Shown piece after piece: positions 1-64,000 of a stretch of 64,000 nt of DNA; positions within the stretch are counted from its first letter, which is position 1, and each line of letters begins with the position of its first letter. The notes beneath the pieces were generated by a model. The model was not told the DNA's origin. It ran no database searches and was given only the letters and a program-made list of their open reading frames with translations. The stretch is from Halobellus limi (GTDB lineage Archaea > Halobacteriota > Halobacteria > Halobacteriales > Haloferacaceae), in contig NZ_CP031311.1 in NCBI RefSeq assembly GCF_004799685.1, positions 2,170,001 through 2,234,000 on the forward strand, read 5' to 3'. The position numbers and the translations under genes are program-made.

Positions 1-2674
1 CGCTATCAAACTAGTGAACAGACTACTCTTTGTCAAGTTCCTAGAAGGAGATGTCATACCTGATAGCTTTCTCAACAAACGTGTGAACAACTTCCAAGAC
101 GCTCAAGAGAAGGTAGACCGGTTTGGAGGGGGCTTATACAAATCACAGCTAGAACCACTGTTCTTCAGTCTGTTCAATACCGAAGAAGACGACCGAATCT
201 CCAAGCATCGTGGTGGCTGGTTTGACGAAGTTCCATATTTGAATGGAAGCCTGTTCGCACCTGAAAAGGAAGAACGAGGATATGATGTTGATGACCGGAT
301 GCTGGAAACTGTTGTTCAAGACTTAGTGGAAGGTCACGAGCTAAGCGAAAATAACGGGAACCACACTTTAGATCCGTCCGTCCTCGGGAACGTCTTCGAG
401 ATGACGATTAACCATATTAGCGGTGGACAATCGCAAAAAAAAGAGGGCGCATATTACACCCCAAGCGATGTTATCAGGTTGATCACCGAGCAATCGGTTG
501 ATCCAAAAATCTACGAAATTCTCGTCGATACGTACAGCAGCCGTGTTGCTTCAGCCTCAAATATGGATGAGGGTCAGGCCCGAGAGCTTGTCGGTGACTA
601 CGATCTCGGAGAGATGCTTCGGGAAATTGAGCAACGTCAAGGATACTTTACAGATCCAGAAGCACTTGAAGAGGCGTACGATCGGTTGGGTAAACTGAAA
701 ATCGTTGACCCTGCCTGCGGATCAGGTCACTTCCTCACTGCTGTCTTGGACGAAATCCACCGTGTCAGGATGTCGTTGCTAAGAGGTATGAAAGGCGACA
801 ATTTGGATGAAAAAGACGTGTATTCAGCGAAGAAAGACCTAGTTTTGAACACGATCTACGGAGTGGACGTGAATCCAATCGCGATTGAAATTGCGAAGCT
901 CCGTGTCTGGCTTAAAATGGTAGAGGAAGGTTGGAGAGAGGAGTTCGGTCGATTACCAAATATCGACGTGAACATCGTGCCGGGGAACTCCCTAGTTGGC
1001 CTTCCGGCTATTAGCAGCGGTCAGTCGATGTTACAGGCTTTCGATGTTGATTTAAGCGGAATTCAAAATGTCCGTGATAAGTATAGAGAGGGACAAATCA
1101 ATCGACGAGAATTGGACACGCGAATTGATGATCTCCGACCTGAAATCCGTCAGTTCTACGCTGAGAACCTTAACCACTATTTTGAGGATGAAGTGGAAAC
1201 CACCGGAAAATTCGATAACTTGACTGCGAATTTGGATTCTCTTTATCCGGTTGTAGACGCTGCCCGAGCTCGACGTAAAGATGGTGAAAATCTTTCAGAT
1301 AGAGACGGTGACAAATTGGAGAGTATTGGTTTCACAGCGTACAAAAAAAGCGGAAGATTGGATGGAGAAGATCTCCGGGGGAAAATGGGTGAGCTCCGGT
1401 CTTTGATTGAGGACGGATTCAAATTGGAGTTGGAACGTCGGCCGACAGCGTATGACTTGGAAGAGTTGCAGGAGTATGGTGAACTTTCTCACGAAGCTTT
1501 CCACTGGATTGTGGAATTCCCTGAAGCAGTCGTTAAGGACGGTACAGAGTACTCTGTTGATTTCGATATCGTTGTCGGCAACCCACCGTACGGAGACCTT
1601 GTTACCGGGATCGAACGACGGTTCACTGCCGGTTACCGGACGGGAAATATTCGGGATATAGCCGCTCAATTCTTGGAACGGCAGTTGCAGTTACTCGGTG
1701 ATGGTGGCGTCTTCGGGAACGTAATCACGCTTCGGCTTATTTACGACAGCAAGGCGTACGTTAGCCGCGATGTCTTGAATAAGAAGTTGACAGATACGCG
1801 GATAGCCTGCTTCGGCTGGCGGCCGTCGTACATATTTGCAGGTTCAGAGGCTCTTGCAGCGGTCATCACAGGTCAGAAATCTGAAGAGCCGGATGATGAC
1901 ATTCAGACTAGTCGGTTTATTCTGTTCAGTGATGAGGACCGAAAGCAGAGACTGGAGAACATCGATTACTACCGGACTGATGACCTTGTTCTCGGTGAGA
2001 CCATTGGCGGCGGTTCAATCGGTGAAAGCAGTGATAAGTCGATGCCCAAAGTAGGGACGGAGATTGCTCGAAACATATTAGAGAAGTTATCCGACGCCTC
2101 TGGTACCACGATCCGTGATAAGGAAGTGGATGAAAAGACGGAGCACAAAGTTTGGAGGAAAGAAGGTGCTCGGTACTGGATTAACCCACTGTTGGAGAGT
2201 CTTTGGAGTGAGGAAGACAGGTCGAGAGAGACCAAGCCGATGCATTTCAATTCTGAACTGGAACGGTATACGACGTTCTTGTTGATGCAGTCATCCCTGT
2301 TTTATAATCACTGGATGACCTATGGTGATCAGCAGCACGTTTCTTGGAAGCTTGTTCGCTCATTCCCGTTCCCGAATATGGAAGCTCTGAGGGAGAATGA
2401 AGAAAAGATTGAGAAATTAGCTGGTGAGCTTTGGACAGGTATCGAGGAACGTTTCCACCCGGAGATCAACGTCAGTGGAGAGATCCAAGGTGTGGCTGAG
2501 TTGAAGCCCCTAGTGGATCAGGTCGATGAATTATTCGGCCCGATGTTCGATTTGAGTGAAGAGGAAATTGAGTACGTGAAGCAACTTGATACGGAATACG
2601 GCCGATCGCTGAGGGAAGAGGGCCAAAACCAACTGCCTAATGGGGCTGTGAGCCGTGTAGAACTGAATGATTGA
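1..2674 (+). CDS. Eco57I/PglX-like adenine-specific DNA methyltransferase, 5'-partial
   Basis: The frame is open from the first bases of the window, so the N-terminus lies upstream; the first in-window ATG is at 14. The SAM-binding motif I DPACGSGHFL lies about 230 residues after that ATG and the catalytic motif NPPYGD at about 522, the order of gamma-class N6-adenine methylases. The opening NRLLFVKFLE resembles the region ahead of the methylase core in type IIG, BREX PglX and DISARM-type enzymes. Inferred role: DNA modification, possibly with restriction, in a defence system whose partners lie left of the window. Its GC content is clearly below that of the host genes at the right end, which suggests transfer. 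It converges on the viral late operon. The exact subtype cannot be fixed without the N-terminus. Confidence 0.85.
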   Translation, partial: AIKLVNRLLFVKFLEGDVIPDSFLNKRVNNFQDAQEKVDRFGGGLYKSQLEPLFFSLFNTEEDDRISKHRGGWFDEVPYLNGSLFAPEKEERGYDVDDRMLETVVQDLVEGHELSENNGNHTLDPSVLGNVFEMTINHISGGQSQKKEGAYYTPSDVIRLITEQSVDPKIYEILVDTYSSRVASASNMDEGQARELVGDYDLGEMLREIEQRQGYFTDPEALEEAYDRLGKLKIVDPACGSGHFLTAVLDEIHRVRMSLLRGMKGDNLDEKDVYSAKKDLVLNTIYGVDVNPIAIEIAKLRVWLKMVEEGWREEFGRLPNIDVNIVPGNSLVGLPAISSGQSMLQAFDVDLSGIQNVRDKYREGQINRRELDTRIDDLRPEIRQFYAENLNHYFEDEVETTGKFDNLTANLDSLYPVVDAARARRKDGENLSDRDGDKLESIGFTAYKKSGRLDGEDLRGKMGELRSLIEDGFKLELERRPTAYDLEELQEYGELSHEAFHWIVEFPEAVVKDGTEYSVDFDIVVGNPPYGDLVTGIERRFTAGYRTGNIRDIAAQFLERQLQLLGDGGVFGNVITLRLIYDSKAYVSRDVLNKKLTDTRIACFGWRPSYIFAGSEALAAVITGQKSEEPDDDIQTSRFILFSDEDRKQRLENIDYYRTDDLVLGETIGGGSIGESSDKSMPKVGTEIARNILEKLSDASGTTIRDKEVDEKTEHKVWRKEGARYWINPLLESLWSEEDRSRETKPMHFNSELERYTTFLLMQSSLFYNHWMTYGDQQHVSWKLVRSFPFPNMEALRENEEKIEKLAGELWTGIEERFHPEINVSGEIQGVAELKPLVDQVDELFGPMFDLSEEEIEYVKQLDTEYGRSLREEGQNQLPNGAVSRVELND

Positions 2675-2772
2675 TCCAAGCTTGACTGTAAACTAAACAA
2701 TATTTTTACTGGTTGATTCACCCGTGGACCTACGAAGCAACCTCTCCTCCTCATCGGTTTGGCTTGTCGCAT

Positions 2773-2874
2773 CTACCTCCCAAATCGTACTGACCCACAG
2801 CTTCGACACACCCACCCGCGACTCGTCACCGTCACTTGACTCCCACAATTCGGACACCGACTATTTCGTTTCAT
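2773..2874 (-). CDS. Tiny zinc-ribbon protein (33 aa)
   Basis: An ATG-to-TAG frame encodes 33 residues with two CxxC knuckles (CPNC near residue 8 and CRSC near residue 24), the minimal zinc ribbon. It lies downstream of, and co-directional with, the viral late genes and faces the methylase gene. Many similar tiny zinc proteins occur in the early half of this provirus, which supports its being real. Function unknown; perhaps nucleic-acid or protein binding. Confidence 0.55.
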   Translation of the reverse strand: MKRNSRCPNCGSQVTVTSRGWVCRSCGSVRFGR

Positions 2875-3044
2875 AATCAAAGATTAGGAGCCTCAATTCC
2901 CCAAAATACGCCATTTCTCATATCCAAACCTCGCGCCTCTCAGAGCTTTCTGATGGCAAACCAAGGTACGACCAAAACCATTCGGACCCGACCAAAGCGC
3001 CAACACGACGCAATCTGAGGCGTGGCAATTCGTGAACAATGGTG

Positions 3045-3203
3045 CTATTTGCGCTGCTCATCCGACTTCACAGATTCCCCGCCACCCACACCGTATTTTC
3101 GCGCCACAATCTTCCGAGCCGCCTTCGGCATCCCCGCGCCGAGCGCAAGTCCGACAAACAGCAGCTCAAAATCACCGATTACAATTATCTCAGGTAGATT
3201 CAT
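3045..3203 (-). CDS. Small single-TM protein at the end of the late operon (52 aa)
   Basis: An ATG-to-TAG frame of 52 residues, 48 bp after the tail-tip gene and on the same strand. Residues about 5-25 are hydrophobic (PEIIVIGDFELLFVGLALGAG), followed by a basic stretch (KAARKIVARK), so one membrane segment is likely. Its place after the tail-fibre genes is where many head-tail viruses keep lysis or envelope-interaction genes, but no family is recognisable and a holin role is only a guess. Confidence 0.5.
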   Translation of the reverse strand: MNLPEIIVIGDFELLFVGLALGAGMPKAARKIVARKYGVGGGESVKSDEQRK

Positions 3204-3251
3204 TTTCGCACCAAGTAGAGTGTTCGTCGATCAATTCAGTTAGCAAAAAAA

Positions 3252-4232
3252 TCACAGACCAGCGATCGAGAGGTCGATGTACGTACCGTCTTCCCCATCG
3301 GGACCATCTTGGCCGTCTCCTCCTCCTCGACCACCTGTACCTTTCACACCGCCTACCCCACCGAAGCCGCCGGAAAGGTTCACAGACAAGTTAGCAGTAG
3401 ACAATCCGGCAAGTGTCACAACCATTCCGCCAGCACCGCCACCGCCGCCACCCCCGCCCCCACCGTTTCCGGAGTAGTCGTTCCACCCACTTCTGTACCG
3501 ACCGTTTCCACCGTCAGAACCATCCGTTCCATCTGTTCCTTGAGAAATGATAGATCCATTTCCGGTCAACTTGGTAGCGATAATAATGATACCTTCACCG
3601 CCATCTCCACCATCACCGCCGTCTCCTCCCCTACCCCCTTCGTATCCGGTATTTCCGCTCGCGTGGTCGCCACCACCACCACCCCCGCCGCCACCGCCAC
3701 CGGCACCTGTTATGAAACTCGCAATGAGAGTGCGGAAGTTGTCAAATTCGGTGCTTGGGAAAAGACGGAAATCGTCTACAGCAGCGGCCTCTGTTGCGGT
3801 AGCTGTTCCCCCACTTCCACCGCTGCCACCACCTTCGCCACCCCCGCCTCCGTTTCCACCGGGACCACCGGGAATGTATCGAGCAGTTTGACCGTCAGTT
3901 CCGGGATCTCCACCTTCCGGGTCTGTACTGTAGTGACCTGCTCGACCACCGGAACCACCAAATCCACCGGAACCTCCTTGAGACGTACCATTAATCGTGC
4001 CATCGATGTTTGCTGTGCGCTGGCAATAGATCATCGTCGGCCCGGTGAGCGTGACCGTTACGCCCGCGTCAACGTTGAAGGATTTGACAAAGTGTAGGCC
4101 CGAGAGGGTACCGTCAGCCGTGAAATTGAGATCACCGTCAGATCCGTCTCCATAGATAGGAGAAGAAATAATCGCGTTTGCGTTCACCCAATCCTTTACC
4201 TCCTGAAACGTCGAAATTTTATTCAAAACCAT
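3252..4232 (-). CDS. Glycine-rich tail-tip/adhesin protein
   Basis: 326 aa. The first ~90 residues are ordinary beta-rich sequence. The rest is dominated by Gly/Ser-rich blocks (GGSGGFGGSGGRAG, then long GGGGG runs) broken by short conserved segments near residues 160-175 and 210-240. Polyglycine-rich tips of this kind are known in phage tail-fibre adhesins such as T-even gp38, where glycine loops form the receptor-binding surface. Its start codon overlaps the stop of the upstream fibre gene (TGATG), so translation is probably coupled. Inferred role: host recognition at the fibre tip. The GC-rich repeats open long antisense frames here that I do not consider genes. Confidence 0.75.
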   Translation of the reverse strand: MVLNKISTFQEVKDWVNANAIISSPIYGDGSDGDLNFTADGTLSGLHFVKSFNVDAGVTVTLTGPTMIYCQRTANIDGTINGTSQGGSGGFGGSGGRAGHYSTDPEGGDPGTDGQTARYIPGGPGGNGGGGGEGGGSGGSGGTATATEAAAVDDFRLFPSTEFDNFRTLIASFITGAGGGGGGGGGGGDHASGNTGYEGGRGGDGGDGGDGGEGIIIIATKLTGNGSIISQGTDGTDGSDGGNGRYRSGWNDYSGNGGGGGGGGGGAGGMVVTLAGLSTANLSVNLSGGFGGVGGVKGTGGRGGGDGQDGPDGEDGTYIDLSIAGL

Positions 4233-4951
4233 CAGTTTCCATCCTCAAGGTACAGCCCATCGCCGTCGATATACACCAATTCACCAGCGGTAATTCCCGA
4301 AGGAACGTCTCCTGTGGACGCGTAGCTCGGAATACTCGCACCGTCCAATTTTCTAACAAACCGAGAATCAGACGCTGACTGCGTGTAGTACCGCGAGTCG
4401 TGATTGTGACCAGCAGAAGCAAAATTTGAATCAGTCTGTGCGGTCGTGTACGAGCCGACTTGCGCGGCAGTCACTCCGTGGGGGTTCGACGTGTTACCCG
4501 TATGCGAATCAAGTTCGGCCTGAGTCGCCGGGTCAAAATCAAGGTGAGAAACGGAAACCGTCCCCGCAGCATCCTCAATCGCGCCGACCTGCGTGAACGT
4601 CACATTGTGCGGATTCGTCATATCGGACGTGTGAGCCGTAAGCTCCGCCTCCGTCCCAACACGTCTCCACGCGTCAAAGTCCGCGTCATAGACTTCAAGA
4701 ATTGACTCCGAGCCACCAGTATTCCAAAGCAACTCACCATTCGTGGGGTTGTTCGGCCGTAAACCTGCGACAGACGAATCAAGCCGCCCGTTCGTGAGAT
4801 CGACGAGGTGTAGCACATCGTCAATCAGATTCGACATTCCGAAGTTGTCGTACGCATCAACCGGCGGCACATCCTTCTGATAGCTGTACCCCGTCGGCCA
4901 AACTTGACCTGCATCTCCCCACTCAATCAACTGCGAATTGTACGTCGTCAT
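4232..4951 (-). CDS. Tail fibre protein
   Basis: 239 aa. The middle carries phage tail-fibre repeats: NPHNVTFTQVGA and then NPHGVTAAQVGS, each preceded by a HTS/HTG segment, followed by GHNHDSRYYT near residue 185. NPHxVTxxQVG and GHxH repeats are typical of trimeric fibre shafts. It follows the gpI-like baseplate gene, as fibre genes do in P2-type viruses, and abuts it at 4951. Inferred role: distal shaft linking the baseplate to the glycine-rich tip. Confidence 0.85.
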   Translation of the reverse strand: MTTYNSQLIEWGDAGQVWPTGYSYQKDVPPVDAYDNFGMSNLIDDVLHLVDLTNGRLDSSVAGLRPNNPTNGELLWNTGGSESILEVYDADFDAWRRVGTEAELTAHTSDMTNPHNVTFTQVGAIEDAAGTVSVSHLDFDPATQAELDSHTGNTSNPHGVTAAQVGSYTTAQTDSNFASAGHNHDSRYYTQSASDSRFVRKLDGASIPSYASTGDVPSGITAGELVYIDGDGLYLEDGN

Positions 4952-5577
4952 TATCGTAGAATACCAGAATACGTTCCGCCAGATCCGATCGGATCATCGT
5001 TTATATCAAGACCGTCATACCCCGCCGATGTATTGTACGTCCCGCTGTCGTACTCTGCCGGAGAGATATATTCAAGCGTGCCGAGCGTCGTCGATTCGAG
5101 CCGGTACCCCGCCGAAATCAGATCCGAGAGAATATTCACAAACTCCGAGACAGAAATACTCAGATCATTAACCGCCTGTCCCGGAACCGAGAGCACAATC
5201 ACGCCTGCCTCAGCAGAATCAGCGTACGAGATCGACTCCGGTGACACATCGAGCAACGTAGCCGCCCGAACAATCAGATCGTTCGCCGTCCCCTCAGACG
5301 TGAGTGCCTGATACGCCGCAATAATTCGCGTCCGGAACGTCTCGATCGGCTCGTTCTCTCGGTGCGTTACTCCGACCGGCGTTGCCAACTCCGCAAGCTG
5401 CTCAATCGTATCTGCATCCTGAACCCGAACAGCGTCCTGAACGTCAGCGATTTCAGCAACACGATCTGCCGCCGAGTTGCCCACCGCGACGAGTACCTTG
5501 TAGTTGTTCGTCTGTGGACTCTTCGGGAACCACCCCGGAAGGCCAGCGGCTAACTGCGAAATCTCTTCAGAACTCAC
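4951..5577 (-). CDS. Baseplate wedge protein, gpI-like
   Basis: 208 aa, lying directly after the baseplate J gene with a 4-bp overlap. The N-terminal half is helical; the middle matches the layout of P2 gpI/YmfQ-type proteins that bridge baseplate and fibres. The C-terminus is Gly/Ser/Tyr-rich (SAGYDGLDINDDPIGSGG). I rely mainly on position between gpJ and the fibre; the sequence alone is not diagnostic. Confidence 0.65.
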   Translation of the reverse strand: MSSEEISQLAAGLPGWFPKSPQTNNYKVLVAVGNSAADRVAEIADVQDAVRVQDADTIEQLAELATPVGVTHRENEPIETFRTRIIAAYQALTSEGTANDLIVRAATLLDVSPESISYADSAEAGVIVLSVPGQAVNDLSISVSEFVNILSDLISAGYRLESTTLGTLEYISPAEYDSGTYNTSAGYDGLDINDDPIGSGGTYSGILR

Positions 5578-6827
5578 GGCGTCACCACCGTCGTCGTAAT
5601 CGCAATCGAGCCGTCAGTCGCATCCGCCGTCGCCTTTTCGCCCAACGACACCGGAATGTTCGAGGTATCAGTCCCGGTCGGTACTGCGTCCCCATTGATC
5701 GTCAGCGAAGTAACGTCGTACACACCCGGCGTGTCACGAATCGCGTATTCAACCGACCCGAAGATAACATCGTCACCAACGGAAAGGCGGCCGTCGTCAT
5801 TGTTCCCCGATGACAGCACCCCGCCAATGTACTGAACCACGTTGTCACGGACTGCATCGTCGCCAGCGTATTCCTCAGTCACCTGAAGATCGAGATCCAC
5901 GTAGATTTGCACCGACACCGGCTCAGAAAACCCAATCGTGAACGTCTGGCCGTTGATCAGCGTTGCCACGCCAGACGCAGCGGTCCCATAGACACCACTC
6001 GAAGAGGTGTCGCCAGCGGCCTTCGTATCCATAATCGCCTGTGCAATCCTGTCGTCGAGGTCCGTACCGTCCTCCGTCTCAACGACCAACTCAAACGAGT
6101 GTGCGGGTTGCCCGTCCCCATTCGGGTCGTTCTGATCGTTGAGGAAAATGCTCACAGACTTCACCGCCGGAATCGCACGGAGCGCAGAGATTAGCCCTGA
6201 TGCCGACGCCCGAGAACCCGTAGTCAGATTTTCCTTCGCGCGCTCGCGCAACTCTTCGTCGGACTCACGGTCGCGCCCACCGTCAGTCGCCGCCGCGTTG
6301 GTTGCCTCCTCAACGCCGCTCACGTCGTCAACGAACACCGTGATCTTACCAGCGCCAACGTTCCCGTCGACGCCGCCTACCTCAGCCTCGATCTTCGCGT
6401 CGACCGAACTATTCCCGGACGTAAGCGTGACTTTCTCCGTCGTCCGGTAGACAATCGGATTCGACCCGCTGGTCTGTAGCCGCACGCCTTTCCGCACCTG
6501 ATAGTCCTGAGTCGCCGCATTAGACCGTGAGAATGTTACTACCCCCGTAGCGCGCACAGACTGTCGGCGCGGAACACCAATCAGCGCCGTCAGAAAGTCG
6601 AGTGCCTCAGCGGTCGCATTATCGATCTGTGCCGAGTCGAGAACAAGCCCGAGATCGTTCTGAAGTTCAACAATTCGCTCGGCCCACGGAAGGTACAGTG
6701 TCCGGGCAATCGAAGAAATGTCGTCCGGTACGTCGTCACCGATCTGTGCTTCCAAATCGGCAACCATCGTGTCAAGGACGGCCTCAACGCTGTCGCTAAC
6801 GAATCTGCCGTCTACAATCGCTCCCAT
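5574..6827 (-). CDS. Baseplate J-like protein
   Basis: 417 aa, the usual size of the P2 gpJ / Mu gp47 family, which builds the wedges of contractile-tail baseplates. The N-terminal part (LDFLTALIGVPRR, ATGVVTFSRS, VRKGVRLQTSG) and central part (VGAGKITVFVD, GRDRESDEELRERAKENL) are characteristic, including the DRESDEELR box. It sits between the gp25-like and gpI-like genes, the conserved myovirus order. This gene shows the tail is contractile. Confidence 0.93.
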   Translation of the reverse strand: MGAIVDGRFVSDSVEAVLDTMVADLEAQIGDDVPDDISSIARTLYLPWAERIVELQNDLGLVLDSAQIDNATAEALDFLTALIGVPRRQSVRATGVVTFSRSNAATQDYQVRKGVRLQTSGSNPIVYRTTEKVTLTSGNSSVDAKIEAEVGGVDGNVGAGKITVFVDDVSGVEEATNAAATDGGRDRESDEELRERAKENLTTGSRASASGLISALRAIPAVKSVSIFLNDQNDPNGDGQPAHSFELVVETEDGTDLDDRIAQAIMDTKAAGDTSSSGVYGTAASGVATLINGQTFTIGFSEPVSVQIYVDLDLQVTEEYAGDDAVRDNVVQYIGGVLSSGNNDDGRLSVGDDVIFGSVEYAIRDTPGVYDVTSLTINGDAVPTGTDTSNIPVSLGEKATADATDGSIAITTTVVTP

Positions 6828-7154
6828 TTATCCTTCTAATTCAACCGCTTCCGTCTCGCCGGTCGTGTAGACCAACTCAACGATATACTTGTTCTCCTGC
6901 TCAAAATCAGGGTACGCCGTCACCTCCGATACCTCATCAACAAACTCAAGCTCACGAGAAATCCGATTCGCTTTCAAATCGAGTTGCTGAAGGAGCGAGT
7001 CTCGGTCAATCGTCCCGATCAGTGAATCAAACACCGCCGTTACCGCTACCCGAAATCGCTGATTCTGAAGGTCAACTCCGGTTGTCGTCCCCACGTCGCC
7101 CGTATCCTCAGAGAATACAAGATCGAGATATTCGTCTACTTGAAAATCAATCAT
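6828..7154 (-). CDS. Baseplate gp25/W-like protein
   Basis: 108 aa. Small beta-rich protein upstream of and abutting baseplate J. The layout LVFSEDTGDVGTTTGVDLQNQRF, then IGTIDRDSLLQQL, then repeated beta strands ending in VELVYTTGETEAVEL fits T4 gp25 / P2 gpW / XkdS, the sheath-nucleating wedge component with a lysozyme-like fold. Length and synteny agree. Acidic, as expected for a halophile. Confidence 0.8.
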   Translation of the reverse strand: MIDFQVDEYLDLVFSEDTGDVGTTTGVDLQNQRFRVAVTAVFDSLIGTIDRDSLLQQLDLKANRISRELEFVDEVSEVTAYPDFEQENKYIVELVYTTGETEAVELEG

Positions 7155-7157
7155 AAC

Positions 7158-7616
7158 TTACTGCGGTGTCCCCGTCACGTTCTGTGCACCATCGTCCGTG
7201 TACGCGTGCGCGTGTTGCTCGAAATCGATCCCATTGATCAGCACCGACTCGCCTGAGATATTCACGTCGCCCGACGCCGCAACCGACACATCGAACTTCC
7301 CATCTCCTCGTCGCTTAACCCGAACAAGCGTGTCCGCGTCAAACGAAAACGCAAGCTCGCCGGGTCCTACGTCTGTCGGCGCGTACTGACTCCCATTCAG
7401 GGGAAACATAGCCACGTAGGACTGATCGTTGAGCCGATAGACCTGAACGTGATCGCCCTCGTTCGGGGTAATGATCCCACCTGCGAAGGGCTGAAAGAAC
7501 GGGATCGACGATTTGGACGCGCCCGGTCGGTCAAACATAACGTCAACAACGACCCGGCCGCCCTCGATTCGAGAGCTTGAAACAATCCCCACCCTCGGGG
7601 CATTACGCTGCTTCAT
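7158..7616 (-). CDS. Baseplate spike protein, gpV-like
   Basis: 152 aa. An OB-fold-like N-terminus (GRVVVDVMFDRPGASKSS, then PNEGDHVQVYRLNDQSYVAMF) is followed by a short beta-helix-like stretch (DVSVAASGDVNISGESVLING) and a terminal HAHAYTDDG. The final HxH near the tip resembles metal-binding histidines in P2 gpV and Mu gp45 spikes. Inferred role: the membrane- or S-layer-puncturing needle under the tail hub. It lies between the hub and gp25-like genes. Confidence 0.8.
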   Translation of the reverse strand: MKQRNAPRVGIVSSSRIEGGRVVVDVMFDRPGASKSSIPFFQPFAGGIITPNEGDHVQVYRLNDQSYVAMFPLNGSQYAPTDVGPGELAFSFDADTLVRVKRRGDGKFDVSVAASGDVNISGESVLINGIDFEQHAHAYTDDGAQNVTGTPQ

Positions 7617-9002
7617 TCACTCTCCGGCGTATCTTCCATTCGTAGCCTCGTAGAACTCTTCAGCGTCAACCCATCCGTCAATCTCCGGCGACGTGATCAG
7701 CGATGTTGTCTCGATCAACGACGGGTCGACGAGCTTGCCGACATTGATCCGAAGACTCCACCCTACCGTGGGATTGATTTCGTGAGTTAGTCCTTGCACA
7801 GCGAAAACGCCCGCCGGAACATCAGGCCCGCACTCGCTCTCATTCGGGATCACGTAGATGTGGTCGCCAAGCGAAACGTCGTGTGCGGTCAGATCCGACC
7901 ACGGTGCTGTCTGCGTCCCGTTTATCGCAATCGTCCCCTGCTTCGATCTGATAAGCCGTTGTAGTAGCGCCGACTGTGCAATCATCTCAACCTCGCCGAT
8001 GGATTTGACGTTCTTCGGGGAGAGGAACAGTGACTTCCCGTTGCCCTTTCCGTTCCATACGGAGTGAGATCGAACACGGAAATAGTCGCTCCCGATGCCC
8101 GTAAACGGTATCTCGAAGATTCGATAGCGGCCCTCAACCTTGACCTGCGTGACCGGTGATTTCTCCGTGATAACCGAATAATCGCTCATCACCAAATCAC
8201 CACCCTGCTCGCCTACAATGATCGGTTGAGCCGAAAACTGCGAGTGCCCGAACCACAGGTAGCCGTCGTCGTCCACCCACGTCTCGATCTCAAAGGTATC
8301 CGCGACCGCCTGAATCGCCTCAGCCGGAGTCGCGCCCTCCACGTCGAAGCCACCCTTTCGATTCCGAAGGCCAAGCGCCCACTCAGCCGCGCCGAGACTC
8401 CACCGGAAAATCTCCTCGGCCGCGTTGACCTGTGCCTCCTTAATCTCCTTCGTCGCTGTCGGAGTCGCAAGTAGCTCCCACCACTCCGGCAGTGCAAATT
8501 CAGACTGGCGGGGGAGAACCCGCCGAGCAATCTTCTTCGCCCACGAGTCGTAGGCGACGGTCATTGTGTCGTCGACCTCCGAATCCGTGTACTTGACGCC
8601 CTGAATGACGCCCTCCGTATCCACCGTCCGAATCGTTGGCAGGATGTATAGTTCGACGACTTCCCGAAGCGTGATCTCTTCAATCAGTAGATCGATCGTC
8701 CCTCGCTCAAGGACAACCCGAGGATCACGAAGCCCGATCGTCGCCCGCTTCGAGGTATTGGGCCCAAGTGAGACAGACTCCGCGTCGGCTGCCATTCTGA
8801 ACAGCCGCTTTCCGTCCATCCACACCTCAACTGGTTCGACCGCACTCAGCAAGGAATCAACAAACTCGCCTGCCTCTCGGTGTACACGAACCTGCGCGAA
8901 CTTGTACTGTCCTGAGGTTTCGCGGTACTGAATGTCATAGACGCGAATACGAACCCCCGTATTGGTGAAGCGTAGTTCCGCGTCAGAGAATGTACAGGCC
9001 AT
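7617..9002 (-). CDS. Tail hub protein, gpD/gp27-like
   Basis: 461 aa, immediately upstream of the spike gene. Features fit the gp27/gpD hub family: an N-terminal barrel with VRVHREAGEFVDSLLSAVE, a middle helical domain with PAEAIQAVADTFEIETWVDDDG, and a C-terminal SLGDHIYVIPNESECG segment before a last beta domain. The hub trimer joins the tail tube to the spike. Size and neighbours (spike, gp25, gpJ) support the call. Confidence 0.75.
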   Translation of the reverse strand: MACTFSDAELRFTNTGVRIRVYDIQYRETSGQYKFAQVRVHREAGEFVDSLLSAVEPVEVWMDGKRLFRMAADAESVSLGPNTSKRATIGLRDPRVVLERGTIDLLIEEITLREVVELYILPTIRTVDTEGVIQGVKYTDSEVDDTMTVAYDSWAKKIARRVLPRQSEFALPEWWELLATPTATKEIKEAQVNAAEEIFRWSLGAAEWALGLRNRKGGFDVEGATPAEAIQAVADTFEIETWVDDDGYLWFGHSQFSAQPIIVGEQGGDLVMSDYSVITEKSPVTQVKVEGRYRIFEIPFTGIGSDYFRVRSHSVWNGKGNGKSLFLSPKNVKSIGEVEMIAQSALLQRLIRSKQGTIAINGTQTAPWSDLTAHDVSLGDHIYVIPNESECGPDVPAGVFAVQGLTHEINPTVGWSLRINVGKLVDPSLIETTSLITSPEIDGWVDAEEFYEATNGRYAGE

Positions 9003-9004
9003 TT

Positions 9005-9466
9005 TTACAAGTCAGTTGAGTTGAAGTAGCGCCAATCGATCGTTTCCGCAGTCGGAGCCGCAGAGCCACGAGAGAGAATCCCGTTGCCCGTGTAGCCGCC
9101 CTCGTCGCGGCCAGTCGAAATCAGATTGAGCTTGAATCTATACATATCAAGCCCGGCTCCGCGATATTCGCCGTCGAGAACCTCAACCTCGCCGACCCAC
9201 TCGTCAGCGAGCATATCAAATTCAGTTCCATCATCGAGGAGATCGTCGAACGCCTGAAGCTCCGAGCGCAGGATCTTCCCCGTCACGAGGATCTCGCGGT
9301 TCTTCGACCCCGTATCATCGACCGTCTCACCTTCGCAGAGATTCTCATTCCGCGCCTTCGTCCGCTCCTTCGAGACAACAATCTCAGTCGGATAGATCGA
9401 CGGGGCGAAGATGTGAGATTCACCGCGTAGGCTGAACCGACCCATCTTGATCTGCGGGACCGGCAT
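9005..9466 (-). CDS. Tail/baseplate protein between tape measure and hub
   Basis: 153 aa. It lies between the tape measure and hub genes, where XkdP/gp53-like or LysM-type baseplate components are encoded. Visible segments are MGRFSLRGESHIFAPSIYP near the start and FDDLLDDGTEFDMLADEW in the middle. No LysM motif is seen. Called from position; likely a tube-to-hub adaptor. Confidence 0.55.
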   Translation of the reverse strand: MPVPQIKMGRFSLRGESHIFAPSIYPTEIVVSKERTKARNENLCEGETVDDTGSKNREILVTGKILRSELQAFDDLLDDGTEFDMLADEWVGEVEVLDGEYRGAGLDMYRFKLNLISTGRDEGGYTGNGILSRGSAAPTAETIDWRYFNSTDL

Positions 9467-10974
9467 TAGAAGCTCGTCCCCGACATACCGGACTCAAACG
9501 ACTGCTCCTCGCCGTACTTATCGTCCCACATCATCTCCCATTCGCGGATGTGCTTTTGCGACACGTCGCCCTGAACGACAACCGTATTGTTCACCGTGGT
9601 TCCACTCCCGGACAGCCCGGTCGGACCTACCGCGTCGTTGTACTGCGGAGAAGTCGGAGCGGTCGTCGCAAAGAACGCCGCCGCACCAGTCGCCGCACCG
9701 AACGCCAGCGCAAGTCCACTGATGTTACCGACCAAACCACTCAGGAACGCAGCGGCCGTAGACAACCCGATTAAGACACCCTGAAGCGAGAGTGCCGCAA
9801 TCGCCGCCGCCGTGAACGCCGCGCCCCACCGAGAATTGAGCAGATCGATGATGTACGCAATGACCTGAATCACCGGGTTGAACGCTGTCACCAATCGGGC
9901 GATCAACGCCGACGCGTTGTAGATAATCCCGAGGATCATCACGAACGCACTACCGAGTCGCATCAGCAGGTCTTGGTTTTCGTACGCTTCCGTCGTAATG
10001 AAGCGGAAGAAGTCGATAATCGCGTTACCGACAGGCCCACCGAACGTACTCGCCAGACGCTCAATCATCGGTTCGTACTCGGCCATCGCGACCAGTGCCG
10101 CAGCCGCCCACTCGATCAGGCCACGGAACGCAGACGCCGCAGAATCCTCAAAGACGATGAGATTACGTGACGCATCCGCGAGCGGTTGGAAGAACGTCGC
10201 CCCACTTGCGAGCGCGGATTCACTGATTGGAGCGAAAAGGGTCGCGGCAGGGCGGAAGGTCGCATACAACTCGTCCCGAAACTCACCTAAGAGCTGTCGG
10301 GATCGAGCAAGCGAGCCTTCGAGCGTATCAGCCTGTCCAAGCAGACCAAGCCCGAACATCCCCGCGCCAGCGACACCGACTGCAGCGAAGGCAGCAGCAA
10401 CACCGAATGCCTGTACCGCCAGCGCAATCAGCATCGGAACGAGCGCCGCGATAATCGTGACGAGTTGGTGGTACGATGGAATCAGAGACTTCGCAAAGAT
10501 CCTGTCCATCTCACCGTCAACGCGAGCCATTCGGAAGATCGACTGAACGAACGACCGAGACTGCCCACGCATTTGCCCAACGTACCACCGAGTCGCCGCC
10601 ACGCGCTCTCGGAAGCTAAGCGGGGCCGTATCGCCCATCAGCGCAGGTATCTCAGGCGCAGGCGGGAGCGCAGGAACACTCCGACCCGGTAATGCAGGAG
10701 GACCGCTCCCGCCACCGCCCCCACCCAAATCACCGAAGTCGGGGACGTTTCCGCCCATATACATTGCATAGATCGGAGCGACCCGTCCACGAGCCAAGTG
10801 ATTCAGACGGTGATTGGTCCGCGCAATAGACCCGCCATCGTTAATGTCGAGATTAAAGTCGAGATTGCTGTGCTTCGCCTTCAACTCCTGAAATTTCCGA
10901 TCAATCTTATCAAGCTCATCGTCAGCCCGATTGATGATCTCGACAACAATCTCAACCGCGTCAAAATCAGCCAT
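9466..10974 (-). CDS. Tail tape measure protein
   Basis: 502 aa. It begins with a charged helical segment (ELDKIDRKFQELKAKHSNL), followed by a Gly/Pro-rich linker, then long hydrophobic stretches (TIIAALVPMLIALAVQAFGV; AFAAVGVAGAGMFGLGLLG) and further Ala-rich hydrophobic segments to about residue 440. This mix of helical and hydrophobic segments, plus position directly after the tail-assembly chaperone pair, identifies the tape measure. It is short, implying a short tail if length scaling holds. The stop overlaps the start of the next gene. Confidence 0.85.
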   Translation of the reverse strand: MADFDAVEIVVEIINRADDELDKIDRKFQELKAKHSNLDFNLDINDGGSIARTNHRLNHLARGRVAPIYAMYMGGNVPDFGDLGGGGGGSGPPALPGRSVPALPPAPEIPALMGDTAPLSFRERVAATRWYVGQMRGQSRSFVQSIFRMARVDGEMDRIFAKSLIPSYHQLVTIIAALVPMLIALAVQAFGVAAAFAAVGVAGAGMFGLGLLGQADTLEGSLARSRQLLGEFRDELYATFRPAATLFAPISESALASGATFFQPLADASRNLIVFEDSAASAFRGLIEWAAAALVAMAEYEPMIERLASTFGGPVGNAIIDFFRFITTEAYENQDLLMRLGSAFVMILGIIYNASALIARLVTAFNPVIQVIAYIIDLLNSRWGAAFTAAAIAALSLQGVLIGLSTAAAFLSGLVGNISGLALAFGAATGAAAFFATTAPTSPQYNDAVGPTGLSGSGTTVNNTVVVQGDVSQKHIREWEMMWDDKYGEEQSFESGMSGTSF

Positions 10975-11305
10975 TTCGCTCTTTGTGTTCCTCTATCAGT
11001 TGCTCCGGGGACTTCCCGGTCTTCTCGCTCGCGTTCGTGAAATGCCGGTGTTCAGTTACGGTCCCACCACCCCTCGCAAGCGCACCCGCGTTCGGTCGAC
11101 CACCAACATCGGGGGCCGCCTCTCGCTCCTTTTCGACCTGCTCGCGTTCCTTCTCACTCCGAACCCGCGCTGCCTCATACAGCGACATACGCTGAAACGC
11201 GGTCAAATCGCCCTGATCGGACACACCGGGGAGGGGAATCCCTAACTCGATCAGAAACAGGTGTTCAAGAGCGGTTCCGTCCTCCGCGAAACTGCTTCGC
11301 ATCAC
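10967..11305 (-). CDS. Second tail-assembly chaperone-like protein (gpT position)
   Basis: 112 aa. The frame begins (GTG at 11305, or ATG at 11302) inside the end of the previous gene and overlaps it by about 41 nt in another frame; its stop overlaps the tape measure start. The protein has a charged helix (VRSEKEREQVEKEREAA). The arrangement matches the G/GT tail chaperone pair. Reaching this frame from the upstream gene would need a +1 or -2 shift. I see no clear slippery run, so independent reinitiation is equally possible. Confidence 0.6.
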   Translation of the reverse strand: MMRSSFAEDGTALEHLFLIELGIPLPGVSDQGDLTAFQRMSLYEAARVRSEKEREQVEKEREAAPDVGGRPNAGALARGGGTVTEHRHFTNASEKTGKSPEQLIEEHKERNG

Positions 11306-11747
11306 GGAGGTTGCCCGTCACGTCCATAATCTCGAATCCCCACTCAAGGACGTACCCACCGAACGTCGGGGGTCGCTCCTCGTCGAGACACGCAGGAGCG
11401 CCGAACATCTCGTCTAACATTTCCTCGTCACCGTCCATCCCCTCCGGGTCGATCCCGAGCCGACAGAGTCGCTTCAAGAGTCCAATAAACTCCCCATCGA
11501 ATTGCGAGAGATCCACCTTTGCGGCATCTCCATCAACCTCGTCAAGTGCCGTCTCGATCTCCTCCATAGCCTCATCTTCTGAGAGGCCGAGCTTCGCATC
11601 GAGCACCCCGAGAACAGGAAAGTAGTTCTCGTCCGGAACCGGCTTGAACACCAGCGTCATTTCGGTGCCGAACACCTCAGTCTCGTGCTCAGATCGGAAG
11701 TCGCCGCCGCGCAGCATCATCTCTTTTAGGGTCGCAAGGTCTTTCAT
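11265..11747 (-). CDS. Tail-assembly chaperone (gpG position)
   Basis: 160 aa, lying between the tail tube gene and the tape measure. The N-terminus (MKDLATLKEMMLRGGDFR) and the acidic helical body are typical of tail chaperones that coat the tape measure during assembly. It overlaps the next gene by 41 nt. Called from size, order and overlap rather than a diagnostic motif. Confidence 0.65.
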   Translation of the reverse strand: MKDLATLKEMMLRGGDFRSEHETEVFGTEMTLVFKPVPDENYFPVLGVLDAKLGLSEDEAMEEIETALDEVDGDAAKVDLSQFDGEFIGLLKRLCRLGIDPEGMDGDEEMLDEMFGAPACLDEERPPTFGGYVLEWGFEIMDVTGNLRDAKQFRGGRNRS

Positions 11748-11828
11748 AGAATTTGTATCAGTGTAATAATAAGTCGCTGTGGGGGAATCGAAAAACGTCA
11801 GTCGGAATAATCAGAAAGCGGGACGCGC

Positions 11829-12254
11829 TCAGAGGGGTTCGGGATCGCCGTCCATCCGCATAATGATGAACTCATAGCGGGTTTCGGCCGACTCACCCTC
11901 GGAGAATTGGAAGCCGCGCGTGATCACGAACAGATCGTACCCCGAAGTGGTCGACCCATCCATATGCGTGATTGTCAGCACACCCGGCTTGGGAGTGCCG
12001 ACCTGTGCGCCCTCCGGAATGTTATCTCCGGGCTGGTAGAACATTACCTCATTCAGCGAGAGCTTGTTCCCCTTCAGCGTGATCGAGCCGCCGTGTTCGA
12101 TCTTCTTCAGCGAAACCGACTCCGGGACAACATAGCCCGAGCCGTAATTACGCTCCATATCGTATTCGGACTGAAGGTCGAGGTCCGTGACGACAAGGCG
12201 CTCACCCTCGTACTCAACAATAATCTGTGCCGCAGTTTCAGAATAATCAACCAT
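11829..12254 (-). CDS. Major tail tube protein
   Basis: 141 aa. Beta-rich protein directly downstream of the tail sheath gene, the invariant sheath-tube order of contractile tails. Segments such as EYDMERNYGSGYVVPESVS, HGGSITLKGNKLSLNEV and DLFVITRGFQFSEGESAETRY suit the XkdM/gp19-like tube fold, where the protein stacks as hexameric rings forming the DNA channel. Confidence 0.8.
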   Translation of the reverse strand: MVDYSETAAQIIVEYEGERLVVTDLDLQSEYDMERNYGSGYVVPESVSLKKIEHGGSITLKGNKLSLNEVMFYQPGDNIPEGAQVGTPKPGVLTITHMDGSTTSGYDLFVITRGFQFSEGESAETRYEFIIMRMDGDPEPL

Positions 12255-12281
12255 AATTTAGAACCTCAGAAAGCCGCGTAC

Positions 12282-13580
12282 CTATGCCGAAGCCGTGTCA
12301 ACGTCACCGCTGACGATGATTGCCTCAATATTCCGGAGCGGGTCAGCGGTCTGAATACCGACCTCAACACGCGCGGTCACGCTGTCGATCTCCTCAACGG
12401 CGACCGTGTACGCGACAATCGAATTGGTCCGCAGAAGCGACGACAACTCGTTGTTCAGAATGTCACCGAGATTGTTCCGAGCCGACTGCGTGTGGAGCTT
12501 CCCGATAAAGCGGTCAGCATTGTCGTGCACGATCAGCGTCACGTAGTCGCCCACCAAGCGGGCCAGCCCGTGATTGTACTCCGCCTCTTCGAGATTGTCA
12601 GCGGCAACGCACGTCGGATCGTTGACCATCCGGACACCGTTACGGTCAGTCTCAAGGACGACGATGTTGAGGACATCAAGGTCGGCCTTCTGCGTCGACG
12701 AGAGATCCTCGAACAGACTCGACTGGCCAGCGAGACGCTTTCGCATCCCCGACTGGTTAATCCCGATCGAGCCACGCACACCGACATAGGCCCCGATGAG
12801 CGACTCGCCCGCCCGGTTTCTGTTGGGGAAGACCAATTGCATCCGCGAGGTATCAAGCGGGTTCGTGAACGCCGACGTATCCGGAATGTACGCCGCAGCA
12901 CCCGCAATCCCGAGCGCGAAATTGTAGGTGTTCGCCATACCGTTGATCGTCGTGTTCAGTTCGTTGATCACGTCGCCATTCTCTGCGAGCACACCGACGA
13001 AATCGAGAACGTGCTTCTTGTCGTCGGCAAGGGCGGAAAGCGCACCCGAGTAATCGGCGTACGTGTAATCAGCCGTCCCCGAAGTCGACGGCGCAGCATC
13101 AAGCTCGATTTCGCCGACGACCGTGTTCACAACCGCCGCATCCGAACCGGGGGACTCGTCGGCGGGGTTTCCGAACGTCCCCGTAACCGACTTACTCGTT
13201 CCGTCAACCTCGATCGAGATCATCGAAACATCCTCTGAAAGAGGCGCGTTGCTAAGGGTGACAGACGTGGACCCGGACCCCGAAATGTCCTCGCCCGTCA
13301 CATCGATCAGCTCACACGCGACAGAATAGATAGGATACCCACCGTTCTGAAGCGCGTCAGCGATAGCCCCCGCCAGCGGGGAGTCACCGAACAGGCGGTA
13401 AGCCTGCGGAGAAGTCGTTACAGCATACACCGTGTTCGCTTCAGCCGTACCCGCAGTCAGATCCGCTTCACCGACAAGGCCCACATCCGCCGGGGCGGAC
13501 ACGTTTGCGGCGACAGAACTGTTGCTCTCCTGCCGGGTGTAGACACCCGGAAGGGTAGAATTGCCAATATTGATAGTCAT
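12282..13580 (-). CDS. Tail sheath protein
   Basis: 432 aa from the ATG at 13580, chosen because it gives TINIGNSTLPGVYTRQ, the usual PGVY sheath opening, and clears the upstream gene's stop. Further sheath-like features: SPLAGAIADALQNGGYPIYSV near residue 70, FPNRNRAGESLIGAYVGVRG near 250, and a C-terminal RNNLGDILNNELSSLLRTN then YTVAVEEIDS region. It forms the contractile outer tube. Strong synteny with the tube gene downstream. Confidence 0.9.
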   Translation of the reverse strand: MTINIGNSTLPGVYTRQESNSSVAANVSAPADVGLVGEADLTAGTAEANTVYAVTTSPQAYRLFGDSPLAGAIADALQNGGYPIYSVACELIDVTGEDISGSGSTSVTLSNAPLSEDVSMISIEVDGTSKSVTGTFGNPADESPGSDAAVVNTVVGEIELDAAPSTSGTADYTYADYSGALSALADDKKHVLDFVGVLAENGDVINELNTTINGMANTYNFALGIAGAAAYIPDTSAFTNPLDTSRMQLVFPNRNRAGESLIGAYVGVRGSIGINQSGMRKRLAGQSSLFEDLSSTQKADLDVLNIVVLETDRNGVRMVNDPTCVAADNLEEAEYNHGLARLVGDYVTLIVHDNADRFIGKLHTQSARNNLGDILNNELSSLLRTNSIVAYTVAVEEIDSVTARVEVGIQTADPLRNIEAIIVSGDVDTASA

Positions 13581-13605
13581 TTGATAAACCGAGCAGAATA
13601 ACGGC

Positions 13606-14130
13606 CTACTCAACCGTTTCAGAAATCGTGAGCGTCGGATCGACCGCCTCAGTGACCGCAGTAAGCGTATTCCCGCTCTTCGTCACTTCTTGGACATACT
13701 CAAACGTGAGCGTCCGACCGCCAGAAAACAGATCAGGCTCTTGGAACGGCAACGATCGAGGAGACTCCGCGCCCACCTCAATCAGCCGAACATCCGGGTG
13801 CCACTCGTGGGGCAGATCCTCGTGAATAGCGAACGCAGATCCGATCAAATCGAGAACATCGTCTCGCTCCACCTCGTCCGGAGTAACCACCACCGTATCC
13901 ACGGTAGCACGCCACACAAGGTGGTGTACTGTTCCCGTCTCGCGTCCGCTGCCATCCGTTTCGACTCCCACATAATTCTGGTGCCCATCCGGAACCCGTC
14001 GAACCGACACACTCCCGAGCGTCACCCGAGGAATCTCCCGAGGGCCGTCAATCCCCTCGGTATCAACCGGAATCGACACCTGCGGACGTAACTCCGCGAG
14101 AATTTCAACTAATACCTCACTCTTATTCAC
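13606..14130 (-). CDS. Tail terminator / neck protein
   Basis: 174 aa, GTG start at 14130 overlapping the stop of the small gene before it. A mixed alpha/beta protein placed just before the sheath, the position of tail-terminator proteins that cap the tail. ILAELRPQVSIPVDTEG and the central beta segments are not diagnostic alone. Call rests on order. Confidence 0.6.
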   Translation of the reverse strand: MNKSEVLVEILAELRPQVSIPVDTEGIDGPREIPRVTLGSVSVRRVPDGHQNYVGVETDGSGRETGTVHHLVWRATVDTVVVTPDEVERDDVLDLIGSAFAIHEDLPHEWHPDVRLIEVGAESPRSLPFQEPDLFSGGRTLTFEYVQEVTKSGNTLTAVTEAVDPTLTISETVE

Positions 14131-14282
14131 TTCAACCTCCGCGAAATCGCATCCGCAACCACATCCGACGCCTCAGACTTCGCCCACCGCTCAGCCCGTC
14201 GCATAAACCAGATCGGCTCAAGACCCTCCCGATAGATTTTGTCCTGAAGCCAAAAGGCGAGATCGCGTGAATTGTCGTCCAT
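14127..14282 (-). CDS. Small neck-module protein (51 aa)
   Basis: ATG at 14282 to TGA at 14127, 51 aa. Fills an otherwise empty gap and overlaps the next gene's GTG by 4 nt, in the style of the whole operon. Sequence is helical with alternating charge (RDLAFWLQDKIYREGLEPIW, then RRAERWAKSEASDVVADAI). No family recognised. Confidence 0.6.
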   Translation of the reverse strand: MDDNSRDLAFWLQDKIYREGLEPIWFMRRAERWAKSEASDVVADAISRRLK

Positions 14283-14284
14283 AA

Positions 14285-14704
14285 TCAGTCGTCAGCCGGA
14301 GCCGGGATGATCCGCGCCCCTGAGGAGTCAAGCGTCATTCCACCGAGCTTCGCCTGAACCCACGGCAACAATTCGTCAATCGGGGGCTTCCGACTCGTGT
14401 ACTGATACTCACCGACACCGCGCTCAACACCTCGGACACCACGCTCCTGATACGGTGCCTGAGGCGCAGTGTTCACAACGCGGATCGTCGTTTTCTTAGA
14501 GCCGGTTTTGATCGTGTAACTAAACGAATTGAGCAATTGGCTTGTGTAGACAGCCTGCTTCGCCCGAATCCGGTTTTGTGCCGTATCAACGATCTCATCA
14601 GCAATCTCAGCCGCAGAGTCCCGAATCCCGCGATTGATCTTTTTTTTCACCTTCCGCATTACCCGCTCGTTATTGAACGAAACGCGAGCGTCAAAATTCG
14701 ACAT
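14285..14704 (-). CDS. Head-tail completion protein, HK97 gp10-like
   Basis: 139 aa. The N-terminus is strongly basic (RVMRKVKKKINRGIRDSAAE), then AEIADEIVDTAQNRIR, and SYTIKTGSKKTTIRVVN with an APYQERGVRGVERGVG loop. This is the layout of gp10-type neck proteins (helix, beta hairpins, then a xxYExG-like segment). It sits in the neck block between the head-closure and terminator genes. Confidence 0.7.
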   Translation of the reverse strand: MSNFDARVSFNNERVMRKVKKKINRGIRDSAAEIADEIVDTAQNRIRAKQAVYTSQLLNSFSYTIKTGSKKTTIRVVNTAPQAPYQERGVRGVERGVGEYQYTSRKPPIDELLPWVQAKLGGMTLDSSGARIIPAPADD

Positions 14705-14708
14705 TACG

Positions 14709-15065
14709 TCACTCTTCGACCCGGCGGATCACCGACTCGTAATGCGTCGGGAACCGCTTTCGAGTATCCACGCGATACGTGTCCCCATAGAAGATCACCC
14801 GATCATCCGACTGAATATCAGCCGACAATGAGAAGGCAACCAGAAACTCGTCGTCACGGTACCGACCCATCTCCGTCGACGACAATGACGAGTCCCGACC
14901 GTCGCCGAGATCCGCAATCGTCACCGACCCAACGGGCTGCCACGAGGTGACAGGCTTCCCGTAGCGATCAGTTCCCGAGGATACTTCGCGGTGGATCTCA
15001 CAGGAGACTCCCGCCCGCGAGATGAGCTGATCCACCCGATTCGAGAACCGAGCGAAGAAACTCAT
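14709..15065 (-). CDS. Head-closure protein, SPP1 gp16-like
   Basis: 118 aa, small beta barrel (CEIHREVSSGTDRYGKPVTSW, then DDRVIFYGDTYRVDTRKRFP). The oxidoreductase-like DDRV...YRV pattern is usual for gp16/gpFII stopper proteins. Overlaps the previous gene's end by 4 nt. Role: closes the portal channel after packaging and joins the tail. Confidence 0.7.
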   Translation of the reverse strand: MSFFARFSNRVDQLISRAGVSCEIHREVSSGTDRYGKPVTSWQPVGSVTIADLGDGRDSSLSSTEMGRYRDDEFLVAFSLSADIQSDDRVIFYGDTYRVDTRKRFPTHYESVIRRVEE

Positions 15066-15484
15066 ATATCGTCAAGCGGAGTGTAGGTGTACTCGTACGA
15101 CCGATCATCCCGCGCAACCGACGTACTCCCGACAAAGTTTCGCTGTGCACCGATCACACCAGCAATATATCGGCGGTACCGATCATCCCACGATTGGGGA
15201 TACGCGTCACCATTGCCCGGTCGATATTCAATTGATCCAAGCGAAAACGCGTCCCCGCCACCAGCACCCTCGCCGACCGCGAAGATACACGATAGCCAGA
15301 ACAACGCCCCCTCAAGATCAGAAGTCGCATAGAAGTCTGTAACTGACTGCCGAACCTCATCTTCAATCTCAAACTTGGCGCGACCGATCAGCGTCAGCAG
15401 GTCTTCATCAGACAGTGCCGACTCATCGGTAAGGCCCGTCTGAACCCGTACCTCTTCACTCAACGTAAAATCGTCAGTAGCCAT
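15062..15484 (-). CDS. Head-tail connector, gp6/gp15-like
   Basis: 140 aa. Helical protein with LSDEDLLTLIGRAKFEIEDEV and a Gly-rich loop (AVGEGAGGGDAFSLGSIEY), then SWDDRYRRYIAGVIG. This suits the gp6/gp15 adaptor that binds below the portal. First gene after the major capsid in transcription order, the usual place. Confidence 0.7.
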   Translation of the reverse strand: MATDDFTLSEEVRVQTGLTDESALSDEDLLTLIGRAKFEIEDEVRQSVTDFYATSDLEGALFWLSCIFAVGEGAGGGDAFSLGSIEYRPGNGDAYPQSWDDRYRRYIAGVIGAQRNFVGSTSVARDDRSYEYTYTPLDDI

Positions 15485-15511
15485 AATGTCGCACCAAGAG
15501 CGTTAGTCCGT

Positions 15512-16447
15512 CTATGCGAGGTTGTCCGCAGCGACGATCTTTGCACCCGCGAGCGGGTCGGGAACGATCGCACCGTAGCGAGCCGAGCCGTACGCACCGA
15601 GGAGAGTCGCGGGGTCCGAGACAGGTCCGCCGTACTCACCGGAGCTAAGCTGAACCGGGCGGCGCTCGTGGAAGTACAGTGGGCGCTCGTCCGCAGCGAT
15701 AACGTGAGCCTCAGTCGCGTCAACCCACATCGACTTGTAGACGCGCAGGCCGTCGACCTCAAGGCCGTTCTCCGGGAAGCTCGTCGTCCGAAGGCTCTCG
15801 AACGTTGGAATGTTGTACGACGCAGCCCACGTAAGCTCGCTCTTCAGCGCACGGGCAAAGTCAGAGCCGACAATCGCAATCGAAGCGACCTTGCCGTGCT
15901 CTTCAACATCCTCCGCCAGAATCTCAAGGTGCTCGCGCGCTGTGTGAGCGTCCGCGTCACCAAAGAGATCATTCGTGTCAGCATACGTGTGGTCGTGGGT
16001 CGCCGAGAACGAGCGGTTGCCGTAGTCCTCCGGGGTAAACCAGAGTCCCGACCCGTCCGCCCACGCACCACGAATAGTGTTGAAGACAACATCGTGCTCC
16101 TTCTTCAGCGCACCCTCAGCGAGCGCGTCGATCCGGCGGAGAACGTAGTCCGCAGAGTGGTCCTCGATAAGCTCCTGCGTCATTCCGAGCGAGCGGCCGA
16201 AGGTGCTGACCGAGAAGGCCATCTCCTTCGACGCAAGCTCGCCGGTTCGCGGGTGCTCGCCCTCAGCGAGTTCTTCCCACTCCATATCACCCGTGTAGAC
16301 CTTGAAAACCTGCTCGTCGACATTCTGCCCGAGCATTTCGCGGATAACGCGAGGGGCCTGATTGAACAGGTTAAGCTCGGCCTCAGCGCGAGCCAGAAGT
16401 TCAGAGAGCGGAACGCCGTCCTTAGTGTGCAGCATACGGTTTGCCAT
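15512..16447 (-). CDS. Major capsid protein
   Basis: 311 aa from the ATG at 16447 (NRMLHTKDGVPLSELLARAE); an in-frame upstream extension would overrun the leader. HK97-fold-like features: DMEWEELAEGEHPRTGELAS, then FSVSTFGRSLGMTQELIED (E-loop and spine helix region), a central domain, and a C-terminal LLGAYGSARYGAIVPDP. It lies after decoration and scaffold-like genes and before the connectors. No separate delta domain is evident. Confidence 0.85.
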   Translation of the reverse strand: MANRMLHTKDGVPLSELLARAEAELNLFNQAPRVIREMLGQNVDEQVFKVYTGDMEWEELAEGEHPRTGELASKEMAFSVSTFGRSLGMTQELIEDHSADYVLRRIDALAEGALKKEHDVVFNTIRGAWADGSGLWFTPEDYGNRSFSATHDHTYADTNDLFGDADAHTAREHLEILAEDVEEHGKVASIAIVGSDFARALKSELTWAASYNIPTFESLRTTSFPENGLEVDGLRVYKSMWVDATEAHVIAADERPLYFHERRPVQLSSGEYGGPVSDPATLLGAYGSARYGAIVPDPLAGAKIVAADNLA

Positions 16448-16524
16448 TTGTAGAAAATTTGATAGATAGAGTCGCAACTGGAAGGGGGCAACTCAACCCC
16501 GAAGTAGAAGTGTCAGCCCGACGC

Positions 16525-16998
16525 TCAGGCTACAACGTCGCTCGGAACAACGTGGACCGCAATGCGCTCAGCCGTAAGCGCCGTTCCGAGAATCTGAACG
16601 AGATCACCAGACGCGTCGGTCGGGCGAGTCTGCGTGAAGCCCCCACCGGGAGCCAAATAGACAACCTCGCCGGGCGAAAAGCCCGAGTCGGCGTCGTTGT
16701 TCTCAAGCTCGATCCCGTACTTCACCGCAGCAATGCGGTCGCGGTCGACGAGAACACGGTTCGCCTCAACAGCCGACTGAACGGCGTCAGGCATACCAGA
16801 GTAGTCCGCAAGGTCGTCAACAGGCCCGAAGGCAACGCCGACGGCCATAATGGTCGAAGCAGAGTCAGCGTCCGCAGGGACCATCTTACCGGCCGAGTTG
16901 ATACCCACCGGGATACCCTGCTCGAACTTCGCCCCCGCAAGGGCAGCGGACGTGTTGATAGGCTGTTCAGCACCAGTCGCAATCTTGAAATCAGTCAT
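16525..16998 (-). CDS. Capsid decoration-like protein
   Basis: 157 aa. Beta-rich and Ala/Gly-rich: NTSAALAGAKFEQGIPVGIN, then MAVGVAFGPVDDLADYSG and SGFSPGEVVYLAPGGGFTQT. This resembles small capsid-binding (DUF2190/decoration) proteins encoded beside the capsid gene. Located between the scaffold-like and capsid genes. Confidence 0.65.
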   Translation of the reverse strand: MTDFKIATGAEQPINTSAALAGAKFEQGIPVGINSAGKMVPADADSASTIMAVGVAFGPVDDLADYSGMPDAVQSAVEANRVLVDRDRIAAVKYGIELENNDADSGFSPGEVVYLAPGGGFTQTRPTDASGDLVQILGTALTAERIAVHVVPSDVVA

Positions 16999-17019
16999 TT
17001 AGAATCAGAATCAGAAGTG

Positions 17020-17526
17020 TTAGTCGAAGGTCAGACCGGGAATCCGAGAGAGGCGAGAACGAGCCTCATCCGTAAACGCCGCCTGCTCCTCATCGGTAAT
17101 CGGCGCGCGGTCACGGCGCTCAGCGAAGATCGTCACGTCTTCGTCAGCGTCGTCACCGCCGTCAACGTCAGCCTCCTCGCCATCGTCAAACTCTGATTCC
17201 GATTCCGAAGCCGACGCAGCGGCCGCAGCAGCCTCCTCGTCAGCGCGAGCCGCCATCCCCATAAGCTCCTCAAGAGAGAACCGGTCGACGAGAAGATCAG
17301 TGTCGAGGCTCGTCACTGCCGTCGCCTTCTCAGCGAAATACGCAGAAACTTCAGCAGTCTTCTCACGTTCGGCTTCAAGCTCGGATTCAAGCTCCGAGAA
17401 CTTCGTCGTCTCAGTCTCAAACTCCGTCACATTCTCCTCGTGAGCCGCCAGCACGTCCGTAAAGGTCGCGCGAAGGCTCTCCTCATCCATATCCTCGACA
17501 GGGGTGTCAATAGAAATCTTCTTCAT
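17020..17526 (-). CDS. Scaffold-like protein
   Basis: 168 aa. Strong coiled coil at about residues 25-70 (ENVTEFETETTKFSELESEL, then EAEREKTAEVSAYFAEK), an Ala-rich helix (ADEEAAAAAASASESESEF), a very acidic tract and a short conserved C-terminus. Position between the protease and capsid/decoration genes is that of head scaffolds. Likely removed by the neighbouring protease. Confidence 0.7.
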   Translation of the reverse strand: MKKISIDTPVEDMDEESLRATFTDVLAAHEENVTEFETETTKFSELESELEAEREKTAEVSAYFAEKATAVTSLDTDLLVDRFSLEELMGMAARADEEAAAAAASASESESEFDDGEEADVDGGDDADEDVTIFAERRDRAPITDEEQAAFTDEARSRLSRIPGLTFD

Positions 17527-17529
17527 ATC

Positions 17530-18198
17530 TTATAGATCCTCGATAGTCGCGTGCGAAACTCTCGCGTGTGAGCGTGGCCCCGCTCTCTTCTCCTCCGACA
17601 CATCGGAATCATCGACGAGAGTGGAAACCGCCTCAGAGAACGCCGCCGACAGACCACCAGTATCGTAGCCTGCCGGGAATGGAGTTAGCGAAAACTCCCG
17701 AATTGTGGCGTCAACAAATTCGTACTCCTCATTTTCCTCGTTAAACGTGATCTCATAATCACGCCCGAACCCCACCGAGCCATCCGTAATCGCCGGGGGT
17801 GCGTGTAGGAAATCAGAGATCGTATCCGATCTGATGGACGACCCCGTATTCGGGATGTTGTTCATCAGATACAGCGCGTTCGAGCCAAACCACGCACGGG
17901 TAATCCGCCCCACGTTGGCCCGCTGGCTTTTCGAGTGATCAAACTGAGTTGGCGCACCGATCGCTTCAGAGAAGTTTGACGCGACCGACTGAAGGAAATC
18001 CGGGGTCACTCGAATGTTCTTGCGAAGCCCCGGCTCCATAGCCCGGTACACCACATCAATACTCTCAAGCTCGCCCGACTCACCCCGGTTCTCCCGGACG
18101 CCATACTCGTTGAATCCATCAACGGAAAATTCCGCACCAACAGGAGCCGACGTAGCCGCACTAAACTCAAGATCCGCGTCAATCTTACTCGTGTCCAT
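17530..18198 (-). CDS. Prohead maturation protease
   Basis: 222 aa. GAPTQFDHSKSQRANVGRI carries a candidate catalytic histidine near residue 88, and REFSLTPFPAGYDTGG a serine near 173, the usual His ... EFSLTPFPA layout of HK97-type prohead proteases. It lies between portal and scaffold. The C-terminal ~40 residues (SDVSEEKRAGPRSHARVS) look like a cleavable tail. Role: cleaves scaffold and capsid precursors during maturation. Confidence 0.85.
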   Translation of the reverse strand: MDTSKIDADLEFSAATSAPVGAEFSVDGFNEYGVRENRGESGELESIDVVYRAMEPGLRKNIRVTPDFLQSVASNFSEAIGAPTQFDHSKSQRANVGRITRAWFGSNALYLMNNIPNTGSSIRSDTISDFLHAPPAITDGSVGFGRDYEITFNEENEEYEFVDATIREFSLTPFPAGYDTGGLSAAFSEAVSTLVDDSDVSEEKRAGPRSHARVSHATIEDL

Positions 18199-18201
18199 AC
18201 A

Positions 18202-18471
18202 TCAAATCCAATTCAAAAGGTCAGCTAACTTCGCAGAAATCGCCGTCAGAACCGCCCCGGAACCAATAGAGAATCCAGAAATTATCGTCGTATTTCGGCG
18301 CACGCGGTTATCGAGATCTTCGTAACTCCCCTCGATCGACGCAATGCGCTCATATTGCTCGGAGTTGGTTTCGTTAATCCGAACCTCCATCCGCTCCATA
18401 CGATCTTCAATTCGTGCCGTTCGTTCGTCTACACGGTAAAGAAGCTCAGCGACCTTTCCATCGTCGCTCAT
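18202..18471 (-). CDS. Coiled-coil protein with C-terminal membrane segment (XhlA-like layout)
   Basis: 89 aa. Residues about 5-60 form a coiled coil (VDERTARIEDRMERMEVRIN, ERIASIEGSYEDLDNRV), followed by a basic turn (RVRRN) and one hydrophobic segment (TTIISGFSIGSGAVLTAISA). The same layout is seen in XhlA-type holin-associated proteins of bacterial prophages. Here it lies between portal and protease, overlapping the portal gene by 26 nt. Function unproven. Confidence 0.6.
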   Translation of the reverse strand: MSDDGKVAELLYRVDERTARIEDRMERMEVRINETNSEQYERIASIEGSYEDLDNRVRRNTTIISGFSIGSGAVLTAISAKLADLLNWI

Positions 18472-19915
18472 TCTTGTGTAACATCACCCTGCGGGCGACT
18501 CTCGCCCCCGAGGTGTCCTTCTCAGGGTTCTGTCGGCCCTTTACAGACCGACCACCCGATTCCGTACCGCCACCTGTGCCACTCGGTGAGCCACCATTCG
18601 GGTTCTGAATGTTATCGCCCTTCCCCGCAAGCTCGTTGATGATCCGAATATGCTCAGCTAATTCGTCCTCTTGGGGAAGCTCCGTTTCCGGATCGATCCC
18701 GATTCTCTCGGCTGCTGCCTCTCTCGTGAGAAGCCCATTATTCACCAACTGAATCGCCATTTCAGCCTCAAGGCGCTCCTCCTCAGACGAGTGTTGCCCA
18801 AACTCGAAGTCCGGGGGGATCTCAACGTAATCCTCAGGCGTCGGGTGCCCAAGAATCGAGACAAACACTTGATAGCGAATGACGTGCCGTAGAATCCGCC
18901 GGAACCGCTGAATCCGGCGGTCGAACTTCGGCATTACCGCCACAGACGTATTTCGATTAATGTCGGTATCCATCCCCGTCAAGAACGGCGGAACACCCAT
19001 CCCTGCGTGAATCCGCTGAAGAAGGTGCTTGAACACCGGCTCAAGATTCATCATCCCCGCCGAGGATTGCGTCGAAGTCGTCCCAACAACATCGTGCTCA
19101 ACGTCGTGACCCGTTGCCAACATTGATTCCGGCTCAATATCTCGAAGCTCATTCAGCCAATTCGTGATCTCATCGGGATGCCACGGCCGATCCTCCGTCC
19201 CACACTTGAAGTGAATCGGCGGATAGGCCTTCGTCGCCACGAATCGGGCCATATCGATCTCCATATCTCGGAGCATATCGACCGGCTCCTGAATGAACTC
19301 GATCAGCGAGTGACCCCACGGCGAATTAACGTCCGGAAAAAACCGTAAAATCGCAAGATCGAACGGCCCAAACTCAATCGGATCGGCGGCATCCGGATTA
19401 TCCATCTCATAGCCCGTGATATTCCCGAACTTATCACGCTGAATGGACATCGCCTTCGTGGGAAGCACCTTTGGCTTGAACACGTCGTCTTCGACAACTA
19501 CAGCCAAAAACGCCGTCCCATCCGTCAGCGCAACATCAACCCACTCAGGTAACACGCCCTCGAAGCCCGACACCTCGATCAGCCGCTTGAAATCCGCTAC
19601 CTCCTCGGGCGTTTGACCTTCATCGGTGTAGGGGATGTTCGCCGGGGCGACATTGAATCCCGTTCCCACAATATAATCTACGATCAGATTGATGATCTCC
19701 GCAACGTGCGGATCTGTACGCCGAATCGCCCGAAACTCGTCAATCTGTGATTCCGGAGCTTCACTCGGGCGAGGCTTCCCACCCGCCGCCTGCCCACGGA
19801 CAACCACAGCCTTCGGAGATTCGAGCATAAAATCAGCCCGCCGCTTGGCGTCGTCAGAAACGACCATCTCGCCCTCGGCGGCCCGTCGATATAATTCAGT
19901 TTGAATAGCAGACAT
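18446..19915 (-). CDS. Portal protein
   Basis: 489 aa, the usual portal length, directly after the large terminase. Features: an N-terminal helical region with RRTDPHVAEIINLIVDYIVG near residue 70, a wing domain, FKHLLQRIHAGMGVPPFLTG (a portal hallmark near residue 295), then FDRRIQRFRRILRHVIRYQV of the stem/crown helices. It forms the dodecameric channel for DNA entry and exit. Confidence 0.92.
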   Translation of the reverse strand: MSAIQTELYRRAAEGEMVVSDDAKRRADFMLESPKAVVVRGQAAGGKPRPSEAPESQIDEFRAIRRTDPHVAEIINLIVDYIVGTGFNVAPANIPYTDEGQTPEEVADFKRLIEVSGFEGVLPEWVDVALTDGTAFLAVVVEDDVFKPKVLPTKAMSIQRDKFGNITGYEMDNPDAADPIEFGPFDLAILRFFPDVNSPWGHSLIEFIQEPVDMLRDMEIDMARFVATKAYPPIHFKCGTEDRPWHPDEITNWLNELRDIEPESMLATGHDVEHDVVGTTSTQSSAGMMNLEPVFKHLLQRIHAGMGVPPFLTGMDTDINRNTSVAVMPKFDRRIQRFRRILRHVIRYQVFVSILGHPTPEDYVEIPPDFEFGQHSSEEERLEAEMAIQLVNNGLLTREAAAERIGIDPETELPQEDELAEHIRIINELAGKGDNIQNPNGGSPSGTGGGTESGGRSVKGRQNPEKDTSGARVARRVMLHKNERRWKGR

Positions 19916-19923
19916 TAGATAAA

Positions 19924-21612
19924 TTAGCGACGACCGTACCGAGAGCGGTAAGACCGACGACCTGTTGGGCGATTCACCTTCTGAGAGGCGAACGCAACCG
20001 GTCGCTCTGATCCCCGCGTGTCGCGGTCGTAATCAACAACTTTCCTACTCCGATCAACCTGCGGATACTCCTTCGCGGCAACCGATCGTGCGGGAGGAGT
20101 ATCGAATCCGGGCGGAAAGGCGGACAAGACAGTAGCAATCGCAACATCATCCTTTCCCTCCGGAGCCGTGTCCTTCCCCGAAAATCGGGGCACAAGGTGG
20201 TCCTTCTTCTGAATCCGCTGAATCGCAACTAATTGCTCGAACAGCGTCTCATCCGGGAGCAAGGCAACCGTCCCCTGTCGAAGCCCCGCGTTCATCGCGT
20301 AGAACATATCGCGGACCTTCTTCGTATCAGAGAAATTGAACGGGATCACTGCGCTCCCGAGCTTCTTCCGAAGGAGTGCCGGGAGGGTCTGACCTGACCC
20401 CGTCACGTCCATAATCAGGTAATCGCAGTCGAGCGAATCGAAAACGTGGCTCACACGGGCAGCAACGTGATTCACGTTCTCCCGATCCGGATCAGCAATC
20501 CCAAGCGCCGAGATCGTCTTCGTCGAAACAACCTCAAGATAGCGTTGGGACCGCCGCTCCACGCCCACCTTTTCGTCCTCCCACGCATCGAACACAGAAA
20601 TTACCGTGTCGTCGTGCGTGTACCCAACGTCGACGCCCATAAACCGAGTTCCGCCCATCCGAGGGGCCGCAATTCCCGAAATATAGGACTCGTTCCCCTG
20701 CGGTATCCGCATTGCCGCCTCAACTGACGGCTCAGAGAAGAACAGCGACTCCTCCGCAGCAGGAACACACAGGTACTCTTGGGCGAACCCCACCGGGTCC
20801 TGTGCGCGGTCCTGCTCGACCACATCGATATTCAGATCCGGGCGAGCCGGGGCAAGCTCCTGCTCGTACAACGGGACCTCAATGTCAATCTCGTCGTGAT
20901 TGTGGAACGTCGGCTGAAACATCGAAATGACGCCCAACTTCGTCCCCTCCTCATCGAAGCCGCTCAGCGAACCGCGCTTGAACGACTTCATAAACTCGTC
21001 ACTCTTGCCGTTCGGGGTACTCACCTGCAACATCTTCCCCGTCGACAAGCTCATCATCGGACGATAGGCGCGGAGCTTCTCCTTCTGCTTCTCCATAAAC
21101 GCCATCTCGTCGAAGAGAATCGACCGAGCGCCGTCACCACGAGACGAATCTGGAGCGCCCGTGTACCCAACGAACTTCGTCCCGTTCCACAACTCAAGGT
21201 CGCCCTTATTCTTCGTCGGCAAGGGAACCTCGATCACCGCGTTCTCGAACAGATCAGTAAGATCAGAAATCCGAGAGTGCGACTGATCCTCCTTCGTCGA
21301 GACAATTGGATACAGTTGATTCGGCCGGACAATCGCCTCAAGCGCCATACAAATCAGCGCAATCGCCGTCCCCCCAATGCGCCGACCCTTCAGCAGCGTA
21401 ATGACAGACGCATCTCCGTAGAAATACGCGTGAACGAACTGTCGCTGCCACGGATCAAACAGTGTGACCGGGTGTAACTGCCCGTCCGCATCCGGGAGCC
21501 GGAACAAATCCTCGATGATGTGATCAGGACGCCCATTCCACCGCTTCGCAACGGCCTCCGGGTCAGCGCCCGTCACCTCACAGAACTCCTGAAGAATTGC
21601 CCCGATTTTCAT
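19924..21612 (-). CDS. terL: Terminase large subunit
   Basis: 562 aa. Walker A-like KGRRIGGT near residues 75-82 preceded by ASVITLL, Walker B ARSILFDEMAF near 160-170, then a C-terminal RNase H-like nuclease: GVDVGYTHDDTVISV near 327, LIMDVTGSGQTL near 400, and GKDDVAIA near 495 supplying the acidic residues. It powers genome packaging and cuts concatemers. Followed within 10 bp by the portal gene. The closing ~70 residues are basic and Arg-rich. Confidence 0.95.
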   Translation of the reverse strand: MKIGAILQEFCEVTGADPEAVAKRWNGRPDHIIEDLFRLPDADGQLHPVTLFDPWQRQFVHAYFYGDASVITLLKGRRIGGTAIALICMALEAIVRPNQLYPIVSTKEDQSHSRISDLTDLFENAVIEVPLPTKNKGDLELWNGTKFVGYTGAPDSSRGDGARSILFDEMAFMEKQKEKLRAYRPMMSLSTGKMLQVSTPNGKSDEFMKSFKRGSLSGFDEEGTKLGVISMFQPTFHNHDEIDIEVPLYEQELAPARPDLNIDVVEQDRAQDPVGFAQEYLCVPAAEESLFFSEPSVEAAMRIPQGNESYISGIAAPRMGGTRFMGVDVGYTHDDTVISVFDAWEDEKVGVERRSQRYLEVVSTKTISALGIADPDRENVNHVAARVSHVFDSLDCDYLIMDVTGSGQTLPALLRKKLGSAVIPFNFSDTKKVRDMFYAMNAGLRQGTVALLPDETLFEQLVAIQRIQKKDHLVPRFSGKDTAPEGKDDVAIATVLSAFPPGFDTPPARSVAAKEYPQVDRSRKVVDYDRDTRGSERPVAFASQKVNRPTGRRSYRSRYGRR

Positions 21613-21618
21613 ACTAAC

Positions 21619-21804
21619 TTACATATACAGCTCAAGACTCGCCAGATCACACTGAATCCAACACGTCTCAGCCTTCGCGCACTCCATATCCCACGCAATC
21701 AGGAAATCCGAATCATCAAGCGTAAACTCGAACACCTGAGACGGGTCCGAAACACCTTCCCCCGGCCCCGCTCGTGACACCCGCGCCGCGTCAACGTGGT
21801 CCAT
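21619..21804 (-). CDS. Small protein between terminase subunits (61 aa)
   Basis: 61 aa from the ATG at 21804; a longer in-frame start at 21828 would overlap the upstream gene more. Acidic with several cysteines and tryptophans (DDSDFLIAWDMECAKAETCW). Tight spacing to TerL supports it being translated. No family recognised. Confidence 0.5.
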   Translation of the reverse strand: MDHVDAARVSRAGPGEGVSDPSQVFEFTLDDSDFLIAWDMECAKAETCWIQCDLASLELYM

Positions 21805-22144
21805 TCTTCGCCACAATTCCCGACACAACGAGTGCCTTCAGCCCGTCACGGCGTGCAAAGTAGATCGGCTCCTCCGTCGTCTCCGTCCCATCTGACTCAC
21901 CGTACATAGCTGAGGGAACTGCCAAAATCCCATACGGCATCGCCGAATCAACCACCACATCAACGTGATTTGACCCGACCTTCGCAACCATTCGCAACGA
22001 ATCAGTTGCCTCGCAGATTTCCACACAGAAATCAGGCGAGACAGCAGCATACTGCCCCGTGTACGGAACCAGTTCTAATTCGTCAATCAAACAGTATTGT
22101 TCGCTAAGCTCACAAATTTCCATAGAAACCCTTATCGTCGCCAC
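21791..22144 (-). CDS. Hypothetical late-operon protein (117 aa)
   Basis: Beta-rich acidic protein (IDELELVPYTGQYAAVSPDF, then MVAKVGSNHVDVVVDSAMPYG) with four cysteines in the first 45 residues. ATG at 22144, with a second in-frame ATG seven codons later. Overlaps the next small gene by 14 nt. No function can be assigned; it lies among the packaging genes. Confidence 0.55.
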   Translation of the reverse strand: MATIRVSMEICELSEQYCLIDELELVPYTGQYAAVSPDFCVEICEATDSLRMVAKVGSNHVDVVVDSAMPYGILAVPSAMYGESDGTETTEEPIYFARRDGLKALVVSGIVAKNGPR

Positions 22145-22283
22145 CAGCGTACCGTGGTTTGTTCCGACGCTTTCCTCGTCGGAGCAACAACAGACAATCG
22201 GGGATTAGTCACCCCGGTACACTCTCTCCCTACCACACAGGTAGGTAAGCACGCACATAGGGACTCTCTCCCCCACCCGTGCT

Positions 22284-23018
22284 TTACTCGAACATTTCAG
22301 GATCGTACGTAGACTCGTCGTTATTGATCAAATCACCGAGCGCACCCGCCAGCGAATCCATAACATCCGTTCGATCCTTCACCTGCTCGTCTTTCTTCTG
22401 TGCCTTCCGCGTGATTCCAAGCGACTCTTTGATCGTATCGATTAGGCGGATCTGCGACTGGTGATCCTTGATCAGACGATTGGAAACCTCCTTTGTCTCA
22501 AGAAGCTCACCCTTCGCATCGTAGACCCCCTCAGTCGTCACCTCAGTATTCGCCAAGATGTAATCAGACGAACGAGCCTGCCGGACGATCTCGATCGCCA
22601 ACGTATCGAACGAATGACCCGCCGCCGGATCACTTTCGAGGTCAATATCATAGACCTCGGGCCACGTCATAATCCAATCGAGGAGATCCTGTTCCTCGTC
22701 GGTCAATGTTTCCCGGATCGTCTCAGGTAACGCGTACATAGAATGTTTGAGCGGGGCGTGCTTGTCCAAATTCTCAAGCGTCGGCTTCGCAAACGCCCCG
22801 TGGAAGCGACACCGATCTCGATTTCCATCCTTTGCAACCCGATTTTGGCAATAACGTTGCGGGCCGTCGTACTCCACAGGCTGCCTCCCAATGCGAGCAA
22901 GACAATACGCCTCCTCGAACGGAATCGCAGACTCCCGGAACTTCGGCGACTTCAGGTACTCAACCTTCAACTCGCCCAACTGCTGCTCATCGGCCCCACT
23001 AACCTCCTGTGAAGCCAT
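22284..23018 (-). CDS. Putative terminase small subunit
   Basis: 244 aa. A conserved Cys/His patch near residues 55-75 (RYCQNRVAKDGNRDRCRFHG) could bind zinc. The rest is helical: LPETIRETLTDEEQDLLDWI in the middle and a C-terminal DTIKESLGITRKAQKKDEQV helix with a short acidic tail. A helical protein of this size with a basic ITRKAQKK helix, two genes before TerL, suits a small terminase that recognises viral DNA. The call rests on position and general form. Confidence 0.55.
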   Translation of the reverse strand: MASQEVSGADEQQLGELKVEYLKSPKFRESAIPFEEAYCLARIGRQPVEYDGPQRYCQNRVAKDGNRDRCRFHGAFAKPTLENLDKHAPLKHSMYALPETIRETLTDEEQDLLDWIMTWPEVYDIDLESDPAAGHSFDTLAIEIVRQARSSDYILANTEVTTEGVYDAKGELLETKEVSNRLIKDHQSQIRLIDTIKESLGITRKAQKKDEQVKDRTDVMDSLAGALGDLINNDESTYDPEMFE

Positions 23019-23021
23019 ACG

Positions 23022-23345
23022 CTATCCCAACTCAGGCCGAATGAAGATTTCAAGCGGCTCAGACGGAAACGTCTCCGGGAAGCCGTCACTGTACGTCACC
23101 TCAAACTCCGCGAGGAACACACCGGCCGTATCCGTATCACCAGCACGCCACTGATACGCCACCTTTCCCGCCGTCGCATCGAGAATCGACGCCGACTCGT
23201 TGACCTTCACCGCATCCGACCCACGAGCCTTCATATGAAACTCAACGGTTGCATCCGTCAGATCAACAGCCGCGCCGTCTTCGTCCCTACAGAAGCCGAC
23301 AAGCGCCGGATAACGGTCATTCTGTGTGATTTTGTAGTCAACCAT
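23022..23345 (-). CDS. BppU-like baseplate/receptor-binding upper domain
   Basis: 107 aa. The pattern DRYPALVGFCRDEDGAAVDL, TDATVEFHMKARGS and VAYQWRAGDTDTAGVFLAEF matches the Ig-like N-terminal domain of BppU-type proteins, which tether receptor-binding proteins to baseplates. It stands alone next to the large adhesin gene, so a partner relation is plausible. Confidence 0.7.
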   Translation of the reverse strand: MVDYKITQNDRYPALVGFCRDEDGAAVDLTDATVEFHMKARGSDAVKVNESASILDATAGKVAYQWRAGDTDTAGVFLAEFEVTYSDGFPETFPSEPLEIFIRPELG

Positions 23346-23357
23346 TGAGATCAGAGA

Positions 23358-25736
23358 TCAGAGAAAATTGTCGTTCGTACTATCCAACTCGAAGCCATTA
23401 CCGCCCGAATTATCCACCGATAACCCGTTTTCACCGGAATTGTCCACCGAAATCGACGAATTACCCGTCTCGCTCATCCGAAGGAACAAGAACAGGACGT
23501 TCTCGGCAGAAAGGGGGGCCACAAGTCCGCTCAGAGCCGCCAAATCGACGCCTACCGAGCGCGGAGCCACAGAGCTACCTACTGAAGACGACCCGAGACG
23601 CCCCGAAATGGAAGCTAAATCGGCTGAAACCGCCCCCGGAGACGCGCTCCACGCACCGCTTTCCGACCCCACAGACACGAGATCGAGCATCGCAACCATC
23701 GCGAGAACCACACCGAGGTCAAACGACCCCGCAGATGCGGACAGTGAACCGAGATCAGCCGAAACAGGCCCCGGAACCGCACCCGGAGAGGCCGGACTCG
23801 TTGGAAGATCCCCCGAAGATAGTGTTCGAGCCACCGGGCCAGCACTCGCACTCGGCGAGCTGATCGACGAGACAATCGACGCCACTCCAACAGCACTCGA
23901 TACAGCGCCCACAATCGCCCCGAGATCGGCCGGAGAGCCCACCACACCTAATGACTCAAGGGCAGCATACACCGCCTCAGATGAGCCGATAGCGCGAGGG
24001 ATCGCGACAAATCCCACCGAATCCACCGTCGCGGCGGTCGGACCCACGATCGATGACACCGAAACTGGTATTGCGCCCACAGTCGCTACTTCAAGGGGCG
24101 GCGAGACAGGAGCCAATAGTATATTGGGATCGGTCCCTGCTGACGTTATTGACGGTCCCTCCACCGCCGCACTCACCGCTCCCGGAGCAACCCCGATAAT
24201 TGTAGGAGTACCCGAAGCACTCACACTCCCAAGCTGCGGCGCGACCGGACCAGCACTCGCAGTCATACCACTCGGAGCCGACGCGACCGAGCTTACCTCC
24301 ATAGATGCACTCACCGCGCCCGGAGACGCCCCGAGATCGCTCTCCGCCGACGGTGAATCCACTCTGTCAATCGTCGCAGCAACCGCACCAGCGGAAGCCG
24401 AGACGCTGTAGGTCGCACCCGACACGTTCATCGTCGCCAGCGTAGCCGAAACCGACGAAACTGCGGTCCCATCGTACGCCGTCAGATCAGCAACCTCCTG
24501 ATTCGTCAGAACGTCGCTGTAGACCCGAGCGTCGTCAACGCGACCGCCATTTTTGATGTAGCGGTCAGTCCCTTTCTCAGACCCAAATCGAAGCGGTGCA
24601 GTTGCGCCGCCGATTGTCGTCTCCGTGTTGGTCCCGTAGGAAACGCCGTCAACCCATAGCTCGAATGTCGAGCCGTTGTAGGTCACAATGATCGTCTGCC
24701 ACGTATTCAGCGTCGGAGCCGGACCCTCAACCGTCACCGCGTTAGAACCAACGCGGACTTGGATCAGGCCATCCCACTCAACCAGCCAAAACGCCCGATC
24801 AGAGTAGCTAACGTTCTTACACGCAATCGTCTGAATATCGGTCGTCCCGGTCGTGGTCGTCGTCAGATACGATCTGATCGCAAACGTCCACGGGGCCGAG
24901 TCGATCGTCGCGTGGTCGCCCGCATCAATGTGAGACGATCCATCGAACTGCGCCGCTCCGTCAATGTAGCCGCCAGAAACGAGCGACGTTCCGTTATTCG
25001 TCGCATCGTACGTTCCGACTGAATCTGTGTATCCCGAGTCAAACTTCCACTTCGACGCAAGTGCACGAGTAACATCATCCGTCGGTGGCGCTGGTACCGA
25101 CCCGGACACATCGTACGCCGTGACCGACGCCGACGCAACACCAAGTGTGGCCGACTGCGGACCACCGCCCTGCGTCGGCCCGGCTATGTCATCAAAATAG
25201 AACTCAGCCGGATCGTTGTTGGTTTGGGCGTAAATACCGATTCCGCCGCTTGAATATGCCGTATCAGTACCCGAAACCGACGCCTGAAGAACCTCAGAAG
25301 AATCGTAGAGATTAGCGGTGAATCCACCGGCCCCATCCCCAACGATCTCTAATTTAATCCACGAGTTGTACGGTAATGAGCCACCAGACCACCCAAGAAA
25401 CGAAATCGACCCGTTGGTGTATTTGTATAACTCAAGCCCATCTGAGCCAATCGATGCAGAATACTCGTTTCGCTGCGACGAAGTGTCGTTCTGTACGCAA
25501 ATCCTGAAATTTACTCTATGCCCTCCGGTTGCGTAAATCCAAGAAGACGCAGTGTCAGCGTTCGTGACAGTGAGATCCATCCGCTCTGCGAGCGCGCTAT
25601 AGAATCCACCAATGAGGTCCCACTCACCCGAAAACGCCCCGTTCCGAGCCTGCGTGGTGCTTGCGGATAGAAGATAGGCTTTACCGCCGACCCAATCGTA
25701 TACGTCACCATCTTCAAAGTCTACAAGAACGGGCAT
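23358..25736 (-). CDS. Large virion adhesin with two lectin-like domains and an Ala/Ser/Val repeat region
   Basis: 792 aa. Residues ~1-185 are a concanavalin-like domain (GAFSGEWDLIGGFYSALAER; YNSWIKLEIVGDGAGGF). Residues ~210-395 are a LamG-type domain (IDGAAQFDGSSHIDAGDHAT; RVDDARVYSDVLTNQEVADL). From ~400 to 760 runs a degenerate repeat of about 30 residues around xxPGAVSAxLxxVS. The end has a short SVDNSGxNG repeat. Lectin folds suggest binding to S-layer glycans; the repeat array looks like an extended stalk. Low-complexity DNA opens a long antisense frame that I reject. Confidence 0.8.
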   Translation of the reverse strand: MPVLVDFEDGDVYDWVGGKAYLLSASTTQARNGAFSGEWDLIGGFYSALAERMDLTVTNADTASSWIYATGGHRVNFRICVQNDTSSQRNEYSASIGSDGLELYKYTNGSISFLGWSGGSLPYNSWIKLEIVGDGAGGFTANLYDSSEVLQASVSGTDTAYSSGGIGIYAQTNNDPAEFYFDDIAGPTQGGGPQSATLGVASASVTAYDVSGSVPAPPTDDVTRALASKWKFDSGYTDSVGTYDATNNGTSLVSGGYIDGAAQFDGSSHIDAGDHATIDSAPWTFAIRSYLTTTTTGTTDIQTIACKNVSYSDRAFWLVEWDGLIQVRVGSNAVTVEGPAPTLNTWQTIIVTYNGSTFELWVDGVSYGTNTETTIGGATAPLRFGSEKGTDRYIKNGGRVDDARVYSDVLTNQEVADLTAYDGTAVSSVSATLATMNVSGATYSVSASAGAVAATIDRVDSPSAESDLGASPGAVSASMEVSSVASAPSGMTASAGPVAPQLGSVSASGTPTIIGVAPGAVSAAVEGPSITSAGTDPNILLAPVSPPLEVATVGAIPVSVSSIVGPTAATVDSVGFVAIPRAIGSSEAVYAALESLGVVGSPADLGAIVGAVSSAVGVASIVSSISSPSASAGPVARTLSSGDLPTSPASPGAVPGPVSADLGSLSASAGSFDLGVVLAMVAMLDLVSVGSESGAWSASPGAVSADLASISGRLGSSSVGSSVAPRSVGVDLAALSGLVAPLSAENVLFLFLRMSETGNSSISVDNSGENGLSVDNSGGNGFELDSTNDNFL

Positions 25737-25740
25737 CTAC

Positions 25741-26070
25741 TCACTCAGTCAGAAATTTAGAGAACATCAGCGCCCAATCTCGGGCAGAAATATCAACCGG
25801 CAGCATATTCGTCGCGTTCAGCGCGTTCTCGACCGCAGCAGGGTAGATCCTGAACGCGTCGGACTGCTGTTCAAGCTGATCTAACGCAACGTCGTCGGCG
25901 TCGTCAACGAACACACGAACAGCGTGATAGTCGCCCGTTGCGTGCGAGATCGCCTCCCCACCGTACCACTTTACGACACGGGAGTCATCGACGTACTTCG
26001 GTCGCTGCGGGTCATCTTCCGTACCAGCACCAACTTCGGGAACGATGAAGAAACCAGAAACAAGGGCCAT
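25741..26070 (-). CDS. Hypothetical structural-operon protein (109 aa)
   Basis: Acidic alpha/beta protein starting with a short hydrophobic segment (ALVSGFFIVPEVGAG) and containing DDSRVVKWYGGEAISHATGD. It sits between the adhesin and the first gene of the late operon with 4-5 bp spacing, so it is probably a virion or assembly protein. No family recognised. Confidence 0.6.
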   Translation of the reverse strand: MALVSGFFIVPEVGAGTEDDPQRPKYVDDSRVVKWYGGEAISHATGDYHAVRVFVDDADDVALDQLEQQSDAFRIYPAAVENALNATNMLPVDISARDWALMFSKFLTE

Positions 26071-26075
26071 TTAGC

Positions 26076-26510
26076 TCACCCGAGCGTCAGCAAGCCAGAA
26101 GCATTGATCGTCAACGTCACGTCGCCACCATTCGTCGGTAGCGGGAAATCAGCCGACTCGTACCATCCCACAACAGGGCTATCCGAATCAGTCGTGACCT
26201 CCTTGTAGATCAGAACACCCTGAATCGTCCCCGCATCGAGGCCCGTATAGGAGAGATCGTCGGCATCGACCACTCCCTGATCGTTCGTGTTGTCCGTGGA
26301 AACAGAGACATTCAGCGTTTTTCGTGTGTAACCCGTACCAGACATTTCATTCGCCACAGCCGTCACATCGTCAACGTAGATGTGAGTGTCAATATCAGGC
26401 GTGTAGGCCGCAGAATCGTCGATAATGAGTGCCCGAATCGTATCTGTATCGAGGTCAACACCGCCATTCAGCAGAAGCGTCTTGAAATTATTGTATAGAG
26501 TAGTAGCCAT
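26076..26510 (-). CDS. Phage minor structural protein, first gene of the late operon
   Basis: 144 aa from the ATG at 26510. The pattern LLNGGVDLDTDTIRALIIDD, YTPDIDTHIYVDDV, NEMSGTGYTRKTL matches a widespread family of small phage structural proteins with NGxxDxxxDTIKxALxxxxYTPDxDTH and SGxGY boxes. A TATA box lies about 50 bp upstream, so this appears to head the leftward transcript. Confidence 0.75.
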   Translation of the reverse strand: MATTLYNNFKTLLLNGGVDLDTDTIRALIIDDSAAYTPDIDTHIYVDDVTAVANEMSGTGYTRKTLNVSVSTDNTNDQGVVDADDLSYTGLDAGTIQGVLIYKEVTTDSDSPVVGWYESADFPLPTNGGDVTLTINASGLLTLG

Positions 26511-26558
26511 AATAGCACCCAAAATCGCATAGAAGCAGACCGCTCAGCCCGGACCCCG

Positions 26559-26567
26559 TAATATATC
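26559..26567 (-). promoter_or_regulatory. TATA box of the late (leftward) operon
   Basis: On the minus strand the sequence reads GGATATATTAC. It lies so that transcription would start about 25 nt downstream near 26,535, leaving a short leader before the ATG at 26510. It is the nearest good haloarchaeal TATA element to the first late gene. Confidence 0.6.
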
Positions 26568-27111
26568 CTCCCGCAATCGATTTTCCACAATCGTAGCGGC
26601 TAACCAGTACGATCTAATCAAAAAGCGGACTGAGAAAACCAACAGTAGTCGTCAACCTCGATGGGCAAGATCACCGAACGGCCTCATCACTACCGAGGTA
26701 ACCCGACCAAGATAACCACAAAGAGAATCCAAAACACAGTGGAACGTCAGAGCCAAAAACTGAAAGAGATAGAGAGATCCGGCCCCGAAGCTACCCACTA
26801 AAGAGAGCAGATAGTAGAGGATGAGCTGTTTGCTTCCAACTTCCTCTACCCCTATTAGGATACAACGGTATATATACCCGGTGCGGGATTTAAATACTCA
26901 ATCGCTTAGACGCCCGAAAACGACCGATCTGAGAAGGTTCTCATCCCACCGGGTATTTAATTGTTTCGTAAAAAAGCGCGCTCGATGAATAGAGCAGCCG
27001 TGGCAAATACACCCCACACAGGGCGTTATATAACACTTCTCGCATCGATTATTTCACTATCTCATAGATGAATCAGTCGGGGGAGTTTACGTGCTAATTT
27101 ATCCAAGTAGA
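26568..27111. other. AT-rich intergenic region with inverted operator-like boxes
   Basis: About 540 bp without a convincing gene. It contains several TATA-like stretches (GGTATATATACC at 26869-26878, ATTTAAAT near 26888, TATTTAATT near 26955). The 10-mer CACCGGGTAT occurs on the minus strand at 26874-26883 and on the plus strand at 26947-26956, each beside a TATA-like element. This looks like a control region between the late operon and the phosphatase gene. Confidence 0.5.
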
Positions 27112-27783
27112 CTATGTCAGATCTTTCGAGATCACGCTTTCGTACTCATCAATGAGACTGCGGATACACGCGGCAATGTCGGCGTAGACAGTGTCAAATA
27201 CCGACGAAGAGTTTCCATTCGGGTCGGGTAGTTGCATTGTAGATCCCGGTTCAAAAATTCGCAGAAGAAACATTCGGTCAATTGCCTGTGGAAAGTGAGT
27301 CGTGAAATTGTGATAATTTCGATAGTCCATCAAAAAAATAAGGTCAGCAGCTTCGATGATTGCATCAGTAGCTTTGACTGACCGATGGTCGGTGAGGTCA
27401 ATATCGAAGGCTTCGGCGGCACTTTGTGCATTCCTCGGTGAACGGGGATTGTTCATATCGACAAATCCGGCTGAACTAACGTTGAGCGTATTGATTCCAC
27501 GCGAAGACAGTTCCTTTCGGGCGTATCGTTCTGCAAAGGGACTTCGGCAAATGTTCCCGTGGCAGAGGAACAGTACTTCTTGAGAAGAGCGTAGTTGTTG
27601 AACCGCATCGTGACGGCGACGGGTTCGAGCAAAGGGAGTTACGTGGAGATCGTTCCAATAGTACGCGGCAATCGCACGCCTATTGAGGACTGTCCAAGCG
27701 TGCTGTGGTGCCAACCGTATCAAGTCAGTCAGTGATTTACTGCGGACTCTCGTTAGAAACTCCGACAACGTAGGCACACACAC
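27112..27783 (-). CDS. Low-molecular-weight protein-tyrosine-phosphatase-like enzyme
   Basis: 223 aa. The catalytic loop CHGNICRSP (C-x5-R-S) is near residue 74 in VLFLCHGNICRSPFAERYAR. The late acidic residue expected in this fold appears as LPDPNG near residue 185. Homologues dephosphorylate tyrosine or reduce arsenate and are often found in polysaccharide clusters. The ~70-residue N-terminal extension before the domain is unusual. Lower GC than the late genes and its isolated place between modules suggest cargo. The exact start is uncertain. Confidence 0.8.
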   Translation of the reverse strand: MCVPTLSEFLTRVRSKSLTDLIRLAPQHAWTVLNRRAIAAYYWNDLHVTPFARTRRRHDAVQQLRSSQEVLFLCHGNICRSPFAERYARKELSSRGINTLNVSSAGFVDMNNPRSPRNAQSAAEAFDIDLTDHRSVKATDAIIEAADLIFLMDYRNYHNFTTHFPQAIDRMFLLRIFEPGSTMQLPDPNGNSSSVFDTVYADIAACIRSLIDEYESVISKDLT

Positions 27784-28520
27784 AGATCGATACTCAGATA
27801 GTTAGTAAAGAGGCAGTTACCCCATTCTGCAACGGTATCAACTGCACTGAGCGATTCCCGTGTAGGTGTGGGAAGTCTTCTACGATATACACTCACGCAC
27901 CCGCCCATACAAACTCCCGAAAATCCCAAAAAATTCTGAGCAGCTTACCTCCCTCTACACGCGCCCCTCTGCTGATCGTGTCGTAACCCCATCCCTCTCG
28001 AATCCGGATCACTCTTTCTCGGCCGGATCTCCCGGATCACTCGCCCGGCACCGACGAAACCATACCCGGCACACGTCGACCGGCCGCCTTTCCGATTCCC
28101 ACGGCCGACTCTCCCGGATCGAACCGACCAGATCACTCTTGACCGGATCGATCGCCCGACACTCGGCACACGTCGATCAGATCACACACAGTCTCGATCA
28201 GATCACACAGTCGAACAGATCGAATCTACCCCTAACCGCCCGGATTGATTCGGTCGCTCTGTGTCTATGGTATCACTATCGGGAGATCGTAGGGTGCAGA
28301 GAATTTCCGGCTTAGAGGGTAAGTCTCTCTCCCTCTCCCGGCACCAGTGACTACCCTTTGGTAGCGGATTCAGAGTGTCCGCTTCGATTCGCGCGTATGA
28401 GCCTGCGGAAAAGCACTTGCCCGGCGAAAAGCCGTCGGCACACACCACACGGCCGAATAGTGATAACTCTCCAGTTTCATTGACACTATCTGAGTCAAAA
28501 CCGTTACACTGCGTTAACTT
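27784..28520. other. Gene-poor region with GATC-rich direct repeats
   Basis: About 740 bp with no credible coding frame: the open frames are basic, low-complexity and lack the acidic halophile signature. From 27,973 to 28,222 there are 13 GATC sites, in repeats such as CGGATCACTC and CGGCACACGTCGA, and a perfect 16-bp repeat TCGATCAGATCACACA at about 28,173 and 28,194. Just downstream are hairpins such as CGGC-GAAAA-GCCG near 28,430. Possible roles are replication origin, partition or regulation; none is shown. Confidence 0.5.
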
Positions 28521-28530
28521 AGTATATATA
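28521..28530 (+). promoter_or_regulatory. Strong TATA box before the structured RNA
   Basis: AGTATATATA in an AT-rich stretch. A start site would fall about 25 nt downstream, near 28,550-28,560, exactly where coding potential is absent and the hairpin-rich sequence begins. Confidence 0.6.
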
Positions 28531-28554
28531 CAGATCAAAATAGAAAACTATAAT

Positions 28555-29462
28555 ACTAACCAAGTGGTTCAGTTGTATGTTGCTCGGCGAGGGTGACAGG
28601 GTGCTCGAATCGATCGGGTATCCTCCGAAAAGTAGGATGGCAAAACGGCACCGGGAGATACGCAGCTAAGGCCCGTGAACCGGAGTATTCGGCAAAAAAG
28701 CTCCGGGCAATATGATCCACTGCTCCGCGAGGAGTACGGAGTTAACATACTCCCTCGGATTCAAAGGTCGACCGAAACCACCGGCACCGGCCGGATATAA
28801 CGGAACCGTGCAAAAGTGCTACCTTTGTCATTCAGTAGCAAGCAAGCCGAACTATTCGAGCGTAACCGAACGGGAGGCATACGTGGGGAACCTCAGTTAT
28901 TCAAAAGGCCCGCGTATGTGTGCTGCTCAGTAGGTGCCGAGCCTTAGACTAAGTGCTACAGGTAGGGGTTAACCGCCCTGCGAGGATAGTTATGTGTGTG
29001 TTGGTACGGCCGGGATAAATCCCGATTCTACCCATACCGGGCGTTTTGCGTCTGGTATCGGTCGAAGCCGACGGTATTCGGCCGGGAGACACATACCGCT
29101 GATTTACAGGATAGTTCGGGCGTAAATGTCGTGATTCACTTAGAATTAGCTGCTATACCGGCGTATCCCTACGGATTGACTATCCGGGATACGTACGTGA
29201 TACTGCCTCTCATACGTCACTATCCGAAGTCGGCGTAAAACAACGTGTGTGAGTCTCTGACTCATATACGTGTGTACGTAGGGCGGAATGGTAAACGAAA
29301 AGACACTATCTGTCGTTCGTCCGTACCTACAGGCACCGTTAACGGCGTTTCGTTTTATACCCGCTTAGGCGGGCGAATTGATGGAATACACTTTGATGGG
29401 CATATCCCGGTGAAACCCCGGAGAGGGACGAAATACGAACGATAACAGATACGAAACAAAAC
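28555..29462 (+). ncRNA. Candidate large structured noncoding RNA (~900 nt)
   Basis: No plausible protein: open frames here are short and rich in Tyr, Arg and Cys rather than acidic. The plus strand holds many strong, non-overlapping helices. The best are 29243-29255 with 29259-29271 (13 bp, 3-nt loop, two G-U pairs) and 29034-29043 with 29049-29058 (10 bp, two G-U). At 29162-29169 with 29186-29193 an 8-bp stem encloses a second 4-bp stem at 29173-29185. Others are 29295-29320 (5+4 bp stacked), 29011-29024 (6 bp), 29067-29082 (5 bp), 29360-29373 (CCCGC-TTAG-GCGGG), 28723-28734 (GCGA tetraloop) and 28738-28753 (5 bp). G-U pairs that keep helices intact argue for RNA rather than DNA palindromes. 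It follows a TATA box and precedes the early genes. Giant RNAs such as GOLLD and ROOL also occur in bacterial phages beside tRNAs, but I see no evidence of homology. Ends are approximate. Confidence 0.7.
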
Positions 29463-29464
29463 AC

Positions 29465-29511
29465 GGTGCGCGCTTAGTGCGACAGTGTCGGTGCAATTCC
29501 GACGGCGTACC
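29465..29511 (+). ncRNA. tRNA-like leader element (no anticodon arm)
   Basis: A 7-bp terminal stem (GGTGCGC with GCGTACC, one G-U) encloses a 5-bp arm GTCGG/CCGAC with a 7-nt loop TGCAATT resembling a T arm. The arm lies one base before the 3' acceptor strand. No anticodon arm is present. It is followed by a CCCC/GGGG hairpin at 29515-29529 and then GGAGAGAG before the ATG at 29546. It is the least canonical loop of the set. Confidence 0.55.
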
Positions 29512-29545
29512 CTTCCCCTGCGGACGGGGGGATACGGAGAGAGCT

Positions 29546-29779
29546 ATGTCTGATATGGCAATAAGCCGACGGCCGAGTGACTACCGGCCGACGACACACT
29601 TTGTTCAAAGATTGAAAGATCGGAAAGTGCCGGGCTTTGCGATCCGAGAGTGTATCGAATCGGGAGAGATTGAATCGGGTAATTCGCCCGATACGTGCGA
29701 GCTACGGCGTAATGGCTACTTTGTGGTGCTCAACGTCGAAAAGCGAGAGGCGGTGACTGTGGGTCAATGTGGTTGCTAA
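29546..29779 (+). CDS. DUF4258-like small protein (77 aa)
   Basis: ATG at 29546 follows GGAGAGAG. Upstream in-frame codons lie inside the tRNA-like element, so they are unlikely to be translated. The protein has THFVQRLKDRKVPGFAIREC, then CIESGEIESGN and RNGYFVVLNVEKREAVTVG, the helix-ExGE-strand-strand layout of DUF4258 proteins, some of which relate to RelE-like folds. First protein gene after the structured RNA. The next gene starts within its stop codon (TAATG). Confidence 0.65.
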   Translation: MSDMAISRRPSDYRPTTHFVQRLKDRKVPGFAIRECIESGEIESGNSPDTCELRRNGYFVVLNVEKREAVTVGQCGC

Positions 29780-29916
29780 TGAAGTGTCGAACACACGGCC
29801 GGGAGGTATCCCGGACCTATGACACTGCATTAGGGCGGTATGTGTATGAGTGTCCGGATTGCGTGAGAGACGCTTTTGAAAGAACGCGGGCGGGCGATAC
29901 GGGAGAAGCTGTCTGA
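29779..29916 (+). CDS. Small Cys/His protein (45 aa)
   Basis: ATG overlaps the previous stop. 45 aa with C3, H6 and a CPDC pair at residues 25-28, a possible zinc site. Followed one base later by the next ATG, so the frames are translationally linked. No family recognised. Confidence 0.5.
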   Translation: MKCRTHGREVSRTYDTALGRYVYECPDCVRDAFERTRAGDTGEAV

Positions 29917-29917
29917 T

Positions 29918-30061
29918 ATGGCTACGATCGATCAGATCAATCAGGATATGCGGGCGGAGGCGGGCAAAAAGTGGCAGCGAAAACAGGCTGCGATTCGGCC
30001 GGATCGATCCGGGCGGGCGCGTCTGGTGAGTGTGGCAATTCGAGTAATCAGGAGAGAGTAA
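29918..30061 (+). CDS. Small basic protein (47 aa)
   Basis: ATG at 29918, directly after the preceding TGA. Helical and basic (RAEAGKKWQRKQAAIRPDRS), unlike the acidic neighbours, so nucleic-acid binding is possible. The next gene begins one base after its stop. Confidence 0.5.
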   Translation: MATIDQINQDMRAEAGKKWQRKQAAIRPDRSGRARLVSVAIRVIRRE

Positions 30062-30062
30062 A

Positions 30063-30449
30063 ATGGCTACGTTATACGCTGAAGTCGGTGGTATTGCTGT
30101 GAAGAAGGCAGGAGCGGGCGAAAACCGGGATTCGAGAGTGTCGGTTAAGCTGTCGGGCGAGCTGACGATTGAAAAAGAGATTGCATACGGTAATCCGAAC
30201 ATTGACGCGTATTTCGTCCACGACCCACACTACCGCGATGAGCGATACGTCGAGATCGACGGGCAACAATGGGAGATCGACTGGTCAGATGGATATGTTG
30301 AGCTGCTGCTGCGTGTCGACGAGGTGTTAGCGTGTGCGGAGCAGCGGGCGGCCGAGGATTGTTCGACTGTCAAAGAGGTGTTAGAATCGTGGGTTCGATG
30401 GGACGACGCACCGGCCGAGATCGGGCGGGCGCTTGAGCAGGTGAAATAA
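30063..30449 (+). CDS. Hypothetical early protein (128 aa)
   Basis: Preceded by AGGAGAGAGTAAA. Beta-rich N-terminal half with alternating strands (VSVKLSGELTIEKEIAYGNP; YVEIDGQQWEIDWSDGYVEL), helical C-terminus. Acidic. The stop overlaps the next ATG (TAATG). Function unknown. Confidence 0.65.
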   Translation: MATLYAEVGGIAVKKAGAGENRDSRVSVKLSGELTIEKEIAYGNPNIDAYFVHDPHYRDERYVEIDGQQWEIDWSDGYVELLLRVDEVLACAEQRAAEDCSTVKEVLESWVRWDDAPAEIGRALEQVK

Positions 30450-30640
30450 TGACAGAGACGATCACGTTCGAGTTACCATTGAGCGCGCAAGCGGTCGAAG
30501 AAGACGGCGTTACGGTCGATGCGTTGTTTACGGCGTTAGATCACGCAAAAGCGTATCATAATCACGAGGGGGGTTACAAAGACCGATTCGACAATCTTGA
30601 GCAGTACATTTGGAATCAGGCCAAGGCGCAGTTAGAATGA
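30449..30640 (+). CDS. Hypothetical early protein (63 aa)
   Basis: ATG overlaps the previous stop; the end overlaps the next ATG (AATGAC). Acidic helical protein (VDALFTALDHAKAYHNHEGG). No family recognised; read as real from coupling and composition. Confidence 0.55.
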   Translation: MTETITFELPLSAQAVEEDGVTVDALFTALDHAKAYHNHEGGYKDRFDNLEQYIWNQAKAQLE

Positions 30641-30786
30641 CAAATCCGTTTGCGCTCTATGTCCGGGAGTACGATGAGCACACGCGAGCGAAGCACACTG
30701 CGCTAGCTATCAAGTTGCAGAAATGTGAGGATTGGCCTGATTTTGTCGTGGGATTCCGCGCTGAAGATCCGGTGGTTGTCGTGTAA
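30637..30786 (+). CDS. Hypothetical early protein (49 aa)
   Basis: ATG at 30637 overlapping the previous stop by 4 nt, ending in TAA at 30784. Sequence includes REYDEHTRAKHTALAIKLQK and ends in PVVVV. Last gene before a pair of tRNA-like elements. Confidence 0.5.
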   Translation: MTNPFALYVREYDEHTRAKHTALAIKLQKCEDWPDFVVGFRAEDPVVVV

Positions 30787-30805
30787 TTCCGACAGTGAGT
30801 TGAGT

Positions 30806-30848
30806 ACGTCGGCTGGTGAGTAGCCGGGGTTCGATTCCCCAGCGACGT
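30806..30848 (+). ncRNA. tRNA-like leader element (acceptor, D-like and T arms)
   Basis: Six-bp acceptor stem ACGTCG/CGACGT, a D-like hairpin GGCT-GGTGAGT-AGCC and a T arm GGGG-TTCGATT-CCCC with the canonical T-loop. There is no anticodon arm. A 6-bp hairpin follows at once (30851-30871, CCGACC/GGTCGG). Unlike the others, no gene starts straight after it; a second element follows 53 nt on. Confidence 0.7.
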
Positions 30849-30901
30849 TTCCGACCGAAAAGATAGGTCGGTAAGACATAGTTTTGGGGTTCCTCCCGTC
30901 C

Positions 30902-30947
30902 GCTCGTTCTTGGTAGATTATCCCCGGTTCGATTCCGGGGTACGAGC
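30902..30947 (+). ncRNA. tRNA-like leader element
   Basis: Acceptor GCTCGT/ACGAGC (6 bp), linker with TTGGTAGATTAT containing the D-loop-like GG, T arm CCCCGG-TTCGATT-CCGGGG. Next come hairpin CCCC-TTCGTT-GGGG at 30950-30963 and AGAGAGTG, 11 nt before the ATG at 30978. No anticodon arm. Confidence 0.75.
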
Positions 30948-30977
30948 TTCCCCTTCGTTGGGGAGAGAGTGTTTGTA

Positions 30978-31313
30978 ATGTCTGAAATTGAGAGAGCGGA
31001 GACGACGCGGCGAACGTACGGAATTGACGGTGGAATTGTGCCGGGGCGCTGTGCGGGATATGCGTACGATGGAGAGACGTATTGCCCTGCGTGTGCGGCG
31101 GAGATCGACGTAACGACGGCCGACGGCGACACGTACAAGATGGATCATTTTCCGGCCTACGACGACGACGGCCGAACGATCACGGACGGTCGAGGCTTCG
31201 GCGTTGGTGTAATCTCCGGATTTGACGAGTTTGAATATCCCGGTGGCTCTTGCGGTGTGTGCCTCCGACGGCTTGACACGAATATCCTCCCGGAAGGGAC
31301 GCTTATCATCTAA
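30978..31313 (+). CDS. Zinc-ribbon early protein (111 aa)
   Basis: ATG at 30978 follows the hairpin/GAGAGAGTG leader. Two CxxC knuckles, YCPACAAE near residue 37 and CGVCLRRL near 92, with an acidic, Gly-rich middle (YDDDGRTITDGRGFGVGVIS). The spacing suits a rubredoxin-like or split zinc ribbon. Function unknown. Confidence 0.65.
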   Translation: MSEIERAETTRRTYGIDGGIVPGRCAGYAYDGETYCPACAAEIDVTTADGDTYKMDHFPAYDDDGRTITDGRGFGVGVISGFDEFEYPGGSCGVCLRRLDTNILPEGTLII

Positions 31314-31325
31314 GGAAATAGACAA

Positions 31326-31454
31326 GTGCAAAACAGATACATCTGCGAAAACTGCGGCGAACCGTCTTTTGGCTACCAATCTCGGTGTGCAATCTGCGGA
31401 TTGATCTGCGGATCTCGCGGCCTTGAGTACAGCCCGGATGAGCTTGCGGCCTAA
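31326..31454 (+). CDS. Tiny zinc-ribbon protein (42 aa)
   Basis: GTG start at 31326, TAA at 31454. Cysteines at CENC (7-10) and CAIC (21-24), plus C28, form a compact zinc ribbon. Lies between two larger early genes, where nothing else is encoded. Confidence 0.55.
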   Translation: MQNRYICENCGEPSFGYQSRCAICGLICGSRGLEYSPDELAA

Positions 31455-31469
31455 AATTGAGAGAGAAAA

Positions 31470-32156
31470 ATGACGAGACACGACTACCCGGAGACTGAGT
31501 GGGGAACGCCGAACGGTCGGAACTACAGCTACAGGGTGCATATGAACAGCCCTGATTTCGAGCGTATGGTTCGGTTGAATCGGTGGGGGCTTCGAGATAT
31601 TACGATGAATCCCCGCGACGTTCACGCACCATTCCCGTATGTCGGTTTCAAAACGTTCGATCGGAAGGGGAAGGTTGCGGGTATGGAGAAATGGCTGTAT
31701 TCCCCTGCGTGGGAGTCTGGCCCGTGGGGACCGGGACGGCGCGAATCGCTCGAAATTCGTAATGCGACCGGTGGCGGGACTCGAATAAGAGGAGAGGTTT
31801 TCGTCGGGTTCGACAACGACGACATTCGATTCAATTACGTCGAGATCGATACGACGGTGCCGTTTACGCCGTCTGAGCTTGTCGCTATCATTGAGGGAGA
31901 GCCGGGCGAGTACCCGCACCCTGCGAACGAAAACCGGACGATCGACAGCGAAAAGGCCCGCGAGTTGATCGACGAAGAGCTGTTTTGGGCTGAGCAGGAC
32001 GCTATTGAAGCAGCGGTTGAAGCGGTCTATGAGTACCGCGAGGAGTGCGAGCACACGCATACAGTTGAGTTTGAATCACCGAAGATCGGTATGACGGTGT
32101 GCCGGGCGTCGGGCTACTGCGAGGATTGTGGTGTAGAATTTGAGGCTGTGCTATGA
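31470..32156 (+). CDS. Hypothetical early protein with C-terminal Cys cluster (228 aa)
   Basis: Preceded by GAGAGAGAAAA. Body includes HMNSPDFERMVRLNRWGLRD and aromatic-rich WLYSPAWESGPWGPG; the end carries EECEHTHTVEF then CRASGYCEDCGVEFE, a likely zinc site. Acidic and unique to my eye. The next gene overlaps its stop (ATGA). Confidence 0.65.
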   Translation: MTRHDYPETEWGTPNGRNYSYRVHMNSPDFERMVRLNRWGLRDITMNPRDVHAPFPYVGFKTFDRKGKVAGMEKWLYSPAWESGPWGPGRRESLEIRNATGGGTRIRGEVFVGFDNDDIRFNYVEIDTTVPFTPSELVAIIEGEPGEYPHPANENRTIDSEKARELIDEELFWAEQDAIEAAVEAVYEYREECEHTHTVEFESPKIGMTVCRASGYCEDCGVEFEAVL

Positions 32157-32302
32157 CTGAGATATTCCACGTTCCGGGAGAGGTCCACGAGTACGAGTTG
32201 TTCGATGGGTTCAAACACACGTTTCTGCTGGCTGAGACGGGGCGAGAGGCGACGGCGTGGATTGAGTCGGATATGACGTTTGATCTGTCGCTGAATCGGT
32301 AA
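32153..32302 (+). CDS. Hypothetical early protein (49 aa)
   Basis: ATG overlaps the previous stop by 4 nt. Beta-rich, acidic (FHVPGEVHEYELFDGFKHTF). No family recognised. Confidence 0.5.
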   Translation: MTEIFHVPGEVHEYELFDGFKHTFLLAETGREATAWIESDMTFDLSLNR

Positions 32303-32303
32303 T

Positions 32304-32348
32304 TCCCTGCGAAATTTCGTAACCTAATCTCACCGTTAGGGTAGGGAC
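32304..32348 (+). ncRNA. Diverged tRNA-like leader element
   Basis: A closing stem TCCCT/AGGGA surrounds a short palindrome CGAAATTTCG and a 5-bp arm CCTAA-TCTCACCG-TTAGG. The T-loop consensus is absent, but the context is the same: a hairpin CCCGG-ATTAT-CCGGG follows, then GGGAGAGTG and the ATG at 32376. Treated as a degenerate member. Confidence 0.35.
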
Positions 32349-32375
32349 TCCCGGATTATCCGGGGAGAGTGTAGA

Positions 32376-32654
32376 ATGTCTGTAAATGCAGCCGTAAGCA
32401 GTGACGACGCACAGATTGAGACGCCCAAATATGCAACGTTGAGCGTTGGAAACGTTGAGCTTCAATTGAGCTTGAGCGACGTGTTCAATATTCGGAGCGG
32501 GCTGCGGCGTGAGTCGTGGCGCGCTGAGAAGGAGGGTCGGACGTTCACCGCTGAGTCGTACGACGGTCTAAAGCGTGATCTGGCTGCTGTCGCGTACGAG
32601 CTTGGTGGTCGGAATGAGACACTGCTGTCAGAAATGGCAGCGGTTGAGCAGTAA
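32376..32654 (+). CDS. Hypothetical early protein (92 aa)
   Basis: ATG after the hairpin and GAGAGTG. Beta-rich first half (YATLSVGNVELQLSLSDVFN), helical second half (ESYDGLKRDLAAVAYELGGR). Acidic. A tRNA-like element begins two bases after its stop. Confidence 0.6.
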   Translation: MSVNAAVSSDDAQIETPKYATLSVGNVELQLSLSDVFNIRSGLRRESWRAEKEGRTFTAESYDGLKRDLAAVAYELGGRNETLLSEMAAVEQ

Positions 32655-32655
32655 C

Positions 32656-32696
32656 CCCGTCGGGTAGGTAATCCTCGGTTCAACTCCGGGGGCGGG
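32656..32696 (+). ncRNA. tRNA-like leader element
   Basis: Acceptor CCCGTC/GGCGGG (6 bp, one G-U), linker GGGTAGGTAAT with the GG pair, T arm CCTCGG-TTCAACT-CCGGGG. Then hairpin CCCC-ACTGT-GGGG at 32700-32712 and AGAGAGTGTATA before the ATG at 32725. No anticodon arm. Confidence 0.72.
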
Positions 32697-32724
32697 TTTC
32701 CCCACTGTGGGGAGAGAGTGTATA

Positions 32725-33729
32725 ATGTCTGAAACCAAGCAACTCCGATTTGATGGTGGAGCGATTGACGACGAAATTCTCGGGCTGCGCCGGGCGGCGA
32801 GAGAGGTTTTCGGGCTGTCGCGGGCTGACGCGGTTGAGCTAATCGCTGACGACGACGACGCGCGACCGCTGCGGTATCTCAATTATCTGGCTGCGGATCT
32901 CGAAGTCGGTAAGATCGAGTCGGTCAATCTCGCGGAATACCCACACGAATTTGATCTACTCATCGACGTGGGACCGACGGCGTGGTTTGTCGGCGAGTGC
33001 GAGCTATCGCTTCGAGAGGCTATGGATTTCGCGCCGCTCGGGTTCCAACTTGATGAGATCGAGATCCCGAAGCGGGTCGTTGAGGCGGTTGAGAATCCCC
33101 GTGAATGGATGGATCGGCTTGATGAGGCGTTTAGCGTTCGCGATAGCGGCGGCGACGACGTGTTTTGGCTGATTCCGAAGGGGAAGGACCGCTTTACGTG
33201 GATCGACGATTTCGGACATTCGTACTACGAAGACGCGTTCGAGTTTGTCGACGGCGATTACCTGTTTTGGGCTGACGACGACGACGCGCGAGATCCGCCG
33301 TTTGAGCTTGTTCACCGAGATTCGATGTGGGAATATTCGGATAATATTTCTGTGGTCGGTCACGCTGGCAAAGTCCAATACAATCACCTTGACGGCGTGA
33401 TTTCTGAGAGTTGGCACGAATCGACCGGCGAATATGATGATCTTGTCCGGGCGGTTGTCAGCCGGAACTTGGACGACGTGGGATACGTCAGCGTTGCGGG
33501 CGGCTGGCACTCCTCGATGGAACGCTCGGATCTCTCGGAGCGGATCAATTCGCTGACTCGGGGAGAGGGTCACGAAAACGGCGAGCTTGATTATCCGGTC
33601 GTCGTCAAGTTCGGGAAGACGACTAACGTTTGCTCGCTGTCGATCTCGATCTATGCTCACCCGGACGACGTGGATATGCTTGAGGGATTCTTAGACGCTC
33701 GGGCGGCTCCGGCGTACGCGGGGTTCTAA
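32725..33729 (+). CDS. Hypothetical acidic early protein (334 aa)
   Basis: ATG at 32725 fits the shared leader; an upstream in-frame ATG lies inside the hairpin. Strikingly acidic, with repeated runs such as IADDDDARPLRY and WADDDDARDPP, and tryptophan-rich patches (DVFWLIPKGKDRFTWIDDFG). The C-terminal part has EGHENGELDYPVVVKFGKTT. Largest of the small-gene block. Function unknown. Confidence 0.7.
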   Translation: MSETKQLRFDGGAIDDEILGLRRAAREVFGLSRADAVELIADDDDARPLRYLNYLAADLEVGKIESVNLAEYPHEFDLLIDVGPTAWFVGECELSLREAMDFAPLGFQLDEIEIPKRVVEAVENPREWMDRLDEAFSVRDSGGDDVFWLIPKGKDRFTWIDDFGHSYYEDAFEFVDGDYLFWADDDDARDPPFELVHRDSMWEYSDNISVVGHAGKVQYNHLDGVISESWHESTGEYDDLVRAVVSRNLDDVGYVSVAGGWHSSMERSDLSERINSLTRGEGHENGELDYPVVVKFGKTTNVCSLSISIYAHPDDVDMLEGFLDARAAPAYAGF

Positions 33730-33730
33730 G

Positions 33731-33835
33731 GTGGCGCTGTATTCCCGAGAGGTTGCCGTCGGGATCTCATTTTCTCTGGCGTTCGCGGCGCTTCTTGTCG
33801 TGCTGCGAGTGGCGCTGATTGGTGTGTGTCTATAG
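33731..33835 (+). CDS. Single-TM micro-protein (34 aa)
   Basis: GTG one base after the previous stop; 34 aa, almost wholly hydrophobic (EVAVGISFSLAFAALLVVLR), so one membrane helix. No other gene could occupy this gap. Start codon GTG and small size keep confidence moderate. Confidence 0.45.
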   Translation: MALYSREVAVGISFSLAFAALLVVLRVALIGVCL

Positions 33836-33849
33836 TACGGAGAGTGAAA

Positions 33850-34002
33850 ATGACGACAGTAAAAGAGAGTCTGAGTGCGGAACAGCTTGTGGAGATTGAA
33901 GCGGCGGGGCGGAAAGCGAGCGAGGAGAAGAAAGCGGCGCTGCGTCGTCGACGGCGGGCGGGAACGAAATACGGCCTTCTAATGGAGCGAGACAATGAGT
34001 GA
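33850..34002 (+). CDS. Small charged helical protein (50 aa)
   Basis: Preceded by CGGAGAGTGAAA. Helical, ending basic (RKASEEKKAALRRRRRAGTK). Overlaps the next gene start by 8 nt. May bind nucleic acid; unproven. Confidence 0.55.
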   Translation: MTTVKESLSAEQLVEIEAAGRKASEEKKAALRRRRRAGTKYGLLMERDNE

Positions 34003-34633
34003 CGTGCCTACCATTCAGACGCAGAGCGACTATCACAGATACATCAAGGGTCGGGCATACGACGAGATCCGTGAGACGATCGAGAATCTGTCGTATCGCC
34101 CGGACGGGCGGCGTCGGTGGTCTGGCGACGTTGAGGAGCTTGAGGAGGAGGTGTTTGATCGGATTCACTACTCGGTTGAGTGCTATGACGAGTTGACGTA
34201 CAATTACCCCGCATTTTGGGGGCTTGTAGCTCACTTCTCAGACGCGACCGAAGACGATGTTGAGATGTATCTTCACCTTTCAGATCCGCGCTCGACGCTT
34301 CGAGAGCTTGCGTATGCCTGTGTCGTGACAGACCTTCAGCCTGCAATCTCTGAGATCCTTTCGCTGTGGCGGGAGTACCCGGAGGTGTTCGCACTGTTCG
34401 ACGGATTTCAGGTTTCCCCGGCGAGCTTCGAGATTGACGGCTTTCTGTTCAAGCGGGATACGTCGGGCGAGCTTATGGCGTTCAATGAAGCGGAGAAGTT
34501 GGTTGAGTCCTACACTCCGTCAGCGTATGCGTACAATCACGACTTCCCGGAAGAAGCGTTCCTTGAGAACGTCGACGAGCTGATCTCATACAACCCTGAG
34601 GACGTGTGCGATTGGTTGAACAGAGAGAGATAA
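33995..34633 (+). CDS. Hypothetical early protein (212 aa)
   Basis: Acidic alpha-helical protein: YHRYIKGRAYDEIRETIENL at the start, VEELEEEVFDRIHYSVECYD, and NYPAFWGLVAHFSDATEDDV in the middle. No conserved catalytic motif seen. Overlaps the gene before it; the next begins at its stop codon. Confidence 0.65.
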   Translation: MSDVPTIQTQSDYHRYIKGRAYDEIRETIENLSYRPDGRRRWSGDVEELEEEVFDRIHYSVECYDELTYNYPAFWGLVAHFSDATEDDVEMYLHLSDPRSTLRELAYACVVTDLQPAISEILSLWREYPEVFALFDGFQVSPASFEIDGFLFKRDTSGELMAFNEAEKLVESYTPSAYAYNHDFPEEAFLENVDELISYNPEDVCDWLNRER

Positions 34634-34786
34634 ATGCACTACAGAGAGTCACTACAACTGGTTATCGGAGAGGCAACGCGGTTGAACGAGAGCGGGCTGC
34701 TGTCTGATTACGACCGGCGTATGGTTGAGGAGAGCGCAAAGGTGCTGGCTGAGTTTTTAGCGAACGCAGAGCAGCGGACTCGGTAA
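34634..34786 (+). CDS. Small helical protein (50 aa)
   Basis: ATG just after the previous stop (GATAAATG). Helical, MHYRESLQLVIGEATRLNES then VLAEFLANAEQRTR. Its stop codon's last base begins the next tRNA-like element. Confidence 0.55.
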   Translation: MHYRESLQLVIGEATRLNESGLLSDYDRRMVEESAKVLAEFLANAEQRTR

Positions 34787-34827
34787 CGCTGAGTGGTATT
34801 TTCAGGGGTTCGATTCCCCGACGGCGT
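34786..34827 (+). ncRNA. tRNA-like leader element
   Basis: Acceptor ACGCTG/CGGCGT (6 bp, one G-U), linker AGTGGTATTTTC with GG, T arm GGGG-TTCGATT-CCCC. Then hairpin CCCC-ATTGT-GGGG at 34830-34842 and AGAGAGTGTTTGAA before the ATG at 34857. Starts within the stop codon of the preceding gene. Confidence 0.75.
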
Positions 34828-34856
34828 GTCCCCATTGTGGGGAGAGAGTGTTTGAA

Positions 34857-35240
34857 ATGGAATGTGAAAGAGAGAGTGAGACGGTAGAAATTCCGCTCGA
34901 AACGCTGGCTGATATGGCCTTCAATCTCGCTCCGGAAGTAATGAAAAGTGACGAGTACAAGACGATGATCCCCGACGGTGGGGAGGCTGATGATCTCCCG
35001 TATATCTACGATCTACGCGACAAGTATGATTTCGTCGAGACGATCATAGATACGGAACGAGGATGGGGAGTTGTCTTCGGCGGAGAGCTTGAGTTTCCGG
35101 TGAGCTACCGGGTTTCGCGAGGATCATATTGGCATCCCCCGGAGTACGATAACGACTGGTACGATCTCCCGTGGGAGCTTGGGTTCTTCCCCGGTGATAA
35201 CGAGGGCTTCGGAAGCGCGTATTTCGAGGTTGGACTGTGA
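34857..35240 (+). CDS. Hypothetical acidic early protein (127 aa)
   Basis: ATG placed at the same distance from GAGAGAGTG as in sister units; a GTG nine bases earlier is possible. Acidic with aromatic patches (RGSYWHPPEYDNDWYDLPWE). The stop overlaps the next gene's GTG (GTGA). Confidence 0.6.
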   Translation: MECERESETVEIPLETLADMAFNLAPEVMKSDEYKTMIPDGGEADDLPYIYDLRDKYDFVETIIDTERGWGVVFGGELEFPVSYRVSRGSYWHPPEYDNDWYDLPWELGFFPGDNEGFGSAYFEVGL

Positions 35241-35356
35241 AACACCCTGAGAACGAAGACGACGACTACGAGGAGCCTGTGCTGTGTGCGACCTGCGCGC
35301 AGGAGATGAGCAAGTGGGCAAGCCGGTGCGAGCACTGCGGGGAAGTCTATGACTAA
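35237..35356 (+). CDS. Tiny zinc-ribbon protein (39 aa)
   Basis: GTG overlapping the previous TGA. An acidic N-terminus is followed by CATC (17-20) and CEHCG (31-34), a classic short zinc ribbon. Its end overlaps the next ATG by 8 nt. Confidence 0.6.
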   Translation: MKHPENEDDDYEEPVLCATCAQEMSKWASRCEHCGEVYD

Positions 35357-35579
35357 GAAAATAGAACTGCGACCGGGTTTACTTGTCCGATTTGAGTACG
35401 ACAGCAACGTGGCTGACGGAACGATCAGATCAGTTGGCTCGAAGCGGATTCACATTCAGTCGGGAGACAAGGGCGTGTACGTCTCACCCGACGATATTCT
35501 TGGAGTGGTTCGAGAACCGAAAGAGAACGAGCTTCCCCTGCTTGGCGAGCGATTCCGGCTTTCCGGCGGGGTTCGGTGA
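35349..35579 (+). CDS. Small beta-barrel-like protein (76 aa)
   Basis: MTKKIELRPGLLVRFEYDSN, then GTIRSVGSKRIHIQSGDKGV, a pattern of strands and turns like SH3/KOW-type barrels. Mostly soluble, mildly basic in the middle. Overlaps both neighbours. Function unknown. Confidence 0.6.
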   Translation: MTKKIELRPGLLVRFEYDSNVADGTIRSVGSKRIHIQSGDKGVYVSPDDILGVVREPKENELPLLGERFRLSGGVR

Positions 35580-35584
35580 GAGAA

Positions 35585-35854
35585 ATGACTGATTCAGAGG
35601 AAACCGGGTGTGAGGTGAGCATAGCGGGGCGAGTAACGAACGCAAAACGGGCTGGTCTTCACCCGATGCAACGATCCGACATTGAGGAGGGCGTTCACTA
35701 CGACGTGTTAGCGTACACAGATTGGGCGGATCTGTTCATTCCAACAGTCGTTCGGTGGGTGAACGGCGAGACGGATATGTTCAAAGATCCGGCCGTGACT
35801 GAGCGAAACAAGCGACAGTCGATTCAGCAGGTGATGATGGAGAATGAAGAGTAA
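35585..35854 (+). CDS. Hypothetical early protein (89 aa)
   Basis: ATG at 35585 after GAGAGAA; a GTG nine bases earlier would also work. Contains HPMQRSDIEEGVHYDVLAYT and IPTVVRWVNGETDMF. The following gene starts inside its last codons. Confidence 0.6.
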   Translation: MTDSEETGCEVSIAGRVTNAKRAGLHPMQRSDIEEGVHYDVLAYTDWADLFIPTVVRWVNGETDMFKDPAVTERNKRQSIQQVMMENEE

Positions 35855-35987
35855 AGTGGTAATTCAGGATCGAATAGACGAGTTGTGGGGATACACAGAC
35901 TACGGGATCGGCCCGGAGGCAGATCGTCTTCGGCACAAGCATCAAGGGATGATCGACGCGCTGACGTGGGTTATGCGAGAGGAGTAA
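35844..35987 (+). CDS. Small early protein (47 aa)
   Basis: ATG overlaps the end of the preceding gene by 11 nt; TAA overlaps the next ATG (TAATG). Helical, with RLRHKHQGMIDALTWVMREE at the end. No family recognised. Confidence 0.5.
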   Translation: MKSKVVIQDRIDELWGYTDYGIGPEADRLRHKHQGMIDALTWVMREE

Positions 35988-36274
35988 TGTGGTCCGGTGT
36001 TCCTGACGAGTACCTTGGAGGGTGGCATAAGGTAGCCGACTACCCGGGGTTTGTCAAGTACCAATATAAGGACAGCCCGTACCGAGTGATAGCCGATCTC
36101 GATGAGCAGCGGGGGCACTACCGCGTTCTTTTCACCTCGGTCTACGGGACCGACTCGTACCTTGTGAAAGGCAATCTCGGGAAGGATGGGAGCCTCAAAT
36201 CTATCGTGATTGCAGAGCAGTTTATGGCTCAGAACAAGTGGGGGTGTCCGTCTCCGAGAGCGTATGGAAAGTAG
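35987..36274 (+). CDS. Hypothetical early protein (95 aa)
   Basis: ATG at 35987 overlaps the preceding TAA. Beta-rich with aromatic residues (GGWHKVADYPGFVKYQYKDS; RGHYRVLFTSVYGTDSYLVK). Last gene of the tight plus-strand block before the low-GC membrane cassette. Confidence 0.6.
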   Translation: MWSGVPDEYLGGWHKVADYPGFVKYQYKDSPYRVIADLDEQRGHYRVLFTSVYGTDSYLVKGNLGKDGSLKSIVIAEQFMAQNKWGCPSPRAYGK

Positions 36275-36430
36275 TCAGGGTATCAAAGAAGAGTTGCCAC
36301 GGTGTTTATTTCACGATCGCACAGCCGAATCACCCTTGAACTCTGCTTGTGTATCTTCCGAACCACTTGATATTTCGATAGACTAAGAAGCTATAGAAGT
36401 CCAGAAAAATCGCAAATCCACCGCTCATCT

Positions 36431-36916
36431 TCAATGGTATCCAAGATAGCGGGGAATAAACCGTCTCATTGGTACACGTTCAAGTTGATCCGTTTGTTCC
36501 TCAATATATTCGTTCAAGCGATCCGCATCTTTGCGGTAATCAAGAAGCTCATCGGGACCTATGTTAGAATCCAGTTCCTTACTTCCTCTTCGGATATTTT
36601 TTCGATTGCGTAATATGTGTTGGATAGACCGAATCACACCAGAAACATTATGTTTCATTTCGGGGTCCATCCACCATTCGTTTTCAAGAAAAAGTCTCTG
36701 TAAGTCATCAACCAATTGATTCAGATCTTCATCGGCGGGCGAGTAGGGAGTATTATATGATTCAAGATTACGAACGGCTTTGATTTTCAGGTGTAGCTCT
36801 TCGATGCTCTGTTTCTGCTCTCTGTAATAGGTGAGAAACTGACCAATCAAGACAGCAAATAAACCACCAAGAAACGAGGCCAAGACCACCGAGCCAGTGA
36901 GTAAAATTTGATTCAT
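36431..36916 (-). CDS. Membrane-anchored helical protein (161 aa)
   Basis: An N-terminal membrane helix (ILLTGSVVLASFLGGLFAVL) is followed by a long soluble helical region (REQKQSIEELHLKIKAVRNL ... YRKDADRLNEYIEEQTDQLE). Low GC compared with flanking viral genes. First of three minus-strand membrane-protein genes against the direction of the early module, which suggests an independently acquired cassette. Function unknown; exclusion or defence is speculative. Confidence 0.65.
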   Translation of the reverse strand: MNQILLTGSVVLASFLGGLFAVLIGQFLTYYREQKQSIEELHLKIKAVRNLESYNTPYSPADEDLNQLVDDLQRLFLENEWWMDPEMKHNVSGVIRSIQHILRNRKNIRRGSKELDSNIGPDELLDYRKDADRLNEYIEEQTDQLERVPMRRFIPRYLGYH

Positions 36917-36999
36917 CTTTACCCCTTCATATCCTAAGATCGACTAAGTGTTTGTGCCTCACTGCTAGCTCATTTAGAGCTAATCGGTGGGTGAAAATC

Positions 37000-37263
37000 T
37001 TATTCAGTACCCGTTGAGTCACTTGTTTCATTTTCGCTATCAGTATCCTTGGAAGATTCTCCGGAGGCAAAATTCTGGATTGGCCCCAAAAAGAACAACA
37101 GGACAAACACCCATCCAGTTAACTCCATTATTGCAGACTGTGTGACTGTCCCTGTTTCGATTAGTGATGTTAATGCAATAACGTAGACAATTAAAACGAG
37201 ATAGTGGACTCTTGTTGGAGCAATCATATTTGTGATAAAATTCCACACCGTGCTAATGTCCAT
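37000..37263 (-). CDS. Two-TM membrane protein (87 aa)
   Basis: Two hydrophobic helices (VHYLVLIVYVIALTSLIE and MELTGWVFVLLFFLGPI) and an acidic, Ser/Thr-rich C-terminus (KDTDSENETSDSTGTE). Low GC, same strand as its neighbours. No family recognised. Confidence 0.6.
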   Translation of the reverse strand: MDISTVWNFITNMIAPTRVHYLVLIVYVIALTSLIETGTVTQSAIMELTGWVFVLLFFLGPIQNFASGESSKDTDSENETSDSTGTE

Positions 37264-37428
37264 ATCTTATCCTATTTTTCTCACCAGTTAATCATTTACC
37301 TGTACTGAGTGGTTCGTTACTATTGATTCCTCTTTTCTTTTGGTGAATCAACCATCAGAGCGCGTTTGCTTATGGAAATACCTCTCAGCTTAGAAGAGGG
37401 GCGTCGGCTTAGGAGTCAGCATCATCTT

Positions 37429-37977
37429 CTATGGTGAGGTAGACGGATCGGTATCTCGTTCGAGAGAAGCTTTCAACTGGTCCAATTCGTTCGTTACCAA
37501 TCTCATACTAATCGGATTCACGGGGTTTCGGTGATAGCGTTCGAGAGTTTCTACGTCATATCCCCGAATCTTATACTCGCTTATTATCAATTCAACGTCA
37601 CTCCCAAAATCTCTCTTGTATTCGTTAGATAACGCTTTCCTTTGTTTTTCTTCTTCCTCTGTTTGTCGGATGTGTTCCTTGTAGTTTTCTTGTTTGGATC
37701 GATCATCCAACATTAACGCGACATCCAGATCTACACTCTCGGGTTCAAAGTCTTGGATTAAATGTCGGATATCGCGTTGAATTTCTCGGGTTCGGTAGAG
37801 TAATTCCTCATCCGATAATCTCTTTTCAGAAAACACATCTGAAATGGCATCGTACAAATCATTCGAGAGTCTTTTCAAAATCGTCTTCCCTATTATGCCG
37901 AGAGCCATACCGAGTAAACCCACACCGATGTAGTCTAACTGCATAGATAGGATATCCCCTATGTTCGTAAAGTGCAT
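37429..37977 (-). CDS. Membrane-anchored coiled-coil protein (182 aa)
   Basis: An N-terminal hydrophobic segment (LDYIGVGLLGMALGIIGKTI) is followed by charged helices (EHIRQTEEEEKQRKALSNEY). An AT-rich stretch upstream (38,020-38,035, TATTAATAG on the minus strand) could be its promoter. Similar layout to the 161-aa protein of this cassette, so they may act together. Confidence 0.65.
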   Translation of the reverse strand: MHFTNIGDILSMQLDYIGVGLLGMALGIIGKTILKRLSNDLYDAISDVFSEKRLSDEELLYRTREIQRDIRHLIQDFEPESVDLDVALMLDDRSKQENYKEHIRQTEEEEKQRKALSNEYKRDFGSDVELIISEYKIRGYDVETLERYHRNPVNPISMRLVTNELDQLKASLERDTDPSTSP

Positions 37978-38090
37978 ATCATCAAAAAACGATCGGGTGC
38001 ATTCGATGTGGCGAGAAATACTATTAATATCAATCGATATAGATTCTGTCTTGAACGATTCTCAGAGATACAGGGCGAATATACTGACGA

Positions 38091-38537
38091 TCAGACAAAC
38101 AGGTGAGAATACTTGTTCGACCACGCGAACAGTTGGCTGTACGCCCGTGCTTCGGCGGCGTCCCGGCTCCCGGTAAAGTAGAAATCAGCACTATGGGTCC
38201 GCTCCCACGCGTTGATTGACCCAATGATCGAGTTGGGATGCGCTTGGGAGTAGTAGTTCCCGGCTTTCAGATCGGCCTTTGAGGATTCGATATACACGTC
38301 AAATTCGGCGAGCTTATTCCCTCGGATCAGCTCGTCTTGGAATCGGTCGCGACCGTTGACGGTTGTGTTCACGAGATCGTCGAGTGATTTCCGTTCAATA
38401 GCAAATATATCCTCAAACCCGTGAACAGAGTAGTCGCCGGTATCCAATTTCGCTCGTTTAACCCGGACGGGGTATCCATCAAATTTCCACGGGGTCTGCT
38501 CCCGAGTGTCTACGACAATGACGAGCGGATCATTCAT
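38091..38537 (-). CDS. ERCC4-type nuclease
   Basis: 148 aa. The ERCC4/XPF nuclease motifs are clear: VVDTREQTPW near residue 8, LDTGDYSV near 31, and the core IERKSLDDL near 48 (E-R-K). Such enzymes cut branched DNA. As a single domain without the HhH or helicase parts, it may resolve replication or recombination intermediates of the virus. It overlaps the upstream gene by 8 nt. Confidence 0.85.
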   Translation of the reverse strand: MNDPLVIVVDTREQTPWKFDGYPVRVKRAKLDTGDYSVHGFEDIFAIERKSLDDLVNTTVNGRDRFQDELIRGNKLAEFDVYIESSKADLKAGNYYSQAHPNSIIGSINAWERTHSADFYFTGSRDAAEARAYSQLFAWSNKYSHLFV

Positions 38538-39015
38538 TGTTGACCCACTCCGGGAACAGCGGGATCAGCCGATGAATCAGCGATCGAATCTTTTTGTCGC
38601 TCAGATCAAGTTCGGCCTTGAGCCTGAGAAATTCAGAGTCATTGTTCTCGTCTGAGCGGTCGGGATTGTAGTAGCGCCGGTCACGGCGAACGGTCAGTGC
38701 ACAGACGGCGAAGACGACGGCCTCAACAGGGTGCCCGATCTCTCGAAGATTGAGATTATCGACCACGGAGCGGCCGTATCGCTTCTGCCAATCGGTTAGT
38801 TCAAGCTGGCCCGCAATCGCGTCGAAAACCGCGAGGTTGTCGATGCGGCGGATCTTTTCTTGGTCGGTGCGACCACGAGTGTAGATACCCGAGTTGTATC
38901 GGGCGAGAACCCGGTAGTGGCTCTGCGCGGATTCGTGAGCTTCGTCCGGGTGAAATTTCGTAGCATTATCCCCATCGGGGGTAATCGTTGGCTCTTCTTC
39001 GTTTTCGTCGAACAT
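38530..39015 (-). CDS. Cyclin-fold-like helical protein (161 aa)
   Basis: Acidic N-terminus, then helices: AVFDAIAGQLELTDWQKRYG, NLREIGHPVEAVVFAVCALT, and LKAELDLSDKKIRSLIHRLI. The run of helices around a small-residue segment resembles one TFB cyclin repeat, but no zinc ribbon is attached. Co-transcribed with the ERCC4 nuclease. TFB-like is a tentative fold guess only. Confidence 0.45.
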   Translation of the reverse strand: MFDENEEEPTITPDGDNATKFHPDEAHESAQSHYRVLARYNSGIYTRGRTDQEKIRRIDNLAVFDAIAGQLELTDWQKRYGRSVVDNLNLREIGHPVEAVVFAVCALTVRRDRRYYNPDRSDENNDSEFLRLKAELDLSDKKIRSLIHRLIPLFPEWVNNE

Positions 39016-39418
39016 AGAGAATCACAGAAGAGAGGGCGAGAGAGAACCGTGACAAGGTGAGACATAGATATAATGTATAAGATAGGATGTTAGAAGTAGA
39101 GATTCTACCTCTCTATGATAGAAGTAGTAGAGGTTAATCGGAAAGTGGACAGCAAGGAGGTAATGTAACCACTACAATGGTAGGAGTAGAGATTTTACTA
39201 CGACAATGTTAGAAGTAGAGATTCTACCACTAAGATCAGATAGTACCTCTTAGTGGGAACATCATATTGATGAGATTGATCTATCTAACACACATTAGAA
39301 TACACACTCAAATGGACGGTACAACGCTTGAGAAGCTATAACCCGCTTACTTCTCTTCACTAATTAGACACGGTTAGAGGAGATAACGTTGCCGGTGAGA
39401 GTCCCAACACAACTAAAA
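39016..39418. promoter_or_regulatory. Divergent control region with dyad repeats
   Basis: About 400 bp, AT-rich, between divergent genes. The 21-mer starting GTTAGAAGTAGAGATTCTAC occurs perfectly at 39089-39109 and 39208-39228. A variant (GGTAGGAGTAGAGATTTTAC) lies at 39179-39198, and a partial copy near 39117. Each contains the dyad GTAGA-N3-TCTAC, as expected for a dimeric regulator's operator or for origin iterons. A TATA-like GCTATAAC lies near 39,338 ahead of the plus-strand gene. Confidence 0.6.
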
Positions 39419-39925
39419 ATGATACCCCCGATGGATCAGATTATGGATGACAGAAAGTACAGTGTAGAAGAATTGGTGAAAGCATATATGGCCGGTTTGG
39501 TCGACGGTGCCGGATCGTTCTCGGTACAGGTACACAAGGACACCAATTACAAATCTGGCTACGCGTTCGCGGCATTTTTCAAGATGAATCACCGCCAGCA
39601 GGAGGCATTAGTCGACTTTGCGAATTGGGCGGAAGATCAGGGTGTTGAGGTGTCGGTTGAAGGCGAGTCGTCGCTGACCGTCGGAAAGATCGATGATTTG
39701 AAGCTCTTGATCGAGACGCTTCGACCATTTGTCCGAACAAAGGCGCTCGACGTGGAGATACTCGCTGAAGAGATCATCCCCCGGATTGAGGCGGGTGAGC
39801 ATACATCCGAAGACGGCCTGATCGAGTTGATGGGATACGTTGAGCAAATGCCGTCGGTGAATATGTCCAATCGAAAATACACGCAGGACTACTTCATTGA
39901 GGAGTTTAAAGAGGAGTCAGCCTGA
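39419..39925 (+). CDS. LAGLIDADG homing-endonuclease-like protein
   Basis: 168 aa from the ATG at 39419 (a later ATG at 39443 is also possible). One dodecapeptide-type motif, YMAGLVDGAGSFSVQVHKD near residue 20-35, is followed by the usual alpha/beta half-domain. A single motif implies action as a homodimer. It is free-standing, not inside an intron or intein that I can see. Some such proteins act as regulators. Its last codons overlap the convergent zinc-finger gene. Confidence 0.8.
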   Translation: MIPPMDQIMDDRKYSVEELVKAYMAGLVDGAGSFSVQVHKDTNYKSGYAFAAFFKMNHRQQEALVDFANWAEDQGVEVSVEGESSLTVGKIDDLKLLIETLRPFVRTKALDVEILAEEIIPRIEAGEHTSEDGLIELMGYVEQMPSVNMSNRKYTQDYFIEEFKEESA

Positions 39926-40508
39926 TCTGCCCATCTCGATATTCTTCAAGCAACTCGTCTAACATCCGAGCGGCGGTGACGAACCCCGCGCCCTGCTGTT
40001 CGCGTTGGCGGTACTCGTCAAGGAGATCCTCAAGAACGGCGACCGGGACCCCCTCTGCCGCCCCCTTTTCGCCGTGATCAGACAGGCTACCCATATGCGC
40101 TTGGAAGGCAGCGGCGGCATCTTCGGTATCAGGTTCGGGATCAGCGACCTTCTGCGGAACCCAAATCCCGGCAGTGTCAGCAGTGGCGCTCTCGGGGTGC
40201 TGAGAGTCGCCTTTGAGCATACCGAGGTGGGTTTCCAATCCCGCTTTGCCTTTGAAGTCGCCCCCACAGTGCTTACAGCGGTACACTTCATCAGACCTTC
40301 CCCGAACACGCTTACTGATCGGTTTGACCCCGACCGTCTCGGTTTCAGAGACGCGGAAGCCGTCGGGAACGGACCCTCGTGGGCCGTGGTCGTCATCGGC
40401 GGAAAAGGCAACGTGCCCGTAGAGAGAGCGGGCGAAGTGTTCCTCTCCACAGTAGGGACACTTCTTGATCTCTTCAAGAGATGTTGAGACTCTCTCGTAT
40501 TCTGCCAT
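39906..40508 (-). CDS. Zinc-finger DNA-binding protein (200 aa)
   Basis: Two zinc modules: CPYCGEEHFARSLYGHV near residues 17-33 and a C2H2-like YRCKHCGGDFKGKAGLETHL near 76-95 with a further histidine in SQH. The C-terminal half is helical. A minus-strand TATA-like GCATAAAA at 40551-40558 fits a start near 40,525. Probably a viral regulator; the nearby dyads at 39.1 kb are one possible target. Confidence 0.7.
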   Translation of the reverse strand: MAEYERVSTSLEEIKKCPYCGEEHFARSLYGHVAFSADDDHGPRGSVPDGFRVSETETVGVKPISKRVRGRSDEVYRCKHCGGDFKGKAGLETHLGMLKGDSQHPESATADTAGIWVPQKVADPEPDTEDAAAAFQAHMGSLSDHGEKGAAEGVPVAVLEDLLDEYRQREQQGAGFVTAARMLDELLEEYRDGQIRLTPL

Positions 40509-40606
40509 AGGCTCTCATTCGCTGCAAAACTGCATATCTGTTGCGGTTAATTTTATGCATCAACGGATGAGAACCCACCGAGGTAGTCACTGAATTAGCG
40601 GCAAGG

Positions 40607-40613
40607 TTATAAA
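40607..40613 (+). promoter_or_regulatory. TATA box ahead of the replication genes
   Basis: TTATAAA within GGTTATAAACTC. A start near 40,640 would place the tRNA-like element at 40,697 inside the leader of the 320-aa protein gene. It is divergent from the zinc-finger gene promoter. Confidence 0.5.
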
Positions 40614-40696
40614 CTCTCAGCACCTCTAATTAGTGAGGAGAAAGGGTAGTCACAACGACGCCCCGGAGTCCTTGTAATTTCTAAAATTCTATTCGG

Positions 40697-40746
40697 AGCA
40701 GCGATTGGTATAGCGTGAGTTGCCGGTTCGATTCCGGTACGCTGCT
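40697..40746 (+). ncRNA. tRNA-like leader element
   Basis: Seven-bp acceptor AGCAGCG/CGCTGCT, linker ATTGGTATAGCGTGAGTT with GG, T arm GCCGG-TTCGATT-CCGGT placed one base before the 3' acceptor strand. Hairpin TGCGGC-TATGTGC-GCCGCA follows at 40747-40765. No anticodon arm. The gene starts about 80 nt further on, so here it lies mid-leader. Confidence 0.75.
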
Positions 40747-40845
40747 TGCGGCTATGTGCGCCGCATCTACCTGTGTTACGCCACCGGTTGAGTGGTTTCT
40801 ATCTCTCTGATTTCTCTGCGGACGACAACAAAGAAATATAGCAAA

Positions 40846-41808
40846 ATGTCCTACGGAAACAAGTTCGGAAACAGTGGTAACGGCAACGAAAAAGACAGCG
40901 CAGTGGTCAAGACAGACGCGAACGTGGCGATTCGCGGGCGGCTTTCTCGGCTGGTGTACGCTGGTGGTGACTACGGCGAGAGCGTCGGGCTGCTTCTCGA
41001 CGATGCAGTGCTCGTTGAGGGCGTTCTGATGCGCGAGGTTGACTCTGGCTACCTCAAGGTATTCGGATGGACTGAGTTTGAGAATGATCTTCCGGAGGGC
41101 TACACTGCTGCGGACGCTCCCGAGGAGTACGACTTCCGACACCCGCAGGGCGTGAACACGTACTCGCTTGTCGCAGCCCGGCTTGTCCCTGATGGGGAGG
41201 AGCCGAGCGGCGAGGAGTACGAGATTGGAGATATGATTACGTTCGAGGGCGGTTCGGTGAAGCCAAAGGGATTCTCGCGGGCGCTCGTCAAGACGCTGGC
41301 ATCGAACCCCGACGAGATGGTCCTGAGCACGGACGACATTTACAACTGGCTCAACTCGGAGGTCACGCTGCGACCAGAGCTTGAGGGCCGCGAAGTTATC
41401 TACATCAAGTACCTTCAGGAGCCGCAGGACGGACGCGGAAACCCGTTCCAAATGCCGCAAGTGATCGATATGGAGTCTGGCGAAGTGATTATCAAGGAGG
41501 GCTACGGACAAACCTTCTTGCCGGGCGTCTCGGACGACGAGATTGACGTGGTTGTCGGTCAAGAGGCTGCGATCCCTGCGACCGACGGCGGTGCGACGGA
41601 CGTTGTTGCAGAGGCACCCGCTGAGGAGCCGTCCTCCGCCGCTGTTGACGAGTTTGTGACCACGATGATCGACCTTCAGGTTGACGACGAGGATCAGATT
41701 CTCGCACAGCTCACCTCGCTGGTGAACGCGGCGGGTCACGATCTGTCTGAGGATGCGGTTGACGCCTTCGGTGGTGAGTCCGCCGTCGTCGACGCGATTC
41801 TCGGATAG
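40846..41808 (+). CDS. Replication-module protein, possible ssDNA-binding role (320 aa)
   Basis: The N-terminus is Gly/Asn-rich (NKFGNSGNGNEKDS), followed by a beta-rich domain (DANVAIRGRLSRLVYAGGDY, YGESVGLLLDDAVLVEGVLM) that could be an OB fold. The C-terminal ~60 residues form a separate helical domain after an Ala/Pro-rich linker (VVAEAPAEEPSSAAVDE). High expression signals (own promoter and leader) and its place before ATPase and primase suggest a DNA-binding accessory. No motif proves this. Confidence 0.5.
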   Translation: MSYGNKFGNSGNGNEKDSAVVKTDANVAIRGRLSRLVYAGGDYGESVGLLLDDAVLVEGVLMREVDSGYLKVFGWTEFENDLPEGYTAADAPEEYDFRHPQGVNTYSLVAARLVPDGEEPSGEEYEIGDMITFEGGSVKPKGFSRALVKTLASNPDEMVLSTDDIYNWLNSEVTLRPELEGREVIYIKYLQEPQDGRGNPFQMPQVIDMESGEVIIKEGYGQTFLPGVSDDEIDVVVGQEAAIPATDGGATDVVAEAPAEEPSSAAVDEFVTTMIDLQVDDEDQILAQLTSLVNAAGHDLSEDAVDAFGGESAVVDAILG

Positions 41809-41847
41809 CTACTCTCTCCCTATTTCGCTGGTGTTCGGTTTCGGTTT

Positions 41848-41920
41848 GTCTCGGTAGCAGAGTTGGTAATGCGCCTCGCTGTTAACGAGGAGATCAGAGG
41901 TTCGAGTCCTCTCCGAGACG
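41848..41920 (+). tRNA. tRNA-Asn (GTT)
   Basis: Complete cloverleaf of 73 nt. Acceptor GTCTCGG/CCGAGAC with discriminator G, D-loop AGTTGGTAA, anticodon stem CCTCG/CGAGG with loop CTGTTAA (anticodon GTT), and T arm AGAGG-TTCGAGT-CCTCT. CCA is not encoded. A hairpin GCGGC-CTGTGT-GCCGC follows at 41922-41937, the same style as after the reduced elements. Haloviruses commonly carry tRNAs; this one lies inside a mostly noncoding cluster, not at an att site. Confidence 0.93.
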
Positions 41921-41953
41921 TGCGGCCTGTGTGCCGCGTTCTGCTGTCTGGTA

Positions 41954-42016
41954 GCCGTGGTTCGACTTCAATCTATATTCCTTTTTGCGGACCTCTCTAT
42001 TTTTGAGAGCCACGGC
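41954..42016 (+). ncRNA. Diverged tRNA-like element
   Basis: A perfect 7-bp stem GCCGTGG/CCACGGC encloses a 5-bp arm CTCTC-TATTTTT-GAGAG whose 3' strand abuts the acceptor strand, the acceptor/T-arm geometry of a tRNA. The 7-nt loop lacks the T-loop consensus. It lies between the tRNA-Asn and the next reduced element. Confidence 0.4.
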
Positions 42017-42019
42017 GGT

Positions 42020-42062
42020 CGCTGTGTGTGGTGTTCGTCGGGTCCGACTCCCGACCACAGCG
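42020..42062 (+). ncRNA. tRNA-like element
   Basis: Seven-bp acceptor CGCTGTG/CACAGCG, a 10-nt linker TGTGGTGTTC with GG, and a T arm GTCGGG-TCCGACT-CCCGAC abutting the acceptor. A hairpin CCCC-GTAA-GGGG (GNRA loop) follows at 42065-42076. No anticodon arm. Confidence 0.72.
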
Positions 42063-42124
42063 TGCCCCGTAAGGGGCTGATTTGGGGGAGTAGTTGTTCA
42101 CCCGAAAGGGGACAGCGAAACCAA

Positions 42125-42232
42125 CTCAGGGAAGCGAGTGTGGCTTACGCGGCTCGCCCGAAGAGAGCGAGTGTCTGATTCTCACGTCGGGGATAATCCT
42201 GATACGTCGCGGGTTCAACTCCCGCTCCTGAG
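42125..42232 (+). ncRNA. Cloverleaf-like 108-nt tRNA-like RNA
   Basis: Terminal stem CTCAGGG/TCCTGAG (7 bp, one G-U), D-like stem GCGAG/CTCGC near 42134-42156, anticodon-like stem CCCGA (42157-42161) with TCGGG (42187-42191) closing a 25-nt loop, and a canonical T arm GCGGG-TTCAACT-CCCGC at 42209-42225. The large loop and 17-nt variable region leave identity unassigned. It could be a tRNA with an intron, a degenerate tRNA or a bigger relative of the reduced elements. A CCCC/GGGG hairpin follows. Confidence 0.55.
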
Positions 42233-42327
42233 TTTCCCCTTTGACTGTAGGGGATTTGATTTGTTCTGACTCATTTGGCTGCTGGTGGGCCTGACTCGCC
42301 CACCTTTCTGATTACCGACGAGGATTT

Positions 42328-42367
42328 GCTACGATTGGATTTCGGCGGTTCGATTCCGCTGCGTAGT
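42328..42367 (+). ncRNA. tRNA-like leader element
   Basis: Acceptor GCTACG/CGTAGT (6 bp, one G-U), linker ATTGGATTTC with GG, T arm GGCGG-TTCGATT-CCGCT. Hairpin GGCCC-GTTGG-GGGCC at 42370-42384, extended by TTTG/CAAA, then AAAGAGAGAAAGAGAGTGG before the ATG at 42412. No anticodon arm. Confidence 0.72.
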
Positions 42368-42411
42368 TTGGCCCGTTGGGGGCCGCAAAGAGAGAAAGAG
42401 AGTGGTCTGAT

Positions 42412-42627
42412 ATGGTGAAAATCACGAAAACGACAGGGTACAGCCGGAAGGTACAGGCGGACAGATTTGAACCCGTGGAGGTTCACGAGACGGTCACGCT
42501 TGAGTTTGATGGGAGTGACTCTCCCGACGAGATCGAGCAGGCGGTCGAAGAGGCATTTTGGGAGTCTCGTGCAAACGTCGAACGGCGACTTGCTGAGGTT
42601 CTCACTGAGCTAAAAACTGAGGAGTAA
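42412..42627 (+). CDS. Small acidic protein ahead of the ATPase (71 aa)
   Basis: ATG at 42412 after the tRNA-like leader. A beta-rich N-terminus (VKITKTTGYSRKVQADRFEP, VEVHETVTLEFDGSD) and a helical C-terminus (DEIEQAVEEAFWESRANVER). Stop adjoins the ATPase start (TAAATG), so the two are coupled. Function unknown. Confidence 0.6.
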   Translation: MVKITKTTGYSRKVQADRFEPVEVHETVTLEFDGSDSPDEIEQAVEEAFWESRANVERRLAEVLTELKTEE

Positions 42628-44094
42628 ATGGGGGAGAAGGATACTCCGTCACTACACGAGGTTCTTCTGTATCTCAAGGATTCGGGGATTGTGGGCGAGG
42701 AGGAACTTGCCCTCAGTCTGTACACGTTGCTCCCTAACGGCGGCTTGGTCCTCTTGATGGGTATGTCTTCGACGGGGAAGACTAACCTCTTAGAGACGGT
42801 TCAGAAAGCGTACCCGAAGGAATTGTTCTACGAGGTGAGCACGTCTACCTCGCCAGTCGCATTATTCTACGATGAGGCGCGGTGGAACGCTCACCCGATT
42901 CACATTTGGCCCGATCTGACTGAGCTTCCCGAAGCGCACGAGGGGATTGCGAAGGCCATTGGGGACCGAAAGCCCGCTGATCACACGGTGACGGACGTGA
43001 CGGTCGAAGATGTGAAGAACAAGCTCCTGAATCCGGGGCGGACGGACATTATGGTCGCGGCGACTGACAACGAGAAATTCAACGTTGCTGACTATGCCGA
43101 GATCAAGAACCGTTCAGTGCAACTGTTCACGGACGCTTCGCAGGGGCTTACTGAGAAAATCCTTGAACGAGAGGCACTCGACGACGCCGGGCTGTATGAG
43201 CCTGAGTTGGACGAGAGCCGAGCACAGGAGGTTCGGGAGTATTCGGCTCGGATTATGCGCTTTGCGTCGACCTTTGACGCACAGGGTGGGTCGTTCCTAA
43301 ATCCGCTTTCTCCGGAGATGACGCGGAATAAGGTTCTCCCGACGTTGTTCCCGGAGGCTCGCCGCGATTTCGGGAAGCTCAAGCGATTCATTCACAGTAT
43401 GGCGCTGATCAACAACGAGGAGCGGATCAAGTTCTTCGATTCGGACGGAAAGCCGGTCCTCGTGGTCGCCCCGGAAGACGTGTGGCTCGCTATGAAAATC
43501 TTCGGCGAGAAGATGATTATGTCGTCGCTGAACGTCTCGAAAGAGGATGTGGCGATTATCACGCTGCTTCGAGAGCGCAAGTCTGCGTTCTCGAAGGCTG
43601 AGATTCGCCAGCTTCTCGCAGACCCGGACAGCGGGGCGGGGCTGAATATCAGCACTCGTGACGTTGCTCGACGACTTGACAGCCTGTGTGATAACGGGTT
43701 CGTGAATGAAGATCCGAGTACGACGCCGAACACGTACTACACAGGAATGTTCGCCGCACAGATCGATCACTCTACGTCTCTTGATTGGAACGAGGTGATC
43801 GAAGCAGGGATCGAGAACGCTCGTGCTGCGCTTGACGAGGAGACGGCTGAGGAGTACGTTCGGCGCTTCTGTCAGAATCCGACTTCGATCCACCCGATCA
43901 CGGGTGAGTCGGTTGTAATCCGCGAGGATAGCTCGTTCGATGGTGAGCTTGCGGATGCGACGAAAGAGCTTGATGAGGCGCTGAGTACCCCGATGTGGGG
44001 TAGTTCGGATTCAGGCGATTCAGAAGAGGAGAAGAATGACGGGTCCTTGGCGGCCGAATCGACCGGGACGAAAGCACAAGGGACGTTGACCTAA
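42628..44094 (+). CDS. P-loop ATPase, likely replicative helicase or helicase loader
   Basis: 488 aa. Walker A MGMSSTGKTNLLE near residues 45-57, a Walker B-like HIWPDLTEL near 92-100, a sensor-like IMVAATDNEKF near 142-152, and a C-terminal winged-helix region (SAFSKAEIRQLLADPDSG; STRDVARRLDSLCDNGFVNE). This is an AAA+-like core with a DNA-binding tail. It lies immediately before a primase, so a helicase/loader role is a reasonable inference. The acidic C-terminus (DSGDSEEEKNDGSL) is halophilic. Confidence 0.75.
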   Translation: MGEKDTPSLHEVLLYLKDSGIVGEEELALSLYTLLPNGGLVLLMGMSSTGKTNLLETVQKAYPKELFYEVSTSTSPVALFYDEARWNAHPIHIWPDLTELPEAHEGIAKAIGDRKPADHTVTDVTVEDVKNKLLNPGRTDIMVAATDNEKFNVADYAEIKNRSVQLFTDASQGLTEKILEREALDDAGLYEPELDESRAQEVREYSARIMRFASTFDAQGGSFLNPLSPEMTRNKVLPTLFPEARRDFGKLKRFIHSMALINNEERIKFFDSDGKPVLVVAPEDVWLAMKIFGEKMIMSSLNVSKEDVAIITLLRERKSAFSKAEIRQLLADPDSGAGLNISTRDVARRLDSLCDNGFVNEDPSTTPNTYYTGMFAAQIDHSTSLDWNEVIEAGIENARAALDEETAEEYVRRFCQNPTSIHPITGESVVIREDSSFDGELADATKELDEALSTPMWGSSDSGDSEEEKNDGSLAAESTGTKAQGTLT

Positions 44095-44095
44095 G

Positions 44096-45295
44096 ATGAT
44101 GGTGAGTGTACAGAAACCGGATTCAGATATTGATGACGCGCTTTCTACGTGGTGTTCGACCTACCCGAGACGGTGTTCTCGAAAGCAGGTATGGGCGAAT
44201 GACGCAGAGAAAATAATTGATACGCTGGTTCCGATCAGTGGATTTGGGCCGGGGTATGTCTCTGTGTACAGCTTCCCACGCGGACATACGAAGAGCGAGG
44301 AAATTCCGCATATTGACACGCTATTCTTCGATTGGGACATTCCGTCGGACGGTGCCTACGGACGACCGAGTGGACCTGAAGACGCGGATCTCCTCGCGTG
44401 GTATGCCGATATGAAGCCGTTGCTCGCTATCTTAAGCGACGTAGCTGAGGCGTTGATCGCAGCCGGAAAGGAGCAGTACGTTCGGTTCTCCTTATCGGGA
44501 CACAAGGGCGTGCATATGTTTCTCGACTTTCCGCCGCTGCGACCCGATCTTGGATCTCAAGATGATTACAAGATGGGATTGCGAACGTTCGTCTCGGAAT
44601 ACATTGAGGATCTTGAGACAGTGCTTGGATATTCTGTCGACGAGTATCTTGACGTTGATTCGTCGGACTTAGGACGGCTGACACGGCTTCCGAACACTGT
44701 TCACGAGAAGGCGACCCGGAATTTCGGTGAGTCGAGATACTGTGTGGCTGTGTCGCCCGAGGAGTTGGTGGGATTAACGCCGGGCGAGTACATCCGGCTG
44801 ACTCAATCCCCTCGCCCACTTCCCGACGAGGCACTCCGGGTTCCGAGCAGTACCACGTCGACTCGCCTGAGCGCGTGTGTTGATCAGGCGGCTGAACGTT
44901 CGTCTGCTTCTGTTGGTGCCAGAACGTTCGTGTTTGAGAGAGCGCCGACAACGTTGAGTGAGTACGAACGGAACGCTGATGAATCGATTACGTTCCACGG
45001 AGTGACTAATTCTGTTGAACAGATATTATCCCGAAGACCCGGTATGTGGGAATACCGAGAGCGGAAAGACGCATTTGACCACGGCGATCAATCGCATTTC
45101 TTTGAATTTGCGGTTATCATCGAATTAGTGCTCCACCGTGTCCCGGTGGATCTTATTCTGCGCTACTTCGAGGGTATTCCACGCTACGACAAGCAGTTTA
45201 CACGCAGCCGAATTGCGGAGATCCTTGCTTGGGGTGCTGACTATCCGGTTAGCCTTCGGAAGTTGAAATCTCGATCCCCCGAGTTCCTTCCCTGA
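44096..45295 (+). CDS. Archaeo-eukaryotic primase (AEP)-type primase
   Basis: 399 aa. The AEP motifs are present in order: LFFDWDIP (acidic pair, near residue 78-82), FSLSGHKGVHMFLDFP (S-G-x-K-G-x-H, near 130-140), and DSSDLGRLTRLPNTVH (near 187, hD/hR region). It makes primers for the viral polymerase. Lies 1 bp after the ATPase stop. No zinc stem or PriL domain seen. The C-terminal part (from ~residue 290) is helical. Confidence 0.88.
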   Translation: MMVSVQKPDSDIDDALSTWCSTYPRRCSRKQVWANDAEKIIDTLVPISGFGPGYVSVYSFPRGHTKSEEIPHIDTLFFDWDIPSDGAYGRPSGPEDADLLAWYADMKPLLAILSDVAEALIAAGKEQYVRFSLSGHKGVHMFLDFPPLRPDLGSQDDYKMGLRTFVSEYIEDLETVLGYSVDEYLDVDSSDLGRLTRLPNTVHEKATRNFGESRYCVAVSPEELVGLTPGEYIRLTQSPRPLPDEALRVPSSTTSTRLSACVDQAAERSSASVGARTFVFERAPTTLSEYERNADESITFHGVTNSVEQILSRRPGMWEYRERKDAFDHGDQSHFFEFAVIIELVLHRVPVDLILRYFEGIPRYDKQFTRSRIAEILAWGADYPVSLRKLKSRSPEFLP

Positions 45296-45302
45296 CTACC
45301 TG

Positions 45303-45352
45303 CGGTACAACGAGATATTGCGGATTTTGCGGACTGTGCGGACCTGCGGACC
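45303..45352 (+). repeat. TGCGGA leader repeats
   Basis: Four copies of TGCGGA(C/T) lie in about 35 bp just before the phosphoesterase start. Related TGCGG runs occur at 55,385-55,412 before another early gene. Could be a leader or operator motif. Confidence 0.35.
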
Positions 45353-45358
45353 TACCTA

Positions 45359-46537
45359 ATGAACGGACTTAGTATTCGACAACAAGAGGTGCTGAACTGT
45401 CTTCCTGCGACCGTTTCTGAAGTTGCTGAAGATTTGGATATAACTGAGAGCACGGTTCGTGACCACCTGTCTTCGATTGAAGAACGTGGTTACGAGATTG
45501 TGAACCGGGATGGGCTGTACATTCCTGTTGACGCTCACCCGACGAATATCAATATGGTTCCGACGGGATCGAAAGGAGAGGCGACCCGGCGGGTCAATGA
45601 TCACCTGTTCGATCTGAAGACGAGAATCAACACGATACTTGCGGAGACTGAGCCTGCGGTGCCCGACGGGGGACTTGCGTACAGGCCCGGCAGCTACGAT
45701 ATGGTGGTTCATTTTACTGATCTCCACATTGGACAGCTAAACCACGACGAGTTTGGTGTTGAGACGTTTAATCTCGATATTGCCGTCTCGCGTGTTCGAG
45801 AGACGCTCTCGGAGCTATTCGCCTTCAAGGAGAAGATGGAGGTGGCGGGGTACCGCTTCGATACGATTCACATTCTCCTCGGTGGCGACACGGTTGATGG
45901 CGAGGGGATCTACGAAAACCACGCCTACGAGGTGTGTGCGACGGCTGACCAGCAGATCGATACGGCAGTTGAATTACTGTATGAGGTGATTCTGTCTTGC
46001 TCGTCCGCCTTTCCGTCAGTGCAGGTGGTATGTCAGCCGGGCAATCACGGCGAGATCCGGGCGAAGAATACGAGTGAAGCCTTCAACGCTGACACGATCG
46101 TCTTCGGGTTTCTCGACCGGCTCGTCCGGGTTTGCCCGATGGATAACGTGAAATTCATTCGGAACGAATCAACGGAGTTTACGAACTTCTTGATGCGGGG
46201 CGGAAAGTGGCGCGGACACCTGCGTCACGGCGACGGACAACTCCCCCATATTGGAACTACGTCGTCGAAGAGCAAGTGGGGCCTGTGGCTGAACCGTCAC
46301 AAGTTCGACGTGGCGTATCGGGGCCATTACCACGAAGTCAAGCTCGAACCGATCAACGGTGTCCCGGTGATTATGGGTGGGTCGATCACTCCTTCAGGCG
46401 ATTATGAGGATTCGATCGGAGTCTACTCTGAGCCGTCGTCGATGTTCCACATTGTGTCTGATCGGCAGCCGGTAGAGATGTTGACGCCGGTTCATTTCGC
46501 GATGGTTGAACCCCAACTCGGCGGCTCGCGGGAGTAA
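45359..46537 (+). CDS. Winged-helix plus calcineurin-like phosphoesterase
   Basis: 392 aa. Residues 1-55 are a winged helix (RQQEVLNCLPATVSEVAEDL, then ITESTVRDHLSSIEERGYEI). The rest is a metallophosphatase: TDLHIG near 120, GGDTVD near 176, GNHGE near 227, GHYHE near 321 supply the metal ligands. Such enzymes include Mre11-type nucleases and phage metallophosphatases. A DNA-targeted nuclease seems likely, given the winged helix and replication context. Confidence 0.8.
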   Translation: MNGLSIRQQEVLNCLPATVSEVAEDLDITESTVRDHLSSIEERGYEIVNRDGLYIPVDAHPTNINMVPTGSKGEATRRVNDHLFDLKTRINTILAETEPAVPDGGLAYRPGSYDMVVHFTDLHIGQLNHDEFGVETFNLDIAVSRVRETLSELFAFKEKMEVAGYRFDTIHILLGGDTVDGEGIYENHAYEVCATADQQIDTAVELLYEVILSCSSAFPSVQVVCQPGNHGEIRAKNTSEAFNADTIVFGFLDRLVRVCPMDNVKFIRNESTEFTNFLMRGGKWRGHLRHGDGQLPHIGTTSSKSKWGLWLNRHKFDVAYRGHYHEVKLEPINGVPVIMGGSITPSGDYEDSIGVYSEPSSMFHIVSDRQPVEMLTPVHFAMVEPQLGGSRE

Positions 46538-46541
46538 GTCG

Positions 46542-47078
46542 ATGGGCAAGGTTCCTCGGACGGGTATGCGTAGTGACTACGACTACCCCGTATCTGTCGG
46601 GCGGTACTATCTCGTGTGGGATGTACCGGACGAGAAGCGAGTTGAGAAAATCCCTGTTGATCCGTCGACTCACGAGTTGGGAGACGGGTGGGCAGAGGTA
46701 TTCGACGACTCCCTCGATTTGCTGGTGGTGCTTCCCGAGTTTACGCTTCAATTTGAGGCGACGGCGGGCCTACATAGCAAGACCGGATGTATCCTCAAGC
46801 GAACGCGGTTCGTGACTAAGAGTTGTCCGGAGTGCTTCGATGAGACGGGGACGATCCACAAAGGCTACGTCGACGAAGTTGGTGACGACGTGTGCCCTCG
46901 CTGTGGGATGATTCTGACCGGCTCGCGTGTTGAGGCTACGACGGACGACCGGTATTTCACTCAGACGAGAGGCAGCGTTGATGATGGTCAAAAGGGATTC
47001 CCTGCGATTGACCACATTCCACAGCACAGCTACCGTCCGGGTAATGCGGGTAACGGGTCCCGCGAAGATATGGAGTGA
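46542..47078 (+). CDS. TFIIB-type zinc-ribbon protein (178 aa)
   Basis: ATG at 46542. The N-terminal ~90 residues are beta-rich (VGRYYLVWDVPDEKRVEKIP). The middle has SCPECFDETGTIHKGYVDEV then DVCPRCGMILTGSRVE, two CxxC pairs 18-20 apart like the ribbon of transcription factor B. No cyclin repeats follow. Could act in late-gene transcription; this is inference from the ribbon. Confidence 0.6.
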   Translation: MGKVPRTGMRSDYDYPVSVGRYYLVWDVPDEKRVEKIPVDPSTHELGDGWAEVFDDSLDLLVVLPEFTLQFEATAGLHSKTGCILKRTRFVTKSCPECFDETGTIHKGYVDEVGDDVCPRCGMILTGSRVEATTDDRYFTQTRGSVDDGQKGFPAIDHIPQHSYRPGNAGNGSREDME

Positions 47079-47086
47079 GCTGTTCT

Positions 47087-47365
47087 ATGGTATCTGAATC
47101 TAATTCTGACTCTACAGAGGAGACGTACACGGTAGAAGAGATCGCGGCAACGGTCTACCAGCTACACGATTCGATGGACGAGATCAAATCGTGGTCGGTG
47201 GATACGACGCGTGCTCTCGAACACGCGGTTGAAGAGCTAACGGCTGAGGGCGAGGGTGAGCGCGCCGAGGGTCTGATCGATCTAATGGTGCTGGTCAACA
47301 CGCTATATCGTCGACTGACCCAACGCGAAGAGGAGTCGCTGATTCCGCTGACGGAGTTGCGTTGA
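47087..47365 (+). CDS. Small acidic helical protein (92 aa)
   Basis: ATG at 47087 (a GTG 12 bases earlier overlaps the previous stop). Helical: YTVEEIAATVYQLHDSMDEI, EHAVEELTAEGEGERAEGLI. Coiled-coil-like. Function unknown. Confidence 0.6.
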   Translation: MVSESNSDSTEETYTVEEIAATVYQLHDSMDEIKSWSVDTTRALEHAVEELTAEGEGERAEGLIDLMVLVNTLYRRLTQREEESLIPLTELR

Positions 47366-47613
47366 TTCCGGCGGATCTAATAGTAGCTCTGTGTGGGTGG
47401 GTGATGAATACCTCAGCGGCGACGACGTTGTTCAATGCTGAATCGTCTGTCCCGCTCACACACAGTGTTCCGGTTGTGGCTTGCCTGTTCGCCTTTACGA
47501 TTGTCTACGCCGATCTCGGGTTTCTGTTATCGGCGCTGTCAAACGCGGCGGGCTTGGTAATTTGGCTTGGAATTGTGGTCTTCCGGTCGCCACAGGGTGA
47601 TACCACGAGTTGA
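47362..47613 (+). CDS. Two-TM membrane protein (83 aa)
   Basis: A TTG start overlapping the previous stop, or ATG at 47404. Hydrophobic segments PVVACLFAFTIVYADLGFLL and NAAGLVIWLGIVVF suggest two membrane helices. Unusual among replication genes; may be a membrane anchor or host-takeover protein. Confidence 0.55.
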   Translation: MIPADLIVALCGWVMNTSAATTLFNAESSVPLTHSVPVVACLFAFTIVYADLGFLLSALSNAAGLVIWLGIVVFRSPQGDTTS

Positions 47614-47631
47614 GAGTGCGAGATTCTACTA

Positions 47632-47835
47632 ATGATTGATTGGACTGAGCGGTATTACTGTCCGGAGTGCGAGATGGTGTTTCGAGAACCGTTCCCGGCG
47701 TTCGCCGACGTAACTCCCTGTATATACTGCAAACGCTCGGCCGAGTCCGCGTGGGTTCCTGCGGGGACTACAGGCTTCGTGAAGTTTTCTGAGATGATCG
47801 AGTTTCACGACGAGCGAATGAACGAACTAACTTGA
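47632..47835 (+). CDS. Zinc-ribbon protein (67 aa)
   Basis: YYCPECEMVF near residue 8-12 and CIYCKRSAESAWVP near 29-32 form a zinc ribbon; the C-terminus is helical. A GAGATTCTAC stretch resembling the 39.1-kb dyad half precedes the start. Confidence 0.6.
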   Translation: MIDWTERYYCPECEMVFREPFPAFADVTPCIYCKRSAESAWVPAGTTGFVKFSEMIEFHDERMNELT

Positions 47836-47837
47836 CA

Positions 47838-48218
47838 ATGGCTACTACTGAAATTGACTGCGGTGCTGATGTTGCTGAGATTCTCCGGTTGAGTGCTGAG
47901 ACATACGAGTCGAAAACGACTGACTATGGAAGCAGTTGGCGGGCGATTGGACACATCATTCACCTGCTGGCGCGGGGCGAGCCGATCGTCCTTGAGACGC
48001 CTGAAGACATTATTGCGTTCGGGCTGTTCACCCGGCGGATGGACAAGTTCGCTCGGGAATTTAACGGAACGTTCCTGAGCGAGTCGCTGACGTTTGAGGC
48101 GCTCGCGGATTCACCTGAAGACGAGAGCGTGTACGCTGCTATGGCAGCGGCGAACATTCGGGATATGGAAGATAGAGAAATGACCGATCCAAACCGGGTG
48201 GGGATCGGTGCAAAGTAA
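47838..48218 (+). CDS. DUF1599/Nmad1-like nucleotide-modification-associated protein
   Basis: 126 aa from the ATG at 47838 (a TTG six bases earlier is possible). ETYESKTTDYGSSWRAIGHI, then EDIIAFGLFTRRMDKFAREF: the K-x-x-DYG-x-SW pattern is typical of DUF1599-type helical proteins linked to nucleotide metabolism. The next gene, a nucleotidase-like HAD, begins at its stop. Confidence 0.65.
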   Translation: MATTEIDCGADVAEILRLSAETYESKTTDYGSSWRAIGHIIHLLARGEPIVLETPEDIIAFGLFTRRMDKFAREFNGTFLSESLTFEALADSPEDESVYAAMAAANIRDMEDREMTDPNRVGIGAK

Positions 48219-48811
48219 TGAAGATTGCACTTGATCACGACAGCACGCTGGCGGCTACCGGCGTCGTCGCGTTTGAGCTGATCGGTGACGACGCGGCCGG
48301 GCTGACCTACGAGAATGTGGAGTCGTGGGAGTGGGGCCTTGAGACGTTCGGCGCGGCGCGGTACCTCTCGGGGATGTGGCACGCGTGGACGCTGCGTCCG
48401 CTTGAGGTACCGGTGATGGACGAGTCGGTCGTGGAGACGGTTCGGAGGCTCGCAGAGGATCACGAGATCCACATTGTGACTTCTCAGCCCGATCATATGG
48501 GAGTCGCCGAGGGGAAGGAGCAGTGGCTTCAACACCACGGGATTCCCTACGAGAAGTTCGTGGTCGTCGGGCCGGATACGACGAAGGCGTTTCTCGATTA
48601 CGACGTGTATGTTGACGACAAGCCGTACTTGCCTGAGAGAGTGAACAGGTGGAACCCCGACGCCCGTGTTTTCGTTCGTGACCACCGATACAACCGAGAA
48701 GCGGTCGGTGAGTACGTACGGATTCACAAGCTCGCGGACGTTCTACCACACCTCGTTGACGACGAAGAGAATGAGTTAGCTCTTGCTGACGACGGAAACG
48801 GTGATTGTTGA
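48218..48811 (+). CDS. HAD-family phosphatase, deoxyribonucleotidase-like
   Basis: 197 aa. HAD motif I LDHDSTLA near residues 5-12 (D-x-D), motif II HIVTSQPDH near 86, a lysine in PDTTKAFLDY near 127, and DVYVDDKPYLP near 133 as motif IV. This matches 5'(3')-deoxyribonucleotidase-like phage HADs. Pairs with the preceding gene, hinting at dNTP pool control. Confidence 0.8.
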   Translation: MKIALDHDSTLAATGVVAFELIGDDAAGLTYENVESWEWGLETFGAARYLSGMWHAWTLRPLEVPVMDESVVETVRRLAEDHEIHIVTSQPDHMGVAEGKEQWLQHHGIPYEKFVVVGPDTTKAFLDYDVYVDDKPYLPERVNRWNPDARVFVRDHRYNREAVGEYVRIHKLADVLPHLVDDEENELALADDGNGDC

Positions 48812-48812
48812 T

Positions 48813-48959
48813 ATGAGCCACAAGAAAACGGCGTTCAAACAACTACGACGACAAGGGCGGGTTCGAGAGTGCGTGACTAACGGGTGTCGAACCCGTGTTC
48901 GGACGGGCAGCGGCTACCGAGGAAAATACTGTTCGACGTGTTACGGCCGCCGGGCGTGA
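48813..48959 (+). CDS. Basic zinc-knuckle micro-protein (48 aa)
   Basis: ATG at 48813, TGA at 48959. Arg/Lys-rich with cysteines at 20 and 25 and a CSTC pair at 40-43; a likely zinc-binding, nucleic-acid-binding protein. Strongly basic, unusual for this proteome. Confidence 0.55.
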   Translation: MSHKKTAFKQLRRQGRVRECVTNGCRTRVRTGSGYRGKYCSTCYGRRA

Positions 48960-48965
48960 GCCGGG

Positions 48966-49157
48966 ATGCGATTCAACACGGAGGAGCTTGCTCAGATCCT
49001 TGCGTACGCTTCGACGAGAGAGTACACGGTAATCGAGTTTGAGGTGGGCGAAGGCGATGATGGGAAGAGAATGGTCTACGCCTACGACGTGACGGACCAC
49101 CTCAAGAAACTCGAACGGATCGTTACGGAGTTGAAACAGAGAGACGATGGAGAGTAA
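48966..49157 (+). CDS. Hypothetical acidic protein (63 aa)
   Basis: MRFNTEELAQILAYASTREY, then strands VIEFEVGEGDDGKRMVYAYD and a final helix. No family recognised. Overlaps the next start. Confidence 0.6.
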   Translation: MRFNTEELAQILAYASTREYTVIEFEVGEGDDGKRMVYAYDVTDHLKKLERIVTELKQRDDGE

Positions 49158-49311
49158 GAATTACTGCGCCGACTGTAATTTCCACTTTAATTCAACCATA
49201 GAGGAGCACGCGGCGACGTATCACAATGACGGGCTGTTCCGTGGTGTGATCGGTGGGAATTGGAAAGAGTACCAGAAGCGGCTGAAGAGCCGGAAAAATA
49301 ACTTCAACTGA
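49147..49311 (+). CDS. C2H2 zinc-finger micro-protein (54 aa)
   Basis: ATG at 49147. CADC at residues 7-10, with histidines at 21 and 26 (EEHAATYH), form a C2H2 finger, followed by a basic helix (WKEYQKRLKSRKNN). Probably binds DNA or RNA. Confidence 0.6.
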   Translation: MESKNYCADCNFHFNSTIEEHAATYHNDGLFRGVIGGNWKEYQKRLKSRKNNFN

Positions 49312-49313
49312 AA

Positions 49314-50228
49314 ATGCCTGTACCAGATAGTCCTAACTTCGATCGGGCATCAACCCGACAAGCTCGCACGGGGAACCTTCACGCATACATCTCGAAATCG
49401 AGGGTGATGGAGTATGCGAAGAATCCCAAGCACTTCCATATCAAATACGTTCTCGGAATCCGCGAGCCAACGAACCATTGGATGATTAGAGGCTCGGAGG
49501 TTCACCTTGCGATCGAGAACTACTATCTCAATGTCTTGGAACGCTTTGAGGATGAGGGTGAAATCGACGACGACCTGATCTCGTATCTCCCGGAAGACGT
49601 GACGATGTGGGCGCGGTGGACTGAGCCGTTCATTAGCAATTTCCTCGCGTTCGAGACTGACCGCCTCAGAGAGTGTCGACGAAAAGGCGACGAGTCGCTG
49701 TTCCTCCCCATCGAGGTTGAAGCAGAGATTTGGGATTGGCGTGGGGACGACGACGTTCCCCTAATGGGATTCGCCGACGTGGTGCTCCACGCCGCGAGCC
49801 TTTCTGCTGTTGACAGTGATGATGGTGTCGTAATCATCGATCACAAGACCGGGAAGGTTCCGGACCCGAAGTATCGTGACGACGGGATCTTTCTCGAATT
49901 AGAATACTACAATTTCCTGTTCGGAGATCAATATGACGTTGCTGCGATTGCGGGGTATTATCCCGGCTTCAACGAGCTATTGATCGGCGAGCTTTCCGAC
50001 GAGCGACTTGCGGAGATCGAGCGTATCATTTCGGAGATTGAGACGCTTGGCAAAAATCCGGAAGACTATCCGATCAAGCAAGGTCCGCTCTGCTGTTGGG
50101 GTAAGGAACCTGAAAAGCAATCATCGTACTATGGCATCTGCCCGTGCAATTGGGCGACTCCGGGTGGGCCGGGGCCGACGTATCGAGATGCCGATAAGCA
50201 GCCGTTTTCGGAACACGCTGTCGAGTGA
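49314..50228 (+). CDS. RecB/Cas4-like PD-(D/E)xK nuclease
   Basis: 304 aa. HAYISKSRVMEYAKNPKHFH at the start, RGSEVHLAIENYY near 62, GFADVV near 152, VIIDHKTGK near 172 (D-x-K catalytic core), then LEYYNFLFG. Near the end PLCCWGKE and YYGICPCNW give clustered cysteines that could hold an Fe-S cluster, as in Cas4/AddB-type exonucleases. Fits end processing in viral replication or recombination. Confidence 0.85.
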   Translation: MPVPDSPNFDRASTRQARTGNLHAYISKSRVMEYAKNPKHFHIKYVLGIREPTNHWMIRGSEVHLAIENYYLNVLERFEDEGEIDDDLISYLPEDVTMWARWTEPFISNFLAFETDRLRECRRKGDESLFLPIEVEAEIWDWRGDDDVPLMGFADVVLHAASLSAVDSDDGVVIIDHKTGKVPDPKYRDDGIFLELEYYNFLFGDQYDVAAIAGYYPGFNELLIGELSDERLAEIERIISEIETLGKNPEDYPIKQGPLCCWGKEPEKQSSYYGICPCNWATPGGPGPTYRDADKQPFSEHAVE

Positions 50229-50288
50229 AGATCCGTGACACACTGAGGCAGAGAAGTGTTATATTCATTGACAGAGATTCTAACCACT

Positions 50289-50819
50289 ATGGAATTAGGG
50301 TATCCGAAACTTACCTTCAATGTCCCTGAATTAGTGTGGGGCCGTTTCACTGAAATGCCCCCACTTGCACCCCTTCTCTCAGGTTTTGCGGAATCTCTAA
50401 TTTCAGAATCAGGGGAGCCAGACGTAGTAATACGGTATGTAGATATTTCTGGTGGGATGGATGCTGCTACCGTTAGCTGTGAGTACGGTACGACCATCTA
50501 TATGACTCCAACGGCGAATCAGGCGTGTGTCGTCGATGTGTTCAAAAACGAGCGCGACGACGATGGGTGGATCACGGATTCAGTCCACGATTATTACCAA
50601 CTTCCATACGCTGAGATCCCACTTCGGATCGAGCATCATATGGCAGGTGCGATCGGAGGAGGTGATCTCCTTCCATTTGTTTCGGAGGTCAATAACGTTC
50701 AGTTAGAAGAATGGTTCAGGGAGAACAGCGTCGATGCGTATTCGCGACAGAATTTCGGGCTTGCTCACGGGAGTCCAAAGATCGATAGCAAGGCATCTGA
50801 GATTCAGCTTGAAGAGTAG
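50289..50819 (+). CDS. Hypothetical protein (176 aa)
   Basis: ATG at 50289. Beta-rich first half with VWGRFTEMPPLAPLLSGFAE and DVVIRYVDISGGMDAATVSC, then an acidic helical end. No motif recognised. Lies between nuclease and polymerase, so a replication accessory role is possible. Lower GC in its leader. Confidence 0.6.
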   Translation: MELGYPKLTFNVPELVWGRFTEMPPLAPLLSGFAESLISESGEPDVVIRYVDISGGMDAATVSCEYGTTIYMTPTANQACVVDVFKNERDDDGWITDSVHDYYQLPYAEIPLRIEHHMAGAIGGGDLLPFVSEVNNVQLEEWFRENSVDAYSRQNFGLAHGSPKIDSKASEIQLEE

Positions 50820-50872
50820 ATAGCGGGCGATTTCGGATTTTCCGGCGACAGATACAGAGAGTGCATACAGAT

Positions 50873-53392
50873 ATGACTACACAGTTACACGTAACCAACA
50901 TAGATATTGGGTGGGACTCCAATCGGAATGAAGTCCTACTCAATGTGTATGGAATATCGAACAGAGGTGAGCACGCAGAACAAGAGAGTGTAGCAGTATA
51001 TGGGTTCTTACCGTACTTTTACGTTGAGACGGCCGAAGCGAAAGAGCGAGAGACTGATCTGATTCGGACTGACGGCGTTCGAGACGTTGAGCACGGATTC
51101 AAGTCGATTTACGGTGACGACACGAGTAAGATCACGGTCAACCGCACGAAGTTGGTGCGTGAGCTTTCTGATTCGTTCGACCGGTCCTTCGACGCTGATG
51201 TGCGACTTGAAAACAGATTCCGTATTGATCTCGGGATCTACTCAGGCATCGAGTACGAGGGTCGCCGGGTTCACTATTCGGAGATCACACCGATCGATCT
51301 TGAGGGCGAGCCGCGAATCCTGAACTTCGACATTGAGACGGACGACAGGGGCGCGTTTCCGGAGCTTGGCGAGAAGCGTATTCTCTCGATCGTTGCACAC
51401 GATTCGTGGACCGACGAATATGTTGGGTTCATCGATCTCGGTGGTCGGCCGGTCGACGAGGTGCTGCCGGGCGGAAAGCCAGCGGGACTCACTCGGCTGA
51501 ACTACTATCCAACTGAGCGGGATATGCTTCGCAGCTTCGCCGAGTATGTTCACGAGGTTGACTGTGATCTGATCACGGGATGGAACATCGAGCGGTTTGA
51601 CGCGCCATATCTCCTCAAGCGGATGAAAAAGAAGGGCGTTGATTCCCGGCGGCTCTCCCGATCTGGCTACGCAAAAGTTCACACGGGCGGTCGGAATGGT
51701 GCGCTTGCGTTGATTGGTGGTCGAACCGTCTACGATATGCTCCACGCGTACAAGCGGACGCAGCGGAGCGAGCTTCCGAGTTACCGACTTGACGCGATTG
51801 CGGAGCGCGAGGTCGGCGAACAGAAGCTCGACCACACGGGCGAAGGGATCTACGAAATGTGGATCAACGACGCCGACAAACTGCTGCGATACAATTACCA
51901 CGACGTTCGACTGGTCAACGAGATCAACGACGCCGTGGGTGTAATCCAATTCAACAATTCCCTGCGGATGGACGTTGGCGTAGACTTCGATATGACGAGC
52001 GCGAACCACAATTTTATCGAGATGCTGGTTCGCCGCGAGTTGTTCGCTCGAAACGTGTGCGCGCCGACCGTTGATTTCGACGGTGGCTCAGACGAGAAGT
52101 ACACCGGAGCACACGTCGTCGATCCGTTCTACGGGCTTGCTCGCAATGTGGTCGGGATGGACTTGGCTTCGCTGTACCCCTACACGATGGCGCAGATTAA
52201 TGCGTCTCCTGAGGTTCGGGTTGAGGTGGATATTGATTCGCTTGAGTGGAATGTCGACACAGGAGAAGCGTTCGCGCAGATCGACGGCGAACGAGTGCCT
52301 GTCTCTGTTGCCCCCAATGGGACGGCTTTCCGCCTCGATCAGGAGGGCGTGTTCACGTCACTGGTGAGCGAGGCTATCGATCTCAAGGCCGAGTGGAAGG
52401 AGAAGAAGCACGCGGCCGATCCTGCAAGCGAGGAGTACGAGAAAATTTCTGTTACCTATGATGTTAGAAAGACTATCGTTAACTCGGCCTACGGCGTGAT
52501 GGGGTGGGTGTTCTTCTTCCTGTACGATGAGCCGACTGCGGAAGCGGTTACGACGATGGGGCAGGAGGTTATCAAGGCGACTCAGACGTTCATTGACGAG
52601 GAAAGCGTCGGCGAGGTGGTCTACGGAGATACCGATTCAAACTACGTCCAATTCCCGGAGTCGTGGGACCGAGAAGCGGTGATTGCGGCAGCGAAAGAAA
52701 TCTCGGTCGATCTTAACGAGATGGTCTACCCCGAACTTGCGAAGGAGTGGGGGATGGGACAGCGAGAGTGCCTGTGGGATCTTGAGGTTGAGTCGTACGC
52801 GAAGACGTTCTTCCAAGCGGGAAAGAAGAAGCGGTACGCAATGTGGGTAACGTGGTCGGACGGTCACGAGACGGATAAGACGAAAATCGTCGGGTTCGAC
52901 ACGAATCGTTCTGACACGGCCCAACTGACGAACGACTTAATGAAGGAGGTGCTGGTGGCGATCATCAAGGAGGCGGATAAGTCTGAGATCACGGCGTTGG
53001 TTTCTGAGTATGCCGACCGGGTTGGCACGTCTCCCGTAGAATATATCGGGATTCCGCAGGGAATCAAGCGGGTGCTATCTTCGTATGGGGTAAAGACTGA
53101 GGCAATCCGTGGCGCTGAGAATGCGAATAGAATTATGAACACGAATTTCTCGGCGGGGTCGAAGCCGATGCGGGTTCGGATTCACCCGGCATACTTCGAT
53201 CAGACCGGCACGATTGATGTGCTGAGTTTCGATGATCCCGAGGAATTACCCGAGGAGATTCGTGTTGACGTTACCGAAATGACCGAGAAACTCGTTACGA
53301 AGCCGATGGGCCGGATTCTCCCGGCGGTTGATATTGACGTGAACGCGGCTATCTCCGGACAGACGCAGGGTAGTCTGTCTGCGTGGGCGTGA
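50873..53392 (+). CDS. polB: Family B DNA polymerase
   Basis: 839 aa from the ATG at 50873 after CAGAGAGTG. Exonuclease: ILNFDIETDDRG near residue 150 and NIERFDAPYLLKR near 243. Polymerase: motif A GMDLASLYPYTM near 428, motif B VTYDVRKTIVNSAYGVMGW near 531, motif C VVYGDTDSNYVQ near 582. All key acidic residues are present, so both proofreading and synthesis should work. No intein or intron disrupts it. It is the viral replicase. Confidence 0.96.
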   Translation: MTTQLHVTNIDIGWDSNRNEVLLNVYGISNRGEHAEQESVAVYGFLPYFYVETAEAKERETDLIRTDGVRDVEHGFKSIYGDDTSKITVNRTKLVRELSDSFDRSFDADVRLENRFRIDLGIYSGIEYEGRRVHYSEITPIDLEGEPRILNFDIETDDRGAFPELGEKRILSIVAHDSWTDEYVGFIDLGGRPVDEVLPGGKPAGLTRLNYYPTERDMLRSFAEYVHEVDCDLITGWNIERFDAPYLLKRMKKKGVDSRRLSRSGYAKVHTGGRNGALALIGGRTVYDMLHAYKRTQRSELPSYRLDAIAEREVGEQKLDHTGEGIYEMWINDADKLLRYNYHDVRLVNEINDAVGVIQFNNSLRMDVGVDFDMTSANHNFIEMLVRRELFARNVCAPTVDFDGGSDEKYTGAHVVDPFYGLARNVVGMDLASLYPYTMAQINASPEVRVEVDIDSLEWNVDTGEAFAQIDGERVPVSVAPNGTAFRLDQEGVFTSLVSEAIDLKAEWKEKKHAADPASEEYEKISVTYDVRKTIVNSAYGVMGWVFFFLYDEPTAEAVTTMGQEVIKATQTFIDEESVGEVVYGDTDSNYVQFPESWDREAVIAAAKEISVDLNEMVYPELAKEWGMGQRECLWDLEVESYAKTFFQAGKKKRYAMWVTWSDGHETDKTKIVGFDTNRSDTAQLTNDLMKEVLVAIIKEADKSEITALVSEYADRVGTSPVEYIGIPQGIKRVLSSYGVKTEAIRGAENANRIMNTNFSAGSKPMRVRIHPAYFDQTGTIDVLSFDDPEELPEEIRVDVTEMTEKLVTKPMGRILPAVDIDVNAAISGQTQGSLSAWA

Positions 53393-53503
53393 GAGTATAG
53401 ATGTGAACTCTAAATGACGATGCTCAATTTTGATTGAGACATCTGACCTTGACATACAGTAACACACTAATAATTTGTAACAGGTTCTACTAGTACACAT
53501 TGT

Positions 53504-53896
53504 ATGGGGTGGATATTTGGCCGCAACAAAGAGCGCGAAAAGATTTGCAAACCATCGAGCGGAATGCTCTCCAAGAAAGCATTTTATTGTGGAAAGAAGC
53601 ACGGAGACAAAATAAAAAAATCAGAGGAGAAGAAGGGACGGTACAAATTGTCACGGTGCGAAAAATGCAGAAAGAAAAAGGGCAAAAAGAGGAGAAAAAC
53701 TGACTACGAGTACGTCTGTCCCCAATGCGGAAGGGGGTGGGGATTTGAGGCATCAAACCCCGACGATCTAGCCAAGATGAAGAAGTGCGAGAAGTGTGAT
53801 AGCAGTAACTCTAGTTCTGGTGGCGGTGGATCTAGTGTCAGCCTTGGAATTGGTTCAAGTGGGGGTTACGGCGCTGGCGGTAGTGGAGCACCGTAA
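53504..53896 (+). CDS. Lys-rich zinc-ribbon protein with Ser/Gly tail (130 aa)
   Basis: Two ribbons: CEKCRKKKG near 52-55 and CPQCGRGWGF near 73-76, plus CEKCDS near 95-98, in a strikingly Lys-rich body (KKSEEKKGRYK; RKKKGKKRRK). The tail is Ser/Gly-only. AT-rich and lysine-rich composition differs from neighbours, so it is probably a recent acquisition; possibly nucleic-acid binding. Confidence 0.6.
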   Translation: MGWIFGRNKEREKICKPSSGMLSKKAFYCGKKHGDKIKKSEEKKGRYKLSRCEKCRKKKGKKRRKTDYEYVCPQCGRGWGFEASNPDDLAKMKKCEKCDSSNSSSGGGGSSVSLGIGSSGGYGAGGSGAP

Positions 53897-54103
53897 CCAA
53901 ACAGGAGTTAGTGGCTCTGTTGAACCCCTTCTTCAGACACATTATCGTCTGAAACAGCCGGTCGATAACGAGTTGCGAATCGGTCACGTTCCTTCTGCCA
54001 GATGTCCGGGAAGTCGATGGGAACGATACTTCTACTTCCACTTTGGTATACGAGCCATTTAGTAGCCTGCTTTTGAACTACATCTTGAGCACAGACGAAT
54101 ACA

Positions 54104-54352
54104 ATGGTAGATATAACGACTTACCTTTTGGCTAAACTGAAGCAACTTACTCAACTGGCCGATCCAACCCTCATACAGTCAATAATCGGTCTATACCTTT
54201 TCTATACCAGCGTTACTATCGCTACTGGAACGTTCTCAGTAGAAGACTTCCAGACAGCCACTTTTGGTGCTATTTTTTTGATATTTATATCCTACGCCTT
54301 TGGGTTTGTACTTCTTGATGAGGAGATGGGAGATAATACTGGCAATGAGTGA
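54104..54352 (+). CDS. Two-TM membrane protein (82 aa)
   Basis: Hydrophobic segments SIIGLYLFYTSVTIATG and FGAIFLIFISYAFGFVLL, with a short acidic C-terminus. Low GC, like the 36.4-38.0 kb cassette, but on the plus strand. No family recognised. Confidence 0.55.
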   Translation: MVDITTYLLAKLKQLTQLADPTLIQSIIGLYLFYTSVTIATGTFSVEDFQTATFGAIFLIFISYAFGFVLLDEEMGDNTGNE

Positions 54353-54554
54353 CCGATATTTGGTTAACTTGTACTGAGCGATTCCCGGATTCGGTGCAGT
54401 AATCTTTCTATGACACCCTTACGCTGAATCGATCAGACGGGGAGAGAATCAATCCGAGCGGGAGCGAGCAATAATTAGGCGATTCCGCTTGACCTTGTGG
54501 GTGTGTTCACTGGTCGCGGATAAGCGCGATTCGGAGAAAAAACTGAGGTGACAT

Positions 54555-54788
54555 ATGAATTTTGAGAGAATTGATCCGGCAATTGAGAGAGCAGCAATTG
54601 AATATATTGTGCAAAGCGGGCTCGGGCACCACTTCGTTATGAGCAATCCCCACCTGTCATTAAGTCGAGGCGAAACGGAGGGGTTGACGTATCGAAACTT
54701 CCGCCCGGATTATGTCCCGCTACACAGAGACATTTTGACCTATCTGCTTGACGAGACTGAGCGGAGCGAAAAGGGGCGCGTGGAATGA
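54555..54788 (+). CDS. Hypothetical early protein (77 aa)
   Basis: ATG at 54555. Helical, FERIDPAIERAAIEYIVQSG, later DYVPLHRDILTYLLDETERS. The next gene overlaps its stop. Function unknown. Confidence 0.55.
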   Translation: MNFERIDPAIERAAIEYIVQSGLGHHFVMSNPHLSLSRGETEGLTYRNFRPDYVPLHRDILTYLLDETERSEKGRVE

Positions 54789-54892
54789 ACGTCTCGGAGC
54801 TTGATCGATGCCGGAGTTGCGGATCTCCCGCGTTGGCGAGACAATCCGGCTGCGTGACGTGTCAAGCCTGTGGGTGGGCGCTTTGCGGGTAG
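54785..54892 (+). CDS. Tiny zinc-ribbon protein (35 aa)
   Basis: ATG overlaps the previous stop. Cysteines CRSC (9-12), C23, CQAC (26-29) and C34: a compact ribbon in 35 residues. Confidence 0.55.
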   Translation: MNVSELDRCRSCGSPALARQSGCVTCQACGWALCG

Positions 54893-54896
54893 CCCT

Positions 54897-55136
54897 ATGG
54901 GGATCGAGCTTCCCCCGTGCGAGAAGTGCGGCGGGACGGATAATGTGATTCGGTTTTACGGGAGAGAACACATCGATATAGGTGACGACTGGTGGGCCTG
55001 TTTCGAGTGCCGATGGCCGTACCTTAGAACGAGAACGTATGGTCCCGACTCGACTGGTCCGCCGGGGAACGTTGTGGTACCTGAATCTGAGCCGGAGCCG
55101 CTTTCCGGACAGACAGGAATGACGGATTTCTACTGA
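54897..55136 (+). CDS. Zinc-ribbon protein (79 aa)
   Basis: ATG at 54897. CEKCGG near residue 8 and CFECRWPY near 34-37 with an acidic middle. The C-terminus is Pro/Glu-rich (VVPESEPEPLSGQ). Belongs to the run of small zinc proteins in this virus. Confidence 0.6.
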   Translation: MGIELPPCEKCGGTDNVIRFYGREHIDIGDDWWACFECRWPYLRTRTYGPDSTGPPGNVVVPESEPEPLSGQTGMTDFY

Positions 55137-55198
55137 TCGGAGATACTGAAATTGCCGGTATGGGCATCTCTATCGCCACCCTTGCCTTAGGTAAATGT

Positions 55199-55378
55199 AT
55201 GCCCACACACTCGCTACGGCTGAGTACGCGACAGTTAGTACAACTGATGGAGCTAACCAAAGGCGTGATCGAAGACGGTGACGCGCCCTACGGTGAACGG
55301 CTTGATGCGAGTGAGATGTATCACGCGGCGAATCGAGAGCTTGGGTATCCTGAAGACGGTCGGCGGATTCGGGCGTAA
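55199..55378 (+). CDS. Hypothetical early protein (59 aa)
   Basis: ATG at 55199, with a longer start at 55160 also open. Helical, THSLRLSTRQLVQLMELTKG then YGERLDASEMYHAANRELGY. Function unknown. Confidence 0.5.
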   Translation: MPTHSLRLSTRQLVQLMELTKGVIEDGDAPYGERLDASEMYHAANRELGYPEDGRRIRA

Positions 55379-55435
55379 TTACCTGCGGATCTGCGGCTTG
55401 CGGCTTGCGGCACGGTTTTTGCTTGAGAGAGAAAT

Positions 55436-55600
55436 ATGAGTACGACTGAGTTTAATCTACGAGAATCGTTTGAGAACAGCGTCAGCGACGAAGAGTTGAG
55501 AGTGTCGTTGGAGATTTTAGCTGAGAGCGATACGGAATTTGCACACATCGCCCGAGCGTGGCTACGTGGGCTTACCCGTCGGCTTGAAGGCCGTCGATAA
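55436..55600 (+). CDS. Small protein convergent with the integrase (54 aa)
   Basis: ATG at 55436 after GAGAGAGAAAT. Acidic N-terminus, basic C-terminus (HIARAWLRGLTRRLEGRR). The end overlaps the 3' end of the integrase gene on the other strand by 29 bp. Might influence integration; no direct evidence. Confidence 0.55.
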   Translation: MSTTEFNLRESFENSVSDEELRVSLEILAESDTEFAHIARAWLRGLTRRLEGRR

Positions 55601-56906
55601 TATCGATCAGCGTTTCGGCTTCGTCGTCGTCGAGTTTTTCGCGTGCGGTTTTCAGTGCTTTAAGCTCGTCTTTTGAGAGATTCCCGGATATTCCGGCGTC
55701 GAACATCATCTCCTTCACCTGCCGCTTGGTAGCCTGCGCGTCGGGGGTGATAAGCTCCCCACAGTTAGAGCAGGCTTTGTCGGTAGATTTGAGCGTGCGT
55801 CCGCAGGTCGGGCAAAGCTCGGGAACGACCGGGCTACCATCATCGTCGTCTCCAATGCCGAAGGCGGCCTCTGCGCTTTTCACGTAGTCATCAGCGGAGA
55901 TGTGCTGGTACGTGGTGGACATTACGTTGCTGTCCTTCGCGTGCCCGAGGAGGAATTTGATCGTATCGTCGTCTAAGCCGTGATCTCGTTTCATCACGGT
56001 GACGAAGTAGTGCCGCATTTTGTGGGGCTTCACGTCCTTTTTGATACCCGCTTTTTCAGCAGCTTTGCGAAGGCCCCGGCGGATGCTTGAGGTGTTCATT
56101 GGCTGATCGAATTTGGTATGCGCGTTAGATGGATCTCCAATGAAGACGGGCGCTTCGGGGTCGTCCTTCCGGGGATGATACTGTAGCCAATCTCGGACGT
56201 ACGCACGAGCACCGAGAAGGGGACGTTTTAACCCCCGCTTGTCGGCCCCTTTTAGCCCGTATTCGTCGTCGTTGAGGTAGAAGACTCCCTCGTTTACGTC
56301 TATGTCCTTGATCCGGAGGGTCATTATGGCGTGAATCCGCTGTCCGGTGAAGATCATCATTTCGAGGAGCGCCCGCCAGCGGGTATCGGGCATAGCGTCT
56401 CGGAGGGCGTTGATCTCCTCGCGGGTGAACATATCCCGGTCGTCGTAGGCGGGTCGGTTCGCCTTTTTGAACATATCGACCTCTCCGTGCGCTATACCGA
56501 GGTCGGAGTGATAGTGGTAGAACGCTTTGGCTGCACAGAGGAATTTGTTCACCGTTTGGCGGCTGTATCCACCGTCGGGACTCTCGGGGTGTAGGCCGGT
56601 ATCCATATCGGCTGCGAGGTCGTTGATCTCTTTTGCGGTGGTGTTGAGGTAGTCAATCCCGTCGAGATCGTGCCAGCGGACGAGTACGTGGAGGTATTGG
56701 TAGATGGTGCCGGGTGAGTATTCTTTGCGCTCGCCGTTCGGTGCGATGTATTTGTGTTTGGGGTTTTCGCCGTCGAGGGCGGCGGCAAGTTCGATGAGTC
56801 GGCGGGCAAGTTCTCGATCGAGGGTACCGTCTTCGGCTCGGTCTCGGATGGTTTCGAGTTGGTTGTCACGCCTATATCCGGGGTTGTCCGAGTGTTTGTT
56901 TGCCAT
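55572..56906 (-). CDS. int: Tyrosine integrase with C-terminal zinc ribbon
   Basis: 444 aa. Catalytic Arg in TGQRIHAIMTL near 187, HKMRH near 297, LGHAKDS near 317, and the nucleophile in STTYQHIS near 332. The N-terminus has a core-binding SAM-like domain (TIYQYLHVLVRWHDLDGIDY). After the catalytic domain comes a zinc ribbon, CPTCGRTL and CSNCGEL near 365-385, then helices. It lies 57 bp from the truncated rnp2 gene, as expected for an integrase next to its att site. Confidence 0.95.
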   Translation of the reverse strand: MANKHSDNPGYRRDNQLETIRDRAEDGTLDRELARRLIELAAALDGENPKHKYIAPNGERKEYSPGTIYQYLHVLVRWHDLDGIDYLNTTAKEINDLAADMDTGLHPESPDGGYSRQTVNKFLCAAKAFYHYHSDLGIAHGEVDMFKKANRPAYDDRDMFTREEINALRDAMPDTRWRALLEMMIFTGQRIHAIMTLRIKDIDVNEGVFYLNDDEYGLKGADKRGLKRPLLGARAYVRDWLQYHPRKDDPEAPVFIGDPSNAHTKFDQPMNTSSIRRGLRKAAEKAGIKKDVKPHKMRHYFVTVMKRDHGLDDDTIKFLLGHAKDSNVMSTTYQHISADDYVKSAEAAFGIGDDDDGSPVVPELCPTCGRTLKSTDKACSNCGELITPDAQATKRQVKEMMFDAGISGNLSKDELKALKTAREKLDDDEAETLIDIIDGLQADG

Positions 56907-56954
56907 AACAGACAGTAATGTCTACGCGAGATTGGTATATAAAGGAGTAGTATT

Positions 56955-57000
56955 ACAACGCACTCAGCGTTTGAGATACCTTTCCTCACAGGCGCGAACG
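56955..57000. other. Putative provirus right boundary (attR) in rnp2
   Basis: Base composition switches here from GC-rich host codons to AT-richer DNA. The final rnp2 codons on the minus strand, GAA-AGG-TAT-CTC-AAA-CGC-TGA, use a rare AGG and end the protein early. The integrase is adjacent. The partner attL is not in the window, so the exact core cannot be read. Confidence 0.55.
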
Positions 57001-57314
57001 GTGCCCGAAATCCCGCGGATCCGGAGGCCGACCGGCTTCCCGTCGACCCGATCCAGAGCGGCGACGGCGGCCCGCGCGCGGTCCTCCGTGCCGCGGTGGG
57101 CGCGGACGATCGTCTCGCCGTCGCCGTCGGCGTAGTGAAACGCGAGCACCGTCAGGTCCGCCTCGGCGCTCCCGGCGTCGCCGTAGAGGTTCTGGGCGGC
57201 GTACCACAGGTCCCGCTGGAACGCCCCGCGGTCGAAGTCGGCGTCGGGCCAGGCCTCGATCCCGACGGCCAGGTACCGCCACCGCGGCTGGAGGTGTTTC
57301 GGGAGGTGCTTCAT
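56964..57314 (-). CDS. rnp2: RNase P protein Rnp2 (Pop5), C-terminally truncated by the provirus
   Basis: 116 aa. MKHLPKHLQPRWRYLAVGIE is the hallmark start of haloarchaeal Pop5, followed by LWYAAQNLYGDAGSAEADLT and RIRGISGTVRACEERYL. As I recall haloarchaeal Rnp2, some 30-40 residues follow CEERYL; here the frame ends after KR. The simplest reading is integration into the 3' part of rnp2 with the virus supplying a short replacement end. The Pop5 core is intact, so function may persist. Confidence 0.85.
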   Translation of the reverse strand: MKHLPKHLQPRWRYLAVGIEAWPDADFDRGAFQRDLWYAAQNLYGDAGSAEADLTVLAFHYADGDGETIVRAHRGTEDRARAAVAALDRVDGKPVGLRIRGISGTVRACEERYLKR

Positions 57315-57317
57315 CGG

Positions 57318-57995
57318 TCACTCCTCGCGGGTCGCGTTCGGGGCCTCCCCGTTCCGTTTCGGCGTGACGCCCACACGCTCGCTGGACGCGCCGAAGCGCT
57401 CGGCGACGAGGACGCCCACCTGGTCGTGAACGCGCTCGACGGCGGTGAGGACGAACCCCTCGTCGGTCAGCGCGTCGACGAGCGTCCCGACCGTCGCGGG
57501 GTCGTCGACCTCGGGGCTGTAGAACGGCTCCTCGGGGTCGGGCGCCCCGAAGAACATCACGTCGCCGAGGACGAACCGCCGCGGGTTCAGCCCCGCGATC
57601 ACGGCGATAGCCTCCCGTTTCTCCGCGTCGGAGAGGTGGTGCATCGCGAAGTTCGACGTGACGACGTCAACGGGGCCGTCGTAGTTGGGCTCGCGGAACC
57701 GTCCCTCGCCGAACTCGACGTTGTCGATACCCTCCTCTCCGGCCTTCGATCGGGCCTCCTCGAGCATCCCCTCGCTGATGTCCCGCCCGATCACGCGTTT
57801 CGCCTTCGGGGCGAGTGCGAGCGCGATCGCACCGGTTCCGGTCCCGAGGTCGAGGACGACGTCGTCGGGACCGGGCGCGGCGTGTTCGACGACCAGGTCC
57901 GCACACGCGAGGTACTCCGTCGAGTCCTGCTCGTCGTCGTAGGAGGAGGCCGCCTCCGAGAACCGCTCGGCGTGTTCGTCAATCGTCTTCTTCAT
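57318..57995 (-). CDS. SAM-dependent methyltransferase
   Basis: 225 aa from the ATG at 57995 (KKTIDEHAERFSEAASSYDD), the usual start; longer frames run into rnp3. Motif I VLDLGTGTGAIALALA near 50-65, motif post-I RVIGRDISEGMLEEA, motif IV DVVTSNFAMHHL near 115. Conserved between the two RNase P genes in haloarchaea, but its substrate is unknown to me. Stop is 3 bp from the rnp2 start. Confidence 0.85.
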   Translation of the reverse strand: MKKTIDEHAERFSEAASSYDDEQDSTEYLACADLVVEHAAPGPDDVVLDLGTGTGAIALALAPKAKRVIGRDISEGMLEEARSKAGEEGIDNVEFGEGRFREPNYDGPVDVVTSNFAMHHLSDAEKREAIAVIAGLNPRRFVLGDVMFFGAPDPEEPFYSPEVDDPATVGTLVDALTDEGFVLTAVERVHDQVGVLVAERFGASSERVGVTPKRNGEAPNATREE

Positions 57996-58722
57996 ACCGA
58001 CCACGTTCGACGCCCGGGGCAATGAACGACTCGGAGCGGCGCTCGCGGTTGCGGGCGGCGAGCCGTCCCCACTCGTCGAGCCCCGCTCGAATCCACTCGT
58101 CGCCGAGGCCGACTTCCGCGCCCACGGCCGCGAGTTCCCGGGGCGCACGGAGTTCCAGATGCGACGTGGGGTTCGCGCTCACGACGTACGGCGCGTCGTA
58201 GTGATCGATCAGTCGCTTGAGCCGCCGGAGCTTCGAGAGGTGGCGGACGCGGTGCCCGCCGCGGTCCCGAAGCACCGGCGCGAGGTTCACCTCGATCCGG
58301 ACGTCGTTCTCGCGGGCGGCCTTCGCGAGCACGTGGTTGACGTCGCCGTCCCCGTCGCCGCCGCGGCCGTTCGGACCGTCGGTGCCCTCGCCGATCGGCC
58401 CCTCGAACGGCCGCGCGAGGACGTCCACGCGCGCCTGTTCGACCGCGAAGCGGTTCAGCGCGTTCGTCCCGCCGGAGACGATCACGACGGTGTGTTTCGT
58501 TCGCGCGTTCCCGACCGCGCCGCTCGCGTGCTGGGGGTCCGCGGCGACGATTTCGGCGGCATCGACCGCGTCGACCCCACGGGCCTCGCGGAGGCGGTCG
58601 TAGTCGGGCGCAGCGTCGTCGGCACGGACGACCACGCCGTCGTAGCCGTAGCGCTCCGCCGTCGTCGCGAAGCGCGCGGCCGTGCTGCGTCCGTCAGGGT
58701 GGGCGTGGACCGCCTCGTACAT
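57979..58722 (-). CDS. rnp3: RNase P protein Rnp3 (Rpp30)
   Basis: 247 aa. A start at the ATG at 58722 gives YEAVHAHPDGRSTAARF, as in haloarchaeal Rpp30. TIM-barrel features: YGYDGVVVRADDA, VIVSGGTNALNRFAVEQARV, VLARPF and HYDAPYVVSANPTSHLELRA. Overlaps the methyltransferase start by 17 bp. RNase P removes tRNA 5' leaders, so its host proteins lie beside a virus full of tRNA-like elements. Confidence 0.9.
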   Translation of the reverse strand: MYEAVHAHPDGRSTAARFATTAERYGYDGVVVRADDAAPDYDRLREARGVDAVDAAEIVAADPQHASGAVGNARTKHTVVIVSGGTNALNRFAVEQARVDVLARPFEGPIGEGTDGPNGRGGDGDGDVNHVLAKAARENDVRIEVNLAPVLRDRGGHRVRHLSKLRRLKRLIDHYDAPYVVSANPTSHLELRAPRELAAVGAEVGLGDEWIRAGLDEWGRLAARNRERRSESFIAPGVERGRYEEDD

Positions 58723-58902
58723 ACGGGGGACCACTCGGCCGGCGGGTATGGCAGTTACGGATCCGCCACCGGCCGCCGCGGCGAGAGCGGGACCGCCGAG
58801 CGAAACGGGCGTTCGACGGCGACAACTACCTCGCCAGCGACCACCTCGACGACGGCGGCGACCTCGTCGGCGGTGAGATCAGCGCTGCTCGACCGACAGG
58901 GT

Positions 58903-59454
58903 TCAGTCTCGCCGGCGGAGGAGCGCCGCGCTCCCGAGGAGCCCGGCGACCGCAGTACCGATCCCGAATCCGGGCGCGGAGGCGAGGGAACCGCCCGAAT
59001 CGGTCGGCGTCGCCCGATCGTTTTCGATCGGGACCTCGAAGCCGGCGCTCCGGTCGTCGCTCTCGTTCGTCACCACTACGGACACCCCGACGGTGTCGTG
59101 GGTCTCGATCGCCGAGAGGTCGAACGTCGCGTCCCACGCGCCGTCGCTCCCGACGGTCGTCGTCTTCGTCTTCAGGAACTGCGGGCTCGTCTCGCCGGTC
59201 GAACTGAGCCGGACCTGAATCTCCGTCCCGGCGTCCAGCGTCGTCGTCCCGCTGACGGTCGCGTTCGTCACCGATTCGACCGCCTCGGTATCCAACGCGA
59301 AGGGATCGGTATCGGACTGGGCGACGGCGGGCGACGCGACGGCAGCCGCGGCCGTGACGACGAGGACGGCCGCGAGAGCGAGCGCGGTCAGTCGGCGTCG
59401 GTTCGATGCTGACCGGAGACGTCGATGCAACCGCTTCGTTGGAGGGCTCGTCAT
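58903..59454 (-). CDS. Secreted protein with PGF-CTERM-like sorting tail
   Basis: 183 aa from the ATG at 59454. A basic N-region and hydrophobic stretch (LTALALAAVLVVTAAAAVAS, then PAVAQ) form a signal peptide. The mature part is a beta-rich surface domain with VSGTTTLDAGTEIQVRLSST. The end, SAPGFGIGTAVAGLLGSAAL then RRRD, is a PGF-CTERM signal for archaeosortase processing and lipid anchoring. Confidence 0.85.
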   Translation of the reverse strand: MTSPPTKRLHRRLRSASNRRRLTALALAAVLVVTAAAAVASPAVAQSDTDPFALDTEAVESVTNATVSGTTTLDAGTEIQVRLSSTGETSPQFLKTKTTTVGSDGAWDATFDLSAIETHDTVGVSVVVTNESDDRSAGFEVPIENDRATPTDSGGSLASAPGFGIGTAVAGLLGSAALLRRRD

Positions 59455-59664
59455 TGCATCCGGGACGAGGAGGCGACGGATCAAGTAGGCGAGGAAAGCT
59501 TAAACGGCCGCTTGAAGCCGCGCCGCGGGTCGCTCCGCGGTCGTCGCGGGCGGCTGTCGCCCTCCGGGTCGATTCGAACGGCCGTCGACCCGCGCGTCTC
59601 ACCGACGTCGTCGACCGCCTCGGACGACGTGTCAGCGGTCGCGTTCCACCAGTCGTCGCGTCCG

Positions 59665-60882
59665 TCAGCGGTCGCGTCCCACGAGCCGCCGCGTCGCGTC
59701 CGTGAGCGCCGTCGCCGCGCGGCGCACGTCGGCGACGTCGACGTATTCGCGCTCCGCGTGGGCGACCGCGCCCTCGTCGTCGGCGAGGACGCCCGGTCCG
59801 AAGACGACGACCGGCGCGGGCGAGAAGTACGACGCCTCCGTCGCGGCGGTGAACGGGCGGACGTCGCCGGAGCCGCCGGCTCGCTCGGACGCGGCCGCGA
59901 GCGTCCGCACGAGTTCGTGAGAGCCGTCGGTCGCGAACGCCTCCAGGAACGGGGTCGGCCGGTCGGTGAGGTCGAACGCGACGCCGACGTCGTCGGGGAC
60001 GGCCGCCCGGACCGCGCGTTCGAGTTCCGACCTGAAGCCCTCCGCCGTCTCCGGCGGGACGCTCCGCCGGTCGACGACGAGTTCGCAGCGCGCCGGGACC
60101 TGGTTCGTCGAGTCGCCGCCGGTGACGACCGTCGGCGTCAGCGTCGCCGAACCGAGTTGCGGGTGGGCCTCGCGCCCGTCGTCGAACGTCCGGATCGCGG
60201 CGAGGGCGTCTTCGAGCCCGGCGATGGCGTTCGTTCCCGACTCCGGTTCCGCGGCGTGTGCGGCCGATCCTTCGAGCGTCAGCGTCCCCTGGAACCGGCC
60301 CTTCGCGGCGGTGCAGACGTCGAGCCCAGTGGGCTCGCCGACGACGTAGCAGTCCCCGTCGAGGTCGAACGCCGCCGCGCCCGTCGAGAGGACCTCCTCG
60401 TCGGGCGTCACCGCGAGCGTCACCCGGGCGTCGTCGCGTGGCTCGACCGCGAAGAACGCCGCGAGGATCGCCGCCAGGGGGCCCTTCGCGTCGCAGGAGC
60501 CGCGGCCGTGGACCCGGACCAGGTCGCCGTCGACCTCCTCGCGCTCGAACGGCACGTGCGGCGAGACGGTGTCGACGTGGGTGTTGAAGACGAGGTGCGT
60601 CTCCGGACTCCGTGCGCCCTTCGACGCCAGGGTGTTGCCGGCGTCGTCGACGCGGGCGTCGACGCCCCGCGACTCGATCGTCTGGATCAGGAACTCGCGC
60701 ATCGCAGCGACGTCCTCGTTCGAGGCGATCGGAACGGCGGATTCGAGAAAGGCGATCGGATCGAACTCTGCGGAGTCGGCAGCGGCACTCGAGGCGGAGT
60801 CGTCGGCAGGGGCCGGGGCCGAGCCGTCGACATCCGAGACCGAGTCGTCGGCGGTTCCGGAGACGGCGCCGTCGTCGGCCAT
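59665..60882 (-). CDS. dapE: Succinyl-diaminopimelate desuccinylase-like M20 peptidase
   Basis: 405 aa. M20 metal motifs: LVFNTHVDTVSPH near 95, GRGSCDAKGPLAA near 128 (D), TPDEEVLSTG near 155 (EE), VVGEPTGLDV near 175, and HAEREYVDV near 380. Removes succinyl or acetyl groups from the diaminopimelate precursor. An Ala/Ser/Asp-rich ~40-residue N-terminal extension precedes the domain. Abuts dapF, completing the lysine cluster. Confidence 0.88.
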   Translation of the reverse strand: MADDGAVSGTADDSVSDVDGSAPAPADDSASSAAADSAEFDPIAFLESAVPIASNEDVAAMREFLIQTIESRGVDARVDDAGNTLASKGARSPETHLVFNTHVDTVSPHVPFEREEVDGDLVRVHGRGSCDAKGPLAAILAAFFAVEPRDDARVTLAVTPDEEVLSTGAAAFDLDGDCYVVGEPTGLDVCTAAKGRFQGTLTLEGSAAHAAEPESGTNAIAGLEDALAAIRTFDDGREAHPQLGSATLTPTVVTGGDSTNQVPARCELVVDRRSVPPETAEGFRSELERAVRAAVPDDVGVAFDLTDRPTPFLEAFATDGSHELVRTLAAASERAGGSGDVRPFTAATEASYFSPAPVVVFGPGVLADDEGAVAHAEREYVDVADVRRAATALTDATRRLVGRDR

Positions 60883-61770
60883 CTACGTCGACCGGACCAC
60901 GGTTTCCAGTTCGCCGGCGAACTCCCGCTCGGCGGGCCCGGCCAGCGTCGCAGAGTCGCCGTCCGGGACGGTGATCCGGAGGTCGCCCCCCGGCGGACTG
61001 ACGGTGACGGACTCGTCGCCGTCGATGAGGCCGAGTCGCTTCGCGACGGCCGCGACGGCGACCGCGCCGGTGCCGCAGGAGCGCGTCTCGCCCTCGACGC
61101 CGCGCTCGTACGTCCGCTGGCGGAAGTGCGGGCTATCGTCGCCATCGTCGCTGTCCGCCCGCGAGGCCAGCGTGACGTTCGCGCCCTCGGGGAACACGTC
61201 CGCGTGTCGAACTGCCGGCGCGACCGATTCGAGGTCCACGTCGTCGACGTCGTCGACGACCGCGACGGCGTGCGGAACGCCCGTGTTCACCGCGGTGACG
61301 GTGAGCCCCTCGACCTCCTCCTCGATCAGTTCGGTTTCGCGGGCCAACGGGACGTCCCGCGGCGCGAACGAGGGAACGCCCATCTCGATGGTGACGTCGT
61401 CGCCGTCGACGACGGCGCGGCGCGTGCCCGCGGGCGTGTCGATCATCAGTTCGTCCGAACCGGTCCGTTCGGCCGCCCACGCCGCGGCGACGCGCGCGCC
61501 GTTGCCGCACATCGCGGCGACGGAGCCGTCCGGTTGAACGAGCGTCATCACGACGCGCGGCGGCGAGTACATCGGCTCCAGCGCCAGGAAGAGGACGCCG
61601 TCGGCGCCGGTTCGCGGGGACGCCTCGTGATCGACGCCCGTCTCGCGGTCGCAGTGGGTCGTCGCGAACGCGGGTCTGTCGGGGATCGATTCGACGGCGT
61701 CGACGACGATGAAGTCGTTGCCGGTGCCGTGGTACTTCTCGACTGCCACTCTGTCGTGCTGTACGCTCAT
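60883..61770 (-). CDS. dapF: Diaminopimelate epimerase
   Basis: 295 aa. EKYHGTGNDFIVVDA at the N-terminus, catalytic cysteines in AAMCGNGARVAA near 88 and TRSCGTGAVAVAA near 233. Interconverts LL- and meso-diaminopimelate. Overlaps lysA's stop by 4 bp. Confidence 0.95.
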   Translation of the reverse strand: MSVQHDRVAVEKYHGTGNDFIVVDAVESIPDRPAFATTHCDRETGVDHEASPRTGADGVLFLALEPMYSPPRVVMTLVQPDGSVAAMCGNGARVAAAWAAERTGSDELMIDTPAGTRRAVVDGDDVTIEMGVPSFAPRDVPLARETELIEEEVEGLTVTAVNTGVPHAVAVVDDVDDVDLESVAPAVRHADVFPEGANVTLASRADSDDGDDSPHFRQRTYERGVEGETRSCGTGAVAVAAVAKRLGLIDGDESVTVSPPGGDLRITVPDGDSATLAGPAEREFAGELETVVRST

Positions 61771-63014
61771 TGTTCCAGGCTGGTCAGGTCAGTCAGGGTC
61801 TCTCGCCGTCGAGTGAGGCGAACGGTCGTACCGGACAGCGCGACCTCCGCCGGTCGCGGCCGGGAGTTGTAGGTGCTCGACATCTCGTATCCGTACGCGC
61901 CCGCGTTCCCGACGGCGAGGACGTCCCCCCGATCGGGTCGCGAGAGCGGTCTGTGCTCGCACAGTACGTCCGCCGACTCACATATAGGTCCCGCTACGGT
62001 CGCGTCGATCTCCTCGGCGTCGTCGCCGGCCGAGAGGTTCGCGATCGCGTGGTACGCGTCGTACATCGCCGGCCGGAGTAACGTCGTCATCCCGGCGTCG
62101 ATACCGACGACCGTGGCGTCTCGGGCCTCCTTGACGGTGTTGACCCTCGTGAGGAGGACGCCGGCGTCGGCGACGACGTACCGGCCGGGTTCGATCGCGA
62201 GCGTGGCTTCGACCTCGCCGAGCGCCTCGCGGGTCGCCTCGGCGACAGCGTCCAGATCGAGCGGCGGTTCGTCCTCCTCGTAGGGGACGCCGAAGCCGCC
62301 GCCGACGTCGACGAATTCGAGGCCGCCGGCGCGCGATTCGATCTCCCGCGTCAGGTCCCCCATTCGACTCACCAGTTCGCGGTGCGCCGAGAGGTCCTCC
62401 CCGGAGATGCCGCTGCCGGCGTGGGCGTGGACGCCGACGAGGTCGAAGTCGGCCGCCCACCGGGTGGCGAGGTCGGCGACCCGCTCGATCGGGATGCCGA
62501 ACTTCGCGTTCGCGCCCGTGGATACCTTCTCGTGGTGGCCCGCGCCGACGCCGGGGTTCGCGCGGACGCAGAGGCGGCCGTCGAACCCGCGTTCTCGGAG
62601 GCGCTCGACGGTGTCTTCCGCGCCGACGGTGATCGTCAGTCCGGGGTTCTCGCGCCAGCGTTCCATCACGAGGTCGAGGTCGCCCGCGGGCGGGTTGACC
62701 GCGGTGTACTGAACTCGCTCGCCGGGGAATCCGGCGTCGAACGCGCGCTCGACTTCGCCCGCCGACGCGCACTCGGCGTCGAGGCCGGCCTCGCGGACCG
62801 TCCGAAGGACCGCTCGGCCGGAGTGGGCCTTCACCGCGTACCGGACGTCGGCGTCGGGAAACGCATCGAGGAGTCGCATGCAGTTCTCCTCGACCCGATC
62901 GAGGTCGACGACGTAGAGGGGAGTCTCGTACTCCTCGGCGAGCGCTATGAGGTTCTCCTCGTTCCACTCGGCGAGGCGGCGGACCGCCGGCCCGCCGTCG
63001 CCGGTCTCGCTCAT
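61767..63014 (-). CDS. lysA: Diaminopimelate decarboxylase
   Basis: 415 aa. PLP lysine in VRYAVKAHSGRAVL near 60, HAHAGSGISGED near 200, DVGGGFGVPYEEDEPP near 235, EPGRYVVADAG near 275, and the ESADV/CE box near 350. Makes lysine from meso-diaminopimelate. Overlaps dapD by 4 bp. Confidence 0.95.
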   Translation of the reverse strand: MSETGDGGPAVRRLAEWNEENLIALAEEYETPLYVVDLDRVEENCMRLLDAFPDADVRYAVKAHSGRAVLRTVREAGLDAECASAGEVERAFDAGFPGERVQYTAVNPPAGDLDLVMERWRENPGLTITVGAEDTVERLRERGFDGRLCVRANPGVGAGHHEKVSTGANAKFGIPIERVADLATRWAADFDLVGVHAHAGSGISGEDLSAHRELVSRMGDLTREIESRAGGLEFVDVGGGFGVPYEEDEPPLDLDAVAEATREALGEVEATLAIEPGRYVVADAGVLLTRVNTVKEARDATVVGIDAGMTTLLRPAMYDAYHAIANLSAGDDAEEIDATVAGPICESADVLCEHRPLSRPDRGDVLAVGNAGAYGYEMSSTYNSRPRPAEVALSGTTVRLTRRRETLTDLTSLEQ

Positions 63015-63856
63015 TCCCGCAGCGCCTCCTCGCGGCGGGTCTTATCGAGCGTGTCGTCCTCGATGTCGAGGGCGACGACCGCGGGCTTGTACGCGCCCGA
63101 CTCGAAGAGGTCGTGATCGCCGAGCGAGGACTCGACGTAGCGGGTGAACGCGCGGCGATTAGATGGAAGGTGGCCGTAGATGACCTCCTCCTCGACGAGG
63201 TCGTAGACCGGAATCCGGGGGCTGAGAAGCGTGTTCTCGCCGACGACCGTGTTCTCGCCGACGTGGAACCCGGAGGTGACGCGACAGCCCGCGCCCAGGG
63301 AGACGCCGTCCTCGACGATCACGGGCGCGTCCTCGACGGGTTCGAGCACGCCGCCGATCAGCGTGTTCGCGCCGAGCTTGACGTTCTCGCCCAGCTGGGC
63401 GCAGGAGCCGACGGTGTCGCAGGAGTCGACGAGCGTGCCGTCGCCGACGTGCGCGCCGACGTTGACGAACGACGGCGACATCATGATACAGTCGGAGCCG
63501 AGGTACGCGCCGCGTCGGATCGCGGTGCCGTCCGGCGTGTTTCGCGTCCCGCGGCCGCCCAGGTCCGTCGTCGACCGGAGCGGGAGCACGTCGTAGTAGG
63601 TCACGTCGCCGTACTCGCGGGGGAGCGTCTCGCGCAGGCCGAAGTTCAGGAGGATGCCGCGCTTGACCCACTCGTTGACGACCCAGCCGTCGGGGCCGCT
63701 GTCTCCCACCTGCTCGGCCGCCCGCACGTCGCCCGTCTCGAGGGCTTCGAGGAACGCGTCGAGCGTCGAGCGCGCGGCCGACCCCGCGCTCGCGGCGTCG
63801 ACCTCGTCGTCCTGGTAGCGCTGCCACAGGTTCTCGATCTCGGATTCGAGGCTCAT
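63011..63856 (-). CDS. dapD: Tetrahydrodipicolinate N-succinyltransferase
   Basis: 281 aa. Left-handed beta-helix hexapeptide repeats from about residue 120 to 215 (PSFVNVGAHVGDGTLVDSCD; GSCAQLGENVKLGANTLIGG). N-terminal helices and DVLPLRSTTDL precede it. Acts before dapE in the lysine pathway. Overlaps the dapB stop codon (ATGA). Confidence 0.93.
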   Translation of the reverse strand: MSLESEIENLWQRYQDDEVDAASAGSAARSTLDAFLEALETGDVRAAEQVGDSGPDGWVVNEWVKRGILLNFGLRETLPREYGDVTYYDVLPLRSTTDLGGRGTRNTPDGTAIRRGAYLGSDCIMMSPSFVNVGAHVGDGTLVDSCDTVGSCAQLGENVKLGANTLIGGVLEPVEDAPVIVEDGVSLGAGCRVTSGFHVGENTVVGENTLLSPRIPVYDLVEEEVIYGHLPSNRRAFTRYVESSLGDHDLFESGAYKPAVVALDIEDDTLDKTRREEALRE

Positions 63857-64000
63857 TGTGAATCGGTGTCCGTGTCGTCAGCGTCGGCGTCCAAGACTTC
63901 GTCGAAATCGTACCGGCCGGCGTCGCGGCCGGCCAGCCAGACCGCGGCGTCGAGCGCCCCGGCGGCGAAGATGCCGCGCGAACCGGCGCGGTGAGTTAGT
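63853..64000 (-). CDS. dapB: 4-hydroxy-tetrahydrodipicolinate reductase, C-terminal part
   Basis: The frame enters from the right edge and ends at 63853. The segment LTHRAGSRGIFAAGALDAAV then WLAGRDAGRYDFDEVL is the conserved DapB C-terminus. The N-terminal NADPH domain lies outside the window. The TGA overlaps dapD's ATG. Confidence 0.9.
   Translation of the reverse strand, partial: LTHRAGSRGIFAAGALDAAVWLAGRDAGRYDFDEVLDADADDTDTDSQ

Follow-up and report, generated by a model that had tools for sequence, protein, structure and literature searches.

The window analyzed here, 64,000 nucleotides of the Halobellus limi genome, carries a Hafunaviridae-like provirus for which no near-identical phages were found on search. 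An earlier note made from the sequence had pointed to eight units of 40-50 nt in gene leaders, and all eight are confirmed to within 1-2 nt, invariably on the + strand and outside genes (Table 1). Two further kinds of feature had been missed: a GC-rich hairpin at the 3' border of each unit and after the complete tRNA-Asn, and a 111-nt multi-armed relative at 42124-42234. Between acceptor and T arm this large relative has D-, anticodon- and variable-arm-like hairpins, and it is unrecognized as tRNA.

Table 1. Units, tRNA and tRNA-like features with their hairpins (positions in the window).
Feature	Position	Strand	Details
E1	29466..29512	+	acceptor GTGCGC/GCGTAC; non-canonical T-loop TGCAATT; leader of ORF starting 29546; lowest confidence
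Hairpin, flush with E1 3' border	29513..29532	+	TTCCCCTG(CGGA)CGGGGGGA
E2	30806..30850	+	acceptor ACGTCG/CGACGT; loop TTCGATT; linker CTGGTGA; stop codon 19 nt before
Hairpin, flush with E2 3' border	30851..30871	+	CCGACC(GAAAAGATA)GGTCGG
E3	30903..30948	+	6-bp acceptor GCTCGT/ACGAGC counted from 30902; linker TTGGTA; ATG 30978 29 nt downstream
Hairpin, flush with E3 3' border	30949..30964	+	TCCCC(TTCGTT)GGGGA
E4	32656..32698	+	acceptor CCCGTC/GGCGGG; loop TTCAACT; TAA stop 1 nt before; ATG 32725 26 nt downstream
Hairpin, flush with E4 3' border	32699..32713	+	TCCCC(ACTGT)GGGGA
E5	34786..34829	+	acceptor ACGCTG/CGGCGT; linker GTGGTA; overlaps last A of TAA stop; ATG 34857 27 nt downstream
Hairpin, flush with E5 3' border	34830..34842	+	CCCCA(TTG)TGGGG
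E6	40698..40747	+	acceptor GCAGCG/CGCTGC; linker TTGGTATAGCGTGAGTT; leader of gene starting 40792 (GTG) or 40846 (ATG)
Hairpin, flush with E6 3' border	40748..40764	+	GCGGC(TATGTGC)GCCGC
tRNA-Asn (GTT), complete	41847..41921	+	within same transcript as units; hairpin of same kind behind
Hairpin behind tRNA-Asn	41922..41937	+	GCGGC(CTGTGT)GCCGC
E7	42021..42063	+	acceptor GCTGTG/CACAGC; loop TCCGACT
Hairpin, flush with E7 3' border	42064..42077	+	GCCCC(GTAA)GGGGC
Large relative, 111 nt	42124..42234	+	acceptor ACTCAGG/CCTGAGT; T arm GCGGG TTCAACT CCCGC
Hairpin, flush with large relative	42235..42254	+	TCCCCT(TTGACTGT)AGGGGA
E8	42328..42369	+	acceptor GCTACG/CGTAGT; loop TTCGATT; linker TTGGAT; ATG 42412 42 nt downstream
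Hairpin, flush with E8 3' border	42370..42384	+	GGCCC(GTTGG)GGGCC

Architecture and covariation of the units

Seven of the eight units combine a 12-bp stack of acceptor stem and T arm with a T-loop and a GG-bearing linker, as had been described for the set; E1 shows this architecture only in part. The loop TTCGATT is shared by five units (E2, E3, E5, E6, and E8), the others being TTCAACT in E4, TCCGACT in E7 and TGCAATT in E1. E1 does have the geometry, the hairpin and the leader, but since it lacks the T-loop consensus and is matched neither by R1, a covariance model built from six window units only, nor by R2, built from 20 viral units only, it is the least certain unit. A strict descriptor (T-loop TYCRA plus C61, at most one mismatch in the T stem, six perfect acceptor pairs, linker of 7-20 nt) matches the window eight times on the + strand and once on the minus strand, compared to a background of 0.6 matches per strand in Markov-shuffled sequence. 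The + strand matches comprise six listed units, the large relative and one match at 61431 in GC-rich host DNA. E3 misses the descriptor by one acceptor mismatch and obtains the top score in a graded scan. Across the host's own genome, seven of eight model matches at E<0.001 fall in the provirus.

The stems differ in sequence from unit to unit and are nevertheless kept paired. In E2, E3, and E5-E8, 88.9% of cells pair versus 63.3% in shuffles and 37-51% in slid controls, with 21 double-sided changes against 8.3 in shuffles. The 20 viral units give 71 double-sided changes versus 20.5 in shuffles, and 89% of their cells are paired versus 38-53% when slid. The signal from compensatory changes is strong. 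Taken singly, the units have modest energy z-scores (-0.2 to -2.8), and the case is therefore based on covariation and position instead of stability.

ARAGORN and Rfam recognize the tRNA-Asn only, and the units lack the features of a canonical tRNA (anticodon arm, 7-nt loop, model match). At a loose threshold, Rfam offers no family fitting the units between 29.4 and 42.45 kb. Reading the units or the relative at 42124 as intron-bearing tRNAs finds no support, as ARAGORN with introns gave only implausible long-intron calls under loosened settings. The units also differ from a viral 3'-terminal tRNA-like structure of the TYMV type, with its pseudoknotted acceptor at the end of a genomic RNA: they are internal in DNA-encoded transcripts and have a simple acceptor stem.

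Relatives in haloviruses and in 5S rRNA leaders

Matches to R1 occur in gene gaps of HF2, Hardygib1, HCTV-7, and HRTV-8 (E 3e-6 to 2e-5), Serpecor1 (E 5e-6) and HRTV-27 (E 2e-4). All 14 haloferacalesviruses examined retain one orthologous unit, 'b', with compensatory changes in the acceptor (TA to CG, CG to TA) and compensated hairpins. Conserved pairing in related viruses, on which the earlier note had made its reading depend, is found. Since HGTV-1, HVTV-1, phiCh1, and BJ1 have no match to the unit model, not all haloviruses need the device. That tailed haloviruses use such units serially to punctuate operons is new as far as found.

At one orthologous viral site, HF2, Hardygib1, and HCTV-7 carry a tRNA-Arg(TCT), while Serpecor1 and HRTV-8 carry a mini unit. 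The flanks are near-identical, and 11-12 of 12 stem pairs are re-formed. At a single site, a tRNA gene and a reduced form of it that lacks the anticodon are hence interchangeable, an alternation that is likewise new as far as found. Partial or aberrant tRNAs, and also an attP tRNA, have been noted in HF1-group viruses (PMC7230728, PMC8707807). Among the present units is the feature that was labeled 'partial tRNA-Arg with a 28 nt deletion' in Serpecor1 and HRTV-8, and the units account for what halovirus annotations call 'partial' and 'aberrant' tRNAs; in these two papers the odd tRNAs are reported and no series of processing elements was found described. A role of the units as attP sites is unsupported: the HF2 attP is a separate tRNA-Thr-like gene, and the units are multiple and differ in sequence.

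Without training on 5S loci, R2 finds the t-elements in haloarchaeal 5S leaders with 40-47 bits. Its matches are present in 130 of 242 Halobacteria genomes, and 21 of the best 29 loci found in other genomes are directly adjacent to 5S, the end of the model meeting the 5S start. In a phylum-wide sample no model match falls outside Halobacteriales at E<=1e-4. Both sets are recognized by the same structure model, and the viral units display the coaxial acceptor and T arm of about 12 bp, the 7-nt T-loop and the absence of an anticodon arm that characterize haloarchaeal t-elements, E1 doing so partly. Haloferax volcanii and other haloarchaea have a t-element in front of 5S rRNA that was reportedly described by Holzle et al. 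in 2008 (RNA 14:928) and 2012 (Biochimie 94:940), the later article possibly covering further chromosomal t-elements; the Haloferax 5S t-element is a known tRNase Z substrate. Because the model of the viral units finds these 5S t-elements, we assign the units to a known RNA class. They are real, functional RNA of a known kind that viruses put to a new use. The earlier note knew of no such series; the kind of element is known from Haloferax and plant mitochondria, whereas the novelty of a series in tailed haloviruses stands as far as found. A PLoS Biol survey of archaeal tailed viruses makes no mention of 'tRNA-like'.

A processing model and its alternatives

In nine of nine cases in the window a GC hairpin begins exactly where tRNase Z is predicted to cut; overall, hairpin start and unit 3' border coincide in 23 of 35 cases versus 7.4% at random. 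The downstream hairpin is not universal, since the units of HFTV1 and HRTV-4 and one HRTV-25 unit lack it. As far as found, such a flush GC hairpin at the predicted cut is new.

The best explanation, to which we assign a probability of about 0.8, is that the units are viral t-elements at which host enzymes cut long early transcripts into separate mRNAs. As minimal tRNA mimics consisting of acceptor stem, a GG-bearing putative D-loop remnant and T arm, the units are placed in early-gene leaders and in the gaps of a long early transcript. As at the 5S rRNA t-element, the cut by host tRNase Z is expected immediately 3' of the acceptor; RNase P is the probable nuclease on the 5' side, and the cutting would split the polycistronic RNA at set points. 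With the hairpin exactly at the predicted cut, the flush GC hairpin would therefore form the start of the downstream mRNA, ahead of a short leader and AUG, or the mRNA would start nearly at AUG; the hairpin probably shields the 5'-monophosphate end. We infer the cleavage, the enzymes involved and the hairpin's protective role; RNase P RNA and RNase Z are both encoded by the host. Elbow mimicry and a role as processing site, as first suggested, are thus the best-supported reading, backed by the 5S t-element class, the stop/start placement and the flush hairpin, cleavage itself being predicted. In HF2, long RNAs are made, yet mostly species of 1-2.5 kb appear on Northern blots, and the authors suggest processing (PMC8707807). 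How these long RNAs are cut was left open there; the units suggest a concrete answer that can be put to the test, as they predict each cut site with single-nucleotide precision. A published HF2 primer-extension 5' end at T-4384, called a TSS, falls inside the unit at 4375-4416 and not at its border, which counts against the processing model.

Alternatively, the units could stay uncut and work as structured elements, at the 5' end or between cistrons, which stabilize the mRNA or tune translation. E1, E3, E4, E5, and E8 sit 26-42 nt before start codons, and the units fold stably together with the following hairpin. We nevertheless consider this improbable: a plain hairpin is enough for stability, yet T-loop, GG and 12-bp length are kept, the units belong to the very class of a known tRNase Z substrate, and the exact start of the second hairpin at the predicted cut is left unexplained. 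If RNase P and tRNase Z excise the units, mini-tRNAs of 40-50 nt would also be freed, and many tRNA enzymes bind the elbow (PMC4810234). Work of these mini-tRNAs in trans, e.g., as decoys for host tRNA-modifying, -processing or -cleaving enzymes, is a very unlikely explanation, as an RNA acting in trans needs neither tight stop/start placement nor a hairpin at the 3' border, and units of the same class serve in cis at 5S rRNA. We see hardly any chance that the units are decaying, functionless tRNA genes of a viral tRNA set, even with a true tRNA-Asn and the large multi-armed relative among them and with only a mini unit left at a tRNA-Arg site in part of the HF2 group. Decay would break stems first, yet all acceptor and T stems are paired despite differing sequences, the pairing exceeds slid controls, compensatory changes and a conserved position are seen in 14 viruses, and the units lie in series between protein genes, always in sense. 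Transcription terminators or attenuators, to which the tandem intergenic hairpins might point, are rejected because the hairpins lack U-tracts; mostly GAGAGAG or GTGAC leaders and a start codon come next, and the genes go on in the same direction.

The proposed cutting of early transcripts at viral t-elements could be part of a general tRNA punctuation in tailed haloviruses and related mobile elements. Serial t-elements, independent of their sequence, would define where many early mRNAs begin, a flush hairpin or immediate AUG would substitute for a cap, and excised mini-tRNAs would act in trans, e.g., by occupying host tRNA enzymes or tRNA-cleaving defences during takeover. We offer this wider scheme tentatively and give it a small chance of holding.

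Comparison with known t-elements and tRNA punctuation

Similar to the viral units, the 5S t-element consists of an acceptor stem and a T arm with a TTCGAYT loop and a GG linker and has no anticodon arm. It lies immediately in front of the RNA that it sets free, a placement predicted for the viral units too. Unlike the 5S t-element, the viral units occur serially in protein-coding operons, before mRNAs instead of 5S rRNA, in most cases have a flush hairpin and differ in stem sequence from unit to unit. The t-elements are thereby extended from one rRNA leader to viral operons. In Haloferax, t-elements are cut in vivo by RNase P and tRNase Z (PMC4326828), the RNase P cut being described for engineered t-elements, and the haloarchaeal 5S t-element is employed as a tool (PMC4326828, PMC4946936); the units add natural, modular RNA-cutting parts for haloarchaeal genetics.

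For plant mitochondrial mRNAs, t-elements were described by Forner et al. (2007), as cited in PMC4368725. There, tRNA-like folds in mRNA leaders or trailers help to set mRNA ends via tRNA-processing enzymes; in contrast to the viral units they belong to a eukaryotic organelle, are few per genome and are not known to be used serially in operons with flush hairpins. Both have no relation by descent as far as tested. Animal mitochondria use tRNA folds between genes as marks for the cut sites in their polycistronic RNA (tRNA punctuation). The logic of tRNA folds between genes is the same in the viral units; the mitochondrial folds are complete, decoding tRNAs, whereas the viral units are without the decoding half, though at one orthologous viral site some viruses have a full tRNA and others a mini unit.

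Anticodon-less units of the provirus

The provirus encodes a terminase, a portal and a family-B DNA polymerase, the latter 52% identical to the polymerase of Halorubrum tailed virus 27 (Hafunaviridae, Minorvirus). IMG/VR also lists it, as a 57,676-bp element, and from 58 kb of the window onward the GC content reaches about 0.70-0.72, marking host DNA.

The t-element-like units E1-E8 (acceptor stem and T arm, no anticodon arm) were located by eye and with a descriptor, their 3' border being set by counting 12 nt from T-loop to acceptor end, as in tRNA. This count fits 8/8 units to within 1 nt, in agreement with the earlier note, which had placed eight units here. Its statement that all but the first carry a GG in the linker holds as well, with D-loop-like motifs in E2-E8 (TTGGTA, GTGGTA, CTGGTGA, TAGGTA, GTGGTG, TTGGAT). 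The strict descriptor matches eight times on the + strand and once on the - strand, compared to 0.6 matches per strand in Markov sequences of order 1-3. Two of the eight + strand matches were previously unlisted, i.e., a large multi-armed relative and a match in host DNA. E3 has one mismatch beyond the strict rule, yet is the top match in a graded scan. Across E2, E3 and E5-E8, we counted 21 double-sided changes (8.3 +/- 2.2 in shuffles), and the covariation score is 0.81 versus 0.07-0.22 in a slid control.

Two other stretches of the window were noted. Ahead of E1, positions 28500-29460 hold many small hairpins with a weak coding signal and may be a structured early leader. At 39060-39260, 5' of an ORF at 39389, lies a run of near-repeats (AGAAGTAGAGATTCTACC and similar), possibly operator sites.

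Coordinates of the units and related features (window positions unless a sequence handle is given)
Feature	Position	Border to ATG (nt)	Remark
E1	start 29466	33	fails T-loop rule of strict descriptor
E2	start 30806		tandem with E3
E3	start 30903	29	tandem with E2
E4	start 32656	26	begins 1 nt past a TAA
E5	start 34786	27	shares one A with a TAA
E6	start 40698		within leader of gene starting at 40792 or 40846
E7	start 42021		cluster with E8, tRNA-Asn, large relative
E8	start 42328	42	cluster with E7, tRNA-Asn, large relative
Large relative	42124-42234		111 nt; acceptor ACTCAGG/CCTGAGT
Host-DNA descriptor match	61431
Short-D-arm tRNA-Tyr	L004 (HF2):20827-20897; L005:21244-21311; L006:12787-12718; L002 near 14129
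Type II hammerhead ribozyme	L004 (HF2):10292-10359; L003:37563-37630; L005:9837-9902
Host chromosome match	G000:C1:99113-99156 (L023/L065)		38.5 bits
Non-5S matches, other haloarchaea	L059:9873-9915; L060:2424-2468; L061:9691-9732; L062:9806-9847 and 16452-16493

Conservation and exchange in other haloviruses

A covariance model built from six window units only (R1) finds matches between annotated genes of Serpecor1, HRTV-27, HF2, Hardygib1, HCTV-7 and HRTV-8. The 20 units from window and viruses together show 71 double-sided changes versus 20.5 +/- 4.0 in shuffles; as their alignment was fitted to the structure, the slid control matters, with 89% of positions paired versus 38-53% when slid. 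Two orthologous units are present in 14/14 viruses read from the HF2 group. In one of them, unit b, acceptor pair 3-40 is UA in eight and CG in two distinct sequences, pair 5-38 is CG in nine and UA in one, and changes in the hairpin at its border likewise come in pairs. The pairing is thus kept in related viruses, the test that the earlier note had set.

Among 19 halovirus records searched over their whole length, 15 contain units, and HGTV-1, HVTV-1, phiCh1 and BJ1 gave none. The families with units include Haloferuviridae (HRTV-4, HFTV1) and Saparoviridae (HCTV-2); in these, the unit occupies the interval from a stop codon to the next start. Of ten records that are environmental or from proviruses, seven also carry units, the present provirus being one of the seven, and a second Hafuna-like provirus, from another genus, has six.

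Upstream of a prohibitin-like gene, HF2, Hardygib1 and HCTV-7 encode a complete tRNA-Arg(TCT). At this site, with almost identical flanks, Serpecor1 and HRTV-8 have a unit without anticodon arm, 27 nt shorter, with acceptor CGAGTTG/CAACTCG instead of GGGGACG/CGTCTCC; 11 of 12 pairs still form. Since the unit has been re-paired without an anticodon arm, it is the acceptor/T-arm fold that is kept here, not the decoding ability. In Hafunaviridae, the D arm of tRNA-Tyr is very short, which may represent a halfway state between tRNA and t-element.

Hairpins at the border and predicted processing

All nine window units, the large relative as well as E1-E8, have a GC-rich hairpin at the border; at E1, E3, E4, E5 and E8, a start codon comes next after a short leader. 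Among 35 non-5S units, the best hairpin begins -2 to +3 nt from the border in 23, including all nine from the window, versus 7.4% of random positions. A like hairpin lies behind the true tRNA-Asn, indicating that complete tRNA, large relative and mini units are built on one plan. Elsewhere the start codon lies almost at the border (0 and 7 nt in the haloarchaeal sequences L059 and L062, 6 nt in HRTV-4, 11 nt in HFTV1), and haloarchaea translate nearly leaderless mRNA well. When the border of 5S rRNA is carried over to the viral units, the predicted cut falls directly 5' of the hairpin. If the border becomes a 5' end, either a flush hairpin, presumably protective, or a near-leaderless mRNA would be sensible. 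Genes for RNase P RNA and RNase Z are present in the host; action of RNase P on the units is assumed from the element class.

Speaking against the predicted processing, a primer-extension end at 4384 of HF2 falls within the unit at 4375-4416. If this is a true start site, RNA initiated there would be missing half of the acceptor, leaving read-through RNA as the only possible substrate for cleavage. Long RNAs but short Northern bands in HF2 (PMC8707807) fit with processing without proving it. In the HF2 group, an annotated type II hammerhead ribozyme precedes the gene for the Rad3-like helicase and adds another type of RNA-cutting element to the same early operon.

Relation to the t-elements of 5S rRNA

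With a model from viral units only (R2), 130 of 242 Halobacteria genomes have matches at E<=1e-3. In a phylum-wide sample, zero genomes outside Halobacteriales matched at E<=1e-4. Among the top-scoring loci outside the host genome, 21/29 adjoin a 5S rRNA gene, a fraction valid for strong matches only. The 5S start is the base after R2's last position, with a deviation of at most 1 nt when partial 5S matches are taken into account. In the genome of the window itself, 7/8 matches at E<0.001 are provirus units; a strong match on the host chromosome lies outside the provirus and not beside 5S. In other haloarchaea, matches away from 5S lie 0-26 nt 5' of an ATG, one directly at it; some are near replication genes (MCM), perhaps in mobile elements.

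Serial operon punctuation by prokaryotic viruses, combined with a flush hairpin and one-site exchange of tRNA and mini-element, was not found described in the accessible literature; most subscription papers lay outside this search, so priority is not proven. The kind of element itself is already known. The 5S-adjoining loci are t-elements of the type described for Haloferax volcanii, where tRNase Z forms the 5S rRNA 5' end (Holzle 2008, 2012, as cited in PMC3296008 and PMC4326828), and engineered constructs with two t-elements are cleaved in vivo by RNase P and tRNase Z (PMC4326828). Most haloarchaea examined have the short form, whereas the t-element of the host 5S leaders (L056, L057) is longer, an additional stem separating acceptor and T arm.
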